A stretch of DNA of 64,000 nucleotides, taken from Streptomyces sp. NBC_01264 (GTDB lineage Bacteria > Actinomycetota > Actinomycetes > Streptomycetales > Streptomycetaceae). The DNA lies in contig NZ_JAPEOX010000007.1 in assembly GCF_026340675.1 (NCBI RefSeq), positions 1 through 64,000 on the forward strand. The letters run 5' to 3'. Under the pieces are notes generated by a model that saw nothing but the letters and a program-made list of their open reading frames with translations, did not search any database and had not been told where the DNA came from. Shown in pieces: positions 1 to 64,000 of the stretch. The stretch's first letter is position 1. Every line of letters begins with the position of its first letter. The position numbers were made by a program, and so were the translations under genes.

Positions 1-18
1 GAAATGATCTCCACCGGG

Positions 19-882
19 GGCGTTGTCACGTTGTCGGCGGCGTGATCGTTTGATGGTGTGTCAGGGTGTGCCGGGGCCTGGAGGGGCCGTGGTTCAGACC
101 GTCGCGGGCATGCCGGCGACGCCGGTGATCTGGTCCCAGATGGTGAAGCGGACTGTCATCTCGAGGCGGTGGCGGCGGGCGGTCATCAGATGTCGGTGGG
201 TTCGGAAGTGGGGTGAGATCCCGGTGAACGCGGCCAGGAAGCGTTGCGCCCCGCCGATGCTGCGGAATCCTTTCATCGCCCGTTCCCGCTGCCTCGTTGG
301 CTGGTGCGAGTTCTCCGCCCGGTTGTTCAAACCCTTATGGGAGCGGTGCTCCACCGAGGGCATCACCTCGCGGTGCGCGGCCCCGTACGACTTCAGCTTG
401 TCGGTGACCACCACCCGGGGTACCTGCCCGGTGGAGGTGAGGAGCCGGCGGAAGAAACGCCTGGCCGCAGCCTTGTCACGCCGGCTCTGGACCAGGATGT
501 CCAGGACGTTGCCGTCCCGGTCGACGGCCCGCCACAGGTACTTCGACGCGCCGTTGATCTTGATGAAGACCTCGTCGAGATGCCATTTATCGCCGGGCTG
601 TGGGCGCCTGCGGCGCAGCGCCTTGGCGTAGGCCTGGCCGAACTTCAGGCACCACCGGCGGATGGTCTCGTAGGAGACGATCACGCCCCGCTCGAGCATC
701 ATCTCCTCGACCTCACGGAAGGAGAGAGGGAAGCGGAAGTACAGCCACACGCAGTGCGAGATGATCTCCACCGGGTAGCGGTGATTCTTGTACGACGGCA
801 CCACAGACGACACGAACCCCACCCCTCCCGGACACCCACAACCCCAAGATCATCCCAGACCGCCGAACAAGGTGACAGCACC
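19..882 (-). mobile_element. IS6-family element, complete (type 1)
   Basis: This is a complete IS6-family insertion sequence of about 864 bp. Its ends match as inverted repeats: the left end reads GGCGTTGTCACGTTGTCGG and the right end, inverted, reads GGTGCTGTCACCTTGT. It encodes one transposase on the minus strand. Bases 1-18 to its left match the internal 5' region of another IS6 copy, so this element probably sits inside an older copy that continues beyond the window. No clear 8-bp target duplication is visible. Confidence 0.85.
94..822 (-). CDS. IS6-family transposase
   Basis: This 242-residue DDE transposase carries out replicative transposition of the element at 19-882. The length is normal for the family. 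An N-terminal helix-turn-helix lies around residues 30-60 (FREVEEMMLERGVIVSYETI), followed by the catalytic aspartate in KWHLDEVFIKI, the second in VVTDKLKSYG and the glutamate in NNRAENSHQ, so the DDE triad is intact. It differs by scattered residues (for example NGAS in place of GGVR) from the two identical copies at 9457-10176 and 12413-13132, so it is a separate lineage. Confidence 0.93.
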   Translation of the reverse strand: MGFVSSVVPSYKNHRYPVEIISHCVWLYFRFPLSFREVEEMMLERGVIVSYETIRRWCLKFGQAYAKALRRRRPQPGDKWHLDEVFIKINGASKYLWRAVDRDGNVLDILVQSRRDKAAARRFFRRLLTSTGQVPRVVVTDKLKSYGAAHREVMPSVEHRSHKGLNNRAENSHQPTRQRERAMKGFRSIGGAQRFLAAFTGISPHFRTHRHLMTARRHRLEMTVRFTIWDQITGVAGMPATV

Positions 883-1012
883 TTGCCGGGTTGGCGGCGA
901 GGTCATGGCGTAGTGGCGCCCGCGACTCGTCCGCAATCCGGCTCGCCTCCAGGAGGAATGACGGCGGTGACGTGCCGCTGAGGCAGAGGGAGGAAGGTGC
1001 GATGATCTGTTC

Positions 1013-1357
1013 GTGGTGATGGATGTCGAGTGGGCTCGGATTCGGAGGGAACTGCGCTTCGGGCAGGTCTTCGAGGGCACCGTGGTGAAGGTTCCCCGGC
1101 CCGGTGTGATCGGGATCTTCGTGGACATTGGCCTGTGTGTGGGAGGTTTTGTCGACGTTCTGCTGCTGCCGAGCGAGGGCGAAGACTGGCCAGCGGAGGG
1201 CACGGTTGCCGATTTCGAGATCTGGTGGGCAGACAGCCGCCAGCAGATCCGGCTGAAGCCGTCCGACTCTCGCTATCTGCGGACCGACTTCACAGACTTC
1301 ATCGAACGCTTCCGTCCCAGCTGGCCTGCCGACGTCGGCCAGCCCATTCGTGACTAG
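1013..1357 (+). CDS. S1-domain (OB-fold) small protein
   Basis: This 114-residue protein looks like a lone S1/OB-fold. The pattern GQVFEGTVVKV-PRPGVIGIFVDIG-GGFVDVLLLP-W-G-V-DFEIWW-QIRLKP at residues about 16-82 is the usual S1 beta-barrel signature, which suggests RNA or ribosome binding. The start could be GTG 1013, GTG 1016 or ATG 1019; an AGGAAGG at about 991 is rather far upstream. It is one of the few genes in this half of the window with no signal peptide. It converges on the broken lamin-tail gene and their stop codons overlap. The cellular role is unknown. Confidence 0.7.
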   Translation: MVMDVEWARIRRELRFGQVFEGTVVKVPRPGVIGIFVDIGLCVGGFVDVLLLPSEGEDWPAEGTVADFEIWWADSRQQIRLKPSDSRYLRTDFTDFIERFRPSWPADVGQPIRD

Positions 1358-1664
1358 CAGGTTTTGTAGTCGTAGCGGGTGGAGTTGTAGGCGCAGGTGT
1401 GGTGGACGGTCTTGTTGGCACGGCGCAGGGTCGCGGTGTCCTTGTCGTTGTTCCAGACGTAGGCTGCGCGCTGCTGGAACAGGGTCGTGGCTGTGTTCGT
1501 GCCCTTCCCCGTCTTGACCGTGACCGTCTTTCCGGCCTTCAGAGTGAACGTGGCAAAGGTGTAGACGTGGCTGGAGGAGTCGGTCAACGTCCAGCCCTTG
1601 AGGTTGACCGCGGTACTGGTGCCGTTGGTGATCTGTACCCATTCGCCGTTGATCGAGGTGTTGG

Positions 1665-3424
1665 CCTCGATTCTTCACTTGCGGTGTGACGCTGGTCGGC
1701 TCGGTGGTTTGCCCGTAATGTCCTCTGTCGTTCGAGGATGGGCCGTCGCGTGACGCTGCGGGGCGTCGGGTTCCACGGGCCCGAGGGTGCTGCGGGTCCT
1801 CTCCTCTGCGGTGTCGTTGGGGTGGTGGCTGTCCGTCAGGTGAGGGATGGGAGCTGGGTGGCCCGCTGCCAGGCGGTGGCGAACGCCGGCGCCCAGGGCC
1901 AGGCGCGGTCGAGGTGCAGGGTGCGCCGGCGGGCGTGGGTGGTGAGGCGGGCGGGCAAGTGGTAGAGCTTCGTCCGGATCGTCTCCGGTTCGGCGGCGGC
2001 GAGTTCGGGTTCGTCGTGCAGGAGGAGGAGCCGGGTCCAGGCGTCCAGGTCGGCGGCGATCGTGGCGGCCAGCATCCAGGCGGCGTTGAGCTGTAAGGAC
2101 TTGGAGGGCAGCAGCCCGAGCCCGACCCTCTTGATCGCTTTCACGCGGTCCTCGACCTCGGCGTGATCACGGTAGAGAGCGTCGACGAACCACACCTGTC
2201 CGGAGCCCGGAACCCCGGAAAGTCCCTGGTGGGCGGGGATGTTCGTGGCGATGATCTGGTAGCGCCAGCCGGTGTGCTGCTCGAAAGCGGTCAGCTTCTT
2301 CAGGTCGCGGCGCGAGGGTTTGACCCGGCGCACGATCAGCCGTATCCCCTCGGGCCAGCCGCCAAGGTCGCGGACCCCGGTCAGCTCGGCTGCCTGGTAG
2401 GTGACTTTCTGTCCGTCCGGCCCCTTGATCTCGTGGACCTCGCCGTCTTGGCGCAGGGCTTCACTCCATACGTTGTCGGGCAGCAGCGCGATCGCGGCCT
2501 CGTCGGCGGTGTTGATGGCCCAGCCCGTCACCCAGCGCACCCGGCGGCGGCTGGTGCTCAGCGCCTGCAGATGCTCAAGGAGGCCGTGGCTGAAGGCCGC
2601 GCCGTCGATCCTCACCAGCAGCTTCGACCACAGCGGCAGCGGGAGCTGACGTAGCGCGGCGGCCAGGACGCTCTTGTGGTCGGCGATGTCGTTGGACGCC
2701 GCGTTGCCCGGCCGCAGCAGCATCGTCACGCATTCGCGGGTGTTGGCCACCCACGCGCCCAGCGGATGATGCCCATAGCCGCCCTTGAACGTGCCGGCCG
2801 CGCCCTCCTTGCCACTGGTGCAGGTCACCAGGGTGGCGTCGAGATCGAGGACGTACCAGCCGGTGAGCTTGCGCCCGCATACCGAGATCCAGGGGAACCC
2901 GCCGGGGCGCAGGGCGAGCAGCGTCCACACCCCACGCCGTATCACGGCGCGCACGCGCTCCACCCGGGCTACGACCGGACCGTCGATGGCTTCCAGCGTG
3001 CGCCACAGAGTGCTGTCCGAGACCGGACGGGGGAACAACGGCCGCCAGTGATGCTGCAGTTGCTCGGCCTGCAGGATGTTCCTCGCGCCGAGGACGATCG
3101 CGCAGGCCAGCTGGACCAGCACCATCCCGCGATCCCGCCACCCCGGCCCGACGCCCTGCGGCAGCGCGACGGTCAGGGCCCGGGTCAGCCCGACGCGGTC
3201 CGCTGTCCGGCGCAGCAGCACCACGCCCGCGTGCCCGACCAGGTTCCTGCCGTCGGCCCGCACGACGAGCCGGTGATCCCATTCGGTAGCCTGCACCTGT
3301 TGGGTGCCCCCACTCTGCGACGTTCTTGATCTAGGAAATCCAGATCATCGCAGGTCAGGGGCACCCTTCCACTGTCAGGGCGTCACATCACTGACGAACG
3401 GCCCTCGTAGCTGAATACACGAGG
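1665..3424 (-). mobile_element. IS1380-family element with 4-bp TTGG duplication
   Basis: The element is 1760 bp. The ends begin CCTCGATTCTTCACTTGCGG (left) and, inverted from the right, CCTCGTGTATTCAGCTACGA, an imperfect inverted repeat. TTGG lies directly outside both ends (1661-1664 and 3425-3428), and 4-bp duplications are typical of the family. Joining the flanks at TTGG rebuilds the lamin-tail frame exactly, which fixes both boundaries. Confidence 0.9.
1836..3296 (-). CDS. IS1380-family transposase
   Basis: This 486-residue transposase fills most of the IS1380 element. Family features include DLDATLVTC with the first catalytic aspartate near residue 152, RIDGAAFSHG in the middle, and the C-terminal LYRDHAEVEDRVKAIK block that contributes the acidic residue of the triad. 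The frame is intact, so the element may still be active. Length is normal for the family. Confidence 0.92.
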   Translation of the reverse strand: MQATEWDHRLVVRADGRNLVGHAGVVLLRRTADRVGLTRALTVALPQGVGPGWRDRGMVLVQLACAIVLGARNILQAEQLQHHWRPLFPRPVSDSTLWRTLEAIDGPVVARVERVRAVIRRGVWTLLALRPGGFPWISVCGRKLTGWYVLDLDATLVTCTSGKEGAAGTFKGGYGHHPLGAWVANTRECVTMLLRPGNAASNDIADHKSVLAAALRQLPLPLWSKLLVRIDGAAFSHGLLEHLQALSTSRRRVRWVTGWAINTADEAAIALLPDNVWSEALRQDGEVHEIKGPDGQKVTYQAAELTGVRDLGGWPEGIRLIVRRVKPSRRDLKKLTAFEQHTGWRYQIIATNIPAHQGLSGVPGSGQVWFVDALYRDHAEVEDRVKAIKRVGLGLLPSKSLQLNAAWMLAATIAADLDAWTRLLLLHDEPELAAAEPETIRTKLYHLPARLTTHARRRTLHLDRAWPWAPAFATAWQRATQLPSLT

Positions 3425-3776
3425 TTGGTGCGGTTGTCGCTGCCGGGGGAGTCGTACCAGATCTTCGAGATGCGCAGGGCGCCGGCAGCGTGAGCCTGGC
3501 TGGGGAGTGCGCACACGGTTGCGGTAGTGATGGCGATGCCGACGGCGAGGTGGCGGGTGCAGGGCATGAGCATGATCTGTACGTCCTGTCCGGTGGGACC
3601 GCCGTGGAGCGGCGGTGCTGATCACGGACGTTAGGGGTCAAGGGGCGCCCGGTTGGGTTCCTGTTGCCTGCCTGTGACAGAACGTCATCCCTTGGTGTCT
3701 GTTCTGAGGTTCGTGGCCTTCCGCCCTGACCGCCACCGATGCCGCTGCTGCTGTCCTGGGCAGGAGCCCTCCTGTC

Positions 3777-3915
3777 GGCACTGTCACCTTGTCCGGCGGT
3801 CTGGGATGATCTTCGGGTTGTCCGTGTCTGGGGAGGGGAGCCGTTCGTGTCGTCTGTGGTGCCGTCGTACAGGAACCACCGCTACCCAGCCGAGATCATT
3901 GCGCACTGCGATCAC
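3777..3915 (+). mobile_element. IS6 remnant, 5' end
   Basis: The first ~140 bp of a type 1 IS6 element: terminal repeat CACTGTCACCTTGTCCGGCGG, the leader GGATGATCTTCGGGTTGTCC, and the transposase start (SSVVPSYRNHRYPAEIIAHC). The match stops abruptly at about 3915. The following ~55 bp before the IS5 element are not recognised. Confidence 0.8.
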
Positions 3916-3971
3916 CATCTCCGGCACGACCCTGCAGCCCTCCGTCGCCGAAGACATACAGAACTGAACTA

Positions 3972-5067
3972 GGCCCTGTATTGAGTCGTGATCGGTTTGC
4001 TGGTTCCGCCCTCGCGGGGAGAGCCGATCCGGTAGTCCGGTGCTCATGACGCGTGCGCAGCTGACGGATGAAGAGTGGGGATTTGTCGAGCCGTACCTGC
4101 CTATCGGTGAGTACGGGCCCTACCCCGAGAGGCTGCGGCAGCAGTTCGAGGGTGTGATCTGGAAGTTCCGCTCGGGAGCGCAGTGGCGGGAGATGCCTGG
4201 CCGTTTCGGTGCTTGGTCCACCGTGCACAACAGGTTCAGGCAGTGGCGGGACGCCGGGGTCTTCGAGGCGCTGCTGGAGGGTGTCATCGCTGAGGCCGCC
4301 GGGCGGGGCCGGGTGGACGTGTTGCTGGTCAGCGTGGACTCCACGACGGTCCGCGCCCACCATGACGCGGCCGGGATGCGCCTGGAGGAGGATGTTCTGG
4401 ACGCTCTGGAGAAAGCGGCCGTTGAGGCGGAGGCGGCCCGACAAAAGGGGGCGGCGCGGCGGAACAAGACGGACACGGCGAAGCCTTTGATCCCGGTCGG
4501 GCCGAACGGCGACGTGTCCGGCGACGGTGCAAGCTCCGTCTGAAAGCCGCTCTCCTCGGGCGCTCGCGAGGCGGGCAGACCAGCAAGATTCACCTGGCTG
4601 CCGACCGAGGATGCCGGCCGCTGGCCGTGATCCTGACCGCGGGGCAGGCCGCGGACAGCCCTCAGTTCATCCCTGTCCTGAAGAAGGTACGGGTCCGCGG
4701 GCCTGTCGGCCGTCCCCGCACCCGGCCCGGAGCGGTCGCCGGGGACAAGGCCTACTCCTCCCGCGGCAACCGCTCCTACCTGCGCAAACGCAACATCAAA
4801 GCGGTCATCCCGGAGAAGAGGGACCAGGCCGCCAACCGGAAGAACAAGGGCCGCCAGGGTGGCCGGCCAGTACCCACGACGCCGACCTCTACAAGGAGCG
4901 GAACACCGTTGAGCGCATGATCAACAAGCTGAAAGCATGGCGGGGCATCGCCACCAGGTACGACAAAACACCCGAGAGCTACCTCGCAGGCCTCCACCTC
5001 CGCGCCGCCATCATCTGGATCAAGGACCTCACCCAGACCACCCCTTGATCACGACAAAATACGCGCC
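3972..5067 (+). mobile_element. IS5-family (IS427-like) element
   Basis: The element is about 1.1 kb. The left end GGCCCTGTATTGAGTCGTGA matches the inverted right end GGCGCGTATTTTGTCGTGAT, and CTA lies outside each end (3969-3971, 5068-5070), a short target duplication as expected for the family. It lies between the 5' and 3' remnants of degraded IS6 copies. Confidence 0.85.
4046..5048 (+). pseudogene. IS5-family transposase with two frame changes
   Basis: The reading frame moves twice. The first segment (to about 4515) carries the N-terminal domain (LTDEEWGFVEPYLPIGEYGP) and DSTTVRAHHDAAG with the first catalytic aspartate. The second (about 4520-4865) carries LLGRSRGGQTSKIHLAADR, LTAGQAADSPQFIPVL and GDKAYSSRGNRSYLRKR with the second aspartate. 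The third (about 4870-5048) carries DADLYKERNTVERMINKLK with the glutamate. IS427-group elements commonly use one programmed frameshift. The second change, near 4868, looks like a simple indel, so the gene is probably dead. Confidence 0.8.
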
Positions 5068-5091
5068 CTAGGTGAGAGAGCCCGACTGAAC

Positions 5092-5136
5092 GGGGTTCAG
5101 CGGCAGATGTCTCTCAGCCGCCCGCCGCTGAACCCC
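5092..5136. other. 13-bp perfect hairpin
   Basis: GGGGTTCAGCGGC (5092-5104) pairs exactly with GCCGCTGAACCCC (5124-5136) across a 19-base loop. It lies between the IS5 right end and an IS6 remnant. No U-tract follows. It may be the terminal fold of a lost mobile element. Confidence 0.5.
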
Positions 5137-5149
5137 TACAACTCCAGAA

Positions 5150-5385
5150 CCGGGATTCCGAACCGTAGGCGGAGCGCAGCGCTTCCTTTCCGTGTTCACC
5201 GGGATCTCACCCCACTTCCGACCCCACCGCCGCCCCATGACTACCGCCCGCAACCGCTTCGAAACGAGCCTCCGCTTCACCATCTGGAACCACATCACCA
5301 GCAGCACCGGCCTGCCCGCCACGTCTGAACCGCATCCCCCACCGGACCTCGCACACGCGCCATCAAACGATCACGGCGTTGGGAA
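5150..5385 (+). mobile_element. IS6 remnant, 3' end
   Basis: The C-terminal coding end of a type 1 IS6 transposase (VGGAQRFLSVFTGISPHFRP, then RFETSLRFTIWNHIT, LPATS) followed by the subterminal CATCAAACGATCACG. The outermost ~20 bp of the inverted repeat are missing, so the right end is degraded. It is much more diverged than the other copies. Confidence 0.75.
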
Positions 5386-5650
5386 GGCGACAACGACCGT
5401 CATGATCGAGACGGCCATCGGCACCCCCTCGAGCCCTCTCGCGCCGCTGACCAGCTGCAATACACACCGTCAGAACTATCTACAGCTGCCGTGTTGGCCT
5501 GATCTAGCGCACGGGTTTGTTTTTGCGGGGGCACGTCAGGCACATTGTTGAAGACTAAACGGCTGGGATGGGTTCGCGTGATCCGCGAAAGATGTCCAGC
5601 CTGAACTCGAGGACGGGCGGAAGATCTCCGCCTGTCGGATGGAGCACTAC

Positions 5651-5929
5651 ATGAGTACCGCCTTCAAGGTCACAGGCATCATCGTCGCTGCGGTCGCCGT
5701 CGCCACCGCGGGACTGGGTACGGCTCAGGCCGCCCCCTCCCAGAATCAGAACTCCGCAGCCGCGAAGGTATCCTCGCCCTGCGTTCAGATCCAGCACGAG
5801 GTCGACGAGTGGCTTGCGGGAAACATCTACTATTTCGCAGATCCCCGTCCCGCGTGGCTGGAAGAGGCCCGGGAAAACGAGTGCACCATACAAGGTCTCA
5901 GTGAAACTTCTGCCCCGAAGCGGAAATGA
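5651..5929 (+). CDS. Small secreted protein, unknown
   Basis: A 92-residue protein with a clear signal peptide (MSTAFKVTGIIVAAVAVATA, then GLGTAQA before AP). I start it at 5651 because GGATGGAG at 5636-5643 is well placed for that ATG; a second ATG at 5639 overlaps this ribosome binding site. The mature part is about 65 residues, with two cysteines (SPCVQ, NECTI) that could form one disulfide, and is rich in Trp/Tyr/Glu (DEWLAGNIYYFADPRPAWLE). No family is recognised. It is one of a run of exported proteins stranded between IS elements. Confidence 0.7.
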   Translation: MSTAFKVTGIIVAAVAVATAGLGTAQAAPSQNQNSAAAKVSSPCVQIQHEVDEWLAGNIYYFADPRPAWLEEARENECTIQGLSETSAPKRK

Positions 5930-6240
5930 CATTCCACTCGTATTCTCTGCTTGGCCCCTGATCCTCTCCATCCCATCCAGGTGAGCCAAAGAGGCAGGTC
6001 CAGGTCGATAGCGGCGTGACAGAGCCCCCGGCCGTTGTCGGTTTTCATTCCGCGCAGCATCAGCGCCGCTCGCCTGGGGGCTCTGCTAGCTCCGTGAACT
6101 CTTGGAACCTCGAAGCCAAAAAGTTCACATGAACCACAATCGCGAAGAGACCATGAAGAAGGTCCACCTCATCTAGACCAACACCATAAAAGTCGTAACA
6201 AAAGCGATACAAATGGCATCACGAGACACTAGGAGCGGGT
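5930..6240. other. Intergenic, no gene seen
   Basis: This 311-bp stretch, AT-richer than its surroundings, holds no convincing gene. A 15-codon ORF near 6128 is not supported. The promoter for the secreted protein at 6241 is presumably here, but no clear -35/-10 pair was identified. Confidence 0.4.
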
Positions 6241-6720
6241 ATGAGTTTCACAAAGCGGGCAGTCTGTGCGGCACTTGTGGCGCCCTTCATAGGGGTCGCC
6301 CTGCTGGGATCCTCTAGTACGGCGACAGCAGCCGAATCAACGAACGCAACGTTCATTTCTTCCCAGGAGAACATGACCTCCCACGCCCTCGCGGCCGGGA
6401 TAGAACTCAGCAACCTCAAATGGGTTGCCATGCGAACCATGAGCGGCTCGGTCACCTGGATGCTGCGCATCGACCACGACCCGCACGTCGAGCCTGGGGG
6501 CGTGTATTTCCTGTGGAATCCGGACACTTCTTCCCGCGCGGGCAACTTTGCGATCGGAGATGACGTCAGGATCGACACCGTTACCCGCTGGAAGGGTGCA
6601 ATCTTCGCACCCACTCCCGGCGCCGATCACATCGAGGTCCGCTACGGGCAGGTCGACGCCCCCGGAGAAGCTGTAATCGTGGCAAGTATCGCGCGCTGCC
6701 CCAGCCACCTGATTTGCTGA
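6241..6720 (+). CDS. Secreted protein, unknown
   Basis: A 159-residue exported protein. AGGAGCGGGT directly precedes the ATG. The signal peptide is KRAVCAALVAPFIGVALLGS with cleavage near TATAA. The mature part is a compact domain of about 125 residues predicted to be beta-rich (SVTWMLRIDHDPHVEPGGVY, FLWNPDTSS, HIEVRYGQVD) with a C-terminal cysteine pair (RCPSHLIC). No family is recognised. The gene stands alone, followed 65 bp later by an IS5-family element. Confidence 0.72.
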   Translation: MSFTKRAVCAALVAPFIGVALLGSSSTATAAESTNATFISSQENMTSHALAAGIELSNLKWVAMRTMSGSVTWMLRIDHDPHVEPGGVYFLWNPDTSSRAGNFAIGDDVRIDTVTRWKGAIFAPTPGADHIEVRYGQVDAPGEAVIVASIARCPSHLIC

Positions 6721-6801
6721 TGTAGAGCACAGGCTGCCGAAATAGACCGACCGAGGTCGCCAAATTCAGGCTAGCTCAATACCAGTGAGCCTTTTCCAAC
6801 C

Positions 6802-7562
6802 TCATGTTGAGGCGTGGTGAAGGACGAGTACGGCCTTCACGATGTCGGTGATCCGGTTGGTGCTGCAGCGGAGCTTGCGCAGGAGGCGCCAACCCTTCAG
6901 CACGGCCATGGCCTGCTCGCCGACGCACCGAATCTTGGCGTGATTGCTGTTGTGCTGTCGCTTCCACTGCTTGAGCCGGCGGCCCCGGAAGGGGACTCGG
7001 ATGTGCCGGCCGGCGCCTTGGCAGGCCAGGCCTTGTCCGCCCAGCACTTCAGGCCCAGGGCGGCGAGCGCGTCGACGATGCCATGGCTTCGGGCCGCGGT
7101 CAGGTCGTGAGTGGCTCCGGGCAGGGCTGGGGATGCCCAGAGCAGTCGGCCGAACGGGTCGGTGAGGACCTGGACGTTCATGCCGTGCCGCTTGCGTTTT
7201 CCCGAGTAGCAGGGGGTGCCGGCGGCGATCCGGTCGATCGGCAACAGCGTGCCGTCCAGGATCACGAACGCCTTCGTCCGGGCCGTCTCCATCACCTCGG
7301 CCAGGGTCGGTGCGCGAGAGGCCAGGACTTCGATGGCCTCGCGTATGTACCGGTAAACGGTCGCGATGCCGATTCCGAACCCGGCGGCAAGCTGGGCGTA
7401 GGTGCCGCCGCACCGCAAGTGGGACAGGGCGAGCAGGGCCTGACGGCCGGCGGGCAGCCGTCGCCACCGCGTACCGATCTCCCGTCGCCGGACCGCGAGC
7501 TGCTCGGTCAGGTGCCGCAGGGTTCTGCTGGACAGATCGATCGAGGACGGGTAGACGAGCAC
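6802..7562 (-). pseudogene. IS5-family transposase, frameshifted
   Basis: The N-terminal part contains the helix-turn-helix (GGTYAQLAAGFGIGIATVYR, YIREAI) and the first catalytic aspartate (VILDGTLLPIDRIA), then YSGKRKRHGMNVQVL, GATHDLTAARSHG and the second aspartate in CWADKAW. Near 7012 the frame changes, and the rest (GAGRHIRVPFRGR, EQAMAVLKGWRLLRKLRCST) is read in another frame. The likely start is GTG 7562, with AGGAG seven bases upstream. That site lies inside a hairpin (separate entry). The frameshift probably inactivates the gene. Confidence 0.8.
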
Positions 7563-7563
7563 G

Positions 7564-7620
7564 CGAAGCTCCTGGCGGCACGGGTGATCTTGGTCGAGAA
7601 CCCGTCTACCAGGAGCTTCG
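7564..7620 (-). promoter_or_regulatory. Hairpin masking the transposase ribosome binding site
   Basis: CGAAGCTCCTGG and CCAGGAGCTTCG form a 12-bp perfect stem. Read on the transposase strand, the second arm contains the AGGAG used by GTG 7562. Transcripts reading through from outside would fold and hide this site, the known way IS10 and IS50 avoid activation by external promoters. This function is inferred from the layout. Confidence 0.6.
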
Positions 7621-7682
7621 TCGTTCCGTACAGCCCACACCGACCAACACCACAGCCCCACCCGCAGGTTGAAAAGGGCTCA

Positions 7683-7733
7683 CAGACAACCCGAAGATCA
7701 TCCCAGACCGCCACCGACAACGTGACAGCACCG
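7683..7733 (-). mobile_element. IS6 terminus remnant
   Basis: About 51 bp identical in layout to the 5' end of a type 1 IS6 element on the minus strand (GACAACCCGAAGATCATCCC through CCGACAACGTGACAGCACC). The rest of that copy is gone, cut at the IS5 insertion. Confidence 0.75.
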
Positions 7734-7865
7734 TTTAAATGACAAGAACGCCACTACTTCCATCTGTGGGTTTTTTGGAAATTTTCAAAATTTATGAGCG
7801 ATTCGCTTCGTTCGTTGTTTTAGAGTGACCGGTCTGCGGGGGCCGTTTCGAGCTGGGAGTGACGT

Positions 7866-8420
7866 ATGCGTGGTCTTCGTGCGGTGATGGCGGCGGCTGT
7901 TGTGTTTGCTGGTGTGGTGTCGTCGTCCTGGGTGGCGGTCGCGGACGGCCATGGCTCTGTGCCTGTGGGCGGGGTAGTGTTCAATAACGGCAGCGGGAAC
8001 GTCACGGCACTAGGCAACGGCAATAACATGGCAGGTCGCGACTTGCTGACCGGAAGCGGGAGCATCGCCGGCACCGGACATCGTGTCAACGGCGGCGTGG
8101 GATTCAACTTCTGCAACGGGCCGCTTCAAATCGTGAACCAGACGGCACAGAATTTCACACTTCAATCAGTCAATCCCTCCGGGACCGTCTCCCCCACTAT
8201 CCCCTCCAATTCGATTGGACAAGCCTGCGCTTATCCGCCACCCGGAACCGTCACCTCTTATACTGCCACTTACTCTAATGGTCTTTCGTTTTCGGTGGGG
8301 ATTCAGAGTGATGGCTTCACGTCGTATTTCAGCAGTTGCACGTACACCCCCGGCACCTGCGTGAATAACGGCAACGTAATCGCAATCAACCCCGATTCTT
8401 CAGCGGTGCTCGTGGGCTGA
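7866..8420 (+). CDS. Secreted Gly/Asn-rich protein
   Basis: A 184-residue exported protein with ATG after GGGAG and signal peptide VMAAAVVFAGVVSSSWVAVA-D. Residues about 30-75 are rich in Gly and Asn with repeated G-N-x-N-like units (NNGSGNVTALGNGNNMAG, GTGHRVNGG), recalling the N-terminal module of the proteins at 10937, 26981 and 28271, though it lacks the C-x12-C core. The rest is beta-prone and Ser/Thr-rich with four cysteines (FCN, ACAYPPP, SSCTYTPGTC). No named family is recognised. The gene lies between IS6 fragments. Confidence 0.7.
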   Translation: MRGLRAVMAAAVVFAGVVSSSWVAVADGHGSVPVGGVVFNNGSGNVTALGNGNNMAGRDLLTGSGSIAGTGHRVNGGVGFNFCNGPLQIVNQTAQNFTLQSVNPSGTVSPTIPSNSIGQACAYPPPGTVTSYTATYSNGLSFSVGIQSDGFTSYFSSCTYTPGTCVNNGNVIAINPDSSAVLVG

Positions 8421-8559
8421 CGGGCACCACTGGCTACCCGGTACAGTTTCCTCGTATCAATTCAGAAGAAATGGGTACGGTCGGTGACGGTATGTTAGGT
8501 GCTGGTTAGCCTCAATCTTTCGTGACGGTCCGTCGGTTTCTTCGGCGGGCCGTTTCGGT

Positions 8560-8808
8560 GGCCTTGTCACGTTGTCGGGGCGGGGTGGGATGATCTTCGG
8601 GTTGTCCGTCCGGCGAGGGGTCTGATTCGTGTCGTCGAGCACGCTGTCGTATGCGAATCACCGTTACCCGGTGGAGATCATTTCGCACTGTGTGTGGCTG
8701 TACTTCCGCTTTCCCCTCAGCTTCCGCGAAGTCGAGGAGATGATGCTCGAGCGGGGCGTCGTCGTCTCCTACGAGACCATCCGCCGGTGGTGTCTGAAGT
8801 TCGGCCAG
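8560..8808 (+). mobile_element. IS6 remnant, 5' part
   Basis: The left terminus (GGCCTTGTCACGTTGTCGG) and first 60 codons of a type 1 transposase (start at 8629, ending KFGQ). It is cut exactly where another IS6 terminus begins. Confidence 0.85.
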
Positions 8809-8943
8809 GGCCCTGTCACGTTGTCGGAGGGCACTGTCACGTTGTCGGGCAGGGTGAGATGATCTTCGGGTTGTCCGTCCGGAGAGGGGCCTGATTCGTG
8901 TCGTCGAGCATGCCGTCGTATGCGAATCACCGTTACCCGGTGG
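8809..8943 (+). mobile_element. Two stacked IS6 5' termini
   Basis: A ~22-bp IS6 terminus (GGCCCTGTCACGTTGTCGG, 8809-8830) is followed directly by a second terminus with 113 bp of 5' sequence (8831-8943, to TTACCCGGTGG). Each is cut by the next element, which records at least two successive insertions into IS6 ends. Confidence 0.8.
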
Positions 8944-9380
8944 GGTGCTGTCACCTTGTCGGTGGTGTGATCGTTTGATTGCGCGTCAGGCCGTGCGGGG
9001 GTCGTCGGCGGCTGGTTGCTCAGACCGTCGCGGGCATGCCGGCGACGCCGGTGATCTGGTCCCAGATCGCGAAGCGGACGGTCATTTCGAGGCGGTGGCG
9101 GCGGGCGGTCATGAGGTGCCGTCCGGGTCTGAAGTGGGGTGAGATCCCGGTGAACGCGGCCAGGAACCGTTGCGCCCCACCCGGGCTGCGGAACCCTTTC
9201 ATCGCCCGTTCCCGCTGCCTCGTTGGCTGGTGCGAGTTCTCCGCCCGGTTGTTCAAACCCTTGTGGGAACGGTGCTCCACCGAGGGCATCACCTCGCGGT
9301 GCGCTGCCCCGTACGACTTCAGCTTGTCGGTGACGACCACCCGGGGCACCTGCCCGGTGGAGGTGAGGAGCCGACGGAAG
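8944..9380 (-). mobile_element. IS6 remnant, 3' part, direct repeat of next copy
   Basis: This 437-bp minus-strand 3' half of a type 1 IS6 appears identical to the first 437 bp of the complete copy starting at 9381, in the same orientation. It encodes residues from about FRRLLTSTGQVPRV to the C-terminus. Confidence 0.85.
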
Positions 9381-10245
9381 GGTGCTGTCACCTTGTCGGT
9401 GGTGTGATCGTTTGATTGCGCGTCAGGCCGTGCGGGGGTCGTCGGCGGCTGGTTGCTCAGACCGTCGCGGGCATGCCGGCGACGCCGGTGATCTGGTCCC
9501 AGATCGCGAAGCGGACGGTCATTTCGAGGCGGTGGCGGCGGGCGGTCATGAGGTGCCGTCCGGGTCTGAAGTGGGGTGAGATCCCGGTGAACGCGGCCAG
9601 GAACCGTTGCGCCCCACCCGGGCTGCGGAACCCTTTCATCGCCCGTTCCCGCTGCCTCGTTGGCTGGTGCGAGTTCTCCGCCCGGTTGTTCAAACCCTTG
9701 TGGGAACGGTGCTCCACCGAGGGCATCACCTCGCGGTGCGCTGCCCCGTACGACTTCAGCTTGTCGGTGACGACCACCCGGGGCACCTGCCCGGTGGAGG
9801 TGAGGAGCCGACGGAAGAAACGCCTGGCCGCAGCCTTGTCACGGCGATTCTGCACCAGGATGTCGAGGACGTTCCCGTCGGCGTCCACAGCCCGCCACAA
9901 GTACTTCCGCACCCCGCCGATCTTGACGAAGACCTCGTCCAAGTGCCACTTGTCGCCGGGCTGCGGGCGCCGCCGGCGCAACGCGTTGGCGTAGACCTGG
10001 CCGAACTTCAGACACCACCGGCGGATTGTCTCGTAGGAGACGACCACGCCCCGCTCGAGCATCATCTCCTCCACCTCACGGAAGGAGAGCGGGAACCGGA
10101 AGTACAGCCACACACAGTGCGAAATGATCTCCACCGGGTAACGGTGATTCGCATACGACGGCATGCTCGACGACACGAATCAGGCCCCTCTCCGGACGGA
10201 CAACCCGAAGATCATCTCACCCTGCCCGACAACGTGACAGTGCCC
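9381..10245 (-). mobile_element. IS6-family element, complete
   Basis: An 865-bp element with termini GGTGCTGTCACCTTGTCGG (left) and, inverted from the right, GGCACTGTCACGTTGTCGG. It appears identical in inverse orientation to the copy at 12336-13207, and the pair brackets the secreted-protein gene at 10937-11956. Confidence 0.9.
9457..10176 (-). CDS. IS6-family transposase
   Basis: A 239-residue DDE transposase, full length for the family. The helix-turn-helix (REVEEMMLERGVVVSYETIR) and all three catalytic blocks (KWHLDEVF, VVTDKLKSYG, NNRAENSHQ) are present. The protein is identical to that at 12413-13132, which indicates recent movement or gene conversion. This is the most likely active IS6 lineage in the window. 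Confidence 0.93.
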   Translation of the reverse strand: MSSSMPSYANHRYPVEIISHCVWLYFRFPLSFREVEEMMLERGVVVSYETIRRWCLKFGQVYANALRRRRPQPGDKWHLDEVFVKIGGVRKYLWRAVDADGNVLDILVQNRRDKAAARRFFRRLLTSTGQVPRVVVTDKLKSYGAAHREVMPSVEHRSHKGLNNRAENSHQPTRQRERAMKGFRSPGGAQRFLAAFTGISPHFRPGRHLMTARRHRLEMTVRFAIWDQITGVAGMPATV

Positions 10246-10757
10246 TTGTGGCGGGCCGTGGACGCCGCCGGCAACGTCCTGGACATCCTGGTCCAGAATC
10301 GACGTGACAAGGCTGCGGCCAGGCGTTTCTTCCGTCGGCTCCTCACCTCTACCGGGCGGGTGCCCCGGGTGATCGTCACCGACAAGCTGGCCTCGTACGG
10401 GGCGGCGCATCGTGAGGTGATGCCGTCGGTGGAGCACCGTGCTCACAAGGGGTTGAACAACCGGGCGGAGAACTCCCACCAGCCCACGAGGCAACGCGAA
10501 CGGGCGATGAAAGGGTTCCGCAGCCCGGGCGGAGCGCAGCGCTTCTTGTTCGCGTTCGCTGGGATCTCACCCCACTTCCGACCTCACCGGCACCTCATGA
10601 GCGCCGGCCGCTACCGCTTCGAAATGAGGGTCCGCTTCACGATCTGGGACCAGATCACCGGCGCCGCCGGCGTACCCGCCACCGTCTGAGCAGCAGACCG
10701 CCCGCGGCCTCTCCCTGCTCTCAAACAATCACACCCCCGACAACGTGACAGTGCCGT
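10246..10757 (+). mobile_element. IS6 remnant, 3' part
   Basis: The plus-strand 3' half of a diverged IS6 copy (from LWRAVDAAGNVLDILVQ to AGVPATV) and its right terminus (CCCGACAACGTGACAGTGCC). The 5' half is missing; the element at 9381-10245 abuts the break. Confidence 0.85.
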
Positions 10758-10936
10758 CGGGTCGGCCCGCCACGGGTGGGATGCCGTCGACCTGGGCGAG
10801 GGTCTGGGTGTCGTCGTTGACGTTCGCCCCACTCGGTTCACCCAACCGAACCACGACGCGGCGGCGCCTCCCCCACCCCACACCCACACCCTCCCAAGAT
10901 GCAAAAGCCACACCCGTGACCACAGGAAGAAACCGG

Positions 10937-11956
10937 ATGAGCTGCACACGTCCCGCACTCACAATCGCCACGGCACTCCTCGCCCTCACCGGACTCGCCA
11001 CCACCGCGCACGCCGACAACCACGACAAAGACCACGGCGGCGGCAAGAGCAACCACTGCTACATCAACGTCAAGGGCAACCACAACACGAACGCCTGCGG
11101 CACCGTCACCTACGGCGACAACACCATCACCGGCAACGGACATACTGTTCAGCTGGGGACCGTCCTGCCCCAGGATGGATGCACACCTCCGAGCTCCCAG
11201 ACATTGTGCGTGTACACCACTCCAGGCGAGCACATCCTCACAGTGCCGATCGGCGTACGTAGCATCGCAGTCACCGCAATCGGCGCCTCCGGCGAAAACA
11301 TCAGCGGAGCACCAGGCGGCAAGGGAGCAAGGGTAGTCACCTCCGTGCCCGTGTTCGCCGGACAAATCCTGTACATCGAAGTTGGCGCCACCGCAACCAA
11401 CTGTGACCTCTCAGGCTGCGCCAACCCCGGATACAACGGAGCCGGACAAGGAGGAGCCTTCGGCGGAGGCGGGGGCGGAGCCTCCGCCGTGCGCACACAA
11501 CCGGCAGGAACTCCCACTACTCTCGCCAGCCGCATCGCCATTGCAGGGGGCGGAGGAGGCGCGGGAACGCCCAGGGTCGGATGCACTAACCCCACCACCC
11601 TGAACGGCGCAGGAGGCGACGCCAGCAAAAAGGGCACCCAAGGCGCGCTCTGCGCTGACGGCGTCCAAGGGGGAACTGGCGGCAACCCCGGCACCGCTAC
11701 ACAGGGAGGCACCGGCGGCAGCCCCCCGGACGCCCCCTTCACCTACGACGGGGACCTGGGCCAAGGCGGAAACCCCGGATTCGGAGGCGGAGGTGGCGGA
11801 GGAGGCCTCTACGGCGGAGGCGCCGGAGGCTCACCCCGAACCATTACCGACAACATCTCTTCCGGCGGAGGCGGAGGTGGAGGTGGATCCTCACTACCGA
11901 CCACCGAAACAGTCACCTCCGAACCCGCATCCGTCACCCTCACCTTCTCCATCTGA
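10937..11956 (+). CDS. Secreted protein: C-x12-C module plus glycine-rich domain
   Basis: A 339-residue exported protein. I use ATG 10937, preceded by AGGAAG; the frame is open further upstream without a better start. The signal peptide is PALTIATALLALTGLATTAH-A. Residues about 35-75 carry the shared module (HCYINVKGNHNTNACGTV, then TYGDNTITGNGHTVQLG). The C-terminal ~240 residues are a glycine-rich beta domain (ILTVPIGVRSIAVTAIGASG, GGKGARV, long Gly runs such as FGGGGGGGGLYGGGAGG), like the Gly-rich domains found in bacterial surface proteins. The N-terminal codons closely resemble those of 26981 and 28271 while the C-terminus is unrelated, which suggests domain replacement. Confidence 0.78.
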   Translation: MSCTRPALTIATALLALTGLATTAHADNHDKDHGGGKSNHCYINVKGNHNTNACGTVTYGDNTITGNGHTVQLGTVLPQDGCTPPSSQTLCVYTTPGEHILTVPIGVRSIAVTAIGASGENISGAPGGKGARVVTSVPVFAGQILYIEVGATATNCDLSGCANPGYNGAGQGGAFGGGGGGASAVRTQPAGTPTTLASRIAIAGGGGGAGTPRVGCTNPTTLNGAGGDASKKGTQGALCADGVQGGTGGNPGTATQGGTGGSPPDAPFTYDGDLGQGGNPGFGGGGGGGGLYGGGAGGSPRTITDNISSGGGGGGGGSSLPTTETVTSEPASVTLTFSI

Positions 11957-12065
11957 GGCGCCCCGAACCTTCGGACGTGTCAGGTGGATTCCGGGGACGT
12001 GCAGGGCTGACGCAAAGTCCGGATGGATGACGTTTCTGCAGGTGAGGGGCCTGGAACGCGGAAGG

Positions 12066-12123
12066 CCGAAGCTCCGTTGAGCCGGGTGATCTCGCAAGTC
12101 GCCCTGCACCAACGGAGCTTCGG
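12066..12123. other. 14-bp perfect hairpin (GAAGCTCC type)
   Basis: CCGAAGCTCCGTTG (12066-12079) pairs exactly with CAACGGAGCTTCGG (12110-12123). It shares the GAAGCTCC/GGAGCTTC core with hairpins at 7564-7620 and 15687-15747. A short frame (GTGAAACGTCAGTCTGTC) begins right after it, so it may be the 5' end of a lost element with a masked start. Confidence 0.45.
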
Positions 12124-12180
12124 TGAAACGTCAGTCTGTCATGTCTGTGTCCGTGCTGGAGGATGCGTCTCCCGCTGAGG

Positions 12181-12335
12181 TGACCCCCGGAGTGTGGACA
12201 CAGGGGTTCATGCTGCGAGTGAGAGTTTAGCTGTCTTGTGGTGCTCTTGTTCGAACTCCATCGGGGAAAGGTAGCCCAGCGCGCTGTGGCGTCGGCGGGC
12301 GTTGTAGTAGGTGAGCCACTGGAAGATCTCCAGCC
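12181..12335 (-). pseudogene. IS3-family transposase, C-terminal remnant
   Basis: The minus strand encodes the last ~43 residues of an IS3-type orfB (LEIFQWLTYYNARRRHSALG, YLSPMEFEQEHHKTAKLSLA), ending at 12208, with TGACCCCCGGAGTGTGGACA as the probable element end at 12181. It is cut by the IS6 element starting at 12336 and differs from both other IS3 types in the window. Confidence 0.8.
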
Positions 12336-13207
12336 TCGCCTGTCGGCACTGTCACGTTGTCGGGCAGGGTGAGATGATCTTCGGGTTGTCCGTCCGGAGA
12401 GGGGCCTGATTCGTGTCGTCGAGCATGCCGTCGTATGCGAATCACCGTTACCCGGTGGAGATCATTTCGCACTGTGTGTGGCTGTACTTCCGGTTCCCGC
12501 TCTCCTTCCGTGAGGTGGAGGAGATGATGCTCGAGCGGGGCGTGGTCGTCTCCTACGAGACAATCCGCCGGTGGTGTCTGAAGTTCGGCCAGGTCTACGC
12601 CAACGCGTTGCGCCGGCGGCGCCCGCAGCCCGGCGACAAGTGGCACTTGGACGAGGTCTTCGTCAAGATCGGCGGGGTGCGGAAGTACTTGTGGCGGGCT
12701 GTGGACGCCGACGGGAACGTCCTCGACATCCTGGTGCAGAATCGACGTGACAAGGCTGCGGCCAGGCGTTTCTTCCGTCGGCTCCTCACCTCCACCGGGC
12801 AGGTGCCCCGGGTGGTCGTCACCGACAAGCTGAAGTCGTACGGGGCAGCGCACCGCGAGGTGATGCCCTCGGTGGAGCACCGTTCCCACAAGGGTTTGAA
12901 CAACCGGGCGGAGAACTCGCACCAGCCAACGAGGCAGCGGGAACGGGCTATGAAAGGGTTCCGCAGCCCGGGTGGGGCGCAACGGTTCCTGGCCGCGTTC
13001 ACCGGGATCTCACCCCACTTCAGACCCGGACGGCACCTCATGACCGCCCGCCGCCACCGCCTCGAAATGACCGTCCGCTTCGCGATCTGGGACCAGATCA
13101 CCGGCGTCGCCGGCATGCCCGCGACGGTCTGAGCAACCAGCCGCCGACGACCCCCGCACGGCCTGACGCGCAATCAAACGATCACACCACCGACAAGGTG
13201 ACAGCAC
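12336..13207 (+). mobile_element. IS6-family element, complete
   Basis: An inverted twin of the copy at 9381-10245, with termini GGCACTGTCACGTTGTCGG and, inverted from the right, GGTGCTGTCACCTTGTCGG. It is inserted between an IS3 remnant and a partial IS6 copy that lost its 5' end. Confidence 0.9.
12413..13132 (+). CDS. IS6-family transposase
   Basis: A 239-residue protein identical to that at 9457-10176, with an intact helix-turn-helix and DDE residues. Identity between inverted copies 2.2 kb apart allows recombination that would invert the gene between them. Confidence 0.93.
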   Translation: MSSSMPSYANHRYPVEIISHCVWLYFRFPLSFREVEEMMLERGVVVSYETIRRWCLKFGQVYANALRRRRPQPGDKWHLDEVFVKIGGVRKYLWRAVDADGNVLDILVQNRRDKAAARRFFRRLLTSTGQVPRVVVTDKLKSYGAAHREVMPSVEHRSHKGLNNRAENSHQPTRQRERAMKGFRSPGGAQRFLAAFTGISPHFRPGRHLMTARRHRLEMTVRFAIWDQITGVAGMPATV

Positions 13208-13868
13208 CGTACGAGAGCATCCGCCGGTGGTGTCTGAAGTTCGGCCAGGCCTACGCCAACGCGCTGCGCCGCAGGCGCCCGCAGCCCGGCGACAAGTGGC
13301 ATCTCGACGAGGTGTTCATCAAGATCGGCGGGAAGCAGAAGTACTTGTGGCGGGCCGTCGATGCCGACGGAAACGTCCTGGACATCCTGGTCCAGAGCCG
13401 GCGTGACAAGGCTGCGGCCAGGCGTTTCTTCCGTCGGCTCCTCACCTCCACCGGGCAGGTACCCCGGGTGGTCGTGACCGACAAGCTGAGGTCGTACGGG
13501 GCAGCGCACCGGGAAGTGATGCCCTCCGTGGAGCACCGTGCCCACAAGGGCTTGAACAACCGGGCCGAGAACTCCCACCAGCCAACGAGGCAGCGGGAAC
13601 GCGCGATGAAAGGGTTCCGCAGCCCGGGTGGGGCGCAACGGTTCCTGGCCGCGTTCACCGGGATCTCACCCCACTTCCGGCCCCACCGGCACCTGATGAC
13701 CGCCGGCGGCCACCGCTTCGAGATGATGATCCGCTTCACCGTCTGGAACCAGATCACCGGCAGCACGAGGAGCCTGCTTGCCGCGGCCTGAATTACGCCC
13801 TCTACCAGGCCCTGGCACACCCTGACGCGCAATCAAACGATCACGCCGCCGACAACGTGACAGTGCCC
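13208..13868 (+). mobile_element. IS6 remnant, 3' three quarters
   Basis: A type 1 IS6 transposase from YESIRRWCLKFGQAYANAL to its end at 13791 (variant KIGGKQKYLW), plus the right terminus (CGCCGACAACGTGACAGTGCC). The first ~55 codons are replaced by the neighbouring complete element. The same GGKQ variant occurs at 21026-21596. Confidence 0.85.
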
Positions 13869-13871
13869 ACC

Positions 13872-15053
13872 CTAGGAGTGTCCGTTCCGGCTGCGGATCG
13901 CGATACCGAACGGGCTGTTGCCGATGCCGTCCTCAATGGTCCCGATGACGCTATCGTCATGGGTGTCGATCACCGACACACTGCCCGAGACCTGGCTGGT
14001 GACGTACGCGCGATGTGCCTTGCGCGTAATGGCGACAGCGATGGGCTCGTCACCGATGCCGTCCTCAATGGTCCCGATGACGCTATCGTCATGGGTGTCG
14101 ATCACCGACACACTGTCCGAGTTCCTGTTGGCCACGTAGAGGCGGGAGCCGTCCGGGGTGACAGCCAGACCGAGCGGGAGTTCGCCGAGTCCGTCACTGT
14201 GAGTGATCTTCGAGACGACGGTGTTGGTTGCGATGTCGATGACCGCCACGCTGCCGTCCTGCTTGCCTGCTGCGTCCGTGACGTAGGCGCGGGAGCCGTC
14301 CGGCGTGAACGCCACGTCGTACGGGAAGTCGCCGATGCCGTCGGTGATGACAGTGGCGAGCGTGTTGTCGCGGGTGTTGATCACCGTCACATCATTTGAC
14401 TCCTGGTTGGTGATGTAGGCGTGGGAGCCGTCGGGGGTGACTGCTACAAGAGAGGGAGCGTCTCCGATGCCGTCGCTTTGCGTGAGGACCTTGACGACGG
14501 TGTTCGTCCTGGTGTCGATGACGGAGACACTGTCCGATGCCTGGTTGGCGATGTACACCTGGGCGCCGTCCGGGGTGACCGCCATGCCATAGGGCTGTTG
14601 ACCGATGTTGTCGTCGGCCGTGAGGGTCTTGACGACGGTGTTCGTCTCGGTGTCGATGACGGAGACGCTGCCCGCGTCGAAGTTGGTGACGAAGGCGCAT
14701 GTCCTGTGAGGCGCTACCGCCACATAGACCGGCCCCTTGTCGACAGGGACGGTCGTCGCGACCGTGTTGGTGTCGGTGTCGACCACCGAGACGGTGTTCG
14801 AGCCGTAGTTGGCAACGTAGGCGAGGTCTCCGCGGCGGCCAGGAGGCTGCGCTCCTCTCCCTGCGTCCGCTGAAGAGGAACAGCCATGGCCATCCGGGTG
14901 GAATTCACCCGATGCCTGGGCCGACGACTGCGCGGACGACCAGACCAGCAACCCTGCCACAACGGTGAGGGCCGCCGTCAGCCGTCCGAGAGGGGCTCGG
15001 CGGGCCCTCTGGTCCCTTCGGCCATGGCTCTTCGGTAGTGCCTGTGCCGACAT
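13872..15053 (-). CDS. Secreted seven-bladed YVTN beta-propeller protein
   Basis: A 393-residue protein. I use the ATG at 15053 (GGGAGC upstream) although the frame is open to 15122. A twin-arginine-rich N-region (SHGRRDQRARR) precedes a hydrophobic segment (LTAALTVVAGLLVWSSAQS) and export signal. Seven repeats of about 42 residues follow, each with AYVTN or VYIAN and SVSVIDT-TNTVV, so the propeller is complete. The function of such extracellular propellers is not known here. The last two blades are nearly identical in DNA (separate entry). The stop codon is only a few bases from the terminus of the neighbouring IS6 remnant, but no blade is missing. Confidence 0.85.
   Translation of the reverse strand: MSAQALPKSHGRRDQRARRAPLGRLTAALTVVAGLLVWSSAQSSAQASGEFHPDGHGCSSSADAGRGAQPPGRRGDLAYVANYGSNTVSVVDTDTNTVATTVPVDKGPVYVAVAPHRTCAFVTNFDAGSVSVIDTETNTVVKTLTADDNIGQQPYGMAVTPDGAQVYIANQASDSVSVIDTRTNTVVKVLTQSDGIGDAPSLVAVTPDGSHAYITNQESNDVTVINTRDNTLATVITDGIGDFPYDVAFTPDGSRAYVTDAAGKQDGSVAVIDIATNTVVSKITHSDGLGELPLGLAVTPDGSRLYVANRNSDSVSVIDTHDDSVIGTIEDGIGDEPIAVAITRKAHRAYVTSQVSGSVSVIDTHDDSVIGTIEDGIGNSPFGIAIRSRNGHS
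13921..14115. repeat. 63-bp exact direct repeat in propeller gene
   Basis: Positions 13921-13983 and 14053-14115 are the same 63 bp, covering the SVSVIDTHDDSVIGTIEDG blade core in the last two blades. The other blades differ at many sites, so this pair reflects recent duplication or gene conversion. Confidence 0.8.
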
Positions 15054-15308
15054 CTTGCTCCCGATCTGTTGAGGGCCTGTGCCACTCGCCGCCGGAAGAG
15101 GCATTGGAAGGATCAGGGCCACTGCCGTCAGAGTTCAGGGCACACCTTATCGGGCGAAATTTCCAACATCATGCAGGCCACTCCGATGCGATGTGCGGGA
15201 CCGGAACCTCAGGACCGGAGCGTTCCCGGGGCATTGGCGGGCACCTCGGAGGGAGACCGGATGCGGAGCAAGGCGAACTTGGGCCTCGGCAACGGGTGAC
15301 GACGCAGC

Positions 15309-15499
15309 GCTCGATCACCATCTCCTCGACCTCACGGAAGGAGAGCGGAAGCGAAAGTGCAGCCACACGCAGTGCGCGATGATCTCGGCCGGGTGGCGGT
15401 GATTCGCGTACGACGGCGTGCTGCACGACACGATCAGGCCCCTCGCCGGACGGACAACCCGAAGATCATCTCACCCCGTCCCGACAGCGTGACAGCACC
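15309..15499 (-). mobile_element. IS6 remnant, 5' end, degraded
   Basis: A minus-strand 5' part of an IS6 (CGATCACCATCTCCTCGACC through CCGACAGCGTGACAGCACC). The transposase N-terminus is frameshifted and diverged compared with other copies. Confidence 0.75.
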
Positions 15500-15507
15500 T
15501 TTCTGTC

Positions 15508-15554
15508 GGTGCTGTCACGTTATCGAGGGCGTGATCGTCTGAGGGTGCATCAGG
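15508..15554 (-). mobile_element. IS6 terminus remnant
   Basis: GGTGCTGTCACGTTATCGAG followed by GGCGTGATCGTCTGA: the 3' terminus of an IS6 with nothing of its transposase left. It lies 8 bp from the previous remnant. Confidence 0.65.
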
Positions 15555-15560
15555 CAATCC

Positions 15561-15615
15561 CCACCCTCAACTCCTTATCGGGTCACGACTCCACGCTACG
15601 AGGGGAAGGCCACCG
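15561..15615 (-). mobile_element. IS3 left-end remnant
   Basis: These 55 bp are the reverse complement of the left end of the IS3 element at 25401 (TGGCCTTCCCCTCGTAGCGT, GGAGTCGTGACCCGATAAGG), including the orfA ribosome binding site. No coding part remains. Confidence 0.75.
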
Positions 15616-15686
15616 AAGAAAACGGACAGCGCTTGCGCGAGTTGCTGGACACATCAGCCGGATGCCAGAAGTTGACCGGCACCGAC

Positions 15687-15747
15687 GGCGAAGCTCCTGG
15701 CGGGTGCGGGGACCTTGTTCGGGTGCCCGTCTGCCAGGAGCTTCGCC
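15687..15747. other. 15-bp perfect hairpin (GAAGCTCC type)
   Basis: GGCGAAGCTCCTGGC (15687-15701) pairs exactly with GCCAGGAGCTTCGCC (15733-15747). The arms and spacing match the hairpin that hides the IS5 transposase ribosome site at 7564-7620, so this is probably the leader of a lost relative of that element. Confidence 0.55.
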
Positions 15748-15812
15748 GCTTGTGCTGCAGCCTTCAAGGCTGTGCTGCGGCCGGGTGTCAGGCCGGCGGT
15801 GGAGAGATGTGG

Positions 15813-16673
15813 CTACTGGGCGGTGTTGTCGTCGAGGGTGACGGCGATGTCGCGGACCTGGTTGCTCGCGCCGAAGGTGCCGAGTTCGGTGGTCTGGCCG
15901 TTGAGGATGTTGACGCTGGCGAGGCGGTAGCCGCCGCGGCCCATGGCCTTGAACACGCTGTAGCCGGTGTTGGTGCCGGTGACGGTGTTGTAGCGGATGT
16001 CGAAGCCGGCGTCGCCTTCGATGTCGCGGCCGAGGTCGCCGAGGGATGCGATGAGGCCGTCGTTGCCGGGGGACAGCACGGAGGCGCGGTCGGTGACGGT
16101 GTCCAGGACGAAGGCGGTGGAGTCGGTGGACTCGTCGGTGTCGTTGTTGGTGTAGCCGAGCGCGGTGACACCCAGCGCGGTCTCGTTGGGGGTCTCGGCA
16201 CGCCGCAGCATGGTGTGGCTGGTGGTGGTCCTGGTGTTGAGGTCGTGGGTGAGGTTCTGGCCGGTGTCGGAGACGATGCGCATGTTGTCGGATGCCGCGT
16301 CGAAGTCGAAGCCGAACGCGGTCCCCTGCAGAGCGAGCGTGAGCACGCAGACCCTGCGGGCCTGTGCGTTCTCGGTGTCCAGGACGTAGACGCCGCCCCC
16401 GTCACCCAGGCCGTAGAGCTTTCCGTCCTGGATGCGGAAGTCGATGGCCAGGATCTTGGTGTCGCCGTCGCGCAGGCCGGTTACCTTGCCGATCGCCTGG
16501 GTCTTGGAGGGCTGGTCGACGGGGAACTCGACCAGGCGCATGTCGGTGGTCAGACCCAGCGCGATCGGAGCGCGCTCCATGGGCGGCTTGGGGTTGGCGG
16601 ACGCGGCGGCCGGCATGGCGCAGGCGGCAGCGAGGGCGGCAGCGGCAACAGCGGTGGCGATACGCAGGTTCAC
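15813..16673 (-). CDS. Secreted DUF4394-domain protein
   Basis: A 286-residue exported protein starting at GTG 16673 with AAGAGGA upstream. The signal peptide is ATAVAAAALAAACAMPAAAS-A. The mature part matches the DUF4394 beta-propeller-like layout (IALGLTTDMRLVEFPVDQPS, ILAIDFRIQDGKLYGLGDGG, FDFDAASDNMRIVSDTGQNL, ALGYTNND, GDAGFDIRYN). Function is unknown. A clear paralogue lies at 35263-36135. The gene is monocistronic. Confidence 0.85.
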   Translation of the reverse strand: MNLRIATAVAAAALAAACAMPAAASANPKPPMERAPIALGLTTDMRLVEFPVDQPSKTQAIGKVTGLRDGDTKILAIDFRIQDGKLYGLGDGGGVYVLDTENAQARRVCVLTLALQGTAFGFDFDAASDNMRIVSDTGQNLTHDLNTRTTTSHTMLRRAETPNETALGVTALGYTNNDTDESTDSTAFVLDTVTDRASVLSPGNDGLIASLGDLGRDIEGDAGFDIRYNTVTGTNTGYSVFKAMGRGGYRLASVNILNGQTTELGTFGASNQVRDIAVTLDDNTAQ

Positions 16674-16882
16674 GACAGGTCCTCTTGCAGATCGAGCGGA
16701 ATCGACGCGTCGCAGCCTGACCCAACCCCGCCCCCGGCTGCCACGAGACTCGCACAGCCCCGCCTCGATCGGACCGCGCGGTCACCCACCCGGACCCCTT
16801 CAGGTTCTCAGATGCCCGGCGGTGTGCTGGCCTCGGTGCGGTGGCCGCCCCGCGGCGCAAGCGCAAGCAGGAGTGTGGGGGC

Positions 16883-16965
16883 GAGCTACGGCAGCACCGT
16901 AGGAGACGATCTTGTCGGTGGCGATGACCTTGGGCACTTTCCCTGTGGTGAAGGGTCGGCAGGAA
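16883..16965 (-). mobile_element. IS6-like remnant, internal
   Basis: The minus strand encodes VPKVIATDKIVSYGAA, matching the central catalytic block (PRVVVTDKLKSYGAAH) of IS6 transposases, with neither end of the element. It is the most diverged IS6-like scrap in the window. Confidence 0.55.
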
Positions 16966-17005
16966 AGCATTGCTGGCCCGGTGTTGGGGGTGGGGTGGCC
17001 TGTGT

Positions 17006-17305
17006 TCACCACTCGCGTCGTCTGTCGTGGACGGCCCTGGCCGTATGCCGCCCCGTCTCCGTCCCCCGTGCCGTCCAGCTGGTCACTGTGAATCCGAAGC
17101 GGGCGAGTTCTGTGGTTGCTTCGGTGAGGTCGAATCCGGCGGTGGCGTAGGTGACGGTGAGGGTGACGAGACGGTCGGCGGTCTGGATGACGGTGAGGGC
17201 GATGCCTTGGGGTACGGGCTCGGCCAGCACCACGTACGCCACTCCGGCCGCCTGTGCCTGTGTCAGTTCGTCCTCGGCCCAATGACCCGAATACATACGT
17301 TCCAT
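17006..17305 (-). CDS. Hypothetical protein
   Basis: An open frame of about 99 residues from ATG 17305 (or ATG 17296). The sequence has protein-like composition: MYSGHWAEDELTQAQAAGVA, then YVVLAEP, ALTVIQTADRLVTLTVTYAT, FDLTEATTELARFGFTVTSW. The alternation of helix and strand suggests a small alpha/beta domain. There is no signal peptide, recognised family or clear operon. It lies between an IS6 scrap and an ISL3 remnant, so it could also be a fragment. Confidence 0.45.
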   Translation of the reverse strand: MERMYSGHWAEDELTQAQAAGVAYVVLAEPVPQGIALTVIQTADRLVTLTVTYATAGFDLTEATTELARFGFTVTSWTARGTETGRHTARAVHDRRREW

Positions 17306-17387
17306 ACCGGTACATGAGACATGAACCACCTGATTTTGGGCTCATCGCTCACATGTGTGGGTCGGTTCGTGTCCTGAGATAGCGAAC

Positions 17388-17697
17388 GCCGCACCCTGCG
17401 TAGGTTTCTGATTGTGATGATCAAGAACCTGCCGAAGGGTGCGGCGTGTCTGTGAACGTACTGGTCAGGGCGGCCGGGGTCGAGCGCACGGTGGTCGAGG
17501 AGGTGCGTGTTCACCCGGTCGAACCCGTGAAGATCGTCTCGGTGCGGCCGGACCGCAGGTGGCGGCGGCCGGCCTGCGGGGTGTGCCGCCGGCGGGCGCC
17601 GCTGTACGACCGGGGCCGCCGCAGGCGCCGACGCTCGCTGGACGAGGGGCTGCTGCGGGTCTACCTCGAGGCGGACCTGCCGCGGGTGGGGTGTGAG
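17388..17697 (+). pseudogene. ISL3-family transposase, N-terminal remnant
   Basis: A hairpin of GCCGCACCCT with AGGGTGCGGC (17388-17440) leads into a frame from about 17443 encoding the ISL3 N-terminal domain with its CxxC zinc ligand pair (RPACGVCRRRAPLYDRG) and VYLEADLPRVGC. The rest of the transposase is absent; the sequence runs directly into an IS630-type fragment. Confidence 0.65.
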
Positions 17698-17779
17698 GCA
17701 GGCGGAGGTCGCCCGGTTGCTGGGGGTGTCCCGGCAGGCGGTCGGCCAGTGGCACGCGGCGTGGCGGGAGGGCGGTCGT
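17694..17779 (+). pseudogene. IS630-type helix-turn-helix fragment
   Basis: The plus strand encodes RQAEVARLLGVSRQAVGQWH AAWREGG, the N-terminal helix-turn-helix typical of IS630-family transposases, joined to the ISL3 remnant and cut by an IS6-like terminus. Confidence 0.55.
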
Positions 17780-17780
17780 G

Positions 17781-17942
17781 GGCACTGTCACGTTATTTAA
17801 AATGGCGTGACCACGTCAGGAAATCCGGATGCATCCGAGGTGCTTGACGCGGAAAATCTCTCGCCTGATGATGCGATCCGGGGGCGCTCACCGAAGGATC
17901 TACTGACGCGTCCATGTCATACACCGTTAACGTGACAACGCC
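17781..17942. mobile_element. MITE-like 162-bp element with IS6-type ends
   Basis: It begins GGCACTGTCACGTTA, and its right end inverted reads GGCGTTGTCACGTTA, matching the window's IS6 termini. The interior has no transposase similarity. From GTG 17807 an open frame encodes 42 residues (NPDASEVLDAENLSPDDAIR), with no support for expression. Elements with transposase-compatible ends and no transposase fit a MITE, but two unrelated IS6 ends that came together by chance are also possible. Confidence 0.5.
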
Positions 17943-18366
<424 letters not shown>

Positions 18367-18399
18367 TCCGCACCTCCACAGCCACGCCAACACGACGTG

Positions 18400-18630
18400 G
18401 GACCTTGACCCCAGGTTTTGGACACCGGAGACACTTGGATCTTGATGGTCCAGGAGAACGGAGTCCCTGTGGGGATGAAGCACTATCCCGCCGAGTTCAA
18501 GGCGGACGCGGTCGCGTTGTACCGGTCGAGGCCGGGAGCGACGATCAAGTCGGTCGCCGCTGATCTCGGGGTGAACACCGAGACGCTGAGGAACTGGATC
18601 CGGGCCGCCGACGGCCGCCGACCTGGCGCC
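18400..18630 (+). mobile_element. IS3 5' partial copy
   Basis: The first 231 bp of the IS3 element that follows, identical to it, ending at CTGGCGCC inside orfA. The full copy begins at the next base, so the element appears to have inserted into a copy of itself, after which the outer 3' part was lost. Confidence 0.85.
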
Positions 18631-18705
18631 GGACCTTGACCCCAGGTTTTGGACACCGGAGACACTTGGATCTTGATGGTCCAGGAGAACGGAGTCCCTG
18701 TGGGG

Positions 18706-19011
18706 ATGAAGCACTATCCCGCCGAGTTCAAGGCGGACGCGGTCGCGTTGTACCGGTCGAGGCCGGGAGCGACGATCAAGTCGGTCGCCGCTGATCTCGG
18801 GGTGAACACCGAGACGCTGAGGAACTGGATCCGGGCCGCCGACGGCCGCCGACCTGGCGCCCACTCCGCACCGCCGGCCGCCTCGCAGGCCGTCGGCGAC
18901 GCCGTTCAGGCGGAGCTGGCCGCCGCCCGCAAGAGGATCCGCGAGCTCGAGGAAGAACGGGACATTCTCCGCAAGGCGGCCCGGTATTTCGCGACGGAGA
19001 CGCGCTGGTGA
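18706..19011 (+). CDS. IS3-family transposase OrfA
   Basis: A 101-residue protein (MKHYPAEFKADAVALYRSRP) with a helix-turn-helix (GATIKSVAADLGVNTETLRN, WIR) and a C-terminal leucine-zipper-like segment (ELAAARKRIRELEEERDILR). An earlier ATG at 18676 is possible. The stop overlaps the orfB start by 4 bp (GTGA). Confidence 0.85.
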   Translation: MKHYPAEFKADAVALYRSRPGATIKSVAADLGVNTETLRNWIRAADGRRPGAHSAPPAASQAVGDAVQAELAAARKRIRELEEERDILRKAARYFATETRW

Positions 19012-19910
19012 ACCGCTACCAGTTCGTTGACGATCACCAGCGCCGTCACGGCGTGAAGCGGCTCTGCGACATCCTCGGCCTGGCCCGGTCGAGCTTTTAC
19101 TACTGGCGTCGCACCGCGGCCGCGAGAGCGGCCAGGCAGAGCGTCGAGGCCGGGCTCGCGGCCCGGATACGCAAGATCCACCAGGACTCCGACGGCACCT
19201 ACGGAGCCCCCAGAATCACCGCGGAACTCCGCGACGAGGAGGGTCCGGTGGTCAACCACAAGCGGGTCGCCAGGATCATGCGGACCATCGGGCTCGAGGG
19301 AGTCCGGTTGCGCCGCCGGCACCGCACCACCGTCGCGGACCAAGCCGCGTCGAAGGCACCGGACCTGATCGGACGCGACTTCACCGCAGCCGACGTCAAC
19401 AGAAAATACGTCGGCGACATCACATACCTGCCGGTCAGCGGCGCGAAGCCGCTCTACCTCGCGACCGTCATCGACTTGTGCTCGCGCCGGCTGGCCGGGT
19501 GGGCGATCGCCGATCACATGCGAACCGAACTCGTCATCGACGCCCTGGCGGCAGCCGAGCGGACCCGTGGAAACCTGGCCGGAGCGATCATGCACACGGA
19601 CCACGGATCCCAATATTCGAGCAGGGCCTTCGCTGAAATCTGCAGGTCAGCCGGGGTCCGGCAGAGCATGGGCGCGATCGGATCCAGCGCCGACAACGCA
19701 GCCGCAGAAAGCTTCAACGCCGCCTTCAAGAGGGAGACACTCAAAGGCCGCAAAGCCTGGTCGAGCGAGCGCGAGGCCAGGCTGGACGCGTTCCGCTGGC
19801 TGACCCGATACAACACCCGCCGCCGACACTCCCGCCTCGGCCACCGGTCCCCGATCGCCTACGAGAACGACCTCCAGCCAGCTGCAACTACCCTGACCCA
19901 AGCCGCATAG
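19008..19910 (+). CDS. IS3-family transposase OrfB
   Basis: A 300-residue integrase-type catalytic subunit. HTH_21-like region (YGAPRITAELRDEEGPVVNH), then the DDE core: VGDITYLPV, HTDHGSQYSS and AAAESFNAAFKRE. It starts with GTG overlapping the orfA stop, so it is made by translational coupling or frameshift. It is identical to 38414-39316. Confidence 0.9.
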   Translation: MNRYQFVDDHQRRHGVKRLCDILGLARSSFYYWRRTAAARAARQSVEAGLAARIRKIHQDSDGTYGAPRITAELRDEEGPVVNHKRVARIMRTIGLEGVRLRRRHRTTVADQAASKAPDLIGRDFTAADVNRKYVGDITYLPVSGAKPLYLATVIDLCSRRLAGWAIADHMRTELVIDALAAAERTRGNLAGAIMHTDHGSQYSSRAFAEICRSAGVRQSMGAIGSSADNAAAESFNAAFKRETLKGRKAWSSEREARLDAFRWLTRYNTRRRHSRLGHRSPIAYENDLQPAATTLTQAA

Positions 19911-19938
19911 ACGTGTTCAAAATCCGGGGTCAAGGCCC

Positions 19939-20474
19939 GTCCGCTGCTTACCCCCAGCCTTGACCAGGCCCTTGCCCTTCAATGCCGCCAGCAGCAGATC
20001 CAGTACCCGCTCCTCCAGGCCGTGCTCGACCACCCGGGTGCGGAACTCCGAGAGCACCGAGGCATCGAAGCCGACGTCCTCCAACTCCAGGCCAAGGCAG
20101 TACTTCCACGACAGGTCGAACCGGACCCGGTGGGCGGCGGCGCGGTCGGTCAGGTTCTCCGCCATCTGCAGCACCGTCACCATCGCCAGCCGCCCCGGCG
20201 ACCAGCCCCGCCGGCCCCGCAGACCGAACGCCCCGGCGAACTCGGCATCCGCGAACAGCCCGCCCAGCTCATCCCGCACCCGCATAGCCAACGGCGGCGC
20301 CCCACGACCAGCCACCGCCCGCGCGACCCGCACCGTCACCTCAGGGACCTCGGGCCACTGCTCCGGCAGCAACGACATGACTCCCACCCCACCAGCCGGG
20401 AACGACAGAACCGGCCACCACCATGCCAACCGCCCGCCCTCACCGCAGGACACGACATTTGGCCAGCAGGATCC
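19939..20474 (-). mobile_element. IS1182 remnant, 5' part
   Basis: The 5' 536 bp of an IS1182-family element, identical in inverse orientation to 29999-30534. It encodes the transposase N-terminus from ATG 20378 (MSLLPEQWPEVPEV) to about GGKQRT, where IS3 copy 1 cuts it. Confidence 0.85.
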
Positions 20475-21025
20475 CTTGTGGGAGCGGTGGTCCACCGAGG
20501 GCATCACCATGCGGTGGGCGGCTCCGTAGGAGCGGAGCTTGTCGGTGATGATCACTCTGGGCACCGAGCGGGTCTTCTTCATCAGTTTCCGGAGGAAACG
20601 CCTGGCCGCGGCCTCGTCGCGGCGGTTCTGCAGCAGGATGTCGAGGACGTTCCCGTCCTGGTCGACGGCACGCCACAAGTACTTCTGCACCTTGTTGATC
20701 TTGACGAAGACCTCGTCCAGGTGCCATTTGTCGCCCGGCTGCGGGCGGCGCCGGCGCAGCGCGCCGGCGTAGGCGGGGCCGAACCGGCGGGTCCACTGGT
20801 GGACCGTCTCGTAAGACACCTCGACGCCCCGCTCGAGCATCAGCTCCTCGACCTCACGCAGACTCAGACCGAAGCGGTGGTACAGCCACACGCAGTGGCT
20901 GATGATCTCCGGCGGGAAGCGGAAACCCCGGTACGACACCGTCTCCACGAGCAGCCCCTCCAGCAACCCCGACCAGACAGATGATCATCCCACCGAGCGA
21001 CACCCCCACTCAACCTGACAACGCC
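20475..21025 (-). mobile_element. IS6 type 2 remnant, 5' part
   Basis: The 5' part of a second IS6 subtype with terminus GGCGTTGTCAGGTTGAGTGG. The transposase starts at 20966 (MLEGLLVETVSYRGFRFPPE) and runs 164 codons to the IS1182 insertion. With the IS1182 piece it makes a 1087-bp inverted repeat of 29448-30534. Confidence 0.85.
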
Positions 21026-21596
21026 CTCGGCCCGGTTGTTCAAGCCCTTGTGGGCACGGTGCTCCACGGAGGGCATCACTTCCCGGTGCGCTGCCCCGTA
21101 CGACCTCAGCTTGTCGGTCACGACCACCCGGGGTACCTGCCCGGTGGAGGTGAGGAGCCGACGGAAGAAACGCCTGGCCGCAGCCTTGTCACGCCGGCTC
21201 TGGACCAGGATGTCCAGGACGTTTCCGTCGGCATCGACGGCCCGCCACAAGTACTTCTGCTTCCCGCCGATCTTGATGAACACCTCGTCGAGATGCCACT
21301 TGTCGCCGGGCTGCGGGCGCCTGCGGCGCAGCGCGTTGGCGTAGGCCTGGCCGAACTTCAGACACCACCGGCGGATGCTCTCGTACGAGACGATCACGCC
21401 CCGCTCGAGCATCATCTCCTCCACCTCACGGAAGCTGAGGGGGAAGCGGAAGTACAGCCACACACAGTGCGAAATGATCTCCACCGGGTAACGGTGATTC
21501 GCATACGGCGGCGTGCTGGACGACACGAACCCCACCCCTCACCGGACGGACAACCCGAAGATCACCTCACCCTGCCCCGACAACGTGACAAGGCCC
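21026..21596 (-). mobile_element. IS6 type 1 remnant, 5' part
   Basis: The transposase from 21535 (MGFVSSSTPPYANHRYPVEI) to about NNRAE at 21032 and the 5' terminus near 21596. It is interrupted by the type 2 element, so one IS6 subtype has inserted into the other. The C-terminal part is lost. Confidence 0.85.
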
Positions 21597-21638
21597 CCAG
21601 CAGCTTCTCCCGGCCAGCAGGACTATGAATCAGCCCTG

Positions 21639-21741
21639 GATCACCGGCGCCGCCGGCATGCCCGCCACAGCCTGAACAACCAGCCGCCGACGGCTTCCTC
21701 ACGCCCCCAGACGATCACACCACCGACAACGTGACAACGCC
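21639..21741 (+). mobile_element. IS6 3'-end remnant
   Basis: The last 11 codons of a transposase (ITGAAGMPATA) and right terminus CACCGACAACGTGACAACGCC. It lies ~110 bp before the large adhesin gene; with the oppositely oriented remnant at 25213-25340 it brackets that gene. Confidence 0.75.
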
Positions 21742-21848
21742 CTCCCGAACGACTGCCCGTCCGGCACCTGCGCCGACCGCGCATTCCTCTGAGTATGTCC
21801 TGGATTGCACCAACAGTGGTTCGGCAGACGGAAGGTCCCGCACAGCAC

Positions 21849-24800
21849 ATGGGAAGCAGAAAGCACAGGGCTTCACGCAAGATGGCATGGGTCGGGGCCG
21901 GAACGGCCTCACTGTTGATGTCCATACTCGCGCTCCAGTATGCGAGCGCCGAAACCGGCCGCAGCCAGGTTGCGGAGTTGCCGGTGGCTCCGCCCGACTT
22001 CCGGAACGGAAGTTTTGAAAAACCTGCGGTCGGGGGTGGAATCGAGGCGCGTATTCCCGAAGGCTGGTACATGCTCGGCAGCAGCACTCCAAAGATCTAT
22101 GGAAAAGGTCAGGGAGGAGGTGCTAAAGATGGGGACCAGTTTGTCGTGGTCGATAGTGACCAGCTGAAGCAGAATTTTCCGGCGCAGGCGGGAAACCTGC
22201 GGTACAGCTTCTACGTCAAATCCATGCTGAGCGGTGGTACGACACTGAGGTCGACTGTGGGTGACAGTGTCAAGACGACCAGGGTGGAACCCAACAAGTG
22301 GACACCCATTACGGGTGAGTTCCATTCCTCGGGCGGTACCCAGGCTGTCCTTCTGGGTGCGGTTGGCCCGGTTGCGATTGACAACCTCAAGATCGAGTAC
22401 GTGCCCGTGGTCACGGGGACTCCCAGTGCTGTTGAGCCCATGGAGTACGGAGAGAGCCGCACGGTGACGTATGACGTCACTCAGGACGGTGGGGCGCCGG
22501 GGCGGGGGGCGCTGTTCACTGTTCCCCTGCCGAAGGGGGTCGACTTCGACAAGGACAAGGTGAAGATCGATCGCATTGTGGACGGAAAGGAGGTTCCTCA
22601 GTCGGTCAAGGACGTAAAAGAGATCAACCATTCTCTGGTCGCTCCGATCGGAAGTGCTGGCGACGGTGAGCTGAAAGCCGGTGATCACTACAGGATTTCA
22701 TACCCGATCCACTTCGGTAGCAAGTCTGACGCTGCCGGGCTCAACGGAAAGTTTGAACTGAAGCCCGATCTCACCCTGGATGGAAAGAAAATTCCGCTGA
22801 CGGGTGTGAATGTTGATATCGCAACGGCTGATCTGCAATTCTTGGAGGACAGCGGTTTCAATGCCAACTCGTACGTGGTGGGCGACAAGGCCGATCTTGT
22901 TACGCACGTAAAGAACGCCGGAAAATTTGCCGCTAAAGACGTCGTCATCAAGGTCGCTCGGCCAACCGAAATCTCCGAGTCTTCGTTCGCGGCGGAGGCG
23001 GACGGTCAGGCGTGCGTGCCGGATCAAAATCGCACGGGCCTCGAATGCAAGATCGCAAAGATTGACCCCCAGGGCGATGTGAGCGTGACCTTCTCGGGAA
23101 CTGTTGGTGCTGTCAGTGCTGACGGCTCTCTCAAGGCGCAGGCCGCCCTCTCGTCGCGCACCATCGATGTGAAACCGGGGGAGAATTCCAGACTGTTCGA
23201 GAGCAAGGCAACGAGAAAAGTCGATCTAGAGGTGAAGGCGGACATCCTCAAGGACGGCTCGCCGGTCGGCAACTCGGTGAAGCCCGGCGAGAAGGTATCG
23301 CTGAGCGTGACGGCTACGAATCACGGTCCGGCCAGTCCCGCGCAGGTCGACGTAGAAGTGTCGTTGCCCAAGAACGTCGTTCCGGATGAAGAGGTGCCGG
23401 GGTACAAGGATGGAATCTGGTCCGTAGGGAAGTTGCCGGCCGGCGAAAGTGCCACGCTGAAGATCCCGGTCACTGTGCCGGCCGACGAGTCGCGGATGGA
23501 CCTCGGCACCAAGATCGGTTGGTCGTCGGGTGAGGAGTTCGACGAAACCAACCCCAGTAACAACACGTCTTCCAGGGGCGTCCAGGTCGAGCGGAATGCG
23601 AAGCTCAACGTTCAGGTGTCGGTCGTTCCTCCCGCCGGCGGTGCGCCGCAGGAGTACGTACCGGGCGACCACGTCACGTACAAGATAGCTGTGAAGAACG
23701 ACGGTCCGTCCAAGGCCTCGAAGGTGCAGATCACCCACGCCATGCCCACCGGCATGGTGCCGGGCACATGGACCGGTCCGACGGGCACGTCGTACGAGGA
23801 CGGGGTATGGACCATCCCCGGTATCGCGTCTGAGGACACTGCCGAACTGACGGTCAAGGGGGTCGTCCCCGCCGACGAGGAGAAGACGGTGCACCGAGTG
23901 TGCGTCGTAGGGGCCGACATCCCTGACCCGCGCGGTGACTACAAGACGACGTGCGATGACAAGAACGACATCTCGGGTCACATAGCGACGAGTGAGCTGA
24001 ATGTGGTGCAGCGGGCTGCGGCGCTGCTGACGGTGTCTCCGGACGGGGGCACGGGCAGCCTTCCGCTGCCGGGTCAGAAGGTGTCGTGGACCGTGAAGAC
24101 GGCGAACCCGGGTGTGTCCAAGGCGCGTGGGCTTGAGTTCGAGGTTCCGGTGCCGGCGGGTGTCGGCGATGCGGAGGCGGCGCCCGGGGAGAACGGGGGG
24201 ACGTATGAGGGCGGTCTGTGGAAGCCGGCGGATGTGCCGGGCAACGGGCAGGCCGTGCTCAAGATGACGGGTACGGTGCTCCCCGACCACGACAAGCTGG
24301 ACTATCGGGCGACCGTGAAGGCGTCGACGACGCAGTTGGACGGGAGCAAGGGCAGTAAGGTCGGCGACTCGGTGGAGAAGAGTGTTGACGTGCAGCAGGT
24401 CGCGGGTCTCGATGTGTCGATCGCGGCGCTGGACGGCAAGGACACCGTCAAGGTGGGCGAGCAGGCCAAGGTGAAGGTCACGGTGGCCAACAAGGAGGGT
24501 CCTTCGACGGCCCGCAACACGGTCGTCGAGGTCGGCCTGCCGACGGTGAACGGCCTCACCCATGACGGTGGTGCGAACTTCAACGGCGAGCCGGGTGGTG
24601 AGGGTTACGGGACGTGGAAGGTCGGAGACCTGAAGGCGGGGGAGGAGAAGTCGCTGACGCTCTCCTTCACTCCGGAGGAGGCCAAGGAGTTCCCGTTCGA
24701 CGTGCTGGCAGCCCGTTCGGATGCGGCCAACCCCGAGGAGTGCCAGGACATCTGTGCCAGCACCCGGGTGAAGGCCACCGCCGACAAGCCGGATGACCCG

Positions 24801-25007
24801 AGCAAGCCGGACGACCAGACCCCGCCGCCCGGTGACGGGCAGCAGCCTCCCGCCGACGACGGCGGAAAGGGAGACGACGGCGGGCAGTCCCTGGTCGACC
24901 AGGTCCTGGCCTCCACGGGCAGCAACGCCCTGTGGTGGGGAGGCGGAGCCCTGGGCGCGGCCGGGATCGGCGCGGCGCTGCTGATCGCGGCCCGCCGTCG
25001 CCGCTGA
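21849..25007 (+). CDS. Cell-wall-anchored DUF11-repeat adhesin (LASTG sorting signal)
   Basis: A 1052-residue surface protein. I choose ATG 21849, giving a basic N-region (MGSRKHRASRK) and hydrophobic core (MAWVGAGTASLLMSILALQY) before ASA; the frame is open to 21795. Residues about 45-195 look like a jelly-roll (DFRNGSFEKP, IPEGWYML, VAIDNLKIEY). Then come about six Ig-like DUF11-type repeats, each with a V-xxN-GPS/PA-A start (VTATNHGPASPAQVDVEVSL, VKNDGPSKASKV, VANKEGPSTARNTVVEVGLP). A Pro/Asp/Gly-rich wall spanner precedes LASTG, a membrane helix and RRRR. LAxTG is the class E sortase motif of Streptomyces. No sortase gene is visible in the window. The 5' flank is IS6 sequence, so transcription may depend on it. 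Confidence 0.88.
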   Translation: MGSRKHRASRKMAWVGAGTASLLMSILALQYASAETGRSQVAELPVAPPDFRNGSFEKPAVGGGIEARIPEGWYMLGSSTPKIYGKGQGGGAKDGDQFVVVDSDQLKQNFPAQAGNLRYSFYVKSMLSGGTTLRSTVGDSVKTTRVEPNKWTPITGEFHSSGGTQAVLLGAVGPVAIDNLKIEYVPVVTGTPSAVEPMEYGESRTVTYDVTQDGGAPGRGALFTVPLPKGVDFDKDKVKIDRIVDGKEVPQSVKDVKEINHSLVAPIGSAGDGELKAGDHYRISYPIHFGSKSDAAGLNGKFELKPDLTLDGKKIPLTGVNVDIATADLQFLEDSGFNANSYVVGDKADLVTHVKNAGKFAAKDVVIKVARPTEISESSFAAEADGQACVPDQNRTGLECKIAKIDPQGDVSVTFSGTVGAVSADGSLKAQAALSSRTIDVKPGENSRLFESKATRKVDLEVKADILKDGSPVGNSVKPGEKVSLSVTATNHGPASPAQVDVEVSLPKNVVPDEEVPGYKDGIWSVGKLPAGESATLKIPVTVPADESRMDLGTKIGWSSGEEFDETNPSNNTSSRGVQVERNAKLNVQVSVVPPAGGAPQEYVPGDHVTYKIAVKNDGPSKASKVQITHAMPTGMVPGTWTGPTGTSYEDGVWTIPGIASEDTAELTVKGVVPADEEKTVHRVCVVGADIPDPRGDYKTTCDDKNDISGHIATSELNVVQRAAALLTVSPDGGTGSLPLPGQKVSWTVKTANPGVSKARGLEFEVPVPAGVGDAEAAPGENGGTYEGGLWKPADVPGNGQAVLKMTGTVLPDHDKLDYRATVKASTTQLDGSKGSKVGDSVEKSVDVQQVAGLDVSIAALDGKDTVKVGEQAKVKVTVANKEGPSTARNTVVEVGLPTVNGLTHDGGANFNGEPGGEGYGTWKVGDLKAGEEKSLTLSFTPEEAKEFPFDVLAARSDAANPEECQDICASTRVKATADKPDDPSKPDDQTPPPGDGQQPPADDGGKGDDGGQSLVDQVLASTGSNALWWGGGALGAAGIGAALLIAARRRR

Positions 25008-25059
25008 CCCGCGGGCGCGGCACACGCGCACAGGCCCGGGCTCAGGCCCTCCCCGCAGG

Positions 25060-25092
25060 GCCGCCCCGCCTCCACCACGGAGACGGGGCGGC
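25060..25092 (+). terminator. Hairpin terminator after adhesin gene
   Basis: GCCGCCCCG (25060-25068) pairs with CGGGGCGGC (25084-25092), 53 bp after the adhesin stop. There is no long U-tract, as is common for Streptomyces terminators. Confidence 0.6.
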
Positions 25093-25212
25093 TCTGCCGG
25101 GCTTTCGCGCGCACCAGCCGAGGCTCAGCTCGTAACCGAACCGTCCTTCCGCTGGCTCCAGTTCGGGTTTCGACAGTCGAGATCTGGGAGCGGCCCAGGG
25201 TGAACTCTTCCG

Positions 25213-25340
25213 GGCGTTGTCACGTTGTCGGTGGTGTGATCGTCTGGGGGCGTGAGGAAGCCGTCGGCGGCTGGTTGTTCAGGCCGCGGAGGGCATGCCG
25301 GCGACGCCGGTGATCTGGTTCCAGATGGTGAAGCGGACGG
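25213..25340 (-). mobile_element. IS6 3'-end remnant
   Basis: Terminus GGGCGTTGTCACGTTGTCGG and the last ~25 transposase codons on the minus strand (VRFTIWNQITGVAGMPS). It is cut at 25340 by an IS3 end. Confidence 0.8.
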
Positions 25341-25400
25341 TGTGCTTCCCCTCGTAGCGTGGAGTCGTGACCCGACAAGGAGTTGATGGTGCGGACGCGG
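25341..25400 (+). mobile_element. IS3 left-end duplicate
   Basis: A 60-bp near-duplicate of the left end of the following IS3 (CTTCCCCTCGTAGCGTGGAG, GTCGTGACCCGACAAGGAGT), again a partial copy directly before a full one, as at 18400. Confidence 0.75.
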
Positions 25401-25448
25401 TGGCCTTCCCCTCGTAGCGTGGAGTCGTGACCCGATAAGGAGTTGAGG

Positions 25449-25748
25449 GTGGGGAAGCGACGTAGCTATGACGCGGAGTTCCGTGACGGGGCTGTGGGGA
25501 TCGTGTTGGAGACCGGGAAGCCGGCTGCGGAGGTTGCTCGGGATCTGGGTGTGCACGAGGGGACGCTGCAGACCTGGGTGAGTAGGGCCCGCGGGGCGGC
25601 GGAAATGGGTACGGGCCCGCTGGAGGAGTCCGAGCGGGAGGAACTGGCCCGTCTGCGGTCGGAGAATCAGCGGCTGCGCAAGGAGACCGTGGAGCTGGGG
25701 ATGGAGCGTGATGTCCTCAAGCGATGCATGGTCCTGTGGGTGAAGTAG
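25449..25748 (+). CDS. IS3-family transposase OrfA
   Basis: A 99-residue protein from GTG 25449 with AAGGAG six bases upstream; TTG 25443 is an alternative. Helix-turn-helix (GKPAAEVARDLGVHEGTLQT, WVSRAR) and a coiled-coil C-terminus (ELARLRSENQRLRKETVELG). It overlaps orfB by about 25 bp, the usual arrangement for a frameshift fusion. Confidence 0.85.
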   Translation: MGKRRSYDAEFRDGAVGIVLETGKPAAEVARDLGVHEGTLQTWVSRARGAAEMGTGPLEESEREELARLRSENQRLRKETVELGMERDVLKRCMVLWVK

Positions 25749-26674
25749 CTGAGACGGACCCGGCGGTGCTCGTCGGGGTGATCAGTGACTGCAGGACCGA
25801 GGAGAAGATCCCGCACACCGTGGCCTGCCGCGCGCTGGGCGTGTCACCGGCCTGGTACTACAAGTGGCGCGGCAGGCCCGCGAATCCGACGAAGCGTGAG
25901 GTCAGACGGGCTGCGCTGACCGAGCGGATCAAGCACTTCTTCGACGCCTCGGGCCAGACGTACGGCTCGCCCAGGATCACGCTCGATCTGTGGGCGGAGG
26001 GCTGGCAGGTGTCGGTGAACACCGTCGCCGAGGTCATGGCGGAGGAGGGCTGGTACGGCCGTGAGCCGAAGAAGCGCCGGAACCTGACCCGGCAGGGCAA
26101 GCGGCGTGCCGCCCGTGACCTGGTCGGACGGCACTTCGACGCGATCGCTCCCGACGTGCTCTGGGTAGGAGACATGACCGAGATCGACACCGGCGAGGGC
26201 AAGCTGTATCTGGCCACCGTCATCGACCTGTTCTCCCGCCGCTGCCTCGGCTATGCCATGGACGCTCACCACGACGCGGCCCTGGTGAGCGCGTCCCTGC
26301 GGATGGCCACCGCGACCCGGGGCGGCGCCGTGGACGGAGTGATCTTCCACAGCGACAGGGGCAGCGAATACACCTCCGCCGCCTACAACAGCCTGTGCGA
26401 CCGCCTCGGTGTGGTCCAGTCCATGGGCCGGGTGGGGTCCTGCTTCGACAACGCCGCCGCCGAGGCGTTCAACTCGACGATCAAGGTCGAGTACATCCAC
26501 CGGCACCGGTTCACGACCCGGGCCGAGGCCCGGATCAAGATCGCCACCTGGATCGCCGACTTCTACAACACCAGACGCCGCCACACCCGTGCCGGCGGAC
26601 TCCCGCCCGCGGAGTTCGAGCAGAAGATCAGACAGCAACGCTGCCAAGCCCACCAGAGGGCCGAAGCCGCATAG
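25724..26674 (+). CDS. IS3-family transposase OrfB
   Basis: The catalytic subunit, up to 316 residues as an open frame (the functional start may be internal, since IS3 products are usually OrfAB fusions). HTH_21-like segment, DDE core VGDMTEIDTGEGKLYLATVI, HSDRGSEYTS and AAAEAFNSTIKVE, and the C-terminal YNTRRRHTRAGGLPP. The frame is intact. Confidence 0.9.
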   Translation: MHGPVGEVAETDPAVLVGVISDCRTEEKIPHTVACRALGVSPAWYYKWRGRPANPTKREVRRAALTERIKHFFDASGQTYGSPRITLDLWAEGWQVSVNTVAEVMAEEGWYGREPKKRRNLTRQGKRRAARDLVGRHFDAIAPDVLWVGDMTEIDTGEGKLYLATVIDLFSRRCLGYAMDAHHDAALVSASLRMATATRGGAVDGVIFHSDRGSEYTSAAYNSLCDRLGVVQSMGRVGSCFDNAAAEAFNSTIKVEYIHRHRFTTRAEARIKIATWIADFYNTRRRHTRAGGLPPAEFEQKIRQQRCQAHQRAEAA

Positions 26675-26980
26675 AAGAGGACTCTACGTTTCCAGGGGAT
26701 TGACAGACGACTGCGCACATTCACTGACCGGCGACAGCTCCACCCCGAAGCAGTGACTCCGTTCCACGGAGTCTCGGGCCCGCGGCCCGTAGGGGGTATC
26801 CGCTGCGCTCCCACCCCGCTCCGCGGGCCACCTTACCTGCATCATTCTCAACCCAAGCTAAAAACAGGAAACAAAACGCTACACCAATTCACCCAACTGA
26901 ACGGCGAAGCCTCCCCCACCCCACCCCATAACCCACCCACAATACGACAGCCACACCCAACACCAACCAAGGAGAACCAG

Positions 26981-27859
26981 ATGCGCTACACACGACCAGC
27001 GCTCACCATCGCCACCACACTCCTCACCCTCACGACAGTCACCACCGCAGGCTCATACGCCGACGACAACGACCACAACGGCAGAGACAAGAACGACAAG
27101 GGCAACCACTGCTATATCAAAATCAAAGGCAACCACAACAACAGCGCTTGCAACGACATCACCTACGGCAACAACGCCACCACGGGAAACGGACACAGCG
27201 TCGGTACCGGACTCGGGACTGTGCTCCCTCCCGTGACATCCACCGGACCAGTGACTCTAACACTGAAGCAGAGTGGGGAGCTAGTCGGAAACTGGCAGAC
27301 AGGTTTGCCCATCATTCCGGTCTCCGGGAATCCCTTCATCCTTCCAGGCACTCCAGTACAGCTCAACTGCATCGCCGGCTACAGGCCCGGCCTCCGTCAC
27401 ATGTTCTTCGCCCAGATCCCACCGGGAAAGGGAATTCCTGCCCAGACGGGATATACCGACGAGATCTCCTTCGAAGAGAACTCGGCCGCGCCGCCAAGTA
27501 CTGATGTCTCGAATGCTCTCAACACTCTGCCAATCTGCACCACGGCCATCCCCGATCCGCCCTTCAAAACCGTCAACGTACTCTCTCAACCTGACCTAAC
27601 CGCCGGACAGTATACAATCAGCGGAAACAACAACTTGAACTGCCCTCAAGACCACCCGTACCTCGACCCGACATTCCCATACCCTGGGACTCCCTCCGGA
27701 GTCGGTGGTGTCCAGATCACAGCCCCATCAGGCACCACAGTGGACCAGCTCACTGTAAATACTCAGGGCGTAGTGCAATTTGACTTCACGATTCCACCAG
27801 GTCCGGGCGGAAACGTGGCCCTGAATTTGCTGTGCCTCAACACTCCCCCCACCGCGTAG
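26981..27859 (+). CDS. Secreted protein with C-x12-C module
   Basis: A 292-residue exported protein. ATG follows AAGGAGAACC. Signal peptide MRYTRPALTIATTLLTLTTV to about SYA. The shared module is at residues about 45-80 (HCYIKIKGNHNNSACNDI, TYGNNATTGNGHSVG). The C-terminal ~210 residues form a predicted beta domain with four further cysteines (VQLNCIAGYRPGLRHMFFAQ, EISFEENSAAPPSTDVSNAL, TLPICTTAIP, LNCPQDHPYLDPTFP, LNLLCLNTPP). It is closely related along its whole length to the next gene, so the pair is a tandem duplication. No known family is recognised. Confidence 0.78.
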   Translation: MRYTRPALTIATTLLTLTTVTTAGSYADDNDHNGRDKNDKGNHCYIKIKGNHNNSACNDITYGNNATTGNGHSVGTGLGTVLPPVTSTGPVTLTLKQSGELVGNWQTGLPIIPVSGNPFILPGTPVQLNCIAGYRPGLRHMFFAQIPPGKGIPAQTGYTDEISFEENSAAPPSTDVSNALNTLPICTTAIPDPPFKTVNVLSQPDLTAGQYTISGNNNLNCPQDHPYLDPTFPYPGTPSGVGGVQITAPSGTTVDQLTVNTQGVVQFDFTIPPGPGGNVALNLLCLNTPPTA

Positions 27860-28187
27860 CCTCAATCAGGTCACGTCCCCGCAGTGGCTTCCAGCGATCA
27901 AACCCAAAAATTCTGACCGCAGCCAGAATCGATGCAGGACGTAATCCCCAGCCTTGACAATCTGTCAGCTTGGGAGGATATCCGTCGGAACCCGCAGGAG
28001 GGGCAGGAGCCAAGAAAACTCCCGAAAAAATCGCCATTTCACACTCGGCAGAACGCCATCCACACTGCAGACGCGCACCCACTTGTACGAGCCCTGGACC
28101 GGCCGCGCAGGCCAGGATCTGCCCGCCGCATCCACCACCCCGCATGCCCGTAGCCCCAAGCGCCCCTCCCCTCCCGCAAGACACGCA

Positions 28188-28222
28188 GGGCCCCTGCTGC
28201 CTCTTCCAGCGGCAGGGGGCCC
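28188..28222. promoter_or_regulatory. Hairpin in intergenic leader
   Basis: GGGCCCCTGC (28188-28197) pairs with GCAGGGGGCCC (28212-28222), 48 bp before the next start codon. It may terminate upstream transcription or form part of the 5' leader of 28271. Confidence 0.5.
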
Positions 28223-28270
28223 CTAACCTGCATGCAGAAGCACACCCACAGCCCCACAAGGAGACAACTG

Positions 28271-29143
28271 ATGCGACGATACACACGCACCGTACTCACG
28301 GCAGCCACCACCGCATGCCTCGCCCTCACCACCCTCGGCCCCACCGCACACGCCGACGACCACAACGACAGCAGCAAGAACAACAACTGCTTCATCAAAG
28401 TCAAAGGCAACCACAACAACAGCGCCTGCAACGACATCACCTTCGGCAACAACGCCACCACCGGAAACGGACACAGCGTCCGTACCGGACTCGGGACTGT
28501 GCTCCCTCCCACGGATACCGTACCTTCCGTGACTCTGCCAATTAAGCAACCTGGATACCTGGTCGGAAACTGGGACACCGCCACCCCCTTTATTCCAGTT
28601 CCCGGAACCAACGTTATTCCCGTAGGCGCTCTAGTCCAGCTCAATTGCGTCGCGGGCTACAAGCCCAGCCAACGCCACATGTTCCTCGCTCAATACCCGG
28701 GGGGAAATGGTCCCGCGACGACCGGCTACCTCGCCGAAATCTCCTTCGAGGAGAACCAGGCCGCGCCGCCAACTACTGAAGTCATCAATGCCCTCAACAC
28801 CCTACCGATCTGCCCTACGGCGATCCCCACCCCACCCTTCACACTGACCCAAGTGTTCAGCCAGACCTCTCAGAGTCAGACGCTAGACGTAACCAACCCC
28901 GGCGCAAGCTGCCCAGATGATCACCCGTATATTGATAGGACGTTCCCTTCCCCCACCCCCCCCCTTTTTTCTCCCACCACCCCAACCGCGGGTGTCAAGA
29001 TCGTCGCAACTAGCAATGACAATTTCGATCTACTTGAACTCGAAACGAACAGCCAAAGAGTCATCAAACTCACCACCCAAGCCATCCCCCCCTATACCGT
29101 GACCATGAGTTTGTGGTGCACCAACACCCCGCCTAGCACCTGA
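28271..29143 (+). CDS. Secreted protein with C-x12-C module (paralogue)
   Basis: A 290-residue exported protein. ATG follows AAGGAGACAACTG. Signal peptide (VLTAATTACLALTTLGPTAH-A), then the module NCFIKVKGNHNNSACNDI and TFGNNATTGNGHSVR. The C-terminal domain is homologous to that of 26981 (QLNCVAGYKPSQRHMFLAQY, EISFEENQAAPPTTEV, NALNTLPICPTAIPTPPF). Downstream of residue ~215 the two proteins diverge (DHPYIDRTFPSPTPPLFSPT). The coding region contains nine C followed by six T at 28956-28970, a likely slippage site. Separate start signals and a 411-bp gap suggest independent transcription. Confidence 0.78.
   Translation: MRRYTRTVLTAATTACLALTTLGPTAHADDHNDSSKNNNCFIKVKGNHNNSACNDITFGNNATTGNGHSVRTGLGTVLPPTDTVPSVTLPIKQPGYLVGNWDTATPFIPVPGTNVIPVGALVQLNCVAGYKPSQRHMFLAQYPGGNGPATTGYLAEISFEENQAAPPTTEVINALNTLPICPTAIPTPPFTLTQVFSQTSQSQTLDVTNPGASCPDDHPYIDRTFPSPTPPLFSPTTPTAGVKIVATSNDNFDLLELETNSQRVIKLTTQAIPPYTVTMSLWCTNTPPST
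28956..28970 (+). repeat. C9T6 homopolymer tract in coding sequence
   Basis: Nine C then six T inside the gene at 28271-29143, encoding PPLFS. Loss or gain of one base would replace the last ~55 residues. It is exceptional here because homopolymers of this length are rare in the surrounding genes. Confidence 0.85.
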
Positions 29144-29299
29144 TTCGGGGGGCGTGTCAGCGATTTGGCTCTGACAAGATTTTCGTAGTCGTTGATCGGC
29201 TTCTCTGTCACGGCAGCTGTAGTTCCGTCGTTGTCGCTGTTCAGGGACTTGCTGGGGTGGGTGCAGGCATGGGTATGGCCACCGTGATCATGAACGTTT

Positions 29300-29447
29300 G
29301 TGACGACGTATCGAGACGCGGTGGCCGTGGAGGCCACGGTAGCCGAGAAGGCGTGGGGCGAGGCCTTCGGAAGGGCGATGAGTGTGGTCGCGGGCTGTTT
29401 CGTGCGGCGTGAGGCACGGGCGACGGCGGCGGAGCTGGTCACGGGGC
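29300..29447 (+). pseudogene. IS701-like transposase, N-terminal remnant
   Basis: From GTG 29300 the frame encodes MTTYRDAVAVEATVAEKAWG, then FGRAMSVVAGCFVRREARAT AAELVTG, resembling the N-terminus of IS701-family transposases. It is cut by the IS6 type 2 terminus at 29448. Confidence 0.5.
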
Positions 29448-29998
29448 GGCGTTGTCAGGTTGAGTGGGGGTGTCGCTCGGTGGGATGATCATCTGTCTGG
29501 TCGGGGTTGCTGGAGGGGCTGCTCGTGGAGACGGTGTCGTACCGGGGTTTCCGCTTCCCGCCGGAGATCATCAGCCACTGCGTGTGGCTGTACCACCGCT
29601 TCGGTCTGAGTCTGCGTGAGGTCGAGGAGCTGATGCTCGAGCGGGGCGTCGAGGTGTCTTACGAGACGGTCCACCAGTGGACCCGCCGGTTCGGCCCCGC
29701 CTACGCCGGCGCGCTGCGCCGGCGCCGCCCGCAGCCGGGCGACAAATGGCACCTGGACGAGGTCTTCGTCAAGATCAACAAGGTGCAGAAGTACTTGTGG
29801 CGTGCCGTCGACCAGGACGGGAACGTCCTCGACATCCTGCTGCAGAACCGCCGCGACGAGGCCGCGGCCAGGCGTTTCCTCCGGAAACTGATGAAGAAGA
29901 CCCGCTCGGTGCCCAGAGTGATCATCACCGACAAGCTCCGCTCCTACGGAGCCGCCCACCGCATGGTGATGCCCTCGGTGGACCACCGCTCCCACAAG

Positions 29999-31857
29999 GG
30001 ATCCTGCTGGCCAAATGTCGTGTCCTGCGGTGAGGGCGGGCGGTTGGCATGGTGGTGGCCGGTTCTGTCGTTCCCGGCTGGTGGGGTGGGAGTCATGTCG
30101 TTGCTGCCGGAGCAGTGGCCCGAGGTCCCTGAGGTGACGGTGCGGGTCGCGCGGGCGGTGGCTGGTCGTGGGGCGCCGCCGTTGGCTATGCGGGTGCGGG
30201 ATGAGCTGGGCGGGCTGTTCGCGGATGCCGAGTTCGCCGGGGCGTTCGGTCTGCGGGGCCGGCGGGGCTGGTCGCCGGGGCGGCTGGCGATGGTGACGGT
30301 GCTGCAGATGGCGGAGAACCTGACCGACCGCGCCGCCGCCCACCGGGTCCGGTTCGACCTGTCGTGGAAGTACTGCCTTGGCCTGGAGTTGGAGGACGTC
30401 GGCTTCGATGCCTCGGTGCTCTCGGAGTTCCGCACCCGGGTGGTCGAGCACGGCCTGGAGGAGCGGGTACTGGATCTGCTGCTGGCGGCATTGAAGGGCA
30501 AGGGCCTGGTCAAGGCTGGGGGTAAGCAGCGGACCGACTCCACCCACGTGCTGGCGGCGGTGCGGGACCTGAACCGCCTCGAGCTGTGCGGGGAGTCGGT
30601 GCGGGCCGCGCTGGAGGCGCTGTCCGCCGCGGCCCCGCACTGGGTGGCGCAGGCCGTGGACGTCCGTGGGTGGAACCGCCGCTACGGGCGGCGCATCGAC
30701 GAGAGCTGGCGTCCCGCCAGCTCCAAAGCCAAGCGGGACGAACTCGTACTGGACTACGGCCGTGACGCGGTGGCCCTGCTGCGGGCGGTCCACAACCCTC
30801 ACTCGCCCCTGTGGCTGCGCGAGCTGCCCGCGGTCCAGGTCCTGCGCCGGATCACTGTGCAGAACTACCTGGTCACCACCGGCGGCGACGGGCGGGAGGT
30901 GGTCAAGCGGCGGGAGGCGGACAAGGAGGGTCTCCCGCCCGGCAGACTGCGCCTGGCCTCGCCCTACGACCTCGACGCCCGCAACGGCACCAAGAACGCC
31001 CTACACTGGACCGGGTACAAACTGCACATCAGCGAGGTCTGCCAGCGGCCCCGGCCCGGCGGAGGGACCCCGCGGCCGGGACGCCGGGCGCGTCCGGACA
31101 TCCCGAACGTGATCACACATGTCGCGACCACGGACGCGACCGTGCCCGATGTGAAGCTGGTCGAGCCCGTCCACCGGGCCCTCGCCGACCGGGGCCTGCT
31201 GCCCGCCGAGCACTACCTCGACTCCGGCTACGCAAGCGCGGAACTCCTCGCCGGGGCCCGGGCCGCCTTCGGGATCACCCTGGTCGCACCGCTCCTGGCG
31301 GGCACCTCCCGCCAGGACCGGGAGAACGCCGGTTACCAGCGCGAAGCCTTCACCATCGACTGGGACGCCGAGCAAGCCACCTGCCCCCAGGGCGCCACCA
31401 GCAGGTTCTGGAGCCCGGCCCGGCAACACGGCCGCGAAGGGATCGCGGTCCGCTTCGACGAGGCCGACTGCGGCCCCTGCCCGGTCAGAGCGGCATGCAC
31501 CGACGCCACACGCCAGGGCCGCCAGCTCACCCTGCGCCCACGGGACCTGCAGGAACTGATCAACACGAACCACGCCGCCCAGCAGGACGCCGACTGGCAG
31601 ACCACATACGCCCTGCGCGCCGGCGTCGAGGGCACCATCCGCCAGGCCACAGCCGTCACCGGTAACCGCAGGGCCCGCTATCGCGGCCTCGCGAAGACCC
31701 ACCTCGAACACGTCTACTCCGCCGTCGCCCTCAACCTCATCCGCCTCGACGCCTGGTGGAACAACCAACCCCTCGACCACACCCGCACCAGTCACCTCGC
31801 GAGACTTGACCTCACCCTCACGGCCTGACTGCCCCCCACATTTGGCCAGCAGGATCC
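29999..31857 (+). mobile_element. IS1182-family element, complete
   Basis: A 1859-bp element with exact inverted ends GGATCCTGCTGGCCAAATGT and ACATTTGGCCAGCAGGATCC. ACAAG flanks both ends (29994-29998, 31858-31862). Alternative end assignment gives CACAAGG. Removing it restores the IS6 type 2 frame. Confidence 0.9.
30095..31828 (+). CDS. IS1182-family transposase
   Basis: A 577-residue transposase. The N-terminal domain includes RRGWSPGRLAMVTVLQMAEN and the typical DASVLSEFRTRVVEHGLEER; the core includes TDSTHVLAAVRDLNRLE, YLDSGYASAELL and the Cys-rich CGPCPVRAACTDATRQGRQ, with a C-terminal AGVEGTIRQA and AVALNLIRLDAW. Start at ATG 30095 inside the IS1182 ends. Intact and probably functional. 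The truncated relative is at 19939-20474. Confidence 0.92.
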   Translation: MSLLPEQWPEVPEVTVRVARAVAGRGAPPLAMRVRDELGGLFADAEFAGAFGLRGRRGWSPGRLAMVTVLQMAENLTDRAAAHRVRFDLSWKYCLGLELEDVGFDASVLSEFRTRVVEHGLEERVLDLLLAALKGKGLVKAGGKQRTDSTHVLAAVRDLNRLELCGESVRAALEALSAAAPHWVAQAVDVRGWNRRYGRRIDESWRPASSKAKRDELVLDYGRDAVALLRAVHNPHSPLWLRELPAVQVLRRITVQNYLVTTGGDGREVVKRREADKEGLPPGRLRLASPYDLDARNGTKNALHWTGYKLHISEVCQRPRPGGGTPRPGRRARPDIPNVITHVATTDATVPDVKLVEPVHRALADRGLLPAEHYLDSGYASAELLAGARAAFGITLVAPLLAGTSRQDRENAGYQREAFTIDWDAEQATCPQGATSRFWSPARQHGREGIAVRFDEADCGPCPVRAACTDATRQGRQLTLRPRDLQELINTNHAAQQDADWQTTYALRAGVEGTIRQATAVTGNRRARYRGLAKTHLEHVYSAVALNLIRLDAWWNNQPLDHTRTSHLARLDLTLTA

Positions 31858-32179
31858 ACAAGGGACTCAACAACCGGGCCGAGAACTCACATCAGCCGAC
31901 GAGGCAGCGGGAACGCGCGATGAAGGGGTTCCGTTCCGTCGGCGCAGCCCAACGGTTCCTGGCCGCGTTCAGCGGCATCTCACCCCACTTCAGACCCCGA
32001 CGCCACCTCCTCACCGCCACCGGCTACCGCACCGAAATGATCACCCGCTTCGCCATCTGGGACCAGATCACCGCCACCGCAGGCCTGCCCGCGGCCACCT
32101 GAAACAGACACCACTACCACGGCCAGACACGTCCCGAACCAGAAGATGCCCCCGAGAATCACTCAACCTGACAACGCCG

Positions 32180-32319
32180 CTGGGGAGGATCACCGACACG
32201 CCGATCTACGCCGCTGTCGAGCGCGAGTGGCTCGCCCGTGGCCGCGCAATTCCCCGCGCTCCGGGGCCCCCGGCCGTGCGGGGCCCGGTGTACGTCGGCG
32301 ACCTGTTCCTTCGGACGTA
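32180..32319 (+). pseudogene. 3' end of a truncated gene
   Basis: An open frame entering from the IS6 terminus encodes ITDTPIYAAVEREWLARGRA, then PVYVGDLFLRT and a stop. This resembles the end of small Streptomyces plasmid proteins, but the family is not certain. The 5' part was lost on the IS6 side. Confidence 0.45.
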
Positions 32320-32335
32320 GGGCGCCGGCGTCTGG

Positions 32336-32539
32336 TCACCGCTGTGCGTACAGCCGCTCGCGCAGGTACAGCAGGGCCGCGGTGTCCGCGACGGCGGCCA
32401 GGTCGGCCAACAGGCTGCGGATGCGGGCGTCATTTCCGTCGCGGACCGCCTGCACGATGTGCTCGATTGCTTCGCTGGCGCGAGGGTCGATACCCGGCGG
32501 TCGTCCGCCCTGGCCGGCTGATCGGGCCTTGGGGCTCAA
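32336..32539 (-). CDS. Small unknown protein, third gene of recombinase operon
   Basis: A 67-residue protein read from TTG 32539, which overlaps the stop of the preceding gene by 4 bp. The body is helical and charged (ASEAIEHIVQAVRDGNDARI, RSLLADLAAVADTAALLYLR). No signal peptide or recognised family. The compact overlaps imply it is co-translated with the serine recombinase. Confidence 0.6.
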   Translation of the reverse strand: MSPKARSAGQGGRPPGIDPRASEAIEHIVQAVRDGNDARIRSLLADLAAVADTAALLYLRERLYAQR

Positions 32540-32817
32540 TCCTCTTCTCCCGCCAGGACGCGGTCGGCCACGTGGTGCGGGCAGGACAGCAGGTGCCACG
32601 TCACCGTGAGGCGGTCGCCGGCCGCGGCGATGGTGCGGGCCTGGCCGTCGGATGGTCCCGCTGCGCAGTACGGACACGGGAGATTCTGTGTCCTCGGTGC
32701 AGGTACTTCCGGCCCGTCGTCGTCGGCCGGATCGGGCTGGCGACCGAAGGGGCCGTCTTGACCGGGAAGGGCGCCGATATGGGGGGCGCCCTTTGCGCGG
32801 TGGGAGCCGTAAATCAT
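32536..32817 (-). CDS. Small Cys/His protein, second gene of recombinase operon
   Basis: A 93-residue protein whose ATG overlaps the recombinase stop by 4 bp (ATGA). It has a PCPYCAAG motif and a later LSCPHHVAD, so a zinc site with CxxC and CxHH is plausible. The N-terminal part is Pro/Asp/Gly-rich and looks disordered. No family is recognised. It may act with the recombinase or be a passenger. Confidence 0.65.
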   Translation of the reverse strand: MIYGSHRAKGAPHIGALPGQDGPFGRQPDPADDDGPEVPAPRTQNLPCPYCAAGPSDGQARTIAAAGDRLTVTWHLLSCPHHVADRVLAGEED

Positions 32818-33806
32818 GTGGTCATGACCTCCTCTGCCTGGCCGGGGATATGTCCAGCGGCCCGGAGGACGGTGAAGTCGGAGTGCGCCGCTTTGACAGC
32901 TTCCGGATACGTCGCCCGCTTCTCGTGCTCGGCCAGGGCACGGTAGACGCTGGACAGGCTCGGGTTGCTGCCCTTGCGCCTGCCGGTGGGGATGAACAGG
33001 TCGGGCTGGATCTGCTCGACGCTCTCACCGCCCGCGCGGCGGCGGAGCACGGTGTGCAGCATGTCGTCGGTGATGACCGGGGGCCGTCCGCCGTGCTTGC
33101 CCTTGCGGGCCGCGGTGTCGAGACCCTCAAGCGTCGACTCCCGGATGTTCTCCCGCTCGGTCTCCGCCATCGCGGCGAAGAACGCAAACAGCAGCCGGCC
33201 GTGCCCGGTCGGGTCGTAGATCCCGGCCAGCGGACCGGCGAGCATTTCCAGGACCAGGCCGTGGGCGGCGAGGTGGTCGGCGAGCGCGGTCAGCTCGGCT
33301 GCGTCCCGCCCGAGCCGCTTCATCTCGTACACGGTGAAGATCACCCGGCAGTGCGGGGCGTGCGCCTTGATGTCCCTCGCGGCGGCCAGCGCGGCCTCGA
33401 ACTTCGGGCGGACCCGCACCCGGGTGCTGATCTTCTCGGCGAAGATCTTGTCCCGGGGGATGCTCTTCGCGGCGAGCGCGTCCAACTGCGTCTGGAGTTC
33501 CTGGGTCAGCGTCGAGCAGCGGGCGTATCCGATGCGGATGTCCGCGCTCGGGGTGTCCGAGTCAACCGGCGCGGGCGCCGGGGTGCCCGGCCGCCACGGC
33601 TGCCCCGGACCCCGGTCGGCCGGGGTCGGCACCCGCAGGAGCTTGGCGAGCCGGGGCACCTTCGTGAAGCGGCCGGTGTGATAAGTCCCCGCGACCGCGC
33701 CGGAGCGCGAGCGGCAGGGTGAGCCTGGCGCTGCGTGACAGCGTGGGCAGGGGTGGCGCTCGACGTCGTCCGCTTCGGACGCGAGTGCGGTTTGATGGTC
33801 CGCCAT
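32814..33806 (-). CDS. Serine recombinase (resolvase) with N-terminal zinc-finger-like region
   Basis: A 330-residue site-specific recombinase. Residues 20-45 carry CPRCHAAPGSPCRS and a following His, a zinc-ribbon-like stretch often seen in actinobacterial recombinases. The catalytic domain begins at IRIGYARCSTLTQELQTQLD with nucleophile Ser98, then VYEMKRLGRDAAEL and GRLLFAFFAAMAETERENIR, the resolvase long helix. The C-terminal helix-turn-helix is GGRPPVITDDMLHTVLRR to SLSSVYRAL. It leads a three-gene operon. Its target could be dimer resolution of the replicon or integration; neither site is identified. Confidence 0.88.
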   Translation of the reverse strand: MADHQTALASEADDVERHPCPRCHAAPGSPCRSRSGAVAGTYHTGRFTKVPRLAKLLRVPTPADRGPGQPWRPGTPAPAPVDSDTPSADIRIGYARCSTLTQELQTQLDALAAKSIPRDKIFAEKISTRVRVRPKFEAALAAARDIKAHAPHCRVIFTVYEMKRLGRDAAELTALADHLAAHGLVLEMLAGPLAGIYDPTGHGRLLFAFFAAMAETERENIRESTLEGLDTAARKGKHGGRPPVITDDMLHTVLRRRAGGESVEQIQPDLFIPTGRRKGSNPSLSSVYRALAEHEKRATYPEAVKAAHSDFTVLRAAGHIPGQAEEVMTT

Positions 33807-34013
33807 GACCCCGGATCATGTCACAAACCATTCCCAGAACATGCCCAGTTCCACTTTTGAGTGAGAGCGAGTTCTGACAGTAAATCCGCGATCTGGACCG
33901 CTTCCGCCGGCCGTTCTTGATCTTGCTCCGGGAAAGGTTCGTTTCTGAGAATTCGCCGCGCATGACGATCGTCAGGCTCCGGCGTCACCGAGGCCCGGCA
34001 CAGGGCCGATGAC
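33807..34013. other. Intergenic, no gene seen
   Basis: With the next hairpin and gap up to 34196 this makes 390 bp without a convincing gene. A minus-strand frame ending at 33821 (FPEQDQERPAEAVQIADLLS) has protein-like composition and may be a gene remnant. Confidence 0.35.
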
Positions 34014-34048
34014 GACATCCCTGACACCAGAGGGGTGTCAGGGATGTC
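34014..34048. promoter_or_regulatory. 15-bp perfect inverted repeat
   Basis: GACATCCCTGACACC and GGTGTCAGGGATGTC are exact complements around a 5-base loop. The loop is short enough for a terminator and the arms symmetric enough for an operator. It lies between the recombinase start and the end of the secreted protein gene. Confidence 0.6.
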
Positions 34049-34196
34049 ACACGGGCCCGGCACCCGGGCGGGGCTGCCGGTGAAGGTGCACGTGTCGGTC
34101 TGCCGAACGAGGAGGGTGCGGAAAGGTCACTGCGCCAGGCCGCGCTGTATGGGGACCGATGGTCGGCTGGTGTCCCCGCACAGCGGGTTGGCCGTG

Positions 34197-34742
34197 TTAA
34201 AGGAGGCCGTGGTGGTTCTTGCGGCTGTTGTCCTTGCCGGTGCTCTTGTCGTTGTGGCTGTCGACGGTGGTGGAGGTGTCGAGGCGGCTGTGGTCGTCCT
34301 TGGTGACCTTGGTGTTGGTCTCATCGCCGGTCAGGCAGCGGTTGCCGGTGACGTTCTGGCTGGTGGCGAGGTCGGTGTGGCCGCCGTTGCCGCCATCCGC
34401 ACTGCCGGAGTTGTCGTTGGAGGCGTTGCCCTGCCCGCTGGCGGTGCCCCCGTTCTCCTCCGGGGTCGGCTCGGGGGTGGGGTAGGTGGTGTACGTCTTG
34501 GGGTGGCCGCTGTCGCCCTGGCCGGCGCCGAGGAGTCCCAGGCCCAGGCCGGAGGCGGTCTGGCCGATGAGGCCGCCCGCGCCGCCGGAGGTGTCGACCA
34601 GGCTGAACGCGGAGGGGCTCTGGCAGACCACGAACATGCCATCCCCGGCCGGACCGCCACCGGCATTGGCGGTGCCGGCGGCAGCACCGGCCACCATCAC
34701 GGCAAGCGGGACAGCAGCCGACAGACGCTGGGAAACCTTCAC
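34197..34742 (-). CDS. Secreted hydrophilic Asn/Asp/Ser-rich protein
   Basis: A 181-residue exported protein. I choose GTG 34742 because GAGGAG lies seven bases upstream; ATG 34757 is upstream of that site. Signal peptide MKVSQRLSAAVPLAVMVAGA to TANA. The mature part has a hydrophobic Gly/Leu segment (GGLIGQTASGLGLGLLGAGQ), a Thr/Pro linker (YTTYPTPEPTPEENGG), then a long Asn/Asp/Ser/Lys-rich tail with one cysteine (GNRCLTGD). No known family; it does not match chaplin or rodlin layouts. Confidence 0.7.
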   Translation of the reverse strand: MKVSQRLSAAVPLAVMVAGAAAGTANAGGGPAGDGMFVVCQSPSAFSLVDTSGGAGGLIGQTASGLGLGLLGAGQGDSGHPKTYTTYPTPEPTPEENGGTASGQGNASNDNSGSADGGNGGHTDLATSQNVTGNRCLTGDETNTKVTKDDHSRLDTSTTVDSHNDKSTGKDNSRKNHHGLL

Positions 34743-35262
34743 GCTTCTACTCCTCATACGGGGGTGTGTGCCGGGCCCGGCACACACGGGGTAACGACGG
34801 CCTGAAGAACCGTTCCCCCACCCCCCGCGTCACGCCCCACCAGGTCCTTTCACCCAAGTAGCCGCACACAGGCCCGGACCGGCGCGCGCGGCTCCGCTAC
34901 CGGCCCCTCGACCCGGTGTTTCGCCACCACGAGACCAGCGGCGCGACCCTGGCCCTCGCCGGTCACTGCGTGCCGGGGCGTGGCCCTGGTGGTAGTTGGA
35001 GGCGTCCTCGGCCTGCTGGGGGCTTGCTCTGTCAGCGAGCTGCTCTCAGCTGTGCAACAGGCAGGAGGCCGTACTTTTCCTCATGGGGTGCTGTGGGTTG
35101 GGGTGTCGGCTGGTCAGTGCCCGTGACGGAGCTGTGCGGAGGGTTCTGTGTGGGCCGGGTGGGTGGCATCCGCGGGCCGTGCCCGTCTGTGTCAGCGGTG
35201 CTGACGAATCTTCCGTACCGGCCCGGCCACTGTGTCCAGGGCATCCGATCTTGGGAGAGAGC
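34743..35262. other. Intergenic, no gene seen
   Basis: This 520-bp region separates two divergent secreted-protein genes. Promoters for both are expected, but I could not place them. Long open frames here have no ribosome site or protein-like composition. Confidence 0.4.
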
Positions 35263-36135
35263 ATGCGAAACCGCACCACTATTGCTGCTGCTGCCGTCCT
35301 GCTGGCTTCTCTGTGCGCGGCTCCGGCGCTCGCGGCGGCGGACACTCCGCCGCAGACCATGCCGGTCATGGGTGTCGAGGGGCTGAGTGCCATTGGTCTG
35401 ACTGGTGACCAGCGGCTGGTCGAGTTCGATGTGAGCAAGCCGTCCAAGGCGTGGTCGCTGGGCAAGGTGACTGGCCTGTCGGGCGATATGAAGATTGTTG
35501 GGATCGATTTCCGTGTGCAGGACGCGAAGCTGTACGGCGTCGGTGACAAGGGTGGTATCTACACCCTGAGTACGACGGATGCGAAGGTGATGAAGGTCTC
35601 CCAGCTGACCGTTGCGCTCTCGGGTACCTCGTTCGGTATCGATTTCAACCCGGCGGCGAACCGTCTGCGGGTGGTCTCCAACAGCGGGCAGAACCTGCGT
35701 CACAACATCGACGATGCGGCCGCCGCGCTGGGTACCACTGCTGACGTCATGCTGACGAACCCGCCCATGCCGCCGTCGACCGCCATGGGCGTCACCGACG
35801 CCGCCTACACGAACAACGACCTGAACCCGGCGACGGCCACGACGCTGTATGCCCTGGACACCACGGCCGACCGCATCTCCGTGCAGTCCCCCGCCAACGC
35901 AGGCACCCTCGCCCCCACCGGGCAGCTGGGCACGGACGCAGTCGGGGACGCCGGGTTCGACATCCACTACCACCCGGCCAGCGGCAGGAACCTCGGCTTC
36001 GCCGTCCTCGGCAACACCGCCGGCATCTACCGCCTGTACTCGGTCAACGTCCTCAACGGACAGGTCACCGACAAGGGCGGCTTCCCGGGCAAGTTCCAGG
36101 TCACCGACCTCGCCCTCCCCGTCAACCAGATGTAG
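35263..36135 (+). CDS. Secreted DUF4394-domain protein (paralogue)
   Basis: A 290-residue exported protein. ATG 35263 has GGGAGAGAG upstream; the longer frame to 34996 lacks this. Signal peptide RTTIAAAAVLLASLCAAPAL-A. The DUF4394 region is full length (AIGLTGDQRLVEFDVSKPSK, IVGIDFRVQDAKLYGVGDKG, IDFNPAANRLRVVSNSGQNL, AYTNNDLNP, GDAGFDIHYHPAS). Clearly paralogous to 15813-16673 over the whole length, yet the order of insertions between them does not suggest a simple tandem origin. Function unknown. Confidence 0.85.
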   Translation: MRNRTTIAAAAVLLASLCAAPALAAADTPPQTMPVMGVEGLSAIGLTGDQRLVEFDVSKPSKAWSLGKVTGLSGDMKIVGIDFRVQDAKLYGVGDKGGIYTLSTTDAKVMKVSQLTVALSGTSFGIDFNPAANRLRVVSNSGQNLRHNIDDAAAALGTTADVMLTNPPMPPSTAMGVTDAAYTNNDLNPATATTLYALDTTADRISVQSPANAGTLAPTGQLGTDAVGDAGFDIHYHPASGRNLGFAVLGNTAGIYRLYSVNVLNGQVTDKGGFPGKFQVTDLALPVNQM

Positions 36136-36607
36136 CAGCCAGCCCCAACCGGGAGCATGACCAGCGACAGCAATGCATGCCTCAACACCCCGCAGAGCGG
36201 CAGCAAGTGGGGAAGCGGCGAGCACCTGCCGCTGGGAGGACCGCCGCTCACCGGCCGGGCGCGGGCACACCCGGAGGGGCTGGAAGGGGGGCAGCTGAAA
36301 GGCCGCTGGTCCTGTGCTGGTGCCCGGCCAGCCCGCCAGGGGCATCCGGGGATGCCGGGATAGCGGGATAGCGGGGCTGGTCGAGCCCGGTTGCGGTCCC
36401 CAGAGGGGAGGATCTCGACGTTGGTCGCGCCGAGCATGTTCTGGAGACCGCGTTCGAGATCGCAGCCGCGTTCAGACGCACGATGAGACGGGGACGTCTG
36501 GCGGCACACCGCGCGAAGCGCAGGGTTCGCCGCTCTCGTCCGCGGCAGGACCTGGCCTTCGTGGGGATGCCGGGATCATGCGCTGCGGCGGGGTCTGCGA
36601 CGGGGTG
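36136..36607. other. Intergenic, no gene seen
   Basis: No supported gene in 472 bp between the DUF4394 gene and the converging small gene. The sequence is GC-rich with imperfect palindromes. Open frames on both strands have no plausible starts. Confidence 0.4.
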
Positions 36608-36763
36608 TCAGTGGCCCTGCTGCTCGACCGTCGACTTGAGCTCGCGCAGGAGTTCGGTGGTCTCCCGCTTCTTGCTCCAGTCCTCGGGGGCAGACTTGAT
36701 GTTGGACTCGATCTTCCTGACCTGCTCCGCGGCATCCTGCATACCCTGCGACTTCTCCTGCAT
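36608..36763 (-). CDS. 51-residue helical protein
   Basis: From ATG 36763, preceded by AAAGG, the minus strand encodes MQEKSQGMQDAAEQVRKIES, then NIKSAPEDWSKKRETTELLR and ELKSTVEQQGH. It is highly charged with heptad-like spacing and predicted to be almost entirely helical or coiled coil. Cytoplasmic, no family recognised. The codon use is typical of the host, which supports a real gene despite its size. Confidence 0.65.
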   Translation of the reverse strand: MQEKSQGMQDAAEQVRKIESNIKSAPEDWSKKRETTELLRELKSTVEQQGH

Positions 36764-37354
36764 GAGTGTCACCTTTCAGGACGGCGGACTGCCTGAGTGC
36801 AGCCCGCCACATAGAACGTATATATCAGACAAATGACGCAGGTGTCGGAGTCTGTCAGCGGCAGGGCCACGGCAGGGGTGGCGGAGGCGGCTGCGGTCGT
36901 CGGCGGCCAAGCGTTCCCGCCTCGACCATGACGGCCGACACGGCGGGAACTGGCTTCTCTCGCGATCGGGCCTGATGTCTCCCGGGGAGTCTCCAGCGAC
37001 GGAAAAGTCTGCGTGGGGCGCTGCCTAGGGGGGTGTCTGGTCGTTGAAGGGGATGCGGGGGATACACCCGGCTTCCTGGGCTCCGAGCGTTCGGGGGCCG
37101 GCCCCTCTTGTCCTGGCGTCTGTGGTGCCCCGCCGCACACGGGGCCCGGCCGCGCCATGAGCGGCGGTGCCGCAACAGACGCCAGGACCCCAAGCTCTGG
37201 GTTTGGCCTGACCCCGCCGTCTGGCCCCTCTCGGTGCCCCGGCCCTGGACCCGGTCTGCTACGCACTTCAGCGCGCCGCATGCCGGCCCTGCGCCGACCG
37301 GGCAAGGATGGGGGGCCGTGGGTACGGAGCCTTTCGGGTGACGGGAGCAGCATC
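36764..37354. other. Intergenic, no gene seen
   Basis: These 591 bp lie upstream of two divergent genes. The frame of the STAS gene is open to 37013, but the upstream part is Pro/Gly/Arg-rich without protein-like features. Promoters were not identified. Confidence 0.4.
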
Positions 37355-37762
37355 TTGATTAACGTGGACGTCCAGCACTGCCGCAGCGCGGTGGTGATCA
37401 GCGCCACCGGGGAACTCGACGAGGGCGCGGGAGAAGTCTTCCAGCGCGCTCTGGACTACGTGACCATGGACGAACGCGATCTCCTGGTGGACCTGCACGC
37501 CATCACGGCCATGAACGTCGACGGCCTGCTCCACCTCCTGGACCTGCACCGGCGCGCGGAGCGCATGCAGCTACGGGTTATGGTCACCGGCTGGCAGACC
37601 CAGCCCCAGCAGTGCATGGCCACCGTGGCCGGCATCCCCGGACCCAGAACAAGCACCGGCGAACGCTACGCCATCGCAGGCTTCCGCCGACTCCTCGAAG
37701 AAAAAGCACAGCGCACACGGGAACGCTCCGACTTCACCAAGGGCTGGCTCCCCCACGTCTAA
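37355..37762 (+). CDS. STAS-domain protein (anti-sigma-factor-antagonist type)
   Basis: A 135-residue protein. I choose TTG 37355 with GGGAG seven bases upstream (GTG 37364 is an alternative). The STAS fold is seen in VVISATGELDEGAGEVFQRA, RDLLVDLHAITAMNVDGLLH and QLRVMVTG. Canonical antagonists have a phosphorylatable Ser or Thr after the central Asp/Leu strand; here that position reads ITAMNVDGL with no serine, so it may not be regulated by the usual kinase. Stand-alone, no anti-sigma partner nearby. Confidence 0.72.
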   Translation: MINVDVQHCRSAVVISATGELDEGAGEVFQRALDYVTMDERDLLVDLHAITAMNVDGLLHLLDLHRRAERMQLRVMVTGWQTQPQQCMATVAGIPGPRTSTGERYAIAGFRRLLEEKAQRTRERSDFTKGWLPHV

Positions 37763-38036
37763 CGTGCGCCCGAATAGTGTTGCTGACGCAGCGTCAGAGA
37801 CGTGTGTCGATTGGGTCGCTAGGCGCGGAAGCCGTGGCGAACTGTAGGCGCTGGGCTGGCGCGCGCCCGTGATCCCCGCACCGCCCCTGCATCCCGGCGG
37901 TGAGTAGTCGGATCTCTAAGGGCCGCGAGCCTGTGCCGCGGTTTTGTCCTGAGAGGAATGGCAAGGGGCTGAGGATCAGGGCTGATTCATAGTCGTGTTG
38001 ATCATGCTGCGGTGCAGGTCAGGCGAGTCCGAGGAG
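37763..38036. other. Intergenic with shared 18-bp motif
   Basis: No gene in this 274-bp stretch. Positions 37977-37994 are the exact reverse complement of 21621-21638 (GACTATGAATCAGCCCTG). Both lie beside IS material, so the motif may be a leftover end of an unrecognised element. Confidence 0.5.
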
Positions 38037-38111
38037 GGACCTTGACCCCAGGTTTTGGACACCGGAGACACTTGGATCTTGATGGTCCAGGAGAACGGAG
38101 TCCCTGTGGGG

Positions 38112-38417
38112 ATGAAGCACTATCCCGCCGAGTTCAAGGCGGACGCGGTCGCGTTGTACCGGTCGAGGCCGGGAGCGACGATCAAGTCGGTCGCCGCTGA
38201 TCTCGGGGTGAACACCGAGACGCTGAGGAACTGGATCCGGGCCGCCGACGGCCGCCGACCTGGCGCCCACTCCGCACCGCCGGCCGCCTCGCAGGCCGTC
38301 GGCGACGCCGTTCAGGCGGAGCTGGCCGCCGCCCGCAAGAGGATCCGCGAGCTCGAGGAAGAACGGGACATTCTCCGCAAGGCGGCCCGGTATTTCGCGA
38401 CGGAGACGCGCTGGTGA
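38112..38417 (+). CDS. IS3-family transposase OrfA
   Basis: Identical to the protein at 18706-19011: helix-turn-helix followed by a coiled-coil segment. The stop overlaps orfB by 4 bp. Confidence 0.85.
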   Translation: MKHYPAEFKADAVALYRSRPGATIKSVAADLGVNTETLRNWIRAADGRRPGAHSAPPAASQAVGDAVQAELAAARKRIRELEEERDILRKAARYFATETRW

Positions 38418-39316
38418 ACCGCTACCAGTTCGTTGACGATCACCAGCGCCGTCACGGCGTGAAGCGGCTCTGCGACATCCTCGGCCTGGCCCGGTCGAGC
38501 TTTTACTACTGGCGTCGCACCGCGGCCGCGAGAGCGGCCAGGCAGAGCGTCGAGGCCGGGCTCGCGGCCCGGATACGCAAGATCCACCAGGACTCCGACG
38601 GCACCTACGGAGCCCCCAGAATCACCGCGGAACTCCGCGACGAGGAGGGTCCGGTGGTCAACCACAAGCGGGTCGCCAGGATCATGCGGACCATCGGGCT
38701 CGAGGGAGTCCGGTTGCGCCGCCGGCACCGCACCACCGTCGCGGACCAAGCCGCGTCGAAGGCACCGGACCTGATCGGACGCGACTTCACCGCAGCCGAC
38801 GTCAACAGAAAATACGTCGGCGACATCACATACCTGCCGGTCAGCGGCGCGAAGCCGCTCTACCTCGCGACCGTCATCGACTTGTGCTCGCGCCGGCTGG
38901 CCGGGTGGGCGATCGCCGATCACATGCGAACCGAACTCGTCATCGACGCCCTGGCGGCAGCCGAGCGGACCCGTGGAAACCTGGCCGGAGCGATCATGCA
39001 CACGGACCACGGATCCCAATATTCGAGCAGGGCCTTCGCTGAAATCTGCAGGTCAGCCGGGGTCCGGCAGAGCATGGGCGCGATCGGATCCAGCGCCGAC
39101 AACGCAGCCGCAGAAAGCTTCAACGCCGCCTTCAAGAGGGAGACACTCAAAGGCCGCAAAGCCTGGTCGAGCGAGCGCGAGGCCAGGCTGGACGCGTTCC
39201 GCTGGCTGACCCGATACAACACCCGCCGCCGACACTCCCGCCTCGGCCACCGGTCCCCGATCGCCTACGAGAACGACCTCCAGCCAGCTGCAACTACCCT
39301 GACCCAAGCCGCATAG
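38414..39316 (+). CDS. IS3-family transposase OrfB
   Basis: A 300-residue catalytic subunit identical to 19008-19910 with intact DDE residues (VGDITYLPV, HTDHGSQYSS, AAAESFNAAF). Two identical direct copies 19.4 kb apart could recombine and delete the DNA between them. Confidence 0.9.
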   Translation: MNRYQFVDDHQRRHGVKRLCDILGLARSSFYYWRRTAAARAARQSVEAGLAARIRKIHQDSDGTYGAPRITAELRDEEGPVVNHKRVARIMRTIGLEGVRLRRRHRTTVADQAASKAPDLIGRDFTAADVNRKYVGDITYLPVSGAKPLYLATVIDLCSRRLAGWAIADHMRTELVIDALAAAERTRGNLAGAIMHTDHGSQYSSRAFAEICRSAGVRQSMGAIGSSADNAAAESFNAAFKRETLKGRKAWSSEREARLDAFRWLTRYNTRRRHSRLGHRSPIAYENDLQPAATTLTQAA

Positions 39317-39344
39317 ACGTGTTCAAAATCCGGGGTCAAGGCCC

Positions 39345-40278
39345 CTACGGTGTGAGCCACGCCCAACAGATACATGCGGCCCATTCGGTGCTGCTCCTCC
39401 AACTCGGCAAGGACCTCGCCGAGATCAAAACCGAAGTACCCCTGCCACGCCTTCAGGGACATCTCCAGCGAGGCCATGGCCACCATGAGCGCCGTCATTA
39501 CGGTGGCCGCCTCGCCGACGAGGCCGGATCCCTTCTCTGCCCCCGTCCTCCGCGCCCGGTCCGTCATCCAGGGCCGGCTGTGGGCGGCACCTGACAGCAG
39601 GCCGTACGGCATGGGAATCCAGGCAGGCAGCGCAATCCTCGCCCGCTCGGTGATCACAAAGTCCAGGTTCGCAGCTTCACCATCAACCTTGTAGCCGACG
39701 AGCCTTCCTTTCGCGTTGCGCCGCTCCAGCGCCTTCGCATCTGCCAGAGCCTGGGTGACGTAGGCATCGAAGTTGGCGGCTTCCGCCTGCTGTTCGGGAC
39801 CGAAGACCCGCGCCGCATTCGTGGCGTGGTCGGAGTCCTTCCGCCACAGCCCCGCACACCTGGCCAGCCTGAGGCTGCACGAGATCGACGGATCGATCAG
39901 GTACTCAAGGAAGAGACAGCTCTCCAGTACGGCGCGCGCCGACACGAGTGGAGACCAGACAGGTGCCGGATCTCGAACGATGTCGTGCTCAAGGGCTCGC
40001 ACATGATCAAGGGCCGTCTCGAAGGAGAGCCCCACTATGTCGATGAGCATCGAGTGCAGGGACAGGCGCGCCGTGGCCTCAGGTTCTGCCATGGCCGTCA
40101 TGGTCGCGACGTCGGTCATGAACGGGGAACCGGCCAGCGGTTCTGTTTCTAGGAAGCCGTTCTCTGCCCGCTCCCGGTAGAGCTTCAGGACTCTCGCTGC
40201 AGCCGCAGCGAACCTGCTGGTGATCGGCACTGCAAAGGGGCGGACAGGCTCGCCCTCGGGCATCTCGTCATCCGTCAT
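39345..40278 (-). pseudogene. Unknown protein, 3' end removed by IS3
   Basis: From ATG 40278 (TDDEMPEGEPVRPFAVPITS) about 311 codons remain, ending RMYLLGVAHTVGA at the IS3 boundary, after which the frame reads into IS DNA. The protein is mainly helical (LSLHSMLIDIVGLSFETALD, AVLESCLFLEYLIDPSISC), soluble in appearance, with SGAAHSRPW near the C-terminus, a pattern seen in uncharacterised actinobacterial proteins. Probably only a short tail is lost, but activity cannot be assumed. Confidence 0.6.
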
Positions 40279-40369
40279 GGCCGCAGGGTATGGACCACCT
40301 AGCTGCCTCGTCCCCCTCATTTCGCTATCCGTTCGCGCCATCGCCCGGCTCGGGCCTCGGCCGCGGTGC

Positions 40370-41218
40370 TCATGCGGTGCGGTCCAGGATCTCCAGCGCG
40401 GCCGCTGTGGCCGCGTGCGGGAGCTGCGTGAGCCCGGCCTTCTCGGCCTGGGCCCTGGCCACGGCGAGCGTGTGCGAGAAACGCCTCTCACTCTCGCGAT
40501 TGGCCTGGGCCAGGAGCCGGGCGAGCTCGGCCTGTCCCTCCGCGAAGAGGTGTTCGGGCTCCCGCCAGGCATTGCGGATCTGGCCCTCGACGGCGGCCTG
40601 GTGCAGGGGGTCCACTGGCCTCGAGGTCCTGGCCCTGCGGTGCGCAGCGATGGCGTCGCGGTAGCCGACGGGCGCCTGGTAGTGCTCCTGGAGTCGGGCT
40701 GGGGCGGGCTGCGGAGGGGTGTTCACGGAGTCCGCCGTCCGTGCCGGGGCGAAGACGGGGGCGCTTCCCGGCGGCAGGATGCGGATGGTGCGGACCGCAG
40801 TAGCGTTGCCCATGGCCTCGTTCGCTGCGGCGATCAGTTGCGGGGTCCGCAGCCGGGCGGCGGTGGCGTACGCGCTGGAGATGGGGCGTACGGCGAGTTC
40901 ACCGCTGTCTGCGTCGTACCCGGCGAGGGCGAGGTATCCGGTGAGGTCGGTGGCGATGCTCTGCCACTGATCGGTCAGCGACGCGCCGGCTGCCGGGAGC
41001 TCCCAGGCCCGGTCAGCGACGAGGTTCGTCAGGAGGGCGGCGAACCCGATGGGCTCACGGCCGTCCTGCTGCCGCGCGGGCCGGCTGCGCTGCGCCTTCC
41101 GGGATCCGGAGGGGCGGTCACCGCGCTGCTGGGCGGCGGCTCGGGCGGCGGCGAGGGCCTGGCGGGCGAGGTCGACACCGGATGCCGGGGCCTGGGAGTG
41201 GTTGGTGGAGTGGGCCAT
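40370..41218 (-). CDS. DciA/DUF721-like replication-associated protein, copy B
   Basis: A 282-residue protein starting at ATG 41218. Residues about 15-135 resemble DUF721/DciA (DLARQALAAARAAAQQRG, REPIGFAALLTNLVADRAWE, LAGYDADSGELAVRPISSAY, ATAARLRTPQLIAAANEAMG), a family that helps load the replicative helicase in bacteria lacking DnaC. The C-terminal part is a charged helix (NAWREPEHLFAEGQAELARL). It is the intact member of a pair; the paralogue is 42680-43549. It follows the Rep fragment by 11 bp, the same order as in the full copy. Confidence 0.72.
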   Translation of the reverse strand: MAHSTNHSQAPASGVDLARQALAAARAAAQQRGDRPSGSRKAQRSRPARQQDGREPIGFAALLTNLVADRAWELPAAGASLTDQWQSIATDLTGYLALAGYDADSGELAVRPISSAYATAARLRTPQLIAAANEAMGNATAVRTIRILPPGSAPVFAPARTADSVNTPPQPAPARLQEHYQAPVGYRDAIAAHRRARTSRPVDPLHQAAVEGQIRNAWREPEHLFAEGQAELARLLAQANRESERRFSHTLAVARAQAEKAGLTQLPHAATAAALEILDRTA

Positions 41219-41229
41219 CAGCGTTCTCC

Positions 41230-41690
41230 TTACCGGCGGGCGAAGGTCATTGGGCGGGTGGGGTGGGGGATGTTCAGGGCGCGGTGGACGAGCTCGGCGC
41301 CGAGGATGTACTCCGCAGCGGGCCGGCCGAAGGTGGTGATGGTGGTGCGGACCATGGCGCTCTGGCCGTGGCTGTACTCCTCCCGGCCCGCCGCGCGTAT
41401 ATCCGCGACTTCCTGGGCACTGAGCCCCAGGTCGACGTGCTGGTCGACGACGGTGCCGACGGTCTTGTCGTAGTCGGCCGGCACGACCGGGCGGGCCAGG
41501 GAGAGGTAGGGCATCCACTCGGCCTTCGCGGACTGGCTGCGGGGCCCCTGCGGCACGGCTTCGAGCTCCTGGTGGCGGCGTGCAGCCGCGGTCGTCGAGT
41601 CCCGCCAGTCGGAGACCATCCCGGCGCGGGCTTCGGGGGTAGACACGATCTGCTCGGCGCCGGCCAGCAGCCTGCCGCGCCGTGCTGGCC
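41230..41690 (-). pseudogene. Rep-like protein, C-terminal fragment (copy B)
   Basis: The minus strand encodes LLAGAEQIVSTPEARAGMVS, DWRDSTTAAARRHQELEAVP, QGPRSQSAKAEWMPYLSLAR and so on to PHPTRPMTFARR, closely matching the last ~150 residues of the 489-residue protein at 43560-45029. The N-terminal winged-helix part is gone. At about 41690 the sequence joins an unrelated plus-strand gene, marking a deletion junction. Confidence 0.75.
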
Positions 41691-42290
41691 GACCTGATGA
41701 TGACAGGCTTCCTCGCCGAACTGGTCGGTGACCAGTACCGCCTTGCCGCTGCGGTACGGCACGTCGCCGGACGGCTCACCGACCCCACCGACACCAGCGA
41801 AATCGTGCCTACCCTGCCGAGGCAGCCCCGCTGGGTGCCCCCACAGTTCAGCGCGGACGACTGGGCGCGGTGGAAGGACGGAGCGAGCCCGGCTCTGCGA
41901 CAGCACGCCGAAGCCGTCGAACGCTGCGCCCTCTGCGCACTACCTCCTGCTGATGTGGCTTCGGCGTTCATGGCCGGCGCGGTGGCCGTCCCCTCGGCAC
42001 GCCACTTGCTCGGCCCCTGCAACGCGTGGAAGGCCAAGCATCCCGATCATGGTGTTCGGGCTGCGCAGTTCACCGTCGCGTTCCGCGCCGAGCATGGTCA
42101 CGGCCCGTCGTACGGTCAGCTGTGTGCCGGTCTGCGCTGGGGAATGTTCCGCACCCTGCGCACCCTCGTCGTGGGCCGGCTCCTGACGGACGGCTGGCTC
42201 ACCGAGACCGCCCCCGTGCCGTGGACGCTACGGCCGGGACCCGCCGCCGCTACCCGCGGAATCAGCCTCGCCCAACGCACCGCCGACTGA
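41682..42290 (+). pseudogene. Unknown protein, N-terminus lost at deletion junction
   Basis: The frame opens at the junction with the Rep fragment (VLADLMMTGFLAELVGDQYR) and runs 202 codons to a stop. It contains AVERCALCALPPADVASAFM with a CxxC and GLRWGMFRTLRTLVVGRLLT DG, both suggesting a DNA-binding protein with a winged-helix start now missing. The annotated start is only the first open codon. No family is firmly recognised. Confidence 0.5.
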
Positions 42291-42327
42291 TCACGTGCCG
42301 CGCAGCCGGTCGGATGAACCCTGCGGT

Positions 42328-42660
42328 TCAGCCTGCTGATCCGTCCTGATGGGCACGGATCTTGTCCCACACGGCCTGTCCGGCGTGCTGGACCTGGACC
42401 GTGTACTCCAGCCCGAGCTCCGCGGCCGCCTGGAGGACGTGCTGCTCCCGCTCGGCCGCGGTGAGACGGGTCCCGGGACGTTCACCGAGGAGCTCGGCCG
42501 GCCCACCGGGCACGGTGTCCCGGACGGAGGCGAGCGGGGCGCCGGCCTGCTTCGCAAGGTCTTCGACGAGCTGCTGGATCGTGGTTCCCCGCGCGGCCGC
42601 CAGCACCGCCAGCCGATCATGGGTGGCCGCGCTGACGTTGATGCTCGCCTCATCCGACAT
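42328..42660 (-). CDS. Ribbon-helix-helix-like protein
   Basis: A 110-residue protein from ATG 42660. The N-terminus (ASINVSAATHDRLAVLAAAR, GTTIQQLVEDLAKQAG) fits the strand-helix-helix of ribbon-helix-helix DNA-binding proteins. The rest is charged and helical (TRLTAAEREQHVLQAAAELG). It lies directly downstream of the DciA-like copy A, same strand, so it may be a copy-number or partition regulator of the replication module; this role is inferred only from position. Confidence 0.6.
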   Translation of the reverse strand: MSDEASINVSAATHDRLAVLAAARGTTIQQLVEDLAKQAGAPLASVRDTVPGGPAELLGERPGTRLTAAEREQHVLQAAAELGLEYTVQVQHAGQAVWDKIRAHQDGSAG

Positions 42661-42679
42661 GCCATTGACGCTACTCCGG

Positions 42680-43549
42680 CTACGGCACTGCTGGCAGGTC
42701 ATCCGGTCTGGTCCAAGATCTCCGGCACGGTCGCCGCGGCCTGGCGCGGGAGGTGGGTGATCCCGGCCTTCTCGGCCCGGGCCCGGGCGACCGCGAGCGT
42801 GTGCGATGAACGCCTCTCACCCTCGCGGTCGGCCCGCTCCCGGAGGCGGCAAGCTCGGCCTGCCCCTCCGCGAAGAGGTGCTCGGGCTCCCGCCAGGCGT
42901 TGCGGATCTGGTCCTCGACGGCGGCCTGGTGCACAGGGTCTACCGGCCTCGAGGTCTTGGCCTTGCGGTGCGCGGCGATGGCGTCGCGGTAGCCGGCGGG
43001 CGCCTGGTAGTGCTCCCGGGTGCTGTCCGGGGCGGGCGGCGGAGGGGTGCCCGCGGAGTCCACGGTCCGTGGTGGGGCGGAGGCGGGCGCGGTTCCGGGC
43101 GGCAGGATGCGGATGGTGCGGACGGCGGTGGCGTTGCCCATGACCTGGTTGGCGGCGTCGATGAGCTGGCGGGTGCGCAGCCGGACGGCGGTGGCGTAGG
43201 GGGAGGAAGCGGGGCGTACGGCGAGTTCGCCGGTGTCGGGGTCGTAGCCCGCGAGTGCGACGTGGCCGGTGAGGTCGGTGACCACGGCCGGCCACTCGTC
43301 GACCAGGGAGGCACCGGCGGAGGGGAGTTCCCAGGCCCGGTCGGTGACGAGGTTGGCCAGAAGAGCGGCGAAGCCGATGGGCTCGCGGCCGTCGGGCTGG
43401 CGGGAGGCGCGGCTGCGGTGGGCCTTGCGGGAGCCGCTGGGGCAGTCGCCGCGCTGCTGGGCTGCGGCGCGGGCGACGGCGAGGGCCTGGCGGGCAAGGT
43501 CGATACCGGATCCTGCCGGGGCCTGCGCGGTGTTGATCGTGTCGGTCAT
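42680..43549 (-). CDS. DciA/DUF721-like protein, copy A, altered C-terminus
   Basis: A 289-residue open frame from ATG 43549, closely similar to copy B through AEGQAELA (REPIGFAALLANLVTDRAWE, ATAVRLRTRQLIDAANQVMG). There copy A lacks one base near 42855 relative to copy B, so the last ~50 residues are read in a different frame (PGPGPRRPGSPTSRARPRRP). The original continuation (SHTLAVARARAEKAGITHLP) is visible in the neighbouring frame to 42699. The DUF721 domain is intact, so function may be kept. It lies 10 bp after the Rep-like gene. Confidence 0.65.
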   Translation of the reverse strand: MTDTINTAQAPAGSGIDLARQALAVARAAAQQRGDCPSGSRKAHRSRASRQPDGREPIGFAALLANLVTDRAWELPSAGASLVDEWPAVVTDLTGHVALAGYDPDTGELAVRPASSPYATAVRLRTRQLIDAANQVMGNATAVRTIRILPPGTAPASAPPRTVDSAGTPPPPAPDSTREHYQAPAGYRDAIAAHRKAKTSRPVDPVHQAAVEDQIRNAWREPEHLFAEGQAELAASGSGPTARVRGVHRTRSRSPGPGPRRPGSPTSRARPRRPCRRSWTRPDDLPAVP

Positions 43550-43559
43550 CGAGGGCTCC

Positions 43560-45029
43560 TTACCAGCGGTTCGCAGTGGCCATGGGGCGGGTGGGGCGGG
43601 GGATGTTCAGGGCGCGGTGAACGAGCTCGGCGCCGAAGATGACCTCGGCTGCGCCCCGGCCGGAGCTGGTGATGATGACGCGGACCAGGTCGTTCTTGCC
43701 GTTGCTGTACTCCTCCTTGGCCAGGGCCCGCATCTGCTCGACCTCCTGGGCGCTCATCGCGTGGCCGGTGTGCCGGTCGGCAACGGTCCCGGAGTTCTTG
43801 TCGTAGTCGGCGGGCAGCGCCTGGCGGACGGTGTCGTAGCGCAGCCACTCGGCCTTCGCGGCCTGGCTGCGCGGCCCCTGGGGTACGGCCTCGAGCTCTT
43901 GGTGGCGGCGGGCGGCCGCGATACGGGAGTCGCGCCAGTCGGAGACCAGCCCGGCCCGGGCCTGGGGGGTGGAGACGATCTCGTGGGCGCCGGTAAGCAG
44001 GGTGGCCAGGAGGCCGGAGGCGCGGTGGACGGTGTCGACCTCGCCGCGGGCGTGCAGCCATCCCTGGACCTCAGCAGCGCTCCAGCCAGCATCAGCGACG
44101 TGCCGGACCACCCAGGCGATCCTCGGCGTGGATGCCCTGCCGAGCCAGGGGATCTCCCGGATCAGCTCAGAGGCCAGCTGGTAGCGGCGTCCCACCGTGT
44201 TGACCCCACGACGGGCCTTGTCGCCGGACACCTTCCTGATGGACAACTCGCTCTTCCCGCTGGCGATGCCTGTCGGCTCAGAGGGAAGCGAGGTAGTAGC
44301 CGCAGAAGAAGAACTAGAACTACCCACCTGCATTGGGGTGCAACGGGCCTCACCGGAAACAGCCGTCTCAGACGCCCCGGCAGCCCTCGCCCGGGCAGGC
44401 TTCGGAGTCCCAGGAGCTGCTTTCCGGGGCTTGCGGACCTTCCTGGACGCCTTGCGCGCCAGCTTCGCCATCAGCCCCCGGCCGGCGTCCGCGATCCCGG
44501 TCATCGCACGGGTGTACGCGGGCGCGGCCTCGTCCCGCAGCACCGTACGGATCCCCAGCGCGACATCGAACGCAGGCGGGACCATCAGCGCGAACTCCGA
44601 CGCCTGGCCACCCTCCTCTGCGACCCGGGTGCCCTTGACCACGTACGCGAGCAGACCGGTCTCCCGCAGCATGCGCAGGTGGTCCTGCACCGCCCGCTCC
44701 GACAGGCCGACCCGGCGCATTAGGTACTTGATGCCCGGACGGCACGGCGACAGCTGCGCGAGCTCCTGGGCGACACGCACCGTCGTCACACCGAACGAGC
44801 GAGGGCCGTGTGACCGGTAGCGGCGCGGCTCATACAGGCCGGACCCGGCGACCCAGTGGACCGCCTGCATCCAGCTGTAGCCCTCCAGCGCGACCCGGCC
44901 CGACGTCGCCCACAGCCACTGCGACGCCTCCGGCACGAACAGCCCAGGCAACACCGTGACCGCGACATCGTCGACCGACGCACGAGGAGCAGGCAGCAGC
45001 ACGGCGGCCGTCGCCGCCACACCGCTCAC
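43560..45029 (-). CDS. Rep-like winged-helix replication protein
   Basis: A 489-residue protein starting at GTG 45029, which overlaps the stop of a 24-codon leader. A winged helix is seen at about residues 100-150 (GIKYLMRRVGLSERAVQDHL, RMLRETGLLAYVVKGTRVAE), then a basic linker (MAKLARKASRKVRKPRKAAP) and a second helical domain ending in IFGAELVHRALNIPRPTRPM. Position beside a DciA-like gene and a block of short direct repeats suggests a plasmid initiator. Proteins of this kind are common on Streptomyces replicons, from memory. Copy B retains only the C-terminal part. Biochemical activity is unproven. Confidence 0.68.
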   Translation of the reverse strand: MSGVAATAAVLLPAPRASVDDVAVTVLPGLFVPEASQWLWATSGRVALEGYSWMQAVHWVAGSGLYEPRRYRSHGPRSFGVTTVRVAQELAQLSPCRPGIKYLMRRVGLSERAVQDHLRMLRETGLLAYVVKGTRVAEEGGQASEFALMVPPAFDVALGIRTVLRDEAAPAYTRAMTGIADAGRGLMAKLARKASRKVRKPRKAAPGTPKPARARAAGASETAVSGEARCTPMQVGSSSSSSAATTSLPSEPTGIASGKSELSIRKVSGDKARRGVNTVGRRYQLASELIREIPWLGRASTPRIAWVVRHVADAGWSAAEVQGWLHARGEVDTVHRASGLLATLLTGAHEIVSTPQARAGLVSDWRDSRIAAARRHQELEAVPQGPRSQAAKAEWLRYDTVRQALPADYDKNSGTVADRHTGHAMSAQEVEQMRALAKEEYSNGKNDLVRVIITSSGRGAAEVIFGAELVHRALNIPRPTRPMATANRW

Positions 45030-45100
45030 CAGCCCACCGCCCCGACCGGAGCGGTGAACGCCGAAGAAGCCGAACTGCCGAACGCCGTCTGAGTAGCCAT
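45026..45100 (-). CDS. 24-residue leader peptide overlapping rep
   Basis: ATG 45100 to TGA 45026 encodes MATQTAFGSSASSAFTAPVG AVGW. Its stop overlaps the Rep GTG start (GTGA), a layout typical of translational coupling. No strong ribosome site is visible before the ATG. The same frame is open further upstream to 45538, so the short start is inferred. Confidence 0.4.
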   Translation of the reverse strand: MATQTAFGSSASSAFTAPVGAVGW

Positions 45101-45564
45101 CCGGCAGGTGTACGCGCCAAAGCGGACACCTCCGTCTGGAGCTGATTCGTGATCCATCTGCCGACCCTGCACCGGGCAGCCTGTGGACAGAGGCCGCTCA
45201 GCCCCGGTACCCCTCGGCGCTCCCGCACGGCGGGCAACAATCTTGGAACCCATCCCGCCACACGGGACGCCGCCCTCGCGGACACCGCCGTCGACGGACT
45301 TGTCGATGACCTCCGCAAGCGGGTGCATGACCGGGGCGGCCGGCATCGCGACCGCGCGCACCGAGCCCACCCCGAAAGCGCGGACCCTGGAGCCCCGTGC
45401 AGGAGATCTAATTTCCGGGATGAACTCCACAAAAGCGCATGAACCGCCTCGCGATCCGGACAAGCGGGACGTCCGCCGGGCCTGAACCGGTGTGAAACGG
45501 ACAAGGCCAAGCTGACAAGGGACACCACTCTCGTGCACTATGAGAACGACCCACCTTCCATATA

Positions 45565-45600
45565 GCTGGACCGACCGAGCCCCTCGGGGCTGGACCGACC
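45565..45600. repeat. GCTGGACCGACC direct repeat pair
   Basis: GCTGGACCGACC occurs at 45565-45576 and 45589-45600, 24 bp apart, enclosing CCCCTCGGGG. It lies in the ~860-bp gene-free region upstream of rep. Candidate initiator or regulator site. Confidence 0.55.
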
Positions 45601-45760
45601 TCCATCTGTGCGGATGTGACGGGTGAGCCCCCCTTCGTGAGAAGCGGGGCAGACACCGATCGGGCGGGGGGAGATTTCTCCTCCCTCTTGGATCTGCCGA
45701 ACTGCGAAGCCCCTGTGGTGGGGGCCCGCGGGTGAAGCAACTGCTAGCTACAGCTGTGGT

Positions 45761-45932
45761 GGCCGTGGTTAGTGGCCTGGTGTGTTTGTGGCCCTGGTTA
45801 GGGGCCGAGAGAAACGAGCGGCTCGGTGAGCCGCAGCTCAGGACCAGCGCTAACTGGGACCTGAGCGGCCGACGCGGGTGGTTAATCCGGTCGGCAGACG
45901 GACCGCGCGACGGCCAGCGGGTGGTTAATCCG
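45761..45932. other. Candidate replication origin: TGGTTA iterons
   Basis: Two repeat types share a TGGTTA core. GGCCGTGGTTAGTGGCC (45761-45777) and GGCCCTGGTTAGGGGCC (45790-45806) differ at two positions and lie 29 bp apart. GCGGGTGGTTAATCCG occurs exactly at 45874-45889 and 45917-45932, 43 bp apart. All four share one strand orientation. The block lies between rep and an XRE regulator, in a gene-free region, as iterons often do. Confidence 0.5.
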
Positions 45933-45961
45933 CCTCTGGCGCGCGGTCGATGGCCTCTAGG

Positions 45962-46267
45962 TCATCCCGATCCCCCTTCGGAGGTCGGCGTCGGCATGCC
46001 CTCATTCAGCTCAGCGGCCTCGGGGAAACGCTCCGCGAGCCGCTTGAGCAGGTGGCCATAGACGGCTCGGTGAGGGCGCCGCGGGTGGGACTCTCCCAGC
46101 TCCCAACGGGCCACAGCTACGCGCTTCACGCCCACAGCCTCCGCGATTTCCCTCTGCGTGAGGCCGGCCGCGAGACGCAACTGTGCGCGCACGCGCGGCG
46201 GTGGCAGGACGTCGTCCAGGCCGTCCAGCAGGGCGTCGACCTGCTTCAAGCGGTCCGGGTCGGGCAT
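45962..46267 (-). CDS. XRE-family helix-turn-helix regulator
   Basis: A 101-residue protein from ATG 46267 with GAGAGG seven bases upstream. Helix-turn-helix at about residues 30-55 (LRLAAGLTQREIAEAVGVKR, VAVARWELGESHP), then HRAVYGHLLKRLAERFPEA. It resembles small plasmid regulators of copy number or stability. The gene ends next to the iteron block, so it may bind there. Confidence 0.82.
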   Translation of the reverse strand: MPDPDRLKQVDALLDGLDDVLPPPRVRAQLRLAAGLTQREIAEAVGVKRVAVARWELGESHPRRPHRAVYGHLLKRLAERFPEAAELNEGMPTPTSEGGSG

Positions 46268-46392
46268 GGCGCAGCCTCTCATGATCAATCGATCCCTGAA
46301 AGATACACCATTGGGCCTCTGGAAGGGTTGTCTCGACGGCAGTGTCACCAGCCCACCATGCGGGCGCAGTTCGGCACTCCTCTGATAGCCCG

Positions 46393-46944
46393 TCACGCTG
46401 GCCGCCGAACCGTGAAGATCTGACGGGATCGGTCATTTCGGACTGGCGGCCGTTGGCGGGCACGGCTCTTGGAGACCAACTCATCCAGGTGCACAAGCAT
46501 CGTGGGGAGCGTGAATCCGAGGCGGTCGGCGGCGTCAGCGGCGGTGAACCGAGAATCTGCGAAAGCGGCCCAGGCCAGCTGTTGGACTCTCTGATTCAGT
46601 GCAAGAGGGGGCGGTTGCTTGTAAGGAGCCCTCTTCGAAGGCGCAGGGAGCTGCTGCGCCACAACCGGGCTGCCCTCTACGGCAGTCTTCACCGCATACA
46701 CCGGATTTGACGTGAATGTGAACCACTCGCCGTGCGAGCGGATTTCAGCGAAGTGAACATGCAGCGCCTGCTCGAGTGCGAGGCCCCCCGGGGTGCTCCA
46801 CAGGACCTTGAGTTCCACAGGCGACATGTTCTGGATCTCTCGAAGCCGACGAACCAGATCGATCGTCACACCGATCTTCACGGTCTGGCCGCCGGGCGGC
46901 CCAATCACGTACACCTGCCCCGTCACGTTCGCCCTCTGCGCCAT
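46393..46944 (-). CDS. GIY-YIG/T5orf172-type protein with C-terminal helix-turn-helix
   Basis: A 183-residue protein from ATG 46944 (AAGGGGCAGG upstream). Residues about 10-75 match the T5orf172/GIY-YIG fold (GQVYVIGPPGGQTVKIGVTI, DLVRRLREIQNMSP, LEQALHVHFAEIRSHGEWFT F), with VYVI replacing the usual GIY motif and KIG the YIG motif. The C-terminal part has a helix-turn-helix-like ADAADRLGFTLPTMLVHLDE. Such proteins may be nucleases or DNA-binding adaptors; nuclease activity is not certain. Confidence 0.72.
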   Translation of the reverse strand: MAQRANVTGQVYVIGPPGGQTVKIGVTIDLVRRLREIQNMSPVELKVLWSTPGGLALEQALHVHFAEIRSHGEWFTFTSNPVYAVKTAVEGSPVVAQQLPAPSKRAPYKQPPPLALNQRVQQLAWAAFADSRFTAADAADRLGFTLPTMLVHLDELVSKSRARQRPPVRNDRSRQIFTVRRPA

Positions 46945-47026
46945 CCTGCCCCTTGAGGGGAGAACGCCCAGCTCGTAGAAGTGGTGCCCTCGAAAACCAT
47001 CGGAGTTCGGGGTTGGAGAGATGGTT

Positions 47027-47536
47027 TCACCTCCCACCGACCAGGTGTGCGTTGGGCTTTTGGGCGGCGTCCGCGTACTCAGGGAGTTCGACGACGGTGA
47101 CGCCGGCGTGTTCAAGGAGTTCTGTACCGTCAGCGCCTGGGACGAACGTGTCGGGCTCACGCCAGGCGGTGACAACACGAGGGACCCGGGCGTCGCGGAT
47201 GAGCTGGGCGCAGGGGCGATCTCGGGAGGCCCGCTTCGCGCAGGGTTCGAGGGAGCTGTAGATCGTCGCGGTGGCTAGCCGGGGATCTCTGACGGAGAGT
47301 TTGGCGAGCGCAGCTTCTTCGGCATGGTCCAGCGGGTCACTCTCTCGCGAGTGGCCGCGGGCGAGCTCGGTTCCGTCGGAGGCGACGATGACCGCACCGA
47401 CGGAGAACGCGGTTGTCGACGGTGGGCAGAGAGTGGCGAGGTCGCAAGCGAGGGCGAGCCAGTGCCGGTCCGCAGCGTTTGGGGAGCTGCCGGTGCCCGG
47501 GGCGTTCATGCTGGCCGGGCTCGGAGTGGTGCTCAT
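47027..47536 (-). CDS. Cytidine/RibD-type deaminase
   Basis: A 169-residue zinc deaminase. Zinc ligands and proton shuttle are in DHAEEAALAKL and EPCAKRASRDRPCAQLIRDA. The sequence resembles the deaminase half of RibD (SVGAVIVASDGTELARGHSR). Its ATG overlaps the stop of the reductase gene by 4 bp, so the two act together as a split RibD-like pair. Without other riboflavin genes here the substrate may not be the normal pyrimidine intermediate. Confidence 0.82.
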   Translation of the reverse strand: MSTTPSPASMNAPGTGSSPNAADRHWLALACDLATLCPPSTTAFSVGAVIVASDGTELARGHSRESDPLDHAEEAALAKLSVRDPRLATATIYSSLEPCAKRASRDRPCAQLIRDARVPRVVTAWREPDTFVPGADGTELLEHAGVTVVELPEYADAAQKPNAHLVGGR

Positions 47537-48231
47537 CGGGGCTCCATGGAGACGTCCTTCGGGGCGTACCGCAGAAGTACCACGTCGCCGATCTGCTGGG
47601 TCTCCAGAAGTCGGAGACGGGCGGAGGGGCCGCCGAGGTAGTTGGCGGGACCGAGCATCCGTACGGCGTCGGACTGGCCGACCAAGAGCGGGGCGACGAC
47701 GAGCTGGAGCTCGTCGGCGAGCGCCTCCTCGAGGAGCTGAGTGTGAATCGTGCCGCCGCCCTCGACCATGAGCCGCTGGACGCCGTACACATCGCCGAGG
47801 ACATCCAGTGCGGTCGGCCAGGTTGCCTCGGCGGGAATGCCCTGGATAGCGGCAAGGTCACCGAGGTTGGCGTGTGCCTTCTTGGCGGCGTCGTTGCCAA
47901 CGGCGAGGACGAGCTTCTCGCCACCGTGGTGCCAAAACTTCCAATCGGGGTCGAGGTCGCCGGTGCTGGTGATGGTGACTTTCAGCGGGTATTCCGGCAG
48001 GCCGGCGGCCACCCGGGCCGTCCTCCGCTCGGGTGAGTTGACGAGGAGGCGCGGGTTATCAGCTCGGAGTGTGCCGGCGCCGACGAGGATCGCGTCGGCC
48101 GAGGCGCGTACGGCGTCGACGCGGTCGAAGTCGGCGGCGTTGGAGAGTAGGAGCCGGTCCTCACCCGGCCTGGTGTCGAGGTACCCGTCGAGGGAGACGG
48201 CAGCGGACAGGAGGACGTACGGGCGAGGCAA
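47533..48231 (-). CDS. RibD C-terminal/dihydrofolate-reductase-like reductase
   Basis: A 232-residue NADPH-type reductase from TTG 48231 (GGAG five bases upstream). RibD_C features: YVLLSAAVSLDGYLDTRPGE, ADAILVGAGTLRADNPRLLV, LMVEGGGTIHTQLLEEALAD E and VVAPLLVGQSDAVRML. Overlaps the deaminase downstream and follows the XRE-TPR regulator by 29 bp. Together the three look like one transcription unit. Confidence 0.85.
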   Translation of the reverse strand: MPRPYVLLSAAVSLDGYLDTRPGEDRLLLSNAADFDRVDAVRASADAILVGAGTLRADNPRLLVNSPERRTARVAAGLPEYPLKVTITSTGDLDPDWKFWHHGGEKLVLAVGNDAAKKAHANLGDLAAIQGIPAEATWPTALDVLGDVYGVQRLMVEGGGTIHTQLLEEALADELQLVVAPLLVGQSDAVRMLGPANYLGGPSARLRLLETQQIGDVVLLRYAPKDVSMEPR

Positions 48232-48260
48232 GGAAACTCCAGAATTTGAGTGAGGCTGGG

Positions 48261-49649
48261 TCAGGAGGGGTGCAGAACGATCTCGTCAAGCGCGGCACGG
48301 AATTCGGCGACACCCTCTTTGCCGCTGGCTGCTGCGAGCGTGCGCTCGAGCCGGTCGAGCTGGCCCACGATGCGTGCCGAGCCCGTCTCAGCGGCGATTC
48401 CGACGGCTTGTAGGCCGATCTGCGTCGCGAGTGCGATGTTGCCTGTGCCGGCGTGGGCGCGGGCCGCACGCGCGAGGTAGACGCCACGGTCACGCCGGTA
48501 TGTGGGTGGGAGGGCAGCGATGGCGCTGTCGAAGCCGGCCGCGGCGTTCTCGTAGTCTCCGAGAGCGGCGAGAGAGCGAGCGCGAGCGGTACTGATGTAC
48601 GCCTCGTCGAGCCAGGAGCCCCAAACTCCGTCGCTGTCCGCGCGCCCCAGGAGCGTGACCGCAGTGTCGTACGCGGTCAAGGACTCTGCACCCTCGCCGA
48701 GGACGGCGTGTGCGTGGGCTTGGTGCATAACTGCGATGACCTCGAGGCGGCTGCCGGGCTGGGCAGTACGTCGGGCAGCCGCCGCGAGGCCCAGAGAATC
48801 CGCGGCGTGACCGGTGTCGACGGCGAGCTGGGCCTTGCGACCGAGGATGTACGCGGTGAGGTTGCTGTCGCCCGTGATGTGCGAAGCGTCGAGAGCCTTT
48901 GCAGTGTGTCCATGGGCGGTGCGCTCATCGCCGATGTCCTGAGCCAGCCAGCCAGCCAGTTCCTCGTAGCGGGTCTCGAGGGCGAGGAGGTCGGCGGCAT
49001 CGGCGCCGCGGGAGGCCCGGCGGCGGAAGGCGAGTTGGGCTAGCTGATGCTGGAGCGAGGGCAGGACATGCCGAGGGCCGATCAGGTTGTCGGTCTGGAT
49101 CATCACGCGGCGGAGCTGTGCGAAATGCTCAACGGGAGAAGTCATGGCGGCGGCGGTTGCTGTTGCCGTCGAAGCCGGGAGCGCGGCTGCGGCGAGGCCG
49201 GCGAGGCCGGACGCGAGGACAACGCGGCGGGGCACGGGCACGAACAAGATCCTTCCGTGAACGCGGCAGGGAACGACGACTGTGTCTGTGTCGTCAGTGT
49301 TCGAGCCTGCCTGCTCAGAGGGAGGTGCGACCAGGCCGGACGATGATTCGGACACATGAGGTCCCGGAATGGACACATGGCCCTGGGGAGGCTCCGCGCC
49401 GATACGTTCCCAGAGGTCAACCAGTAGCCCTTGGCCGCGGAGCACCCTGTCGAGATGGACGACCTCGGAGCGGTGTTTCGGGGCCCGTAGGGCGTTTTCC
49501 CATTTCCAGAGTTTGGAGTAGGAGAAGAACGTCGCCTCGGCCAGGCTACGCAGGGTGTGGTTGTTGCGCTCTCGCAGATCTCGCACGTGGTACCCGAAGC
49601 GGTCCAGGGGCGATGCCTCCGGAGTTAATTCGTTCGGTTTCTGCCCCAC
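48261..49649 (-). CDS. XRE-family regulator with TPR-like C-terminus
   Basis: A 462-residue protein from GTG 49649 (AAGGGGGAG upstream). Residues about 15-70 form the helix-turn-helix (FGYHVRDLRERNNHTLRSLA, FFSYSKLWKWENA). A hydrophobic Ala-rich stretch follows (VVLASGLAGLAAAALPASTA), which resembles a membrane or signal segment but is common in this family. The C-terminal ~280 residues are TPR-like helical repeats (HTAKALDASHITGDSNLTAY, AYISTARARSLAALGDYENA), a ligand- or peptide-binding scaffold. It probably controls the downstream reductase/deaminase pair. Confidence 0.85.
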   Translation of the reverse strand: MGQKPNELTPEASPLDRFGYHVRDLRERNNHTLRSLAEATFFSYSKLWKWENALRAPKHRSEVVHLDRVLRGQGLLVDLWERIGAEPPQGHVSIPGPHVSESSSGLVAPPSEQAGSNTDDTDTVVVPCRVHGRILFVPVPRRVVLASGLAGLAAAALPASTATATAAAMTSPVEHFAQLRRVMIQTDNLIGPRHVLPSLQHQLAQLAFRRRASRGADAADLLALETRYEELAGWLAQDIGDERTAHGHTAKALDASHITGDSNLTAYILGRKAQLAVDTGHAADSLGLAAAARRTAQPGSRLEVIAVMHQAHAHAVLGEGAESLTAYDTAVTLLGRADSDGVWGSWLDEAYISTARARSLAALGDYENAAAGFDSAIAALPPTYRRDRGVYLARAARAHAGTGNIALATQIGLQAVGIAAETGSARIVGQLDRLERTLAAASGKEGVAEFRAALDEIVLHPS

Positions 49650-49840
49650 GCTGCTCCCCCTTCATGTCTCCGATCGCTGTGTCCGACCGTAGGACACATG
49701 TCAGATCTAGAACGCCATCCCTGGTCGGCTCTACAAATCTCGTAGCGAAACCGAGAGCAACCAAGGGGTGAGGCACATGCGGAGAGAGCAGTGGGAGTTC
49801 AGCTCGGCCAACGCACCTCTTCTTGGGCTGCGGTGCACGG

Positions 49841-50278
49841 TCAGTCCTCACGACCACGTTCGAGGGCCTCCAGGCGTGCTGCCATGGCTTCAAGCTTGGC
49901 CTCAAGGTTCCTGACGGTGGCTGTGAGCTCCGCCGATGTTGGCAGCTTCTCGAGGAGGTCGGGCTGAGCTTGGACGTAGACACCCTTGCCGGCCTTGCCG
50001 TACAGCAGTCCCTCAGCCGTCAGCTCCGTCACGGCTCGCCGAACCACCGTGCTGGACACGCCGTACTGCGAACCGAGTCTGGCTGTGGAGGGGATGGGGG
50101 CACCGACCTCTAGGTCACCTTCAGCGATCTGGCGCCGGAGATCCTCCATAACCCTCTGATACTCCGGCTGACCGGACGGCTCACCCACTGCTTCTCCCTC
50201 GCGTGACGGTCTGTCTGGCCTGCTCATAGTGCAGCACACGCCGGTGCGGAGGGGCGGGTGCAGGGTCGAGAACGTCAT
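49841..50278 (-). CDS. GntR-family regulator (plasmid transfer type)
   Basis: A 145-residue regulator. I choose ATG 50278 because AAGGAGGTG lies seven bases upstream; ATG 50227 is an alternative. The winged helix (EYQRVMEDLRRQIAEGDLEV, PSTARLGSQYGVSSTVVRRA, VTELTAEGLLYGKAGKGVYV) is at about residues 37-105; a C-terminal coiled coil follows (LTATVRNLEAKLEAMAARLE). Such Kor/Tra-type GntR proteins repress conjugation genes in Streptomyces plasmids. It is divergent from the transfer cluster and faces a 30-bp palindrome. Confidence 0.85.
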   Translation of the reverse strand: MTFSTLHPPLRTGVCCTMSRPDRPSREGEAVGEPSGQPEYQRVMEDLRRQIAEGDLEVGAPIPSTARLGSQYGVSSTVVRRAVTELTAEGLLYGKAGKGVYVQAQPDLLEKLPTSAELTATVRNLEAKLEAMAARLEALERGRED

Positions 50279-50299
50279 CGGTAACACCTCCTTGACAAC

Positions 50300-50329
50300 C
50301 TTATATACATAGTGCACCTTGTGTGTAAG
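50300..50329. promoter_or_regulatory. 30-bp imperfect palindrome, candidate GntR operator
   Basis: CTTATATACATAGTG and the inverse of CACCTTGTGTGTAAG match at 11 of 15 positions with the centre at GCAC. It lies 21 bp upstream of the GntR start, in the divergent region before the transfer cluster, and overlaps the AT-rich segment TTGACA-N-TATATA-like where promoters are likely. Autoregulation and repression of the cluster are inferred. Confidence 0.6.
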
Positions 50330-50607
50330 AGGTCGCGGCGAACTTCAGCCGTCGACCTGAGCAAGACACGCGGCATGGCCAATGGCGCATGCCGACTGCA
50401 CCACCGCAGTAGTTGTCCGCCCCTCGGGGCGGCCGGGGTCGAGAGCACCATCGAACTCCTCCGGAGCCTGACGGCCGCGACCACTGTGTGCACGTCGCAG
50501 CGCTGTGCGCTGTCTGTCCTACGGGCGCCGGCCTTGTGCCGTGCGGCCTGGAGGGCAGAGAGAGCATCGCGACGCGCTCCCCGTCACTCCGTCCTTAAGG
50601 AGTTCAG

Positions 50608-51177
50608 ATGTCTGCTTCCACCCTTGAGCGCACCGCCCGCACCCGCCGGAGCCGGACCCGCTCCCGCACGGTCAACGCCCGCCCGGCGCTCGTCATCTCC
50701 ACCCTCAAGCCTCACCAGTTCGACCTGCGGCCGACCTGCGCGTCGCTGATCTGCCCCGACTGCAGGACCTGGGTGCCGATCACCGGCCTCCCGACCAAAC
50801 AGCCCAAGGTCGTGCCGCACGACACCGGCCGTGCGGGCAAGGACGCGGCCGTCCGTTGCCACCTGGGCAGCAACCGCCTGGTCACCGTCGACGTGACGGT
50901 CAAGAAGTGGCAGGAACGGCTTGAGGACGGTGGCGCCGAGACCGCCAGCCGGACCGCCACCACGGTGCTGCCCAAGGCTTTCAGCCCGCAGACCGACCGG
51001 ACCCTGCGAGCTCGTGCCGAGCGCACGGCGACCGGGCGCGTGTCCGACTGGAACGCGGTACTGCCCCGCGTGGCCGCCGCCGACAAGAAGCGCCGGGTGG
51101 TGCCCGCCGGTGACGCCCCGATGGATGGTCCCGAGGTCCCGCAGGACACGCTCCACCCCCAGCGCCCCGCGCGCTGA
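50608..51177 (+). CDS. Plasmid protein with Cys pair, unknown
   Basis: A 189-residue protein with AAGGAG nine bases before the ATG. An Arg/Ser/Thr-rich N-terminus (RTARTRRSRTRSRTVNARPA) precedes a small core (TCASLICPDCRTWVPITG, VVPHDTGRAGKDAAVRCHLG, LVTVDVTVKKWQERLE) with a CxxC and a further Cys-His that may bind zinc. The tail is basic. Similar proteins head transfer clusters on Streptomyces plasmids, but no role is known. First gene rightward of the GntR palindrome. Confidence 0.72.
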   Translation: MSASTLERTARTRRSRTRSRTVNARPALVISTLKPHQFDLRPTCASLICPDCRTWVPITGLPTKQPKVVPHDTGRAGKDAAVRCHLGSNRLVTVDVTVKKWQERLEDGGAETASRTATTVLPKAFSPQTDRTLRARAERTATGRVSDWNAVLPRVAAADKKRRVVPAGDAPMDGPEVPQDTLHPQRPAR

Positions 51178-51195
51178 TCCGCCCCGGACGAACGA

Positions 51196-51244
51196 CCACG
51201 GCCCCGGCCACCCCGCTTCAACAGAGGGGCGGCTGGGGCCGTGG
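51196..51244 (+). terminator. Hairpin terminator
   Basis: CCACGGCCCC (51196-51205) pairs with GGGGCCGTGG (51235-51244) with further pairing inside, 19 bp after the previous stop. Confidence 0.6.
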
Positions 51245-51340
51245 CTGCTCGTACAGCAGTCAACTCCCCGGCAAGGGAGTGATCGCGACAGCCCTTGGGA
51301 TTACGGCCCTTGGACTGTCCAGGACCCCGTGGAGGACCTG

Positions 51341-51553
51341 ATGCTCGACATGATCGCACGCCCTCTCCCCGCCACCCCGGCGAACAGCGTGTACAGCGAC
51401 ATGGAGGACAAGGACAACGAGATCGGCCCGGAGCGAGACGAGACCGACAGCTTCTTTCAGCTGGTCCGCCTCCTGATGGCCGACGACCAGGAGGAGCTGA
51501 GCCGGAAGCTCGCCGAGATCAACCGGCGCTCGTCCGAAGGAAGCGGCCGATGA
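51341..51553 (+). CDS. Small acidic protein, unknown
   Basis: A 70-residue protein from ATG 51341, GGAGG five bases upstream. Acidic (SDMEDKDNEIGPERDETDSF) with a helical C-terminus (FQLVRLLMADDQEELSRKLA). No family recognised. The stop overlaps the next start by 4 bp (ATGA). Confidence 0.65.
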   Translation: MLDMIARPLPATPANSVYSDMEDKDNEIGPERDETDSFFQLVRLLMADDQEELSRKLAEINRRSSEGSGR

Positions 51554-51741
51554 CCGCGCCGAAGACCGACCCGGTCTACATCCGCTACATGGAAACGTTC
51601 AGCGCCTCCACCCTGCACACCCGCGACTGCCCGGCCTGCCAGAACGGCCAGCACTGCGCGGCTGGAGCACCGATCCACTCGGTCTTCGCGAAGGCTCAGG
51701 ACGCCTACCAGGCCCGGCAGTCCGCGAAGCGCCGTAGCTGA
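51550..51741 (+). CDS. Small Cys/His protein, unknown
   Basis: A 63-residue protein coupled to the previous gene by ATGA overlap. Cys and His residues (LHTRDCPACQNGQHCAAGAP) could bind a metal. The rest is basic helical (FAKAQDAYQARQSAKRRS). Common small type in actinobacterial plasmids; function unknown. Confidence 0.65.
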   Translation: MTAPKTDPVYIRYMETFSASTLHTRDCPACQNGQHCAAGAPIHSVFAKAQDAYQARQSAKRRS

Positions 51742-51851
51742 ACCCGGCATTGCCCGTCGTCCCCGCGCCTACTCGGGCGGGGCCGGCGGAGAGCGCCGGG
51801 AGCTCACGCTCCTTCTTCTCGCTCAGGCCGTCCGGCCGCAGAAACAGAACG

Positions 51852-51875
51852 GCCCCGGGGCGGCATCCCCGGGGC
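51852..51875 (+). terminator. Hairpin before whiB-like gene
   Basis: GCCCCGGGG pairs with CCCCGGGGC across a 6-base loop, 34 bp upstream of the next start. It could terminate upstream transcripts or attenuate the whiB-like gene. Confidence 0.55.
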
Positions 51876-51908
51876 TGTCTCGTACGCACGGACCCTCTGG
51901 AGGCCCTC

Positions 51909-52193
51909 ATGCGCACCATCGTACGCACCTCGTCCAGCACGCCCGTCGCTGCGCCGAAGCCCCGTCCTGCCTGCGCCGGCGCCGACCCCGCGCAGTTCTT
52001 CGCGCACGCCCTCTCGACCCTGCAGATCGCGCGGGCCAAGGCGCTCTGCGCCACCTGCCCGCTGATCGCGTCCTGCCTCGAGGGCGCCCTGGAGCGCGGC
52101 GAGGAGTACGGCGTGTGGGGCGGCCTCACCGAGGACGAGCGCCGCTCCCTCAAGCGCCGCGCGGTCCGCGGCCAGATCGCCAGCGCCGCCTGA
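51909..52193 (+). CDS. WhiB-like iron-sulfur regulator
   Basis: A 94-residue Wbl protein; GGAGG is six bases before ATG 51909. Four cysteines that ligate a 4Fe-4S cluster are at residues 22, 47, 50 and 56 (RPACAGADP, ALCATCPLIASCLEGAL), followed by GVWGGLTEDER and basic residues. Plasmid-encoded Wbl proteins often accompany transfer genes. It may tune expression of the cluster or of host genes. Confidence 0.88.
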   Translation: MRTIVRTSSSTPVAAPKPRPACAGADPAQFFAHALSTLQIARAKALCATCPLIASCLEGALERGEEYGVWGGLTEDERRSLKRRAVRGQIASAA

Positions 52194-52447
52194 CCGCTTC
52201 GAACTGACTTCGCGCCCGGCACGCGGGAGCCGTCCCCAGCTTCGCGCCCGCGCCACGGCACTTCGCGCGCCCGGCTTCCCGTCCTCCGGGCCGCCGGCCT
52301 TTTCGTGTGTCTGGGTCGGGTAGAGCCGGTGTCCGATGTCCCGACGATGATCCGCACCGACCGCCGTTTCGAGACCGGCCCAGCCTGTTTCGCGGCCAGC
52401 CCCCGCCGTTTCGCGCGCACCCTGAACGATCCCTCCTGGAGGCCCCC

Positions 52448-54175
52448 ATGACGCTCACCGACTGGCCGCGCACCGCGGCCGACTCCAACCTCGACCCGGC
52501 CGGACCGGCCGCCGTTTCGGGCGCACCCCAGCCGGTTTCGCGGACGACCGGCACCGTTTCGGATACGCCGGAGCCCCCCTCCGACACGGAAAGCGGAACC
52601 GAAGGCAAGCCCTCCGGGATGAAGTTGACCAGCAGCCAGAAGTGGGCGACCGGAGCGATCGTGATTGCCGCGCTCGTCCTCGCCGGCATCGGCCTCTACC
52701 TCAGCTTCGAGCACGTCGCGGTCTTCGCGTTCGAGAGGCTCCGCTTCGGCTCGCTGGGCAAGGGCCAGCTCTTCGCCATCGGCGTCGACGTCGGCATCAT
52801 GATCATGATCGCGGTCGACCTCCTGATGGCCTGGCTCAAGCGCCCCATCAGCTGGATCCGCTACCCCGTATGGCTGCTCACCGCGGCCACCGTCGTCCTC
52901 AACGCCGCCTCCGGCGCCCCCAAGGGCCGGGGATGGGAGCTGCTGGACTACGTCGCGGCTGGCGCGCACGGCCTGGTCCCGGTCCTGTTCATCGCGGTGG
53001 TGGAGCTCGGTCGGGACGCCATCGACCGCATGGTGCGGCCGGACCGTGCCGAGCGGGACTCGATTCCGTGGATCCGCTGGACGCTCGCCCCGGGGGCGAC
53101 GGCCAGGATCTTCCGCCGGATGCGGCTGTGGGGGGTCAACTCGTACCCGGAGATGACCCGCCGCGACCAGGAGCTCATCGCCTACGAGCAGTGGCTCAAG
53201 CGCAAGTACGACGGCGACCTCACCGAGGCGACCGAGGACGAGCTGCTGCCGATGCGGATGGCGCCCTACGGCTACACCGTCGCCCAGGCCCTGGCCATGC
53301 CCGACGAGCAGGAACGGGCAGCGCAGAAGCGGGCCGAGGACGCCGAGCGCCGACGCAGGGACGCCGAGACCCGCAGCGAGATCGCCGACGCCGAGGCCGA
53401 GGCAGCCCGGCTGCGGGCCAAGGGCAAGGTCGAGACGGTGCGCGCCGAGGTCGACGGTCAGACCGGGCAGGCCCGAGCGCATGCCCGCGCCCAGGTCAGC
53501 GCCGCCGAGCGGGCGGCCGCGATGGAGAAGCAGGCCCTGGACAACGCGGTCGTCGCCGAGGCCGCCGCACGTGAGGCCGAGGCCGGCCGCAAGGCGGCCG
53601 AGGAGCGGCAGGCGGAGGCCGAAGCGGACCTCCGTACGGCGGCGCTTGAGCTCCAGGCGGCGGAGAAGCGGAAGGAAGCGGCGGAGGCCGACAAGGTGGC
53701 CGCGGCCGAGGCGCGGGCGATCGAGACCCGGACCATCGCCGAGAACCGGCGGGCCACTGCCGAAACGCACCGGGTCGCCACCGAAATCGAGCGGGCCGCT
53801 GCCGAAGCGGCGCGCGCCACTGCCGAAGCCAACCGCAAGAAGGCGGAGGAGAAGGGCCGCGAAGAGGAGGCTCTCGCGCAGATCGCGCGCTCCAAGAAGG
53901 AGGCTGCCGAAGCCGATCGGGCCGCTGCCGAAACGCGGCGGGTCACCGCCGAAATCGAGCGGCGCGCGGTCGAAGCCGAGGACATCGCGAAGCTCAAGCC
54001 GCGCGAGCGCGCGGTCCGCAGGGTCGCCCGGATGATCCTCGCCGCCGGCGGCGTCGACCAGCTTCCGCTCGCCGACATCCAGCACGAGCTGGCCGTCGCC
54101 TCCCCCGGCACCGCCTCCGAATACCGCCAGGAAGCCGCCGAACTGCTGGCTGGCGGCTACACCCCGGCCGCCTGA
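52448..54175 (+). CDS. DUF2637 membrane protein with long coiled coil
   Basis: A 575-residue protein; GGAGG is six bases before the ATG. After a Thr/Pro-rich N-terminus come four membrane segments at about residues 66-85, 107-130, 138-155 and 168-190 (the DUF2637 region: FEHVAVFAFERL, IGVDVGIMIMIAVDLLMAWL), then a cytoplasmic domain (WGVNSYPEMTRRDQELIAYE) and ~250 residues of Ala/Glu/Arg coiled coil (AAEANRKKAEEKGREEEALA). A C-terminal helical domain ends the protein. DUF2637 proteins occur in conjugative actinobacterial elements, probably in intramycelial spread. Confidence 0.83.
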   Translation: MTLTDWPRTAADSNLDPAGPAAVSGAPQPVSRTTGTVSDTPEPPSDTESGTEGKPSGMKLTSSQKWATGAIVIAALVLAGIGLYLSFEHVAVFAFERLRFGSLGKGQLFAIGVDVGIMIMIAVDLLMAWLKRPISWIRYPVWLLTAATVVLNAASGAPKGRGWELLDYVAAGAHGLVPVLFIAVVELGRDAIDRMVRPDRAERDSIPWIRWTLAPGATARIFRRMRLWGVNSYPEMTRRDQELIAYEQWLKRKYDGDLTEATEDELLPMRMAPYGYTVAQALAMPDEQERAAQKRAEDAERRRRDAETRSEIADAEAEAARLRAKGKVETVRAEVDGQTGQARAHARAQVSAAERAAAMEKQALDNAVVAEAAAREAEAGRKAAEERQAEAEADLRTAALELQAAEKRKEAAEADKVAAAEARAIETRTIAENRRATAETHRVATEIERAAAEAARATAEANRKKAEEKGREEEALAQIARSKKEAAEADRAAAETRRVTAEIERRAVEAEDIAKLKPRERAVRRVARMILAAGGVDQLPLADIQHELAVASPGTASEYRQEAAELLAGGYTPAA

Positions 54176-54226
54176 TCCGCAGATCTCCCGCTGACCTGGT
54201 CAGCAACGGTGTCCGGCACCACCAGT

Positions 54227-54259
54227 GAGGTCCAGCCCGCGTGAATCGGGCTGGACCTC
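54227..54259 (+). terminator. 13-bp perfect hairpin terminator
   Basis: GAGGTCCAGCCCG pairs exactly with CGGGCTGGACCTC across a 7-base loop, 52 bp after the DUF2637 stop. No gene in 54176-54459. Confidence 0.65.
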
Positions 54260-54459
54260 GCTGCAACTGCCGGAAGCAGCCACAGCCCGCCCAGTACACC
54301 AGATTTACCGCCTTCAGCAGGCCGGTCTCCCGTACTGGGACCTCCTCTGTCTTCGGCTACGGCGAGGCCGGTCTCGGCCGGTCCCGACGAAGCTGTCGCG
54401 CTCTCGCCGAGACGCGCAAATGACAACAACGCACCCGCCCTTCCAAGGAGGAACCCAGC

Positions 54460-55017
54460 GTGACCCACGACCGTGAACGCGACTACATCGACCAGAAATT
54501 CACCCACCTGACCACGGGCGCGGGGTGGGAGCAGCCCGCTCCCACCCCCTACGGCCCGCCCGTCAAGGCCCCGATGACCGGGCAGGCCAAGGCCCTGATC
54601 GCGATGGCCGGACTGGTCATCGTCGGGGCCAGTGCGGTCGGCATCTCCGCCTTCAGCGCGTCCTCCGGGCAGGCCGAGGTGCGGGCCCAGGAGCTCGCGC
54701 TCCAGGCCCAGCAGCTCGAGGTGGAGAAGGCCAAGCTGAACGCGCCGGACGCGAAAGCGGAAGAGCGTCGCATGGCCGGATTCCAGAAGTGCATCGAGAA
54801 GGCCGGCTACAACAAGGACGTCTGCGCCGAGGCGTTCCCGGCCCCCGGCGGAGTGGACCTCGGCGGCTCCAGGGGAGCGGTCAACGCATCTTCCGCTTCC
54901 GGTACCGGCCAGGGGGGAGGGTTCGGCGTCACCGGCGGGCTCATCGTCGCCGGGGTCGCGATTGGAGGGGTCGGATACATGGTCCGCAAGGCCAACAAGG
55001 GCGCTAACGCCACGTAA
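54460..55017 (+). CDS. Spd-like membrane protein
   Basis: A 185-residue protein from GTG 54460 (AAGGAGGAAC upstream). Cytoplasmic N-terminus, a first membrane helix at about residues 45-68 (ALIAMAGLVIVGASAVGISA), a helical segment with Cys (MAGFQKCIEKAGYNKDVCAE) that may form a disulfide outside, a Gly-rich linker, and a second membrane helix near the C-terminus (VTGGLIVAGVAIGGVGYMVR). Layout and position fit plasmid-spread (Spd) proteins, but no named family is certain. Confidence 0.68.
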   Translation: MTHDRERDYIDQKFTHLTTGAGWEQPAPTPYGPPVKAPMTGQAKALIAMAGLVIVGASAVGISAFSASSGQAEVRAQELALQAQQLEVEKAKLNAPDAKAEERRMAGFQKCIEKAGYNKDVCAEAFPAPGGVDLGGSRGAVNASSASGTGQGGGFGVTGGLIVAGVAIGGVGYMVRKANKGANAT

Positions 55018-55018
55018 G

Positions 55019-55125
55019 TTCCTTCCTTCCTTCCCGGGCAGAAGGCCCGTTCCCGACCTCCTAGAGGCTGTGAACGGGCCTTTTCCTCAGGAAGGAAGGA
55101 AGGAAGGAAGGAAGGAAGGAAGGAA
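55019..55125. repeat. (TTCC)n and (GGAA)9 repeats flanking a terminator
   Basis: TTCC repeats at 55019-55032 and nine exact GGAA copies at 55090-55125 are complementary and enclose the terminator hairpin. The GGAA tract is ~24 bp before the next start and resembles a multiple ribosome site. Copy number is likely to vary. Confidence 0.85.
55040..55084 (+). terminator. Rho-independent-type terminator
   Basis: AAGGCCCGTTC (55040-55050) pairs with GAACGGGCCTT (55070-55080) and is followed by TTTT, right after the Spd-like gene. Confidence 0.75.
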
Positions 55126-55149
55126 GTCACAGAAAGTGAGGTTTCCGCA

Positions 55150-56907
55150 GTGATGACCCCGCCCACCCCGCCCCCGATGCCCCCCGAGCCGCCCACGGTC
55201 GCAGCCCCGGCCACCGAGCAGGCCCCGCCCCCGGCGGCGCCCCCCGCCCCGGCTCCGGCACCCTCCACCGGGGGCGGGATCCTCGCTCCGGTTGAGCTCG
55301 CGCGCCCCACCCGGGACACCTCCGGAGGATCCGCCGCCTACGCCTCGCAAGGAGAGAGCAGCGGCTCGGACGGCAAGCCCGGCAAGGCCGAAAAGAACAC
55401 GTCGAGCCCCGGCATGTGGAAGGGCATCGCGGCCTACATCGCGAACCGTCCGCAGCAGCAGATCAAGGTCCAGCACACGATCAGCGAGATCCGCGGATCG
55501 TCCACCGACCGCAAGATCAACCACGGGATCACGGAGAAGAAGGGCGCCACCTCCGACACCAAGTCGAACCGGACGGCCACCACCGCCCACGCCAGCAAGA
55601 GCGACAAGTCCGCCAAGACCGCCGACACCCGCGACGCCAAGACCTCGGCGGCCAACACGAAGGCGGACAAGAACAGCCGGGACGCCAAGACGGCCGACAC
55701 CCGCAGCTCGGCGGACAAGAACAGCCGGGACGCCAAGACCGCGGACACCCGCAGCTCGGCCGATAAGAACAGCAACACTCGGGACGCGAAGACGGCGGAT
55801 ACGCGGAGCTCGGCGGACAAAAGCAGCCGGGATGCGAAGACGGCGTCGGACCGCAAGGACCACAACACCCGCCAGCAGGCGGGCAAGACGTCCACGGACA
55901 CGCAGGACCGTACGGCCCGTGACGACAAGAGCAGCCGTAAGACGGACAACACCCCCGGACGGCAGCCGCGGGAGAACAAGCCGGCCGCCACGACTCCGCC
56001 GCCGAAGGTCCCCGCCCCCGGTTCGGCCACGGCGCCTGTCCCGGCCAAGGTTGGGGACAAGCCGACGGTGGTGAAGCCGGACCCGGCCACCACGAAGCCG
56101 GGATCTCCGCCTGCGCCTGGACCGTCAGCCCCGACTGGTCCGGCTCCGGCCGGGCCCGTCGCGACGGGCAAGCAGGACAAGGCCAAGCCGAGGAAAGGTC
56201 CGTACACCGCGCAGCCCGCCCGCGAGGCAGGCTTCAACGCCGGGGCGCAGGAGGCCACCGCCGAAGCGGACATGGCGGCCTGGCGCGACGGCTACGCGGA
56301 CGGACAGCAGGCCATCCGCGACAAGGCCGCCCGCGACAAGGCGCAGATGGATGCCGCCCGAAACCGCACCCGAGGAGTTCCGCCCGTGCCCGCCAAGCCC
56401 GCTGCCCCGCCCACGCCCGCCAAGCCCGCCTCCGCGCCCGCGCCGGCTATGGGGGCGGTGCCCCTGGGGGCTCAGATGTCCAAGCTTGGGGGGGCCGTTC
56501 ACCTCTCCAACGGCAACGTGATGACCGTCGGCGAGGTCCGGACCCTGCGCCGCCTCACCCAGTTCCTGGACGGCCGGGAAGCCGACACCCACCAGATCAC
56601 CGACCAGTGCAAGCAGGCCAAGGAGGTCTCCGCAGGCCGCGTCAAGGAGATCCAGAACCTGATCGACCAGTGCAAGGACCCGAAGATCAAGGGCGGCAAG
56701 AACCTGGTCGCCTCCCTCCAGAAGCTCCACGAAGCGACCGAGGCCCAGGCGAAGGAGGCCGAGAAGATGCACGGCAACGCCGTACGCGGCATCGAGGCGC
56801 TGCGGACCCTCAACAAGAACGCGGAGGTGCGCCACGGCGGCGTCTACAAGGCCGTGGCCGACTCCGACGAGACCAGTCCCGCCGAACGCCCCTTCTACGT
56901 CCGATAG
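55150..56907 (+). CDS. Large repeat-rich transfer-cluster protein
   Basis: A 585-residue hydrophilic protein from GTG 55150 or ATG 55153 (GAGG upstream). The order is: Pro-rich N-terminus (PPMPPEPPTVAAPATEQAPP); a short conserved region (MWKGIAAYIANRPQQQIKVQ); a Lys/Asp/Thr/Ser-rich segment at about residues 145-240 with four near-copies of SRDAKTADTRSSADKN; a Pro/Ala/Lys linker; and a helical C-terminal domain (SKLGGAVHLSNGNVMTVGEV, LIDQCKDPKIKGGKNLVASL). No membrane segment. It leads a tightly spaced run ending in TraB, so a scaffold or regulator of transfer is plausible. Confidence 0.7.
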   Translation: MMTPPTPPPMPPEPPTVAAPATEQAPPPAAPPAPAPAPSTGGGILAPVELARPTRDTSGGSAAYASQGESSGSDGKPGKAEKNTSSPGMWKGIAAYIANRPQQQIKVQHTISEIRGSSTDRKINHGITEKKGATSDTKSNRTATTAHASKSDKSAKTADTRDAKTSAANTKADKNSRDAKTADTRSSADKNSRDAKTADTRSSADKNSNTRDAKTADTRSSADKSSRDAKTASDRKDHNTRQQAGKTSTDTQDRTARDDKSSRKTDNTPGRQPRENKPAATTPPPKVPAPGSATAPVPAKVGDKPTVVKPDPATTKPGSPPAPGPSAPTGPAPAGPVATGKQDKAKPRKGPYTAQPAREAGFNAGAQEATAEADMAAWRDGYADGQQAIRDKAARDKAQMDAARNRTRGVPPVPAKPAAPPTPAKPASAPAPAMGAVPLGAQMSKLGGAVHLSNGNVMTVGEVRTLRRLTQFLDGREADTHQITDQCKQAKEVSAGRVKEIQNLIDQCKDPKIKGGKNLVASLQKLHEATEAQAKEAEKMHGNAVRGIEALRTLNKNAEVRHGGVYKAVADSDETSPAERPFYVR

Positions 56908-56919
56908 GAGAAGCCCCGC

Positions 56920-57291
56920 ATGGCAGACACCACCTACCGCCAGCTGCGCGCCGAGGTGCAGAAGCTGGCCGGCCTGGTTGCCAAGGACGGCGAGACGATC
57001 CGGCAGATCGGCCAGCGCGCCGACCAGAACGCCCAGGCCGTGGCCCGTGTCGCCGACGGCCTCGCGAACCTCGAAGTCGACACCCATACGACCGGCGAAG
57101 CCAAGGACACGTCGCAGATCATGCGCGGTCTGTCCCAGGCGTCCATCGCCGCCGCGTCCGCCGCCGACAACGTGGCCGGCGCCGCCCGCGCCGCCGACGC
57201 CCAGGCCCGCAAGACCCACGAGGGCATCGACGAGCAGGTCAACGCCATGGGCGTCCCCATGGCCCGAGCCGCCTTCTACGAACAGGAGTAA
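56920..57291 (+). CDS. Small helical transfer-cluster protein
   Basis: A 123-residue protein; AGGAG is nine bases before ATG 56920. Almost wholly helical (QLRAEVQKLAGLVAKDGETI, IAAASAADNVAGAARAADAQ), probably a coiled-coil oligomer. It lies 7 bp upstream of traB and may be a TraB partner. No family recognised. Confidence 0.68.
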   Translation: MADTTYRQLRAEVQKLAGLVAKDGETIRQIGQRADQNAQAVARVADGLANLEVDTHTTGEAKDTSQIMRGLSQASIAAASAADNVAGAARAADAQARKTHEGIDEQVNAMGVPMARAAFYEQE

Positions 57292-57298
57292 CCCGCCC

Positions 57299-59506
57299 AT
57301 GTCCGAGATCACCGTGACCCGCCGCCCGCACATCGCCGACCAGGTCCCCGCGCTCGTCTCGGTGATCGCCCCGCCCGCCCTCGGTGCCCTCACCCCGCTC
57401 CTGGAGCCCGGCCTCGCCGCCCTCACCGCGGCCGCCACGGTGTGCGGGAGCGCGGCGTTCGCCACGCACTACGTGGGCCGCATCCCCGCCAGCGTCCTGG
57501 AGGCCACGGGGATCGGGGACGTCCTGACCGCCCAGCGCTCCACCCTGCTGGGCTCCAGCCTCCTCACCTCCATGGCCGTCGCCCCGGGGGTGTTCCTCGG
57601 CCCCGCGTATGCCGACGGTCTGCTGGCCGGGTTCCTCGACCCGGCCAGCTTGTCCGGGCTCGTCTCCGCCGCTTGGTGGACGATGTGGGCGGGCCTCACC
57701 ATCAGGCTCCGCCCGGCCCTCGCCGCCCGCAGGGTCCGCATCTCCTCCCCCACCCCGGTAGCCGGCCCGCCCGGCACGCCGGGGCCCGGCGGCCTCTACA
57801 AGATCTGGGCCGAGCACATCTCCGGCGAGGGCGGCGCGCATCCCGGCCAGCACCTCGTCGGCGTCACCGACCGCGGCGAGCTGTGGGAGGGCATCATCGA
57901 GGCCCCCCAAGGCAAGGTCGTGAACGTGTCCGCGGAAGCGGTCGGCTCCGCCTACCGGGTCCCCGCTGCCTGTGTCACCTTCGCTGCCGGCCACCACCCC
58001 GGCGAGCAGTACGTGACGGTGCGCCGGACGGCGCCGGCGGAGCTGGATCCGAACACGATGGAGGGGATGTGGGCCCGCCTGGTCCGGCCGAAGGTCATGC
58101 CGGGCACCCACCTCAAGGATGCCCAGGTCGACCCCGCCACCGGCGGCTGGGTCGCGTGGGTCGTCGCCGACGACGACGTCCCCGCCGTCCCCGTCCCCGA
58201 CCGCAAGCTCCTCGTCGGCGCCCTGCGCTCCTCCATGACCCTGGTCGACTACCAGCCCCACCCGTCCGACCCGCGCCGGGGCAAGATCCGGCTCATGGAC
58301 AAGAACCCCCTTGAGGACGGGGTTCCCTTCCCAGGCCCGCAGGCGTTGGAGCCGTCCAAGGGCGGATACATCGCCATCGGCCGTGGCGTCTCCGGCCGCG
58401 TCGCCCGTCTGCAGATGTTCGACCCCGTGCTCGGCGCCCAGCACATTTTCATTGCCGGTGTCACAGGCTCCGGCAAGGGCGGCGTCGTCCAGATCATTGC
58501 GCTCGCCGCACACTTGGCGGGCACGGCGATCATCTACGCCGATCCCAAGGGCAGCTCCAACCCCGACGTCGAGGCGATGGCCGCGTACGCGGCGACCGGC
58601 ACCGACGCGATCAAGTCGCTGCGCCTGGCCTACGCCCTGCTGCAGCACCGAGTCGCGGAGTCGGCCAGGCTCGGCCGCAAGAACTTCAAGGCGACCCCCA
58701 ACTGCCCGTGGGTCATGGTGATCGTGGACGAGACCCACATGATCACCGACTCCGCCACCGATGACGGCAAGGAAGCCGTCTTCATCCTGGACAAGATCGC
58801 AGCACTCGGCCGGAACCTCGGCATGACGCTGCTGATCGTCAACCAGGCCGTCAACGCCGACAAACTTGGCGGCTCCACCGCACTGCGCACCAACGTGATC
58901 CAGGGCGGCGCGATGGTCATGCTGCGCACGGACTCCGCCCAGTCGAACCTCGTCACCGTGGACGGCTTCGAGGGCATCGACCCCGGCGCGATCCCCGCCG
59001 CCTGGTCCGCTGATGACGAGCCCCTGGTGTGGTCGGACGACATCCCGCTCAACGACCCGGCCCGCACGTACGGCCTCGGCTACGTCGGATCGCCCGGCGA
59101 GCCGGTCCAGATGATGCGCAGCTGGATCCTGGAATCCGCGGCCCCCTACATTCGCCACGACCACATCGCCTGGCCGGCGGACTGGTCCGGATGGGACGAC
59201 CGGCATGACGTAGCCGAAGTGCCCGTCATCGGGGAGGCGGGCTACGTCCCCAGCAACGGTCCGGGCTGGGGCGACAGCGGGTTCGCGCCTTCGCTCGCCG
59301 GCGGATTCACCAAACCGGCGGCCGAGCCCAGCGCCGACGCCGCCGTCCTGGACTGCTTCGACGACACGGGCCTGGAGATCACCAAGGAAGACATCCGCAC
59401 CCTCACCGGCATCAACGAGAAGACCCTGTCCAACGTCCTGACCGCCCTGGTCAAGAACGGCGAGATCGAACGCGTCAAGCCCGGCGTCTACCGCAAGAAC
59501 CCGTAG
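57299..59506 (+). CDS. traB: TraB-type FtsK/SpoIIIE DNA translocase (conjugation)
   Basis: A 735-residue transfer protein from ATG 57299 with CAGGAG upstream. Hydrophobic segments lie at about residues 20-60 and 82-135. The motor domain has Walker A GVTGSGKGG (387-395) and Walker B VMVIVDETH (472-480), then LGRNLGMTLLIVNQAV and LRTNVIQGGAMVMLRTD. The last ~70 residues are a winged helix (AVLDCFDDTGLEITKEDIRT, INEKTLSNVLTALVKNGEIE) that in Streptomyces TraB proteins reads 8-bp clt repeats. TraB moves double-stranded plasmid DNA into a recipient mycelium. The same winged helix occurs in the separate protein at 59985. Confidence 0.87.
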   Translation: MSEITVTRRPHIADQVPALVSVIAPPALGALTPLLEPGLAALTAAATVCGSAAFATHYVGRIPASVLEATGIGDVLTAQRSTLLGSSLLTSMAVAPGVFLGPAYADGLLAGFLDPASLSGLVSAAWWTMWAGLTIRLRPALAARRVRISSPTPVAGPPGTPGPGGLYKIWAEHISGEGGAHPGQHLVGVTDRGELWEGIIEAPQGKVVNVSAEAVGSAYRVPAACVTFAAGHHPGEQYVTVRRTAPAELDPNTMEGMWARLVRPKVMPGTHLKDAQVDPATGGWVAWVVADDDVPAVPVPDRKLLVGALRSSMTLVDYQPHPSDPRRGKIRLMDKNPLEDGVPFPGPQALEPSKGGYIAIGRGVSGRVARLQMFDPVLGAQHIFIAGVTGSGKGGVVQIIALAAHLAGTAIIYADPKGSSNPDVEAMAAYAATGTDAIKSLRLAYALLQHRVAESARLGRKNFKATPNCPWVMVIVDETHMITDSATDDGKEAVFILDKIAALGRNLGMTLLIVNQAVNADKLGGSTALRTNVIQGGAMVMLRTDSAQSNLVTVDGFEGIDPGAIPAAWSADDEPLVWSDDIPLNDPARTYGLGYVGSPGEPVQMMRSWILESAAPYIRHDHIAWPADWSGWDDRHDVAEVPVIGEAGYVPSNGPGWGDSGFAPSLAGGFTKPAAEPSADAAVLDCFDDTGLEITKEDIRTLTGINEKTLSNVLTALVKNGEIERVKPGVYRKNP

Positions 59507-59522
59507 AAGGGAGTCAGCAGAC

Positions 59523-59930
59523 ATGATCGACAACCTTGTCCGTCCCGCGCACCGTGCGGAGCTTGCCCGCCCGGACCCCCGAGCCGTGCAGGCCCTGATC
59601 GGGCAGGTCGAAGAGGCGTACGCCACGGGCCCGTCCGGCTACCCGGAGCCCAGCGTCCGCCACACGCTGCGCACCGCGCGGGAGCTGATCATCCGCTACG
59701 GCTGGACCCGCGGCACCCTCTGCGACCGACACGGCCTGTGCCTCCTCGGATCGGTCCAGGCCGCAGCCCTCGCCTACGACCCGGCCGTCTGGGCGCGGGA
59801 GGTACGGGCCGCCGAGGTGCAGCTCATGACCACCCTGGGCACCCTCGATGCCCACGACCTTCCCCGCTTCAACAACGCCCAGACTTGGGCCGGCCCGGTG
59901 CTCGACCTCCTGCTCCGCGCCGCACGCTGA
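59523..59930 (+). CDS. DUF6197-like protein
   Basis: A 135-residue protein 16 bp after traB (AAGGGAGTCAG before the ATG). The pattern SVRHTLRTARELIIRYGWTR GTLCDRHGLCLLGSV and DLPRFNNAQTWAGPVLDLLL A resembles small actinobacterial proteins of the DUF6197 type, usually near mobile elements. Role unknown. Confidence 0.62.
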   Translation: MIDNLVRPAHRAELARPDPRAVQALIGQVEEAYATGPSGYPEPSVRHTLRTARELIIRYGWTRGTLCDRHGLCLLGSVQAAALAYDPAVWAREVRAAEVQLMTTLGTLDAHDLPRFNNAQTWAGPVLDLLLRAAR

Positions 59931-59984
59931 AGTCGGGCCCCGGAACCTCTGGGCGCAGGAGGCCCAACTGCGCTTTCATGAGGC

Positions 59985-60458
59985 ATGGACTCGACCGAGG
60001 GCACCACCGACTTCCAGGCGCCGTGCAACTGCGGCGCCCTCGGCGACCACCCGCGCAACCCGAACTGCGCCCATACCTCACAGGTCCAGATCGAGGTGAC
60101 GGGTCCTCGCTCAGCCTGCCTGGAAGCCCTTGGAGTACTCCGCGCCAGCTACCACGTGTTTCCCGAGCACGAGTGGCAGGACCCGGATACCGAGCAGTGG
60201 GTCTTCAAAATCGGCGCCGCCAGGAACTACTGGCGCCCCCTCGCTCCTCCCCCGGTGTTCACCGCGCCGGTGCCGCCCACCCCGCAGGTCGCCGTGCTGG
60301 CCTGCCTCAACAACCCGGTGGGCCTGGAGATCGGGGAGGAAGAGATCCGTGTCCTCACCGGCCTCAGCGAGGAAACCCTGGCCGGCGTTCTGACCGACCT
60401 GGTCAACACCGGCGCGATCGAACACGTCACGTACGGCGTCTACCGCAAGAACGCGTAG
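59985..60458 (+). CDS. Stand-alone TraB-type winged-helix protein
   Basis: A 157-residue protein. The N-terminal ~85 residues have a Cys/His cluster (FQAPCNCGALGDHPRNPNCA H) and an unrecognised alpha/beta part. The C-terminal ~65 residues (AVLACLNNPVGLEIGEEEIR, VLTGLSEETLAGVLTDLVNT, GAIEHVTYGVYRKNA) align without gaps to the TraB C-terminus, down to VYRKN. So it probably binds the same DNA repeats as TraB, but without a motor. It could compete with, recruit or regulate TraB. No strong ribosome site is visible; ATG 59985 is the first in frame. Confidence 0.75.
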   Translation: MDSTEGTTDFQAPCNCGALGDHPRNPNCAHTSQVQIEVTGPRSACLEALGVLRASYHVFPEHEWQDPDTEQWVFKIGAARNYWRPLAPPPVFTAPVPPTPQVAVLACLNNPVGLEIGEEEIRVLTGLSEETLAGVLTDLVNTGAIEHVTYGVYRKNA

Positions 60459-60485
60459 CCGCCAGCTCCCCTAGATCAGCCCCAG

Positions 60486-60517
60486 CGCCCCGCCCGGAGA
60501 ACGTTCCCGGCGGGGCG
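60486..60517 (+). terminator. Hairpin terminator
   Basis: CGCCCCGCC pairs with GGCGGGGCG, 28 bp after the preceding stop. Confidence 0.6.
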
Positions 60518-60562
60518 TCGCACTGTCCTGCCCAAAACCCCAGCCACCAGGAGACACCGCCC

Positions 60563-60898
60563 GTGCGCCGCTACCGCTACCGCTGCACCGTCTGCCGCAC
60601 CACCAGCCCCGTCGTCCATCAGCTCGATGACCTGGCCGCCCAGGGCGAGGACCACCGCCTCGCCATCCACGGCGGGCACATACCCGACGCCGAAGTCGCT
60701 GGCCAGGTCGACCGCCTTGGTCGCTGGTACGCCTCCCTCGGCCCGCTGATCGCGCTCCACGCGCGCATCGCTGACGGGCTCAGCGACCTCCGCGACCCCA
60801 AGGGAACGGGCCACCCCTTCTGGGCCTCCGCCGCAGCCACCCTCGCCCTCGGCAGCGCGGCCGCCCTCGTCCTCGGCGTCCTCTCCGCAGCCCTCTGA
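60563..60898 (+). CDS. Small membrane protein with CxxC
   Basis: A 111-residue protein from GTG 60563 with AGGAG upstream. N-terminal RRYRYRCTVCRTTSPVVH may bind zinc; the middle is charged; the C-terminus is a membrane helix (ASAAATLALGSAAALVLGVL). This type (CxxC, then a C-terminal helix) is common in Streptomyces plasmid transfer regions. Function unknown. Confidence 0.68.
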   Translation: MRRYRYRCTVCRTTSPVVHQLDDLAAQGEDHRLAIHGGHIPDAEVAGQVDRLGRWYASLGPLIALHARIADGLSDLRDPKGTGHPFWASAAATLALGSAAALVLGVLSAAL

Positions 60899-61079
60899 CC
60901 CCAGCTCCGACCGCCCCGCCTGGCCACCGGCACCGCCGCCCCGCCACCTGGGGCGGCCGGCTCCGGTGACCCGGGCAGGCCGACCGGCCGCAGCCCAACC
61001 CCGCGCCCGCCACCCCGACTCCGGGGCCGGCGGGCGCCCCCGCACGTGCCAGCCACTGTCCCGACTTGGAGGGTTCATC

Positions 61080-61187
61080 GTGATCACCCCCCGGCCGCGC
61101 CGCAGGATCGGCCGCCCGCGCCCCACCACCCCCGGCCCCCGCTACCCGCTCCCCCAGCACCGCCTCCCCGGTACCTGGACCCGGTGA
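61080..61187 (+). CDS. 35-residue basic peptide, coupled to next gene
   Basis: GTG 61080 has GGAGGG six bases upstream. The peptide is Arg/Pro-rich (MITPRPRRRIGRPRPTTPGP RYPLP). Its TGA overlaps the next ATG by one base, so it may be a leader that couples translation of the zinc-binding protein. Confidence 0.5.
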   Translation: MITPRPRRRIGRPRPTTPGPRYPLPQHRLPGTWTR

Positions 61188-61612
61188 TGGCCGGCCAGGA
61201 CGAGGACCTGGTCGACATCGACCCCTACGCCCCCGCCGAACCCGAGACGACGATCCCGGTGTTCAAGCGCCTGTGCGCGCCGTCGGGGTACGCGACCAAA
61301 CGGCAGCTCAGGGCGATGGGATTGCGGCCGGGCGGCCAGGAGCCGGTTGCCGAGGTCGAGACCCGCGGCCCGAAGAACGGCCTGCTGTACGAGATCGCGA
61401 AGGCGAGGCCGGTGCGGCCGATGACCCTCGCCAAGGAGTTCGCGCTCGACAAGGCGATGGCTGCTCGGCAGACCTGTGGTACCTGCCGCCGCAGGTACTT
61501 CTTCGTGCTTCCGACGTCCCTGGCGAGCTGCCTGGAGTGCCACGACGGCACCCCGGCCGATCCCGCCAGCTACATCGCTCCCCCGGCGGCCGCGCACCGG
61601 CTGGCCGCGTGA
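61187..61612 (+). CDS. RRQRL-type zinc-binding protein
   Basis: A 141-residue protein from ATG 61187. Features: SGYATKRQLRAMGLRPGGQE, then CGTCRRRYFFVLPTSLASCL ECHDG, a four-cysteine zinc site. It fits the RRQRL-motif zinc-binding proteins of actinobacterial mobile elements as I remember them. Function unknown. Confidence 0.7.
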   Translation: MAGQDEDLVDIDPYAPAEPETTIPVFKRLCAPSGYATKRQLRAMGLRPGGQEPVAEVETRGPKNGLLYEIAKARPVRPMTLAKEFALDKAMAARQTCGTCRRRYFFVLPTSLASCLECHDGTPADPASYIAPPAAAHRLAA

Positions 61613-61618
61613 ACGCAT

Positions 61619-61648
61619 CTCGCCCCGGCCGAAACCGGCCGGGGCGAG
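61619..61648 (+). terminator. 13-bp hairpin terminator
   Basis: CTCGCCCCGGCCG pairs exactly with CGGCCGGGGCGAG across four bases, just after the RRQRL-type gene; probably ends the transfer cluster. Confidence 0.7.
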
Positions 61649-61724
61649 ATCACGGGCGCCGCAGCATCGGCAAGAGGCCGGCGCCCTGCTCCCTCACCCT
61701 CTCGAGATACAGGAGAACCCCAGC

Positions 61725-61814
61725 ATGACGCATCGCCCTGCGCTCTTCGCAGCTGTCCTCGGCCTGGGCCGCGCCGCCGCCAACATCGGTGACCACTGGG
61801 CTAGCACGGCATAG
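61725..61814 (+). pseudogene. Truncated N-terminus of a plasmid membrane protein
   Basis: MTHRPALFAAVLGLGRAAAN IGDHWAST then stop. This resembles the start of small membrane proteins with a GDHW motif seen next to transfer genes. After about 61804 the sequence is not recognised and the frame ends. The following 287 bp to 62101 hold no supported gene. Confidence 0.45.
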
Positions 61815-62101
61815 GTCGTGTCCACCATGACGAGTGTCTAGGTCCTGCGGCTCGCGGGCGGCGTAGGCGATTTGGCGTTTTAAGGTGCTCGTGTCTCGGT
61901 CCTGCGTTGTCTTCATCTGGCTCATGAATCGCTTTTGTGGGTGCCCGTTGATTGACCTCAATCGGTCAGAGCGCCGCCCTGGCGATGCTCGATTCGGTGG
62001 GCTGTGCTGGTCTGACCGGCACGTGGGGACTCTGCTGCGCAATTCGTTCAGGCGGAGAGTCGATAGCTGAGTCGTGGAAGGGGCAAAGCTTCGGCACGCT
62101 C

Positions 62102-63394
62102 CTACAAGCGCTCGCCCATGCGGCGGCGCAGGCTTTCGTAGACGGGCTCGCTGCCCAGCCGGTCCGCGGTCAGGGAAGCGGCGAAGCAGGCGGTCATCAG
62201 CGGGATCAGCAAGGTAGCGGAGCCCGTCATCTCCACGAGCAGCACGATGCCGGTCAGCGGCGCCCGTACGACTCCGGTGAACAGGGCAGCCATTCCCACT
62301 ACAGCGAACACGGACGGGCCCATCGAACCGTCGGACAGGAGTGGGGAGAGGAGCTCGTGGACCAGGGCGCCCCACAGGGCGCCGAGTGCGAGCAGTGGGG
62401 CGAAGAGGCCGCCAGGGGTCGCGGCGGCGTAGCTCAGCGGACCCGCGGCGAAGCGGACGGCGAGGAACACCACCAACCCGGCCACCGTGATGCTCCGCCC
62501 CTCCGACAGCCACTCGCTCAGCGGATCGCCGCCACCCGCCAGGAGCGGCTCGAAGGCCATGAGGCCGCCCACTACCGCCCCGATCCCGGCCGCCCGGGCC
62601 AGTACCGGTACCCGGCCGAGCCGTTCGTTGCACACCCGGAAGGTCCCGACGACCAGGGCGCCGTAGCCAGCGCCGAGGACACCCGCCGTCACGCCGAAGA
62701 CCAGGAATACCGGCAGGCTCCACAGCGGTGGTGCGGACAGCGGAGGGACGCCGAATACGGGCTCGTCACCCACGATGGCCTGCGCGCATACCACGGCCGT
62801 AACCGTGGAGACGAGGGTGAGCAGCACCATCCGGGGCCGCACAGAGTGCGTCACTTCCTCGCAGATGAACACCAGGCCGCCCAGCGGGGCGGAGAACGCC
62901 GCCGCCAGCCCCGCGCCGCCGAGCGCGGCGTGCAGGAGGCGGGCGTCCTCGCCGCACACGCGGCTCCAGCGCCCAGCCCACGAGCCGATCGTGGCACCCA
63001 TGTGCACGATCGGGCCTTCCCGTCCCAGGACGAGGCCGGACCCGATGGCGATGAGCCCACCGGTGAACTTCGCGGTCACCAGCCATCTCACGTGCGGCTC
63101 AGTTTCCTTGCGCCACACGGTCTGCACGTGAGGGATGCCGCTGCCGGCGGAGTGGGGAACCCGCAGTCCGATCCAGCACGCCACGGTCGCGCCGACCGCC
63201 GTCAGCAGGACTGGGAGCAGCCACGCGGCGGGTCCCAGAACGGTGGAGACGTCCAGGAGGGAGCCCCGCAACCGGTCCGCGTGTTCCAGGCACCACCGGA
63301 ACCCACCGCCCACCAGCCCCACCAGGCACCCCGCCAGCGCGGCGACCGCGAACGCGTGCCCCGACTCCTCGGCTCCTGTCCGGCCACCGGGCAT
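62102..63394 (-). CDS. ClC-family chloride channel/antiporter
   Basis: A 430-residue membrane protein with the three selectivity motifs: GSGIPHVQ, GREGPIVHMG (with the gating glutamate) and GGLFAPLLALGA. About ten hydrophobic helices; no C-terminal CBS domains, so it is the short bacterial type, probably a chloride/proton exchanger. It is read toward the transfer cluster from an independent promoter. Likely a cargo gene of the replicon. Confidence 0.9.
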   Translation of the reverse strand: MPGGRTGAEESGHAFAVAALAGCLVGLVGGGFRWCLEHADRLRGSLLDVSTVLGPAAWLLPVLLTAVGATVACWIGLRVPHSAGSGIPHVQTVWRKETEPHVRWLVTAKFTGGLIAIGSGLVLGREGPIVHMGATIGSWAGRWSRVCGEDARLLHAALGGAGLAAAFSAPLGGLVFICEEVTHSVRPRMVLLTLVSTVTAVVCAQAIVGDEPVFGVPPLSAPPLWSLPVFLVFGVTAGVLGAGYGALVVGTFRVCNERLGRVPVLARAAGIGAVVGGLMAFEPLLAGGGDPLSEWLSEGRSITVAGLVVFLAVRFAAGPLSYAAATPGGLFAPLLALGALWGALVHELLSPLLSDGSMGPSVFAVVGMAALFTGVVRAPLTGIVLLVEMTGSATLLIPLMTACFAASLTADRLGSEPVYESLRRRMGERL

Positions 63395-63599
63395 GTACCA
63401 CCTCCATCGAACCCCACAGATCCGCCCCTGACGGGGGGCCGCCGAGCATGAAAGCAGACGCTACTGCGCTGCGTCCGCAGCGCTGCCCACCCTGGTCGGC
63501 AGGCTCCCGGATTCGCCCGTTCGGGGCAGCGGCTCGGTTTGTCAGGCATGTGTTCGCATGTGTTCCGGTGGGCGGTGCGCTACCTGCGGCCGTGCTGGA

Positions 63600-63835
63600 G
63601 CGGCGCGCTGCTTCGGCTCCAGCACAGCAGGCGTTCACCGCCCGCGTCACTCTCTGACCGCCCTCGTCCTCGAACAGGAAGTCGTCATCGAACAGCACCG
63701 GCATCCGCTCTGGGATCAACGGCTCGCCATCGAGCCCCCACGCCTGCCAGCCCTCACTGGAGAAGAAACGCACCAACACGCGACCGGACGGTAGGCCCGC
63801 CACACGACCCTCATCAACTGCTAACCCCACACCAT
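63600..63835 (-). pseudogene. Fragment resembling integrase N-terminus
   Basis: The minus strand encodes GVGLAVDEGRVAGLPSGRVL, then GLDGEPLIPERMPVLFDDDF LFEDEGGQRVTRAVNAC. The LIPERMPVLFDDDFLFED stretch recalls N-termini of Streptomyces tyrosine-type integrases. It ends at a short GC-rich palindrome (GTGCTGGAGC/GCTCCAGCAC) with no catalytic domain. Confidence 0.4.
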
Positions 63836-63855
63836 TACAACGGGAGTTGAGGAAT

Positions 63856-64000
63856 GTGAAACACGCCAACAAAGCAGCGACAAACTGGGTCCAGAACGAC
63901 CACTGCGCCCGGGTCAAGGCAGCCACCGACGCCAAGCCGGTCCTGATGCCCGCCGCCGACCCGGACGCCGAGCCCGTCGCGTACGGCACCCGCGATGGGA
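63856..64000 (+). CDS. 5' end of a gene leaving the window
   Basis: GTG 63856 opens a frame that runs off the right edge (48 codons): MKHANKAATNWVQNDHCARV, KAATDAKPVLMPAADPDAEP. GGAG is about ten bases upstream. No family can be assigned from this part. Confidence 0.4.
   Translation, partial: MKHANKAATNWVQNDHCARVKAATDAKPVLMPAADPDAEPVAYGTRDG

What the first reader, a model, noticed from the sequence alone, without database searches (positions are those of the whole stretch)
10937..29143. Modular secreted family: constant C-x12-C N-terminus, variable C-terminus
Seen: proteins at 10937, 26981 and 28271 share signal peptide, HCYI-KGNHN-AC core and TGNGH motif, nearly alike even in codons, while 10937 has a glycine-rich domain and the other two an unrelated Cys-containing domain. 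The protein at 7866 has related GNxN units. Inference: the N-terminal module may be an anchoring or assembly unit (its Asn/Gly pattern recalls curli or beta-solenoid repeats) that displays exchangeable heads. I know of no named family with this arrangement.
Basis: partly seen in the sequence, partly recalled or inferred. Interest (0 to 1): 0.75.

Follow-up and report, generated by a model that had tools for sequence, protein, structure and literature searches.

The report
Secreted Streptomyces proteins with interchangeable tails
A few Streptomyces carry sets of small exported proteins that all begin with the same control-site, signal and module cassette but end in mostly unrelated tails, a layout best known from bacterial competition proteins, so this may be an undescribed diversifying surface or antagonism repertoire.

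Summary
10937, 26981 and 28271 share a signal peptide plus a C-x12-C/TGNGH module; 7866 is a distant member without those cysteines. The genome holds 11 strong members, all on three small contigs (316 kb of 10.67 Mb). In 26 Cys-type proteins from three genomes, modules are alike in 325 of 325 pairs and tails in 9 of 325. The conserved DNA unit is about 310 bp (box TTCACCCRACYGAA, leader, signal, module), with identity at background on both sides. Eight of the nine exact copies of the box in the genome precede family genes. Tails have an even Cys number in 25 of 26. No Pfam, NCBIfam or PDB match names the module, and it is not a chaplin by profile. Curli, beta-solenoid and anchoring were not shown; both AlphaFold2 models were poor. 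Best reading: a lineage-specific constant N-terminal module with polymorphic exported C-termini, probably for surface display, with antagonism second. Tail swapping is suggested but a formal clade test was not significant.

The parts
10837..10850 (+). Family box TTCACCCAACCGAA, 100 bp before the start of 10937
   Evidence: 9 exact matches in the genome, 8 before family genes, 0 for the reversed control; position
10937..11143 (+). Signal peptide and constant module (C-x12-C, TGNGH) of gene 10937
   Evidence: profile without window sequences, E 4.2e-32; split point
11144..11953 (+). Variable tail of 10937: glycine-rich domain (PF12810), 6 Cys
   Evidence: Pfam 5.5e-11 over residues 112-323; Cys count
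26888..26901 (+). Family box TTCACCCAACTGAA, 93 bp before the start of 26981
26981..27196 (+). Signal peptide and constant module of gene 26981
   Evidence: profile without window sequences, E 3.2e-29
27197..27856 (+). Variable tail of 26981, 4 Cys, no known family
   Evidence: no Pfam match; 52% identical to the tail of 28271
28271..28474 (+). Signal peptide and constant module of gene 28271; no box upstream
   Evidence: profile without window sequences, E 2.7e-28; box absent
28475..29140 (+). Variable tail of 28271, 4 Cys, same type as the tail of 26981
   Evidence: AlphaFold2 model of low confidence, beta-rich
7866..8081 (+). Signal peptide and Cys-less variant of the module, gene 7866; no box upstream
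   Evidence: profile without window sequences, E 6.2e-8; core-only 6.7e-4 or 1.2 depending on the profile
8082..8417 (+). Tail of 7866, no known family
   Evidence: no Pfam or NCBIfam match

Best explanation
A multigene family of small exported Streptomyces proteins. Each Cys-type gene joins a constant 5' cassette (box in most copies, leader, signal peptide and an about 35-residue Asn/Gly/His-rich module with a C-x12-C pair) to one of many tails of about 40-275 residues. Shown: the constant/variable architecture, the sharp DNA borders, the family-specific box, the multi-copy repertoire on small IS-rich contigs, and paired cysteines. Inferred: the tails are disulfide-bonded extracellular domains; the module holds them together or on the producer's surface by homotypic contacts or by binding the envelope or sheath; a shared regulator acting at the box switches the genes on as a set, so the heads are displayed in parallel. 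New heads arise when the cassette becomes joined to other downstream sequence by recombination in IS-rich DNA.
For: Modules alike in 325 of 325 pairs, tails in 9 of 325. Cassette borders sharp in DNA: identity 0.75 over -105..-1 and 0.73 over signal plus module, tails and further upstream at shuffled level. Box at -91 to -101 in 8 genes, 8 of 9 genome copies. Even Cys number in 25 of 26 tails. No membrane-like stretch in the mature parts by a simple hydropathy scan. All 11 strong members on C5, C7 and C9. A rodlin gene on the same contig, C7. A published precedent proposes surface anchoring or clustering for such constant N-terminal domains (PMC3482391 section 37).
Against: No localisation data and no anchor motif or helix found. 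The module has no relation to chaplins by profile. AlphaFold2 does not fold it. Two Cys-type own-genome genes (28271, C9:30142) lack the box, and 7866 has none. Head exchange is not proven: clade tests give p-AU 0.10, 0.11 and 0.26, and some tail relatives are also nearest by module (26981/28271; P0027 with P0004 and P0018; C9:40424 with 10937).
Confidence: 0.42

Rival explanations
1. Secreted polymorphic antagonism proteins: the module is a delivery, anchoring or clustering domain and the tails are diverse toxins or receptor-binding heads used against other bacteria.
For: Same layout as the MAFB-N, Microscilla-N and APD1/2 proteins (PMC3482391). Tail GC3 differs from module GC3, as expected of imported heads. 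Streptomyces do deploy secreted toxin particles with diversified parts (PMC11062931, passages).
Against: No toxin domain found: Pfam is silent for 26981, 28271, 7866 and for 16 of 16 further members, and PADLOC for 10. No immunity-like gene was recognised next to the members in crude gene calls (ORFs under 80 aa not called). Paired cysteines are more usual in domains that stay outside the cell (general knowledge).
Confidence: 0.27
2. The module is an export, folding or maturation leader that is cut off, and the tails act as free soluble proteins.
For: The module follows the signal peptide directly, and the models show it without confident structure.
Against: The module has an own Cys pair and strict G/N/H positions, more than a spacer would need; no recognition site for a protease was looked for.
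Confidence: 0.13
3. Duplication, fusion and decay in an IS-rich region: the cassette was scattered and the tails are drifting or random downstream sequence without a selected function.
For: IS-dense context. Truncated or apparently frame-shifted members exist: P0025 and P0007.
Against: Tails stay open for 98-273 codons in the ten Cys-type genes of this genome, and 25 of 26 tails have an even Cys number. One tail type, the glycine-rich domain, recurs in two genomes.
Confidence: 0.13

Closest known systems
Lineage-specific N-terminal domains of polymorphic toxins and effectors: MAFB-N (Neisseria), Microscilla-N, Amoebophilus APD1/APD2 (PMC3482391; section 37 read)
   Same: Conserved domain next to the signal peptide, restricted to one lineage, polymorphic C-termini in many copies per genome.
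   Different: No toxin domain or neighbouring immunity gene recognised; a short module of about 35 residues; a private upstream box; tails look like disulfide-bonded exported domains; sequence unrelated as far as the family searches show.
Chaplins (PF03777) and rodlins (NF041022)
   Same: Small exported Streptomyces proteins, Gly/Asn-rich; most chaplins seen here carry a Cys pair; a rodlin gene lies on the same contig.
   Different: Profile comparison finds no relation to chaplins; the window proteins do not match the rodlin model.
Umbrella toxin particles UmbA/B/C (PMC11062931; passages)
   Same: Secreted, with diversified domains on constant parts, in Streptomyces.
   Different: UmbA has a trypsin-like domain with lectins, UmbC ALF repeats and a toxin domain; no Pfam match of such kind in the window members.
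ALK/LTK glycine-rich domain (PF12810)
   Same: Tails of 10937, C9:40424 and P0026 match it.
   Different: It is only one of many tail types, and the module is not part of it.

Membership tests
Constant-N/polymorphic-C exported proteins (MAFB-N, APD1/2 type) | conserved domain directly after the signal peptide | tested here: met
Constant-N/polymorphic-C exported proteins (MAFB-N, APD1/2 type) | C-termini highly polymorphic | tested here: met
   tails alike in 9 of 325 pairs
Constant-N/polymorphic-C exported proteins (MAFB-N, APD1/2 type) | domain restricted to one lineage | tested here: met
   7 of 392 genomes of the genus after inspection; 2 of 396 in the phylum sample, both of the own genus; named protein hits all Streptomyces
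Polymorphic toxins | C-terminal toxin or effector domain | tested here: not met
   no such Pfam match; undescribed toxins cannot be excluded
Polymorphic toxins | immunity gene next to the toxin gene | tested here: inconclusive
   none recognised in crude gene calls of ORFs of 80 aa or more; small ORFs not examined
Chaplin (PF03777) | chaplin domain | tested here: not met
   Pfam silent; hhalign probability 0.65% and 0.25%
Rodlin (NF041022) | match to the rodlin model | tested here: not met
   four window proteins without a match to it
Curli-type amyloid | curlin repeat match | tested here: not met
   no Pfam match at E<=1 in the four window proteins for the module, nor in 16 further members
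Curli-type amyloid | fibre formation | not testable with these tools
   needs purified protein
Sortase-anchored surface proteins | C-terminal sorting motif and membrane helix | tested here: not met
   no mature stretch of high hydropathy; the loose LAXTG-like pattern was flagged in 14 of 44 rows, which I attribute to signal peptides by eye

The most novel reading that the evidence does not exclude
A plasmid- or arm-borne diversity generator of Streptomyces: a control-site, signal and module cassette of about 310 bp is repeatedly joined to new downstream sequence by recombination in IS-rich DNA. This makes strain-specific sets of disulfide-bonded proteins displayed together on hyphae, for recognising or fighting other strains: constant and variable regions in one repertoire, without an adjacent immunity partner.
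Probability: 0.22. Interest if true: 0.8.

Novelty: new variant of a known kind. Interest (0 to 1): 0.58.

Why it matters
If right, some Streptomyces diversify an exported protein set by changing heads on a fixed cassette with one family-specific control site. That would make it testable whether their hyphae use variable surface or secreted proteins for kin recognition or antagonism. The module is also a small domain that the public family libraries searched here do not hold.

Tried and rejected
Chaplin relationship: rejected by profile. Virus or phage origin: the viral contigs scan gave 38 pattern matches and no relative, and the phage records gave no match. Wider spread: the GTDB contig scan gave one locus, which I take for a chance match in an RHS-like protein, named by eye. 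Plasmid records: only CP075613.1 matched. Anti-phage defence: no PADLOC match in 10 proteins. RNA element: no Rfam match in the window at gathering scores. Sigma-70 promoters and terminators: no excess over shuffles at 26600-29300. bldA control: no TTA codon in 11 own-genome genes, first 300 codons. Structure: two AlphaFold2 jobs of low confidence, two Foldseek searches with no match at E<=0.001. Orphan tails: tblastn of 44 tails against 283,848 bases of C5, C7, C9 and the JCM17656 stretch showed none that I recognised as a tail without a module. Tail exchange by clade test: not significant.

Rows dropped or doubtful: of 14 genomes (of 392) hit, translations showed the G/N core in 7 (G000, G020, G061, G095, G207, G320, G321); the other 7 looked like signal-peptide or low-complexity likeness. 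In one search (11 of 395, mostly the same genomes) the one new hit, G531, was not inspected. G320f has unread bases and appears out of frame after them; it was kept as a row. P0011 was wrongly split (so its counts of 20 of 946 tail pairs and 615 of 946 module pairs are approximate) and corrected. G321 and P0023 have identical tails and may be one organism. A1 holds 10 of the 11 own-genome strong members, so their E-values are partly by construction; C9:32214 was not in it. Weak family matches below cut-offs: PRK04447 0.11 for 28271, MyfA/PsaA 0.016 for P0008, SH3_3 0.04, DUF4097 0.014 and DcrB 0.025 for relatives.
Full report
Observation. The four frames exist where stated. 10937, 26981 and 28271 share a signal peptide, a C-x12-C core with KGNHN and TGNGH. 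10937 goes on into a glycine-rich domain (PF12810, 5.5e-11); 26981 and 28271 go on into tails with four cysteines, 52% alike, without a Pfam match and without an NCBIfam match near its cut-off. A profile with no window sequence finds all four, 7866 at E 6.2e-8. 7866 lacks the module cysteines; on the mature core its score depends on Cys-less plasmid relatives being in the profile (6.7e-4 against 1.2).

Extent. The genome (10.67 Mb, 10 contigs) holds 11 strong members: four on C7 (the window's contig), three on C5, four on C9. C5, C7 and C9 total 316 kb. Two weaker paralogues lie at C8:20608 and C5:101393 (E 0.0017 and 0.0036). Protein searches gave 9 proteins of NPDC086023, 7 of IBSNAI002 and 1 of H27-H1 that I used. 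A 30-kb stretch of a 192-kb linear plasmid of JCM17656 has three annotated members and a fourth module by tblastn. Of 392 genomes of the genus, 14 scored at E<=0.001 and 7 hold up on inspection, the own genome included. Of 396 in the phylum sample 2 scored at E<=1e-4, both of the own genus. The samples overlap. G320 has six places on two contigs, which look like two near-identical sets of three. G020, G207 and G061 share one tail (63-90% alike), weakly SH3-like in one (E 0.04).

Constant and variable parts. In 26 Cys-type proteins (10 own, 9 NPDC086023, 7 IBSNAI002), 325 of 325 module pairs exceed z 6 against 60 shuffles; 9 of 325 tail pairs do. Seven of these nine make three tail types: 26981/28271; 10937, C9:40424 and P0026 (glycine-rich); P0004, P0018 and P0027. 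The other two are borderline (z 6.1 and 6.5). Exchange of heads: P0026 and C9:40424 have each other's closest tails, yet rank 25th and 23rd of 25 by module. Against it: C9:40424 is nearest by module to 10937, another glycine-rich protein; 26981 and 28271 are each other's nearest; P0027 is nearest to P0004 and P0018. Clade tests give p-AU 0.097 (trio), 0.111 (pair) and 0.263 (P0004 trio), so a shared history of module and tail is not rejected.

DNA level. Among the 8 genes with the box, mean identity is 0.75 over -105..-1 (shuffled 0.57) and 0.73 over signal plus module (0.54), but 0.50-0.52 further upstream (0.49-0.52) and 0.52 in the first 150 nt of tail (0.50). The box TTCACCCRACYGAA has nine exact matches in the genome, none for the reversed control: eight lie 91-101 bp before family starts, and the ninth is inside a long open frame on C1. 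In the ten Cys-type own genes GC3 is 0.61-0.87 in the module and 0.59-0.73 in the tail, higher in the module in 9 and equal in 1. Module dS over 45 pairs is 0.19-0.79. Codon bias lowers such values, so the argument that tails were replaced rather than worn away is suggestive only.

Tails. 25 of 26 have an even Cys number, two of them zero; the exception, P0007, looks out of frame. Over all 44 rows it is 39 of 44. Pfam is silent for 16 of 16 members, and the PDB profile search of the module has no match better than E 0.11. AlphaFold2 models of 28271 and P0004 have mean pLDDT 42.0 and 50.5, modules below or around 50, tails beta-rich; Foldseek gives nothing at E<=0.001. No fold is claimed.

Context. 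By crude gene calls (ORFs of 80 aa or more) the nearest downstream neighbour is a transposase-like gene or fragment, judged by a sequence pattern or by eye, or another family gene (26981 before 28271). Only the neighbour at 29525-31828 was run through Pfam (transposase domains). 10937 lies between repeats 8942-10751 and 12339-13868. C7 also encodes a ParA-like ATPase, two DUF2637 proteins, DUF4394 twice, a DUF11 protein and a rodlin (8.2e-61). That suits a plasmid or chromosome-arm segment with surface functions; which of the two was not settled.

Reading. It works like a constant exported module with polymorphic C-termini, as described for MAFB-N, Microscilla-N and APD1/2 (PMC3482391: section 37 read; other passages). 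It is not shown to be a chaplin, curli, sortase substrate or polymorphic toxin with immunity. Umbrella toxins (PMC11062931, passages) differ in parts. Six library searches listed no paper that I recognised as being on this family; listings are capped, and most subscription papers are not held. PMC12821332 names IBSNAI002 and was seen as a listing only. I commit to parallel surface display (0.42), antagonism second (0.27), a cleaved leader (0.13) and decay (0.13) behind.

Noticed in passing
L023:15441-15890 (contig C7:97783-98232, outside the window): A rodlin gene (NF041022, E 8.2e-61) on the same small contig as the family.
   Followed up: partly
window 15813-16673 (-) and 35083-36135 (+): Two DUF4394 proteins, at least the first with a signal-like start.
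   Followed up: no
window 21795-25007 (+): A 1070-aa protein with DUF11, CARDB and related domains, perhaps a surface protein.
   Followed up: no
window 5639-5929 and 6241-6720 (+): Two small proteins with signal-like starts and no Pfam or NCBIfam match.
   Followed up: no
window 62102-63394 (-): A voltage-gated chloride channel family protein (PF00654, 3.3e-84).
   Followed up: no
L055 (C8:20608) and L056 (C5:101393): Weak paralogues of the family with a C..GNFNN.AC-like core and tails 68% alike.
   Followed up: partly
L016:24770-24853 (-), linear plasmid CP075613.1: A fourth, Cys-less module on the JCM17656 plasmid, outside the listed genes.
   Followed up: partly
contig C5:106281-109688 and 122546-123514: By eye, an RHS-like protein and one with a Hint-like stretch; not tested.
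   Followed up: no
L029, L031, L033 (G020, G207, G061): Relatives, one match per genome, with a variant module and one shared tail, weakly SH3-like; G207 is a one-contig genome. Possibly an older form.
   Followed up: partly
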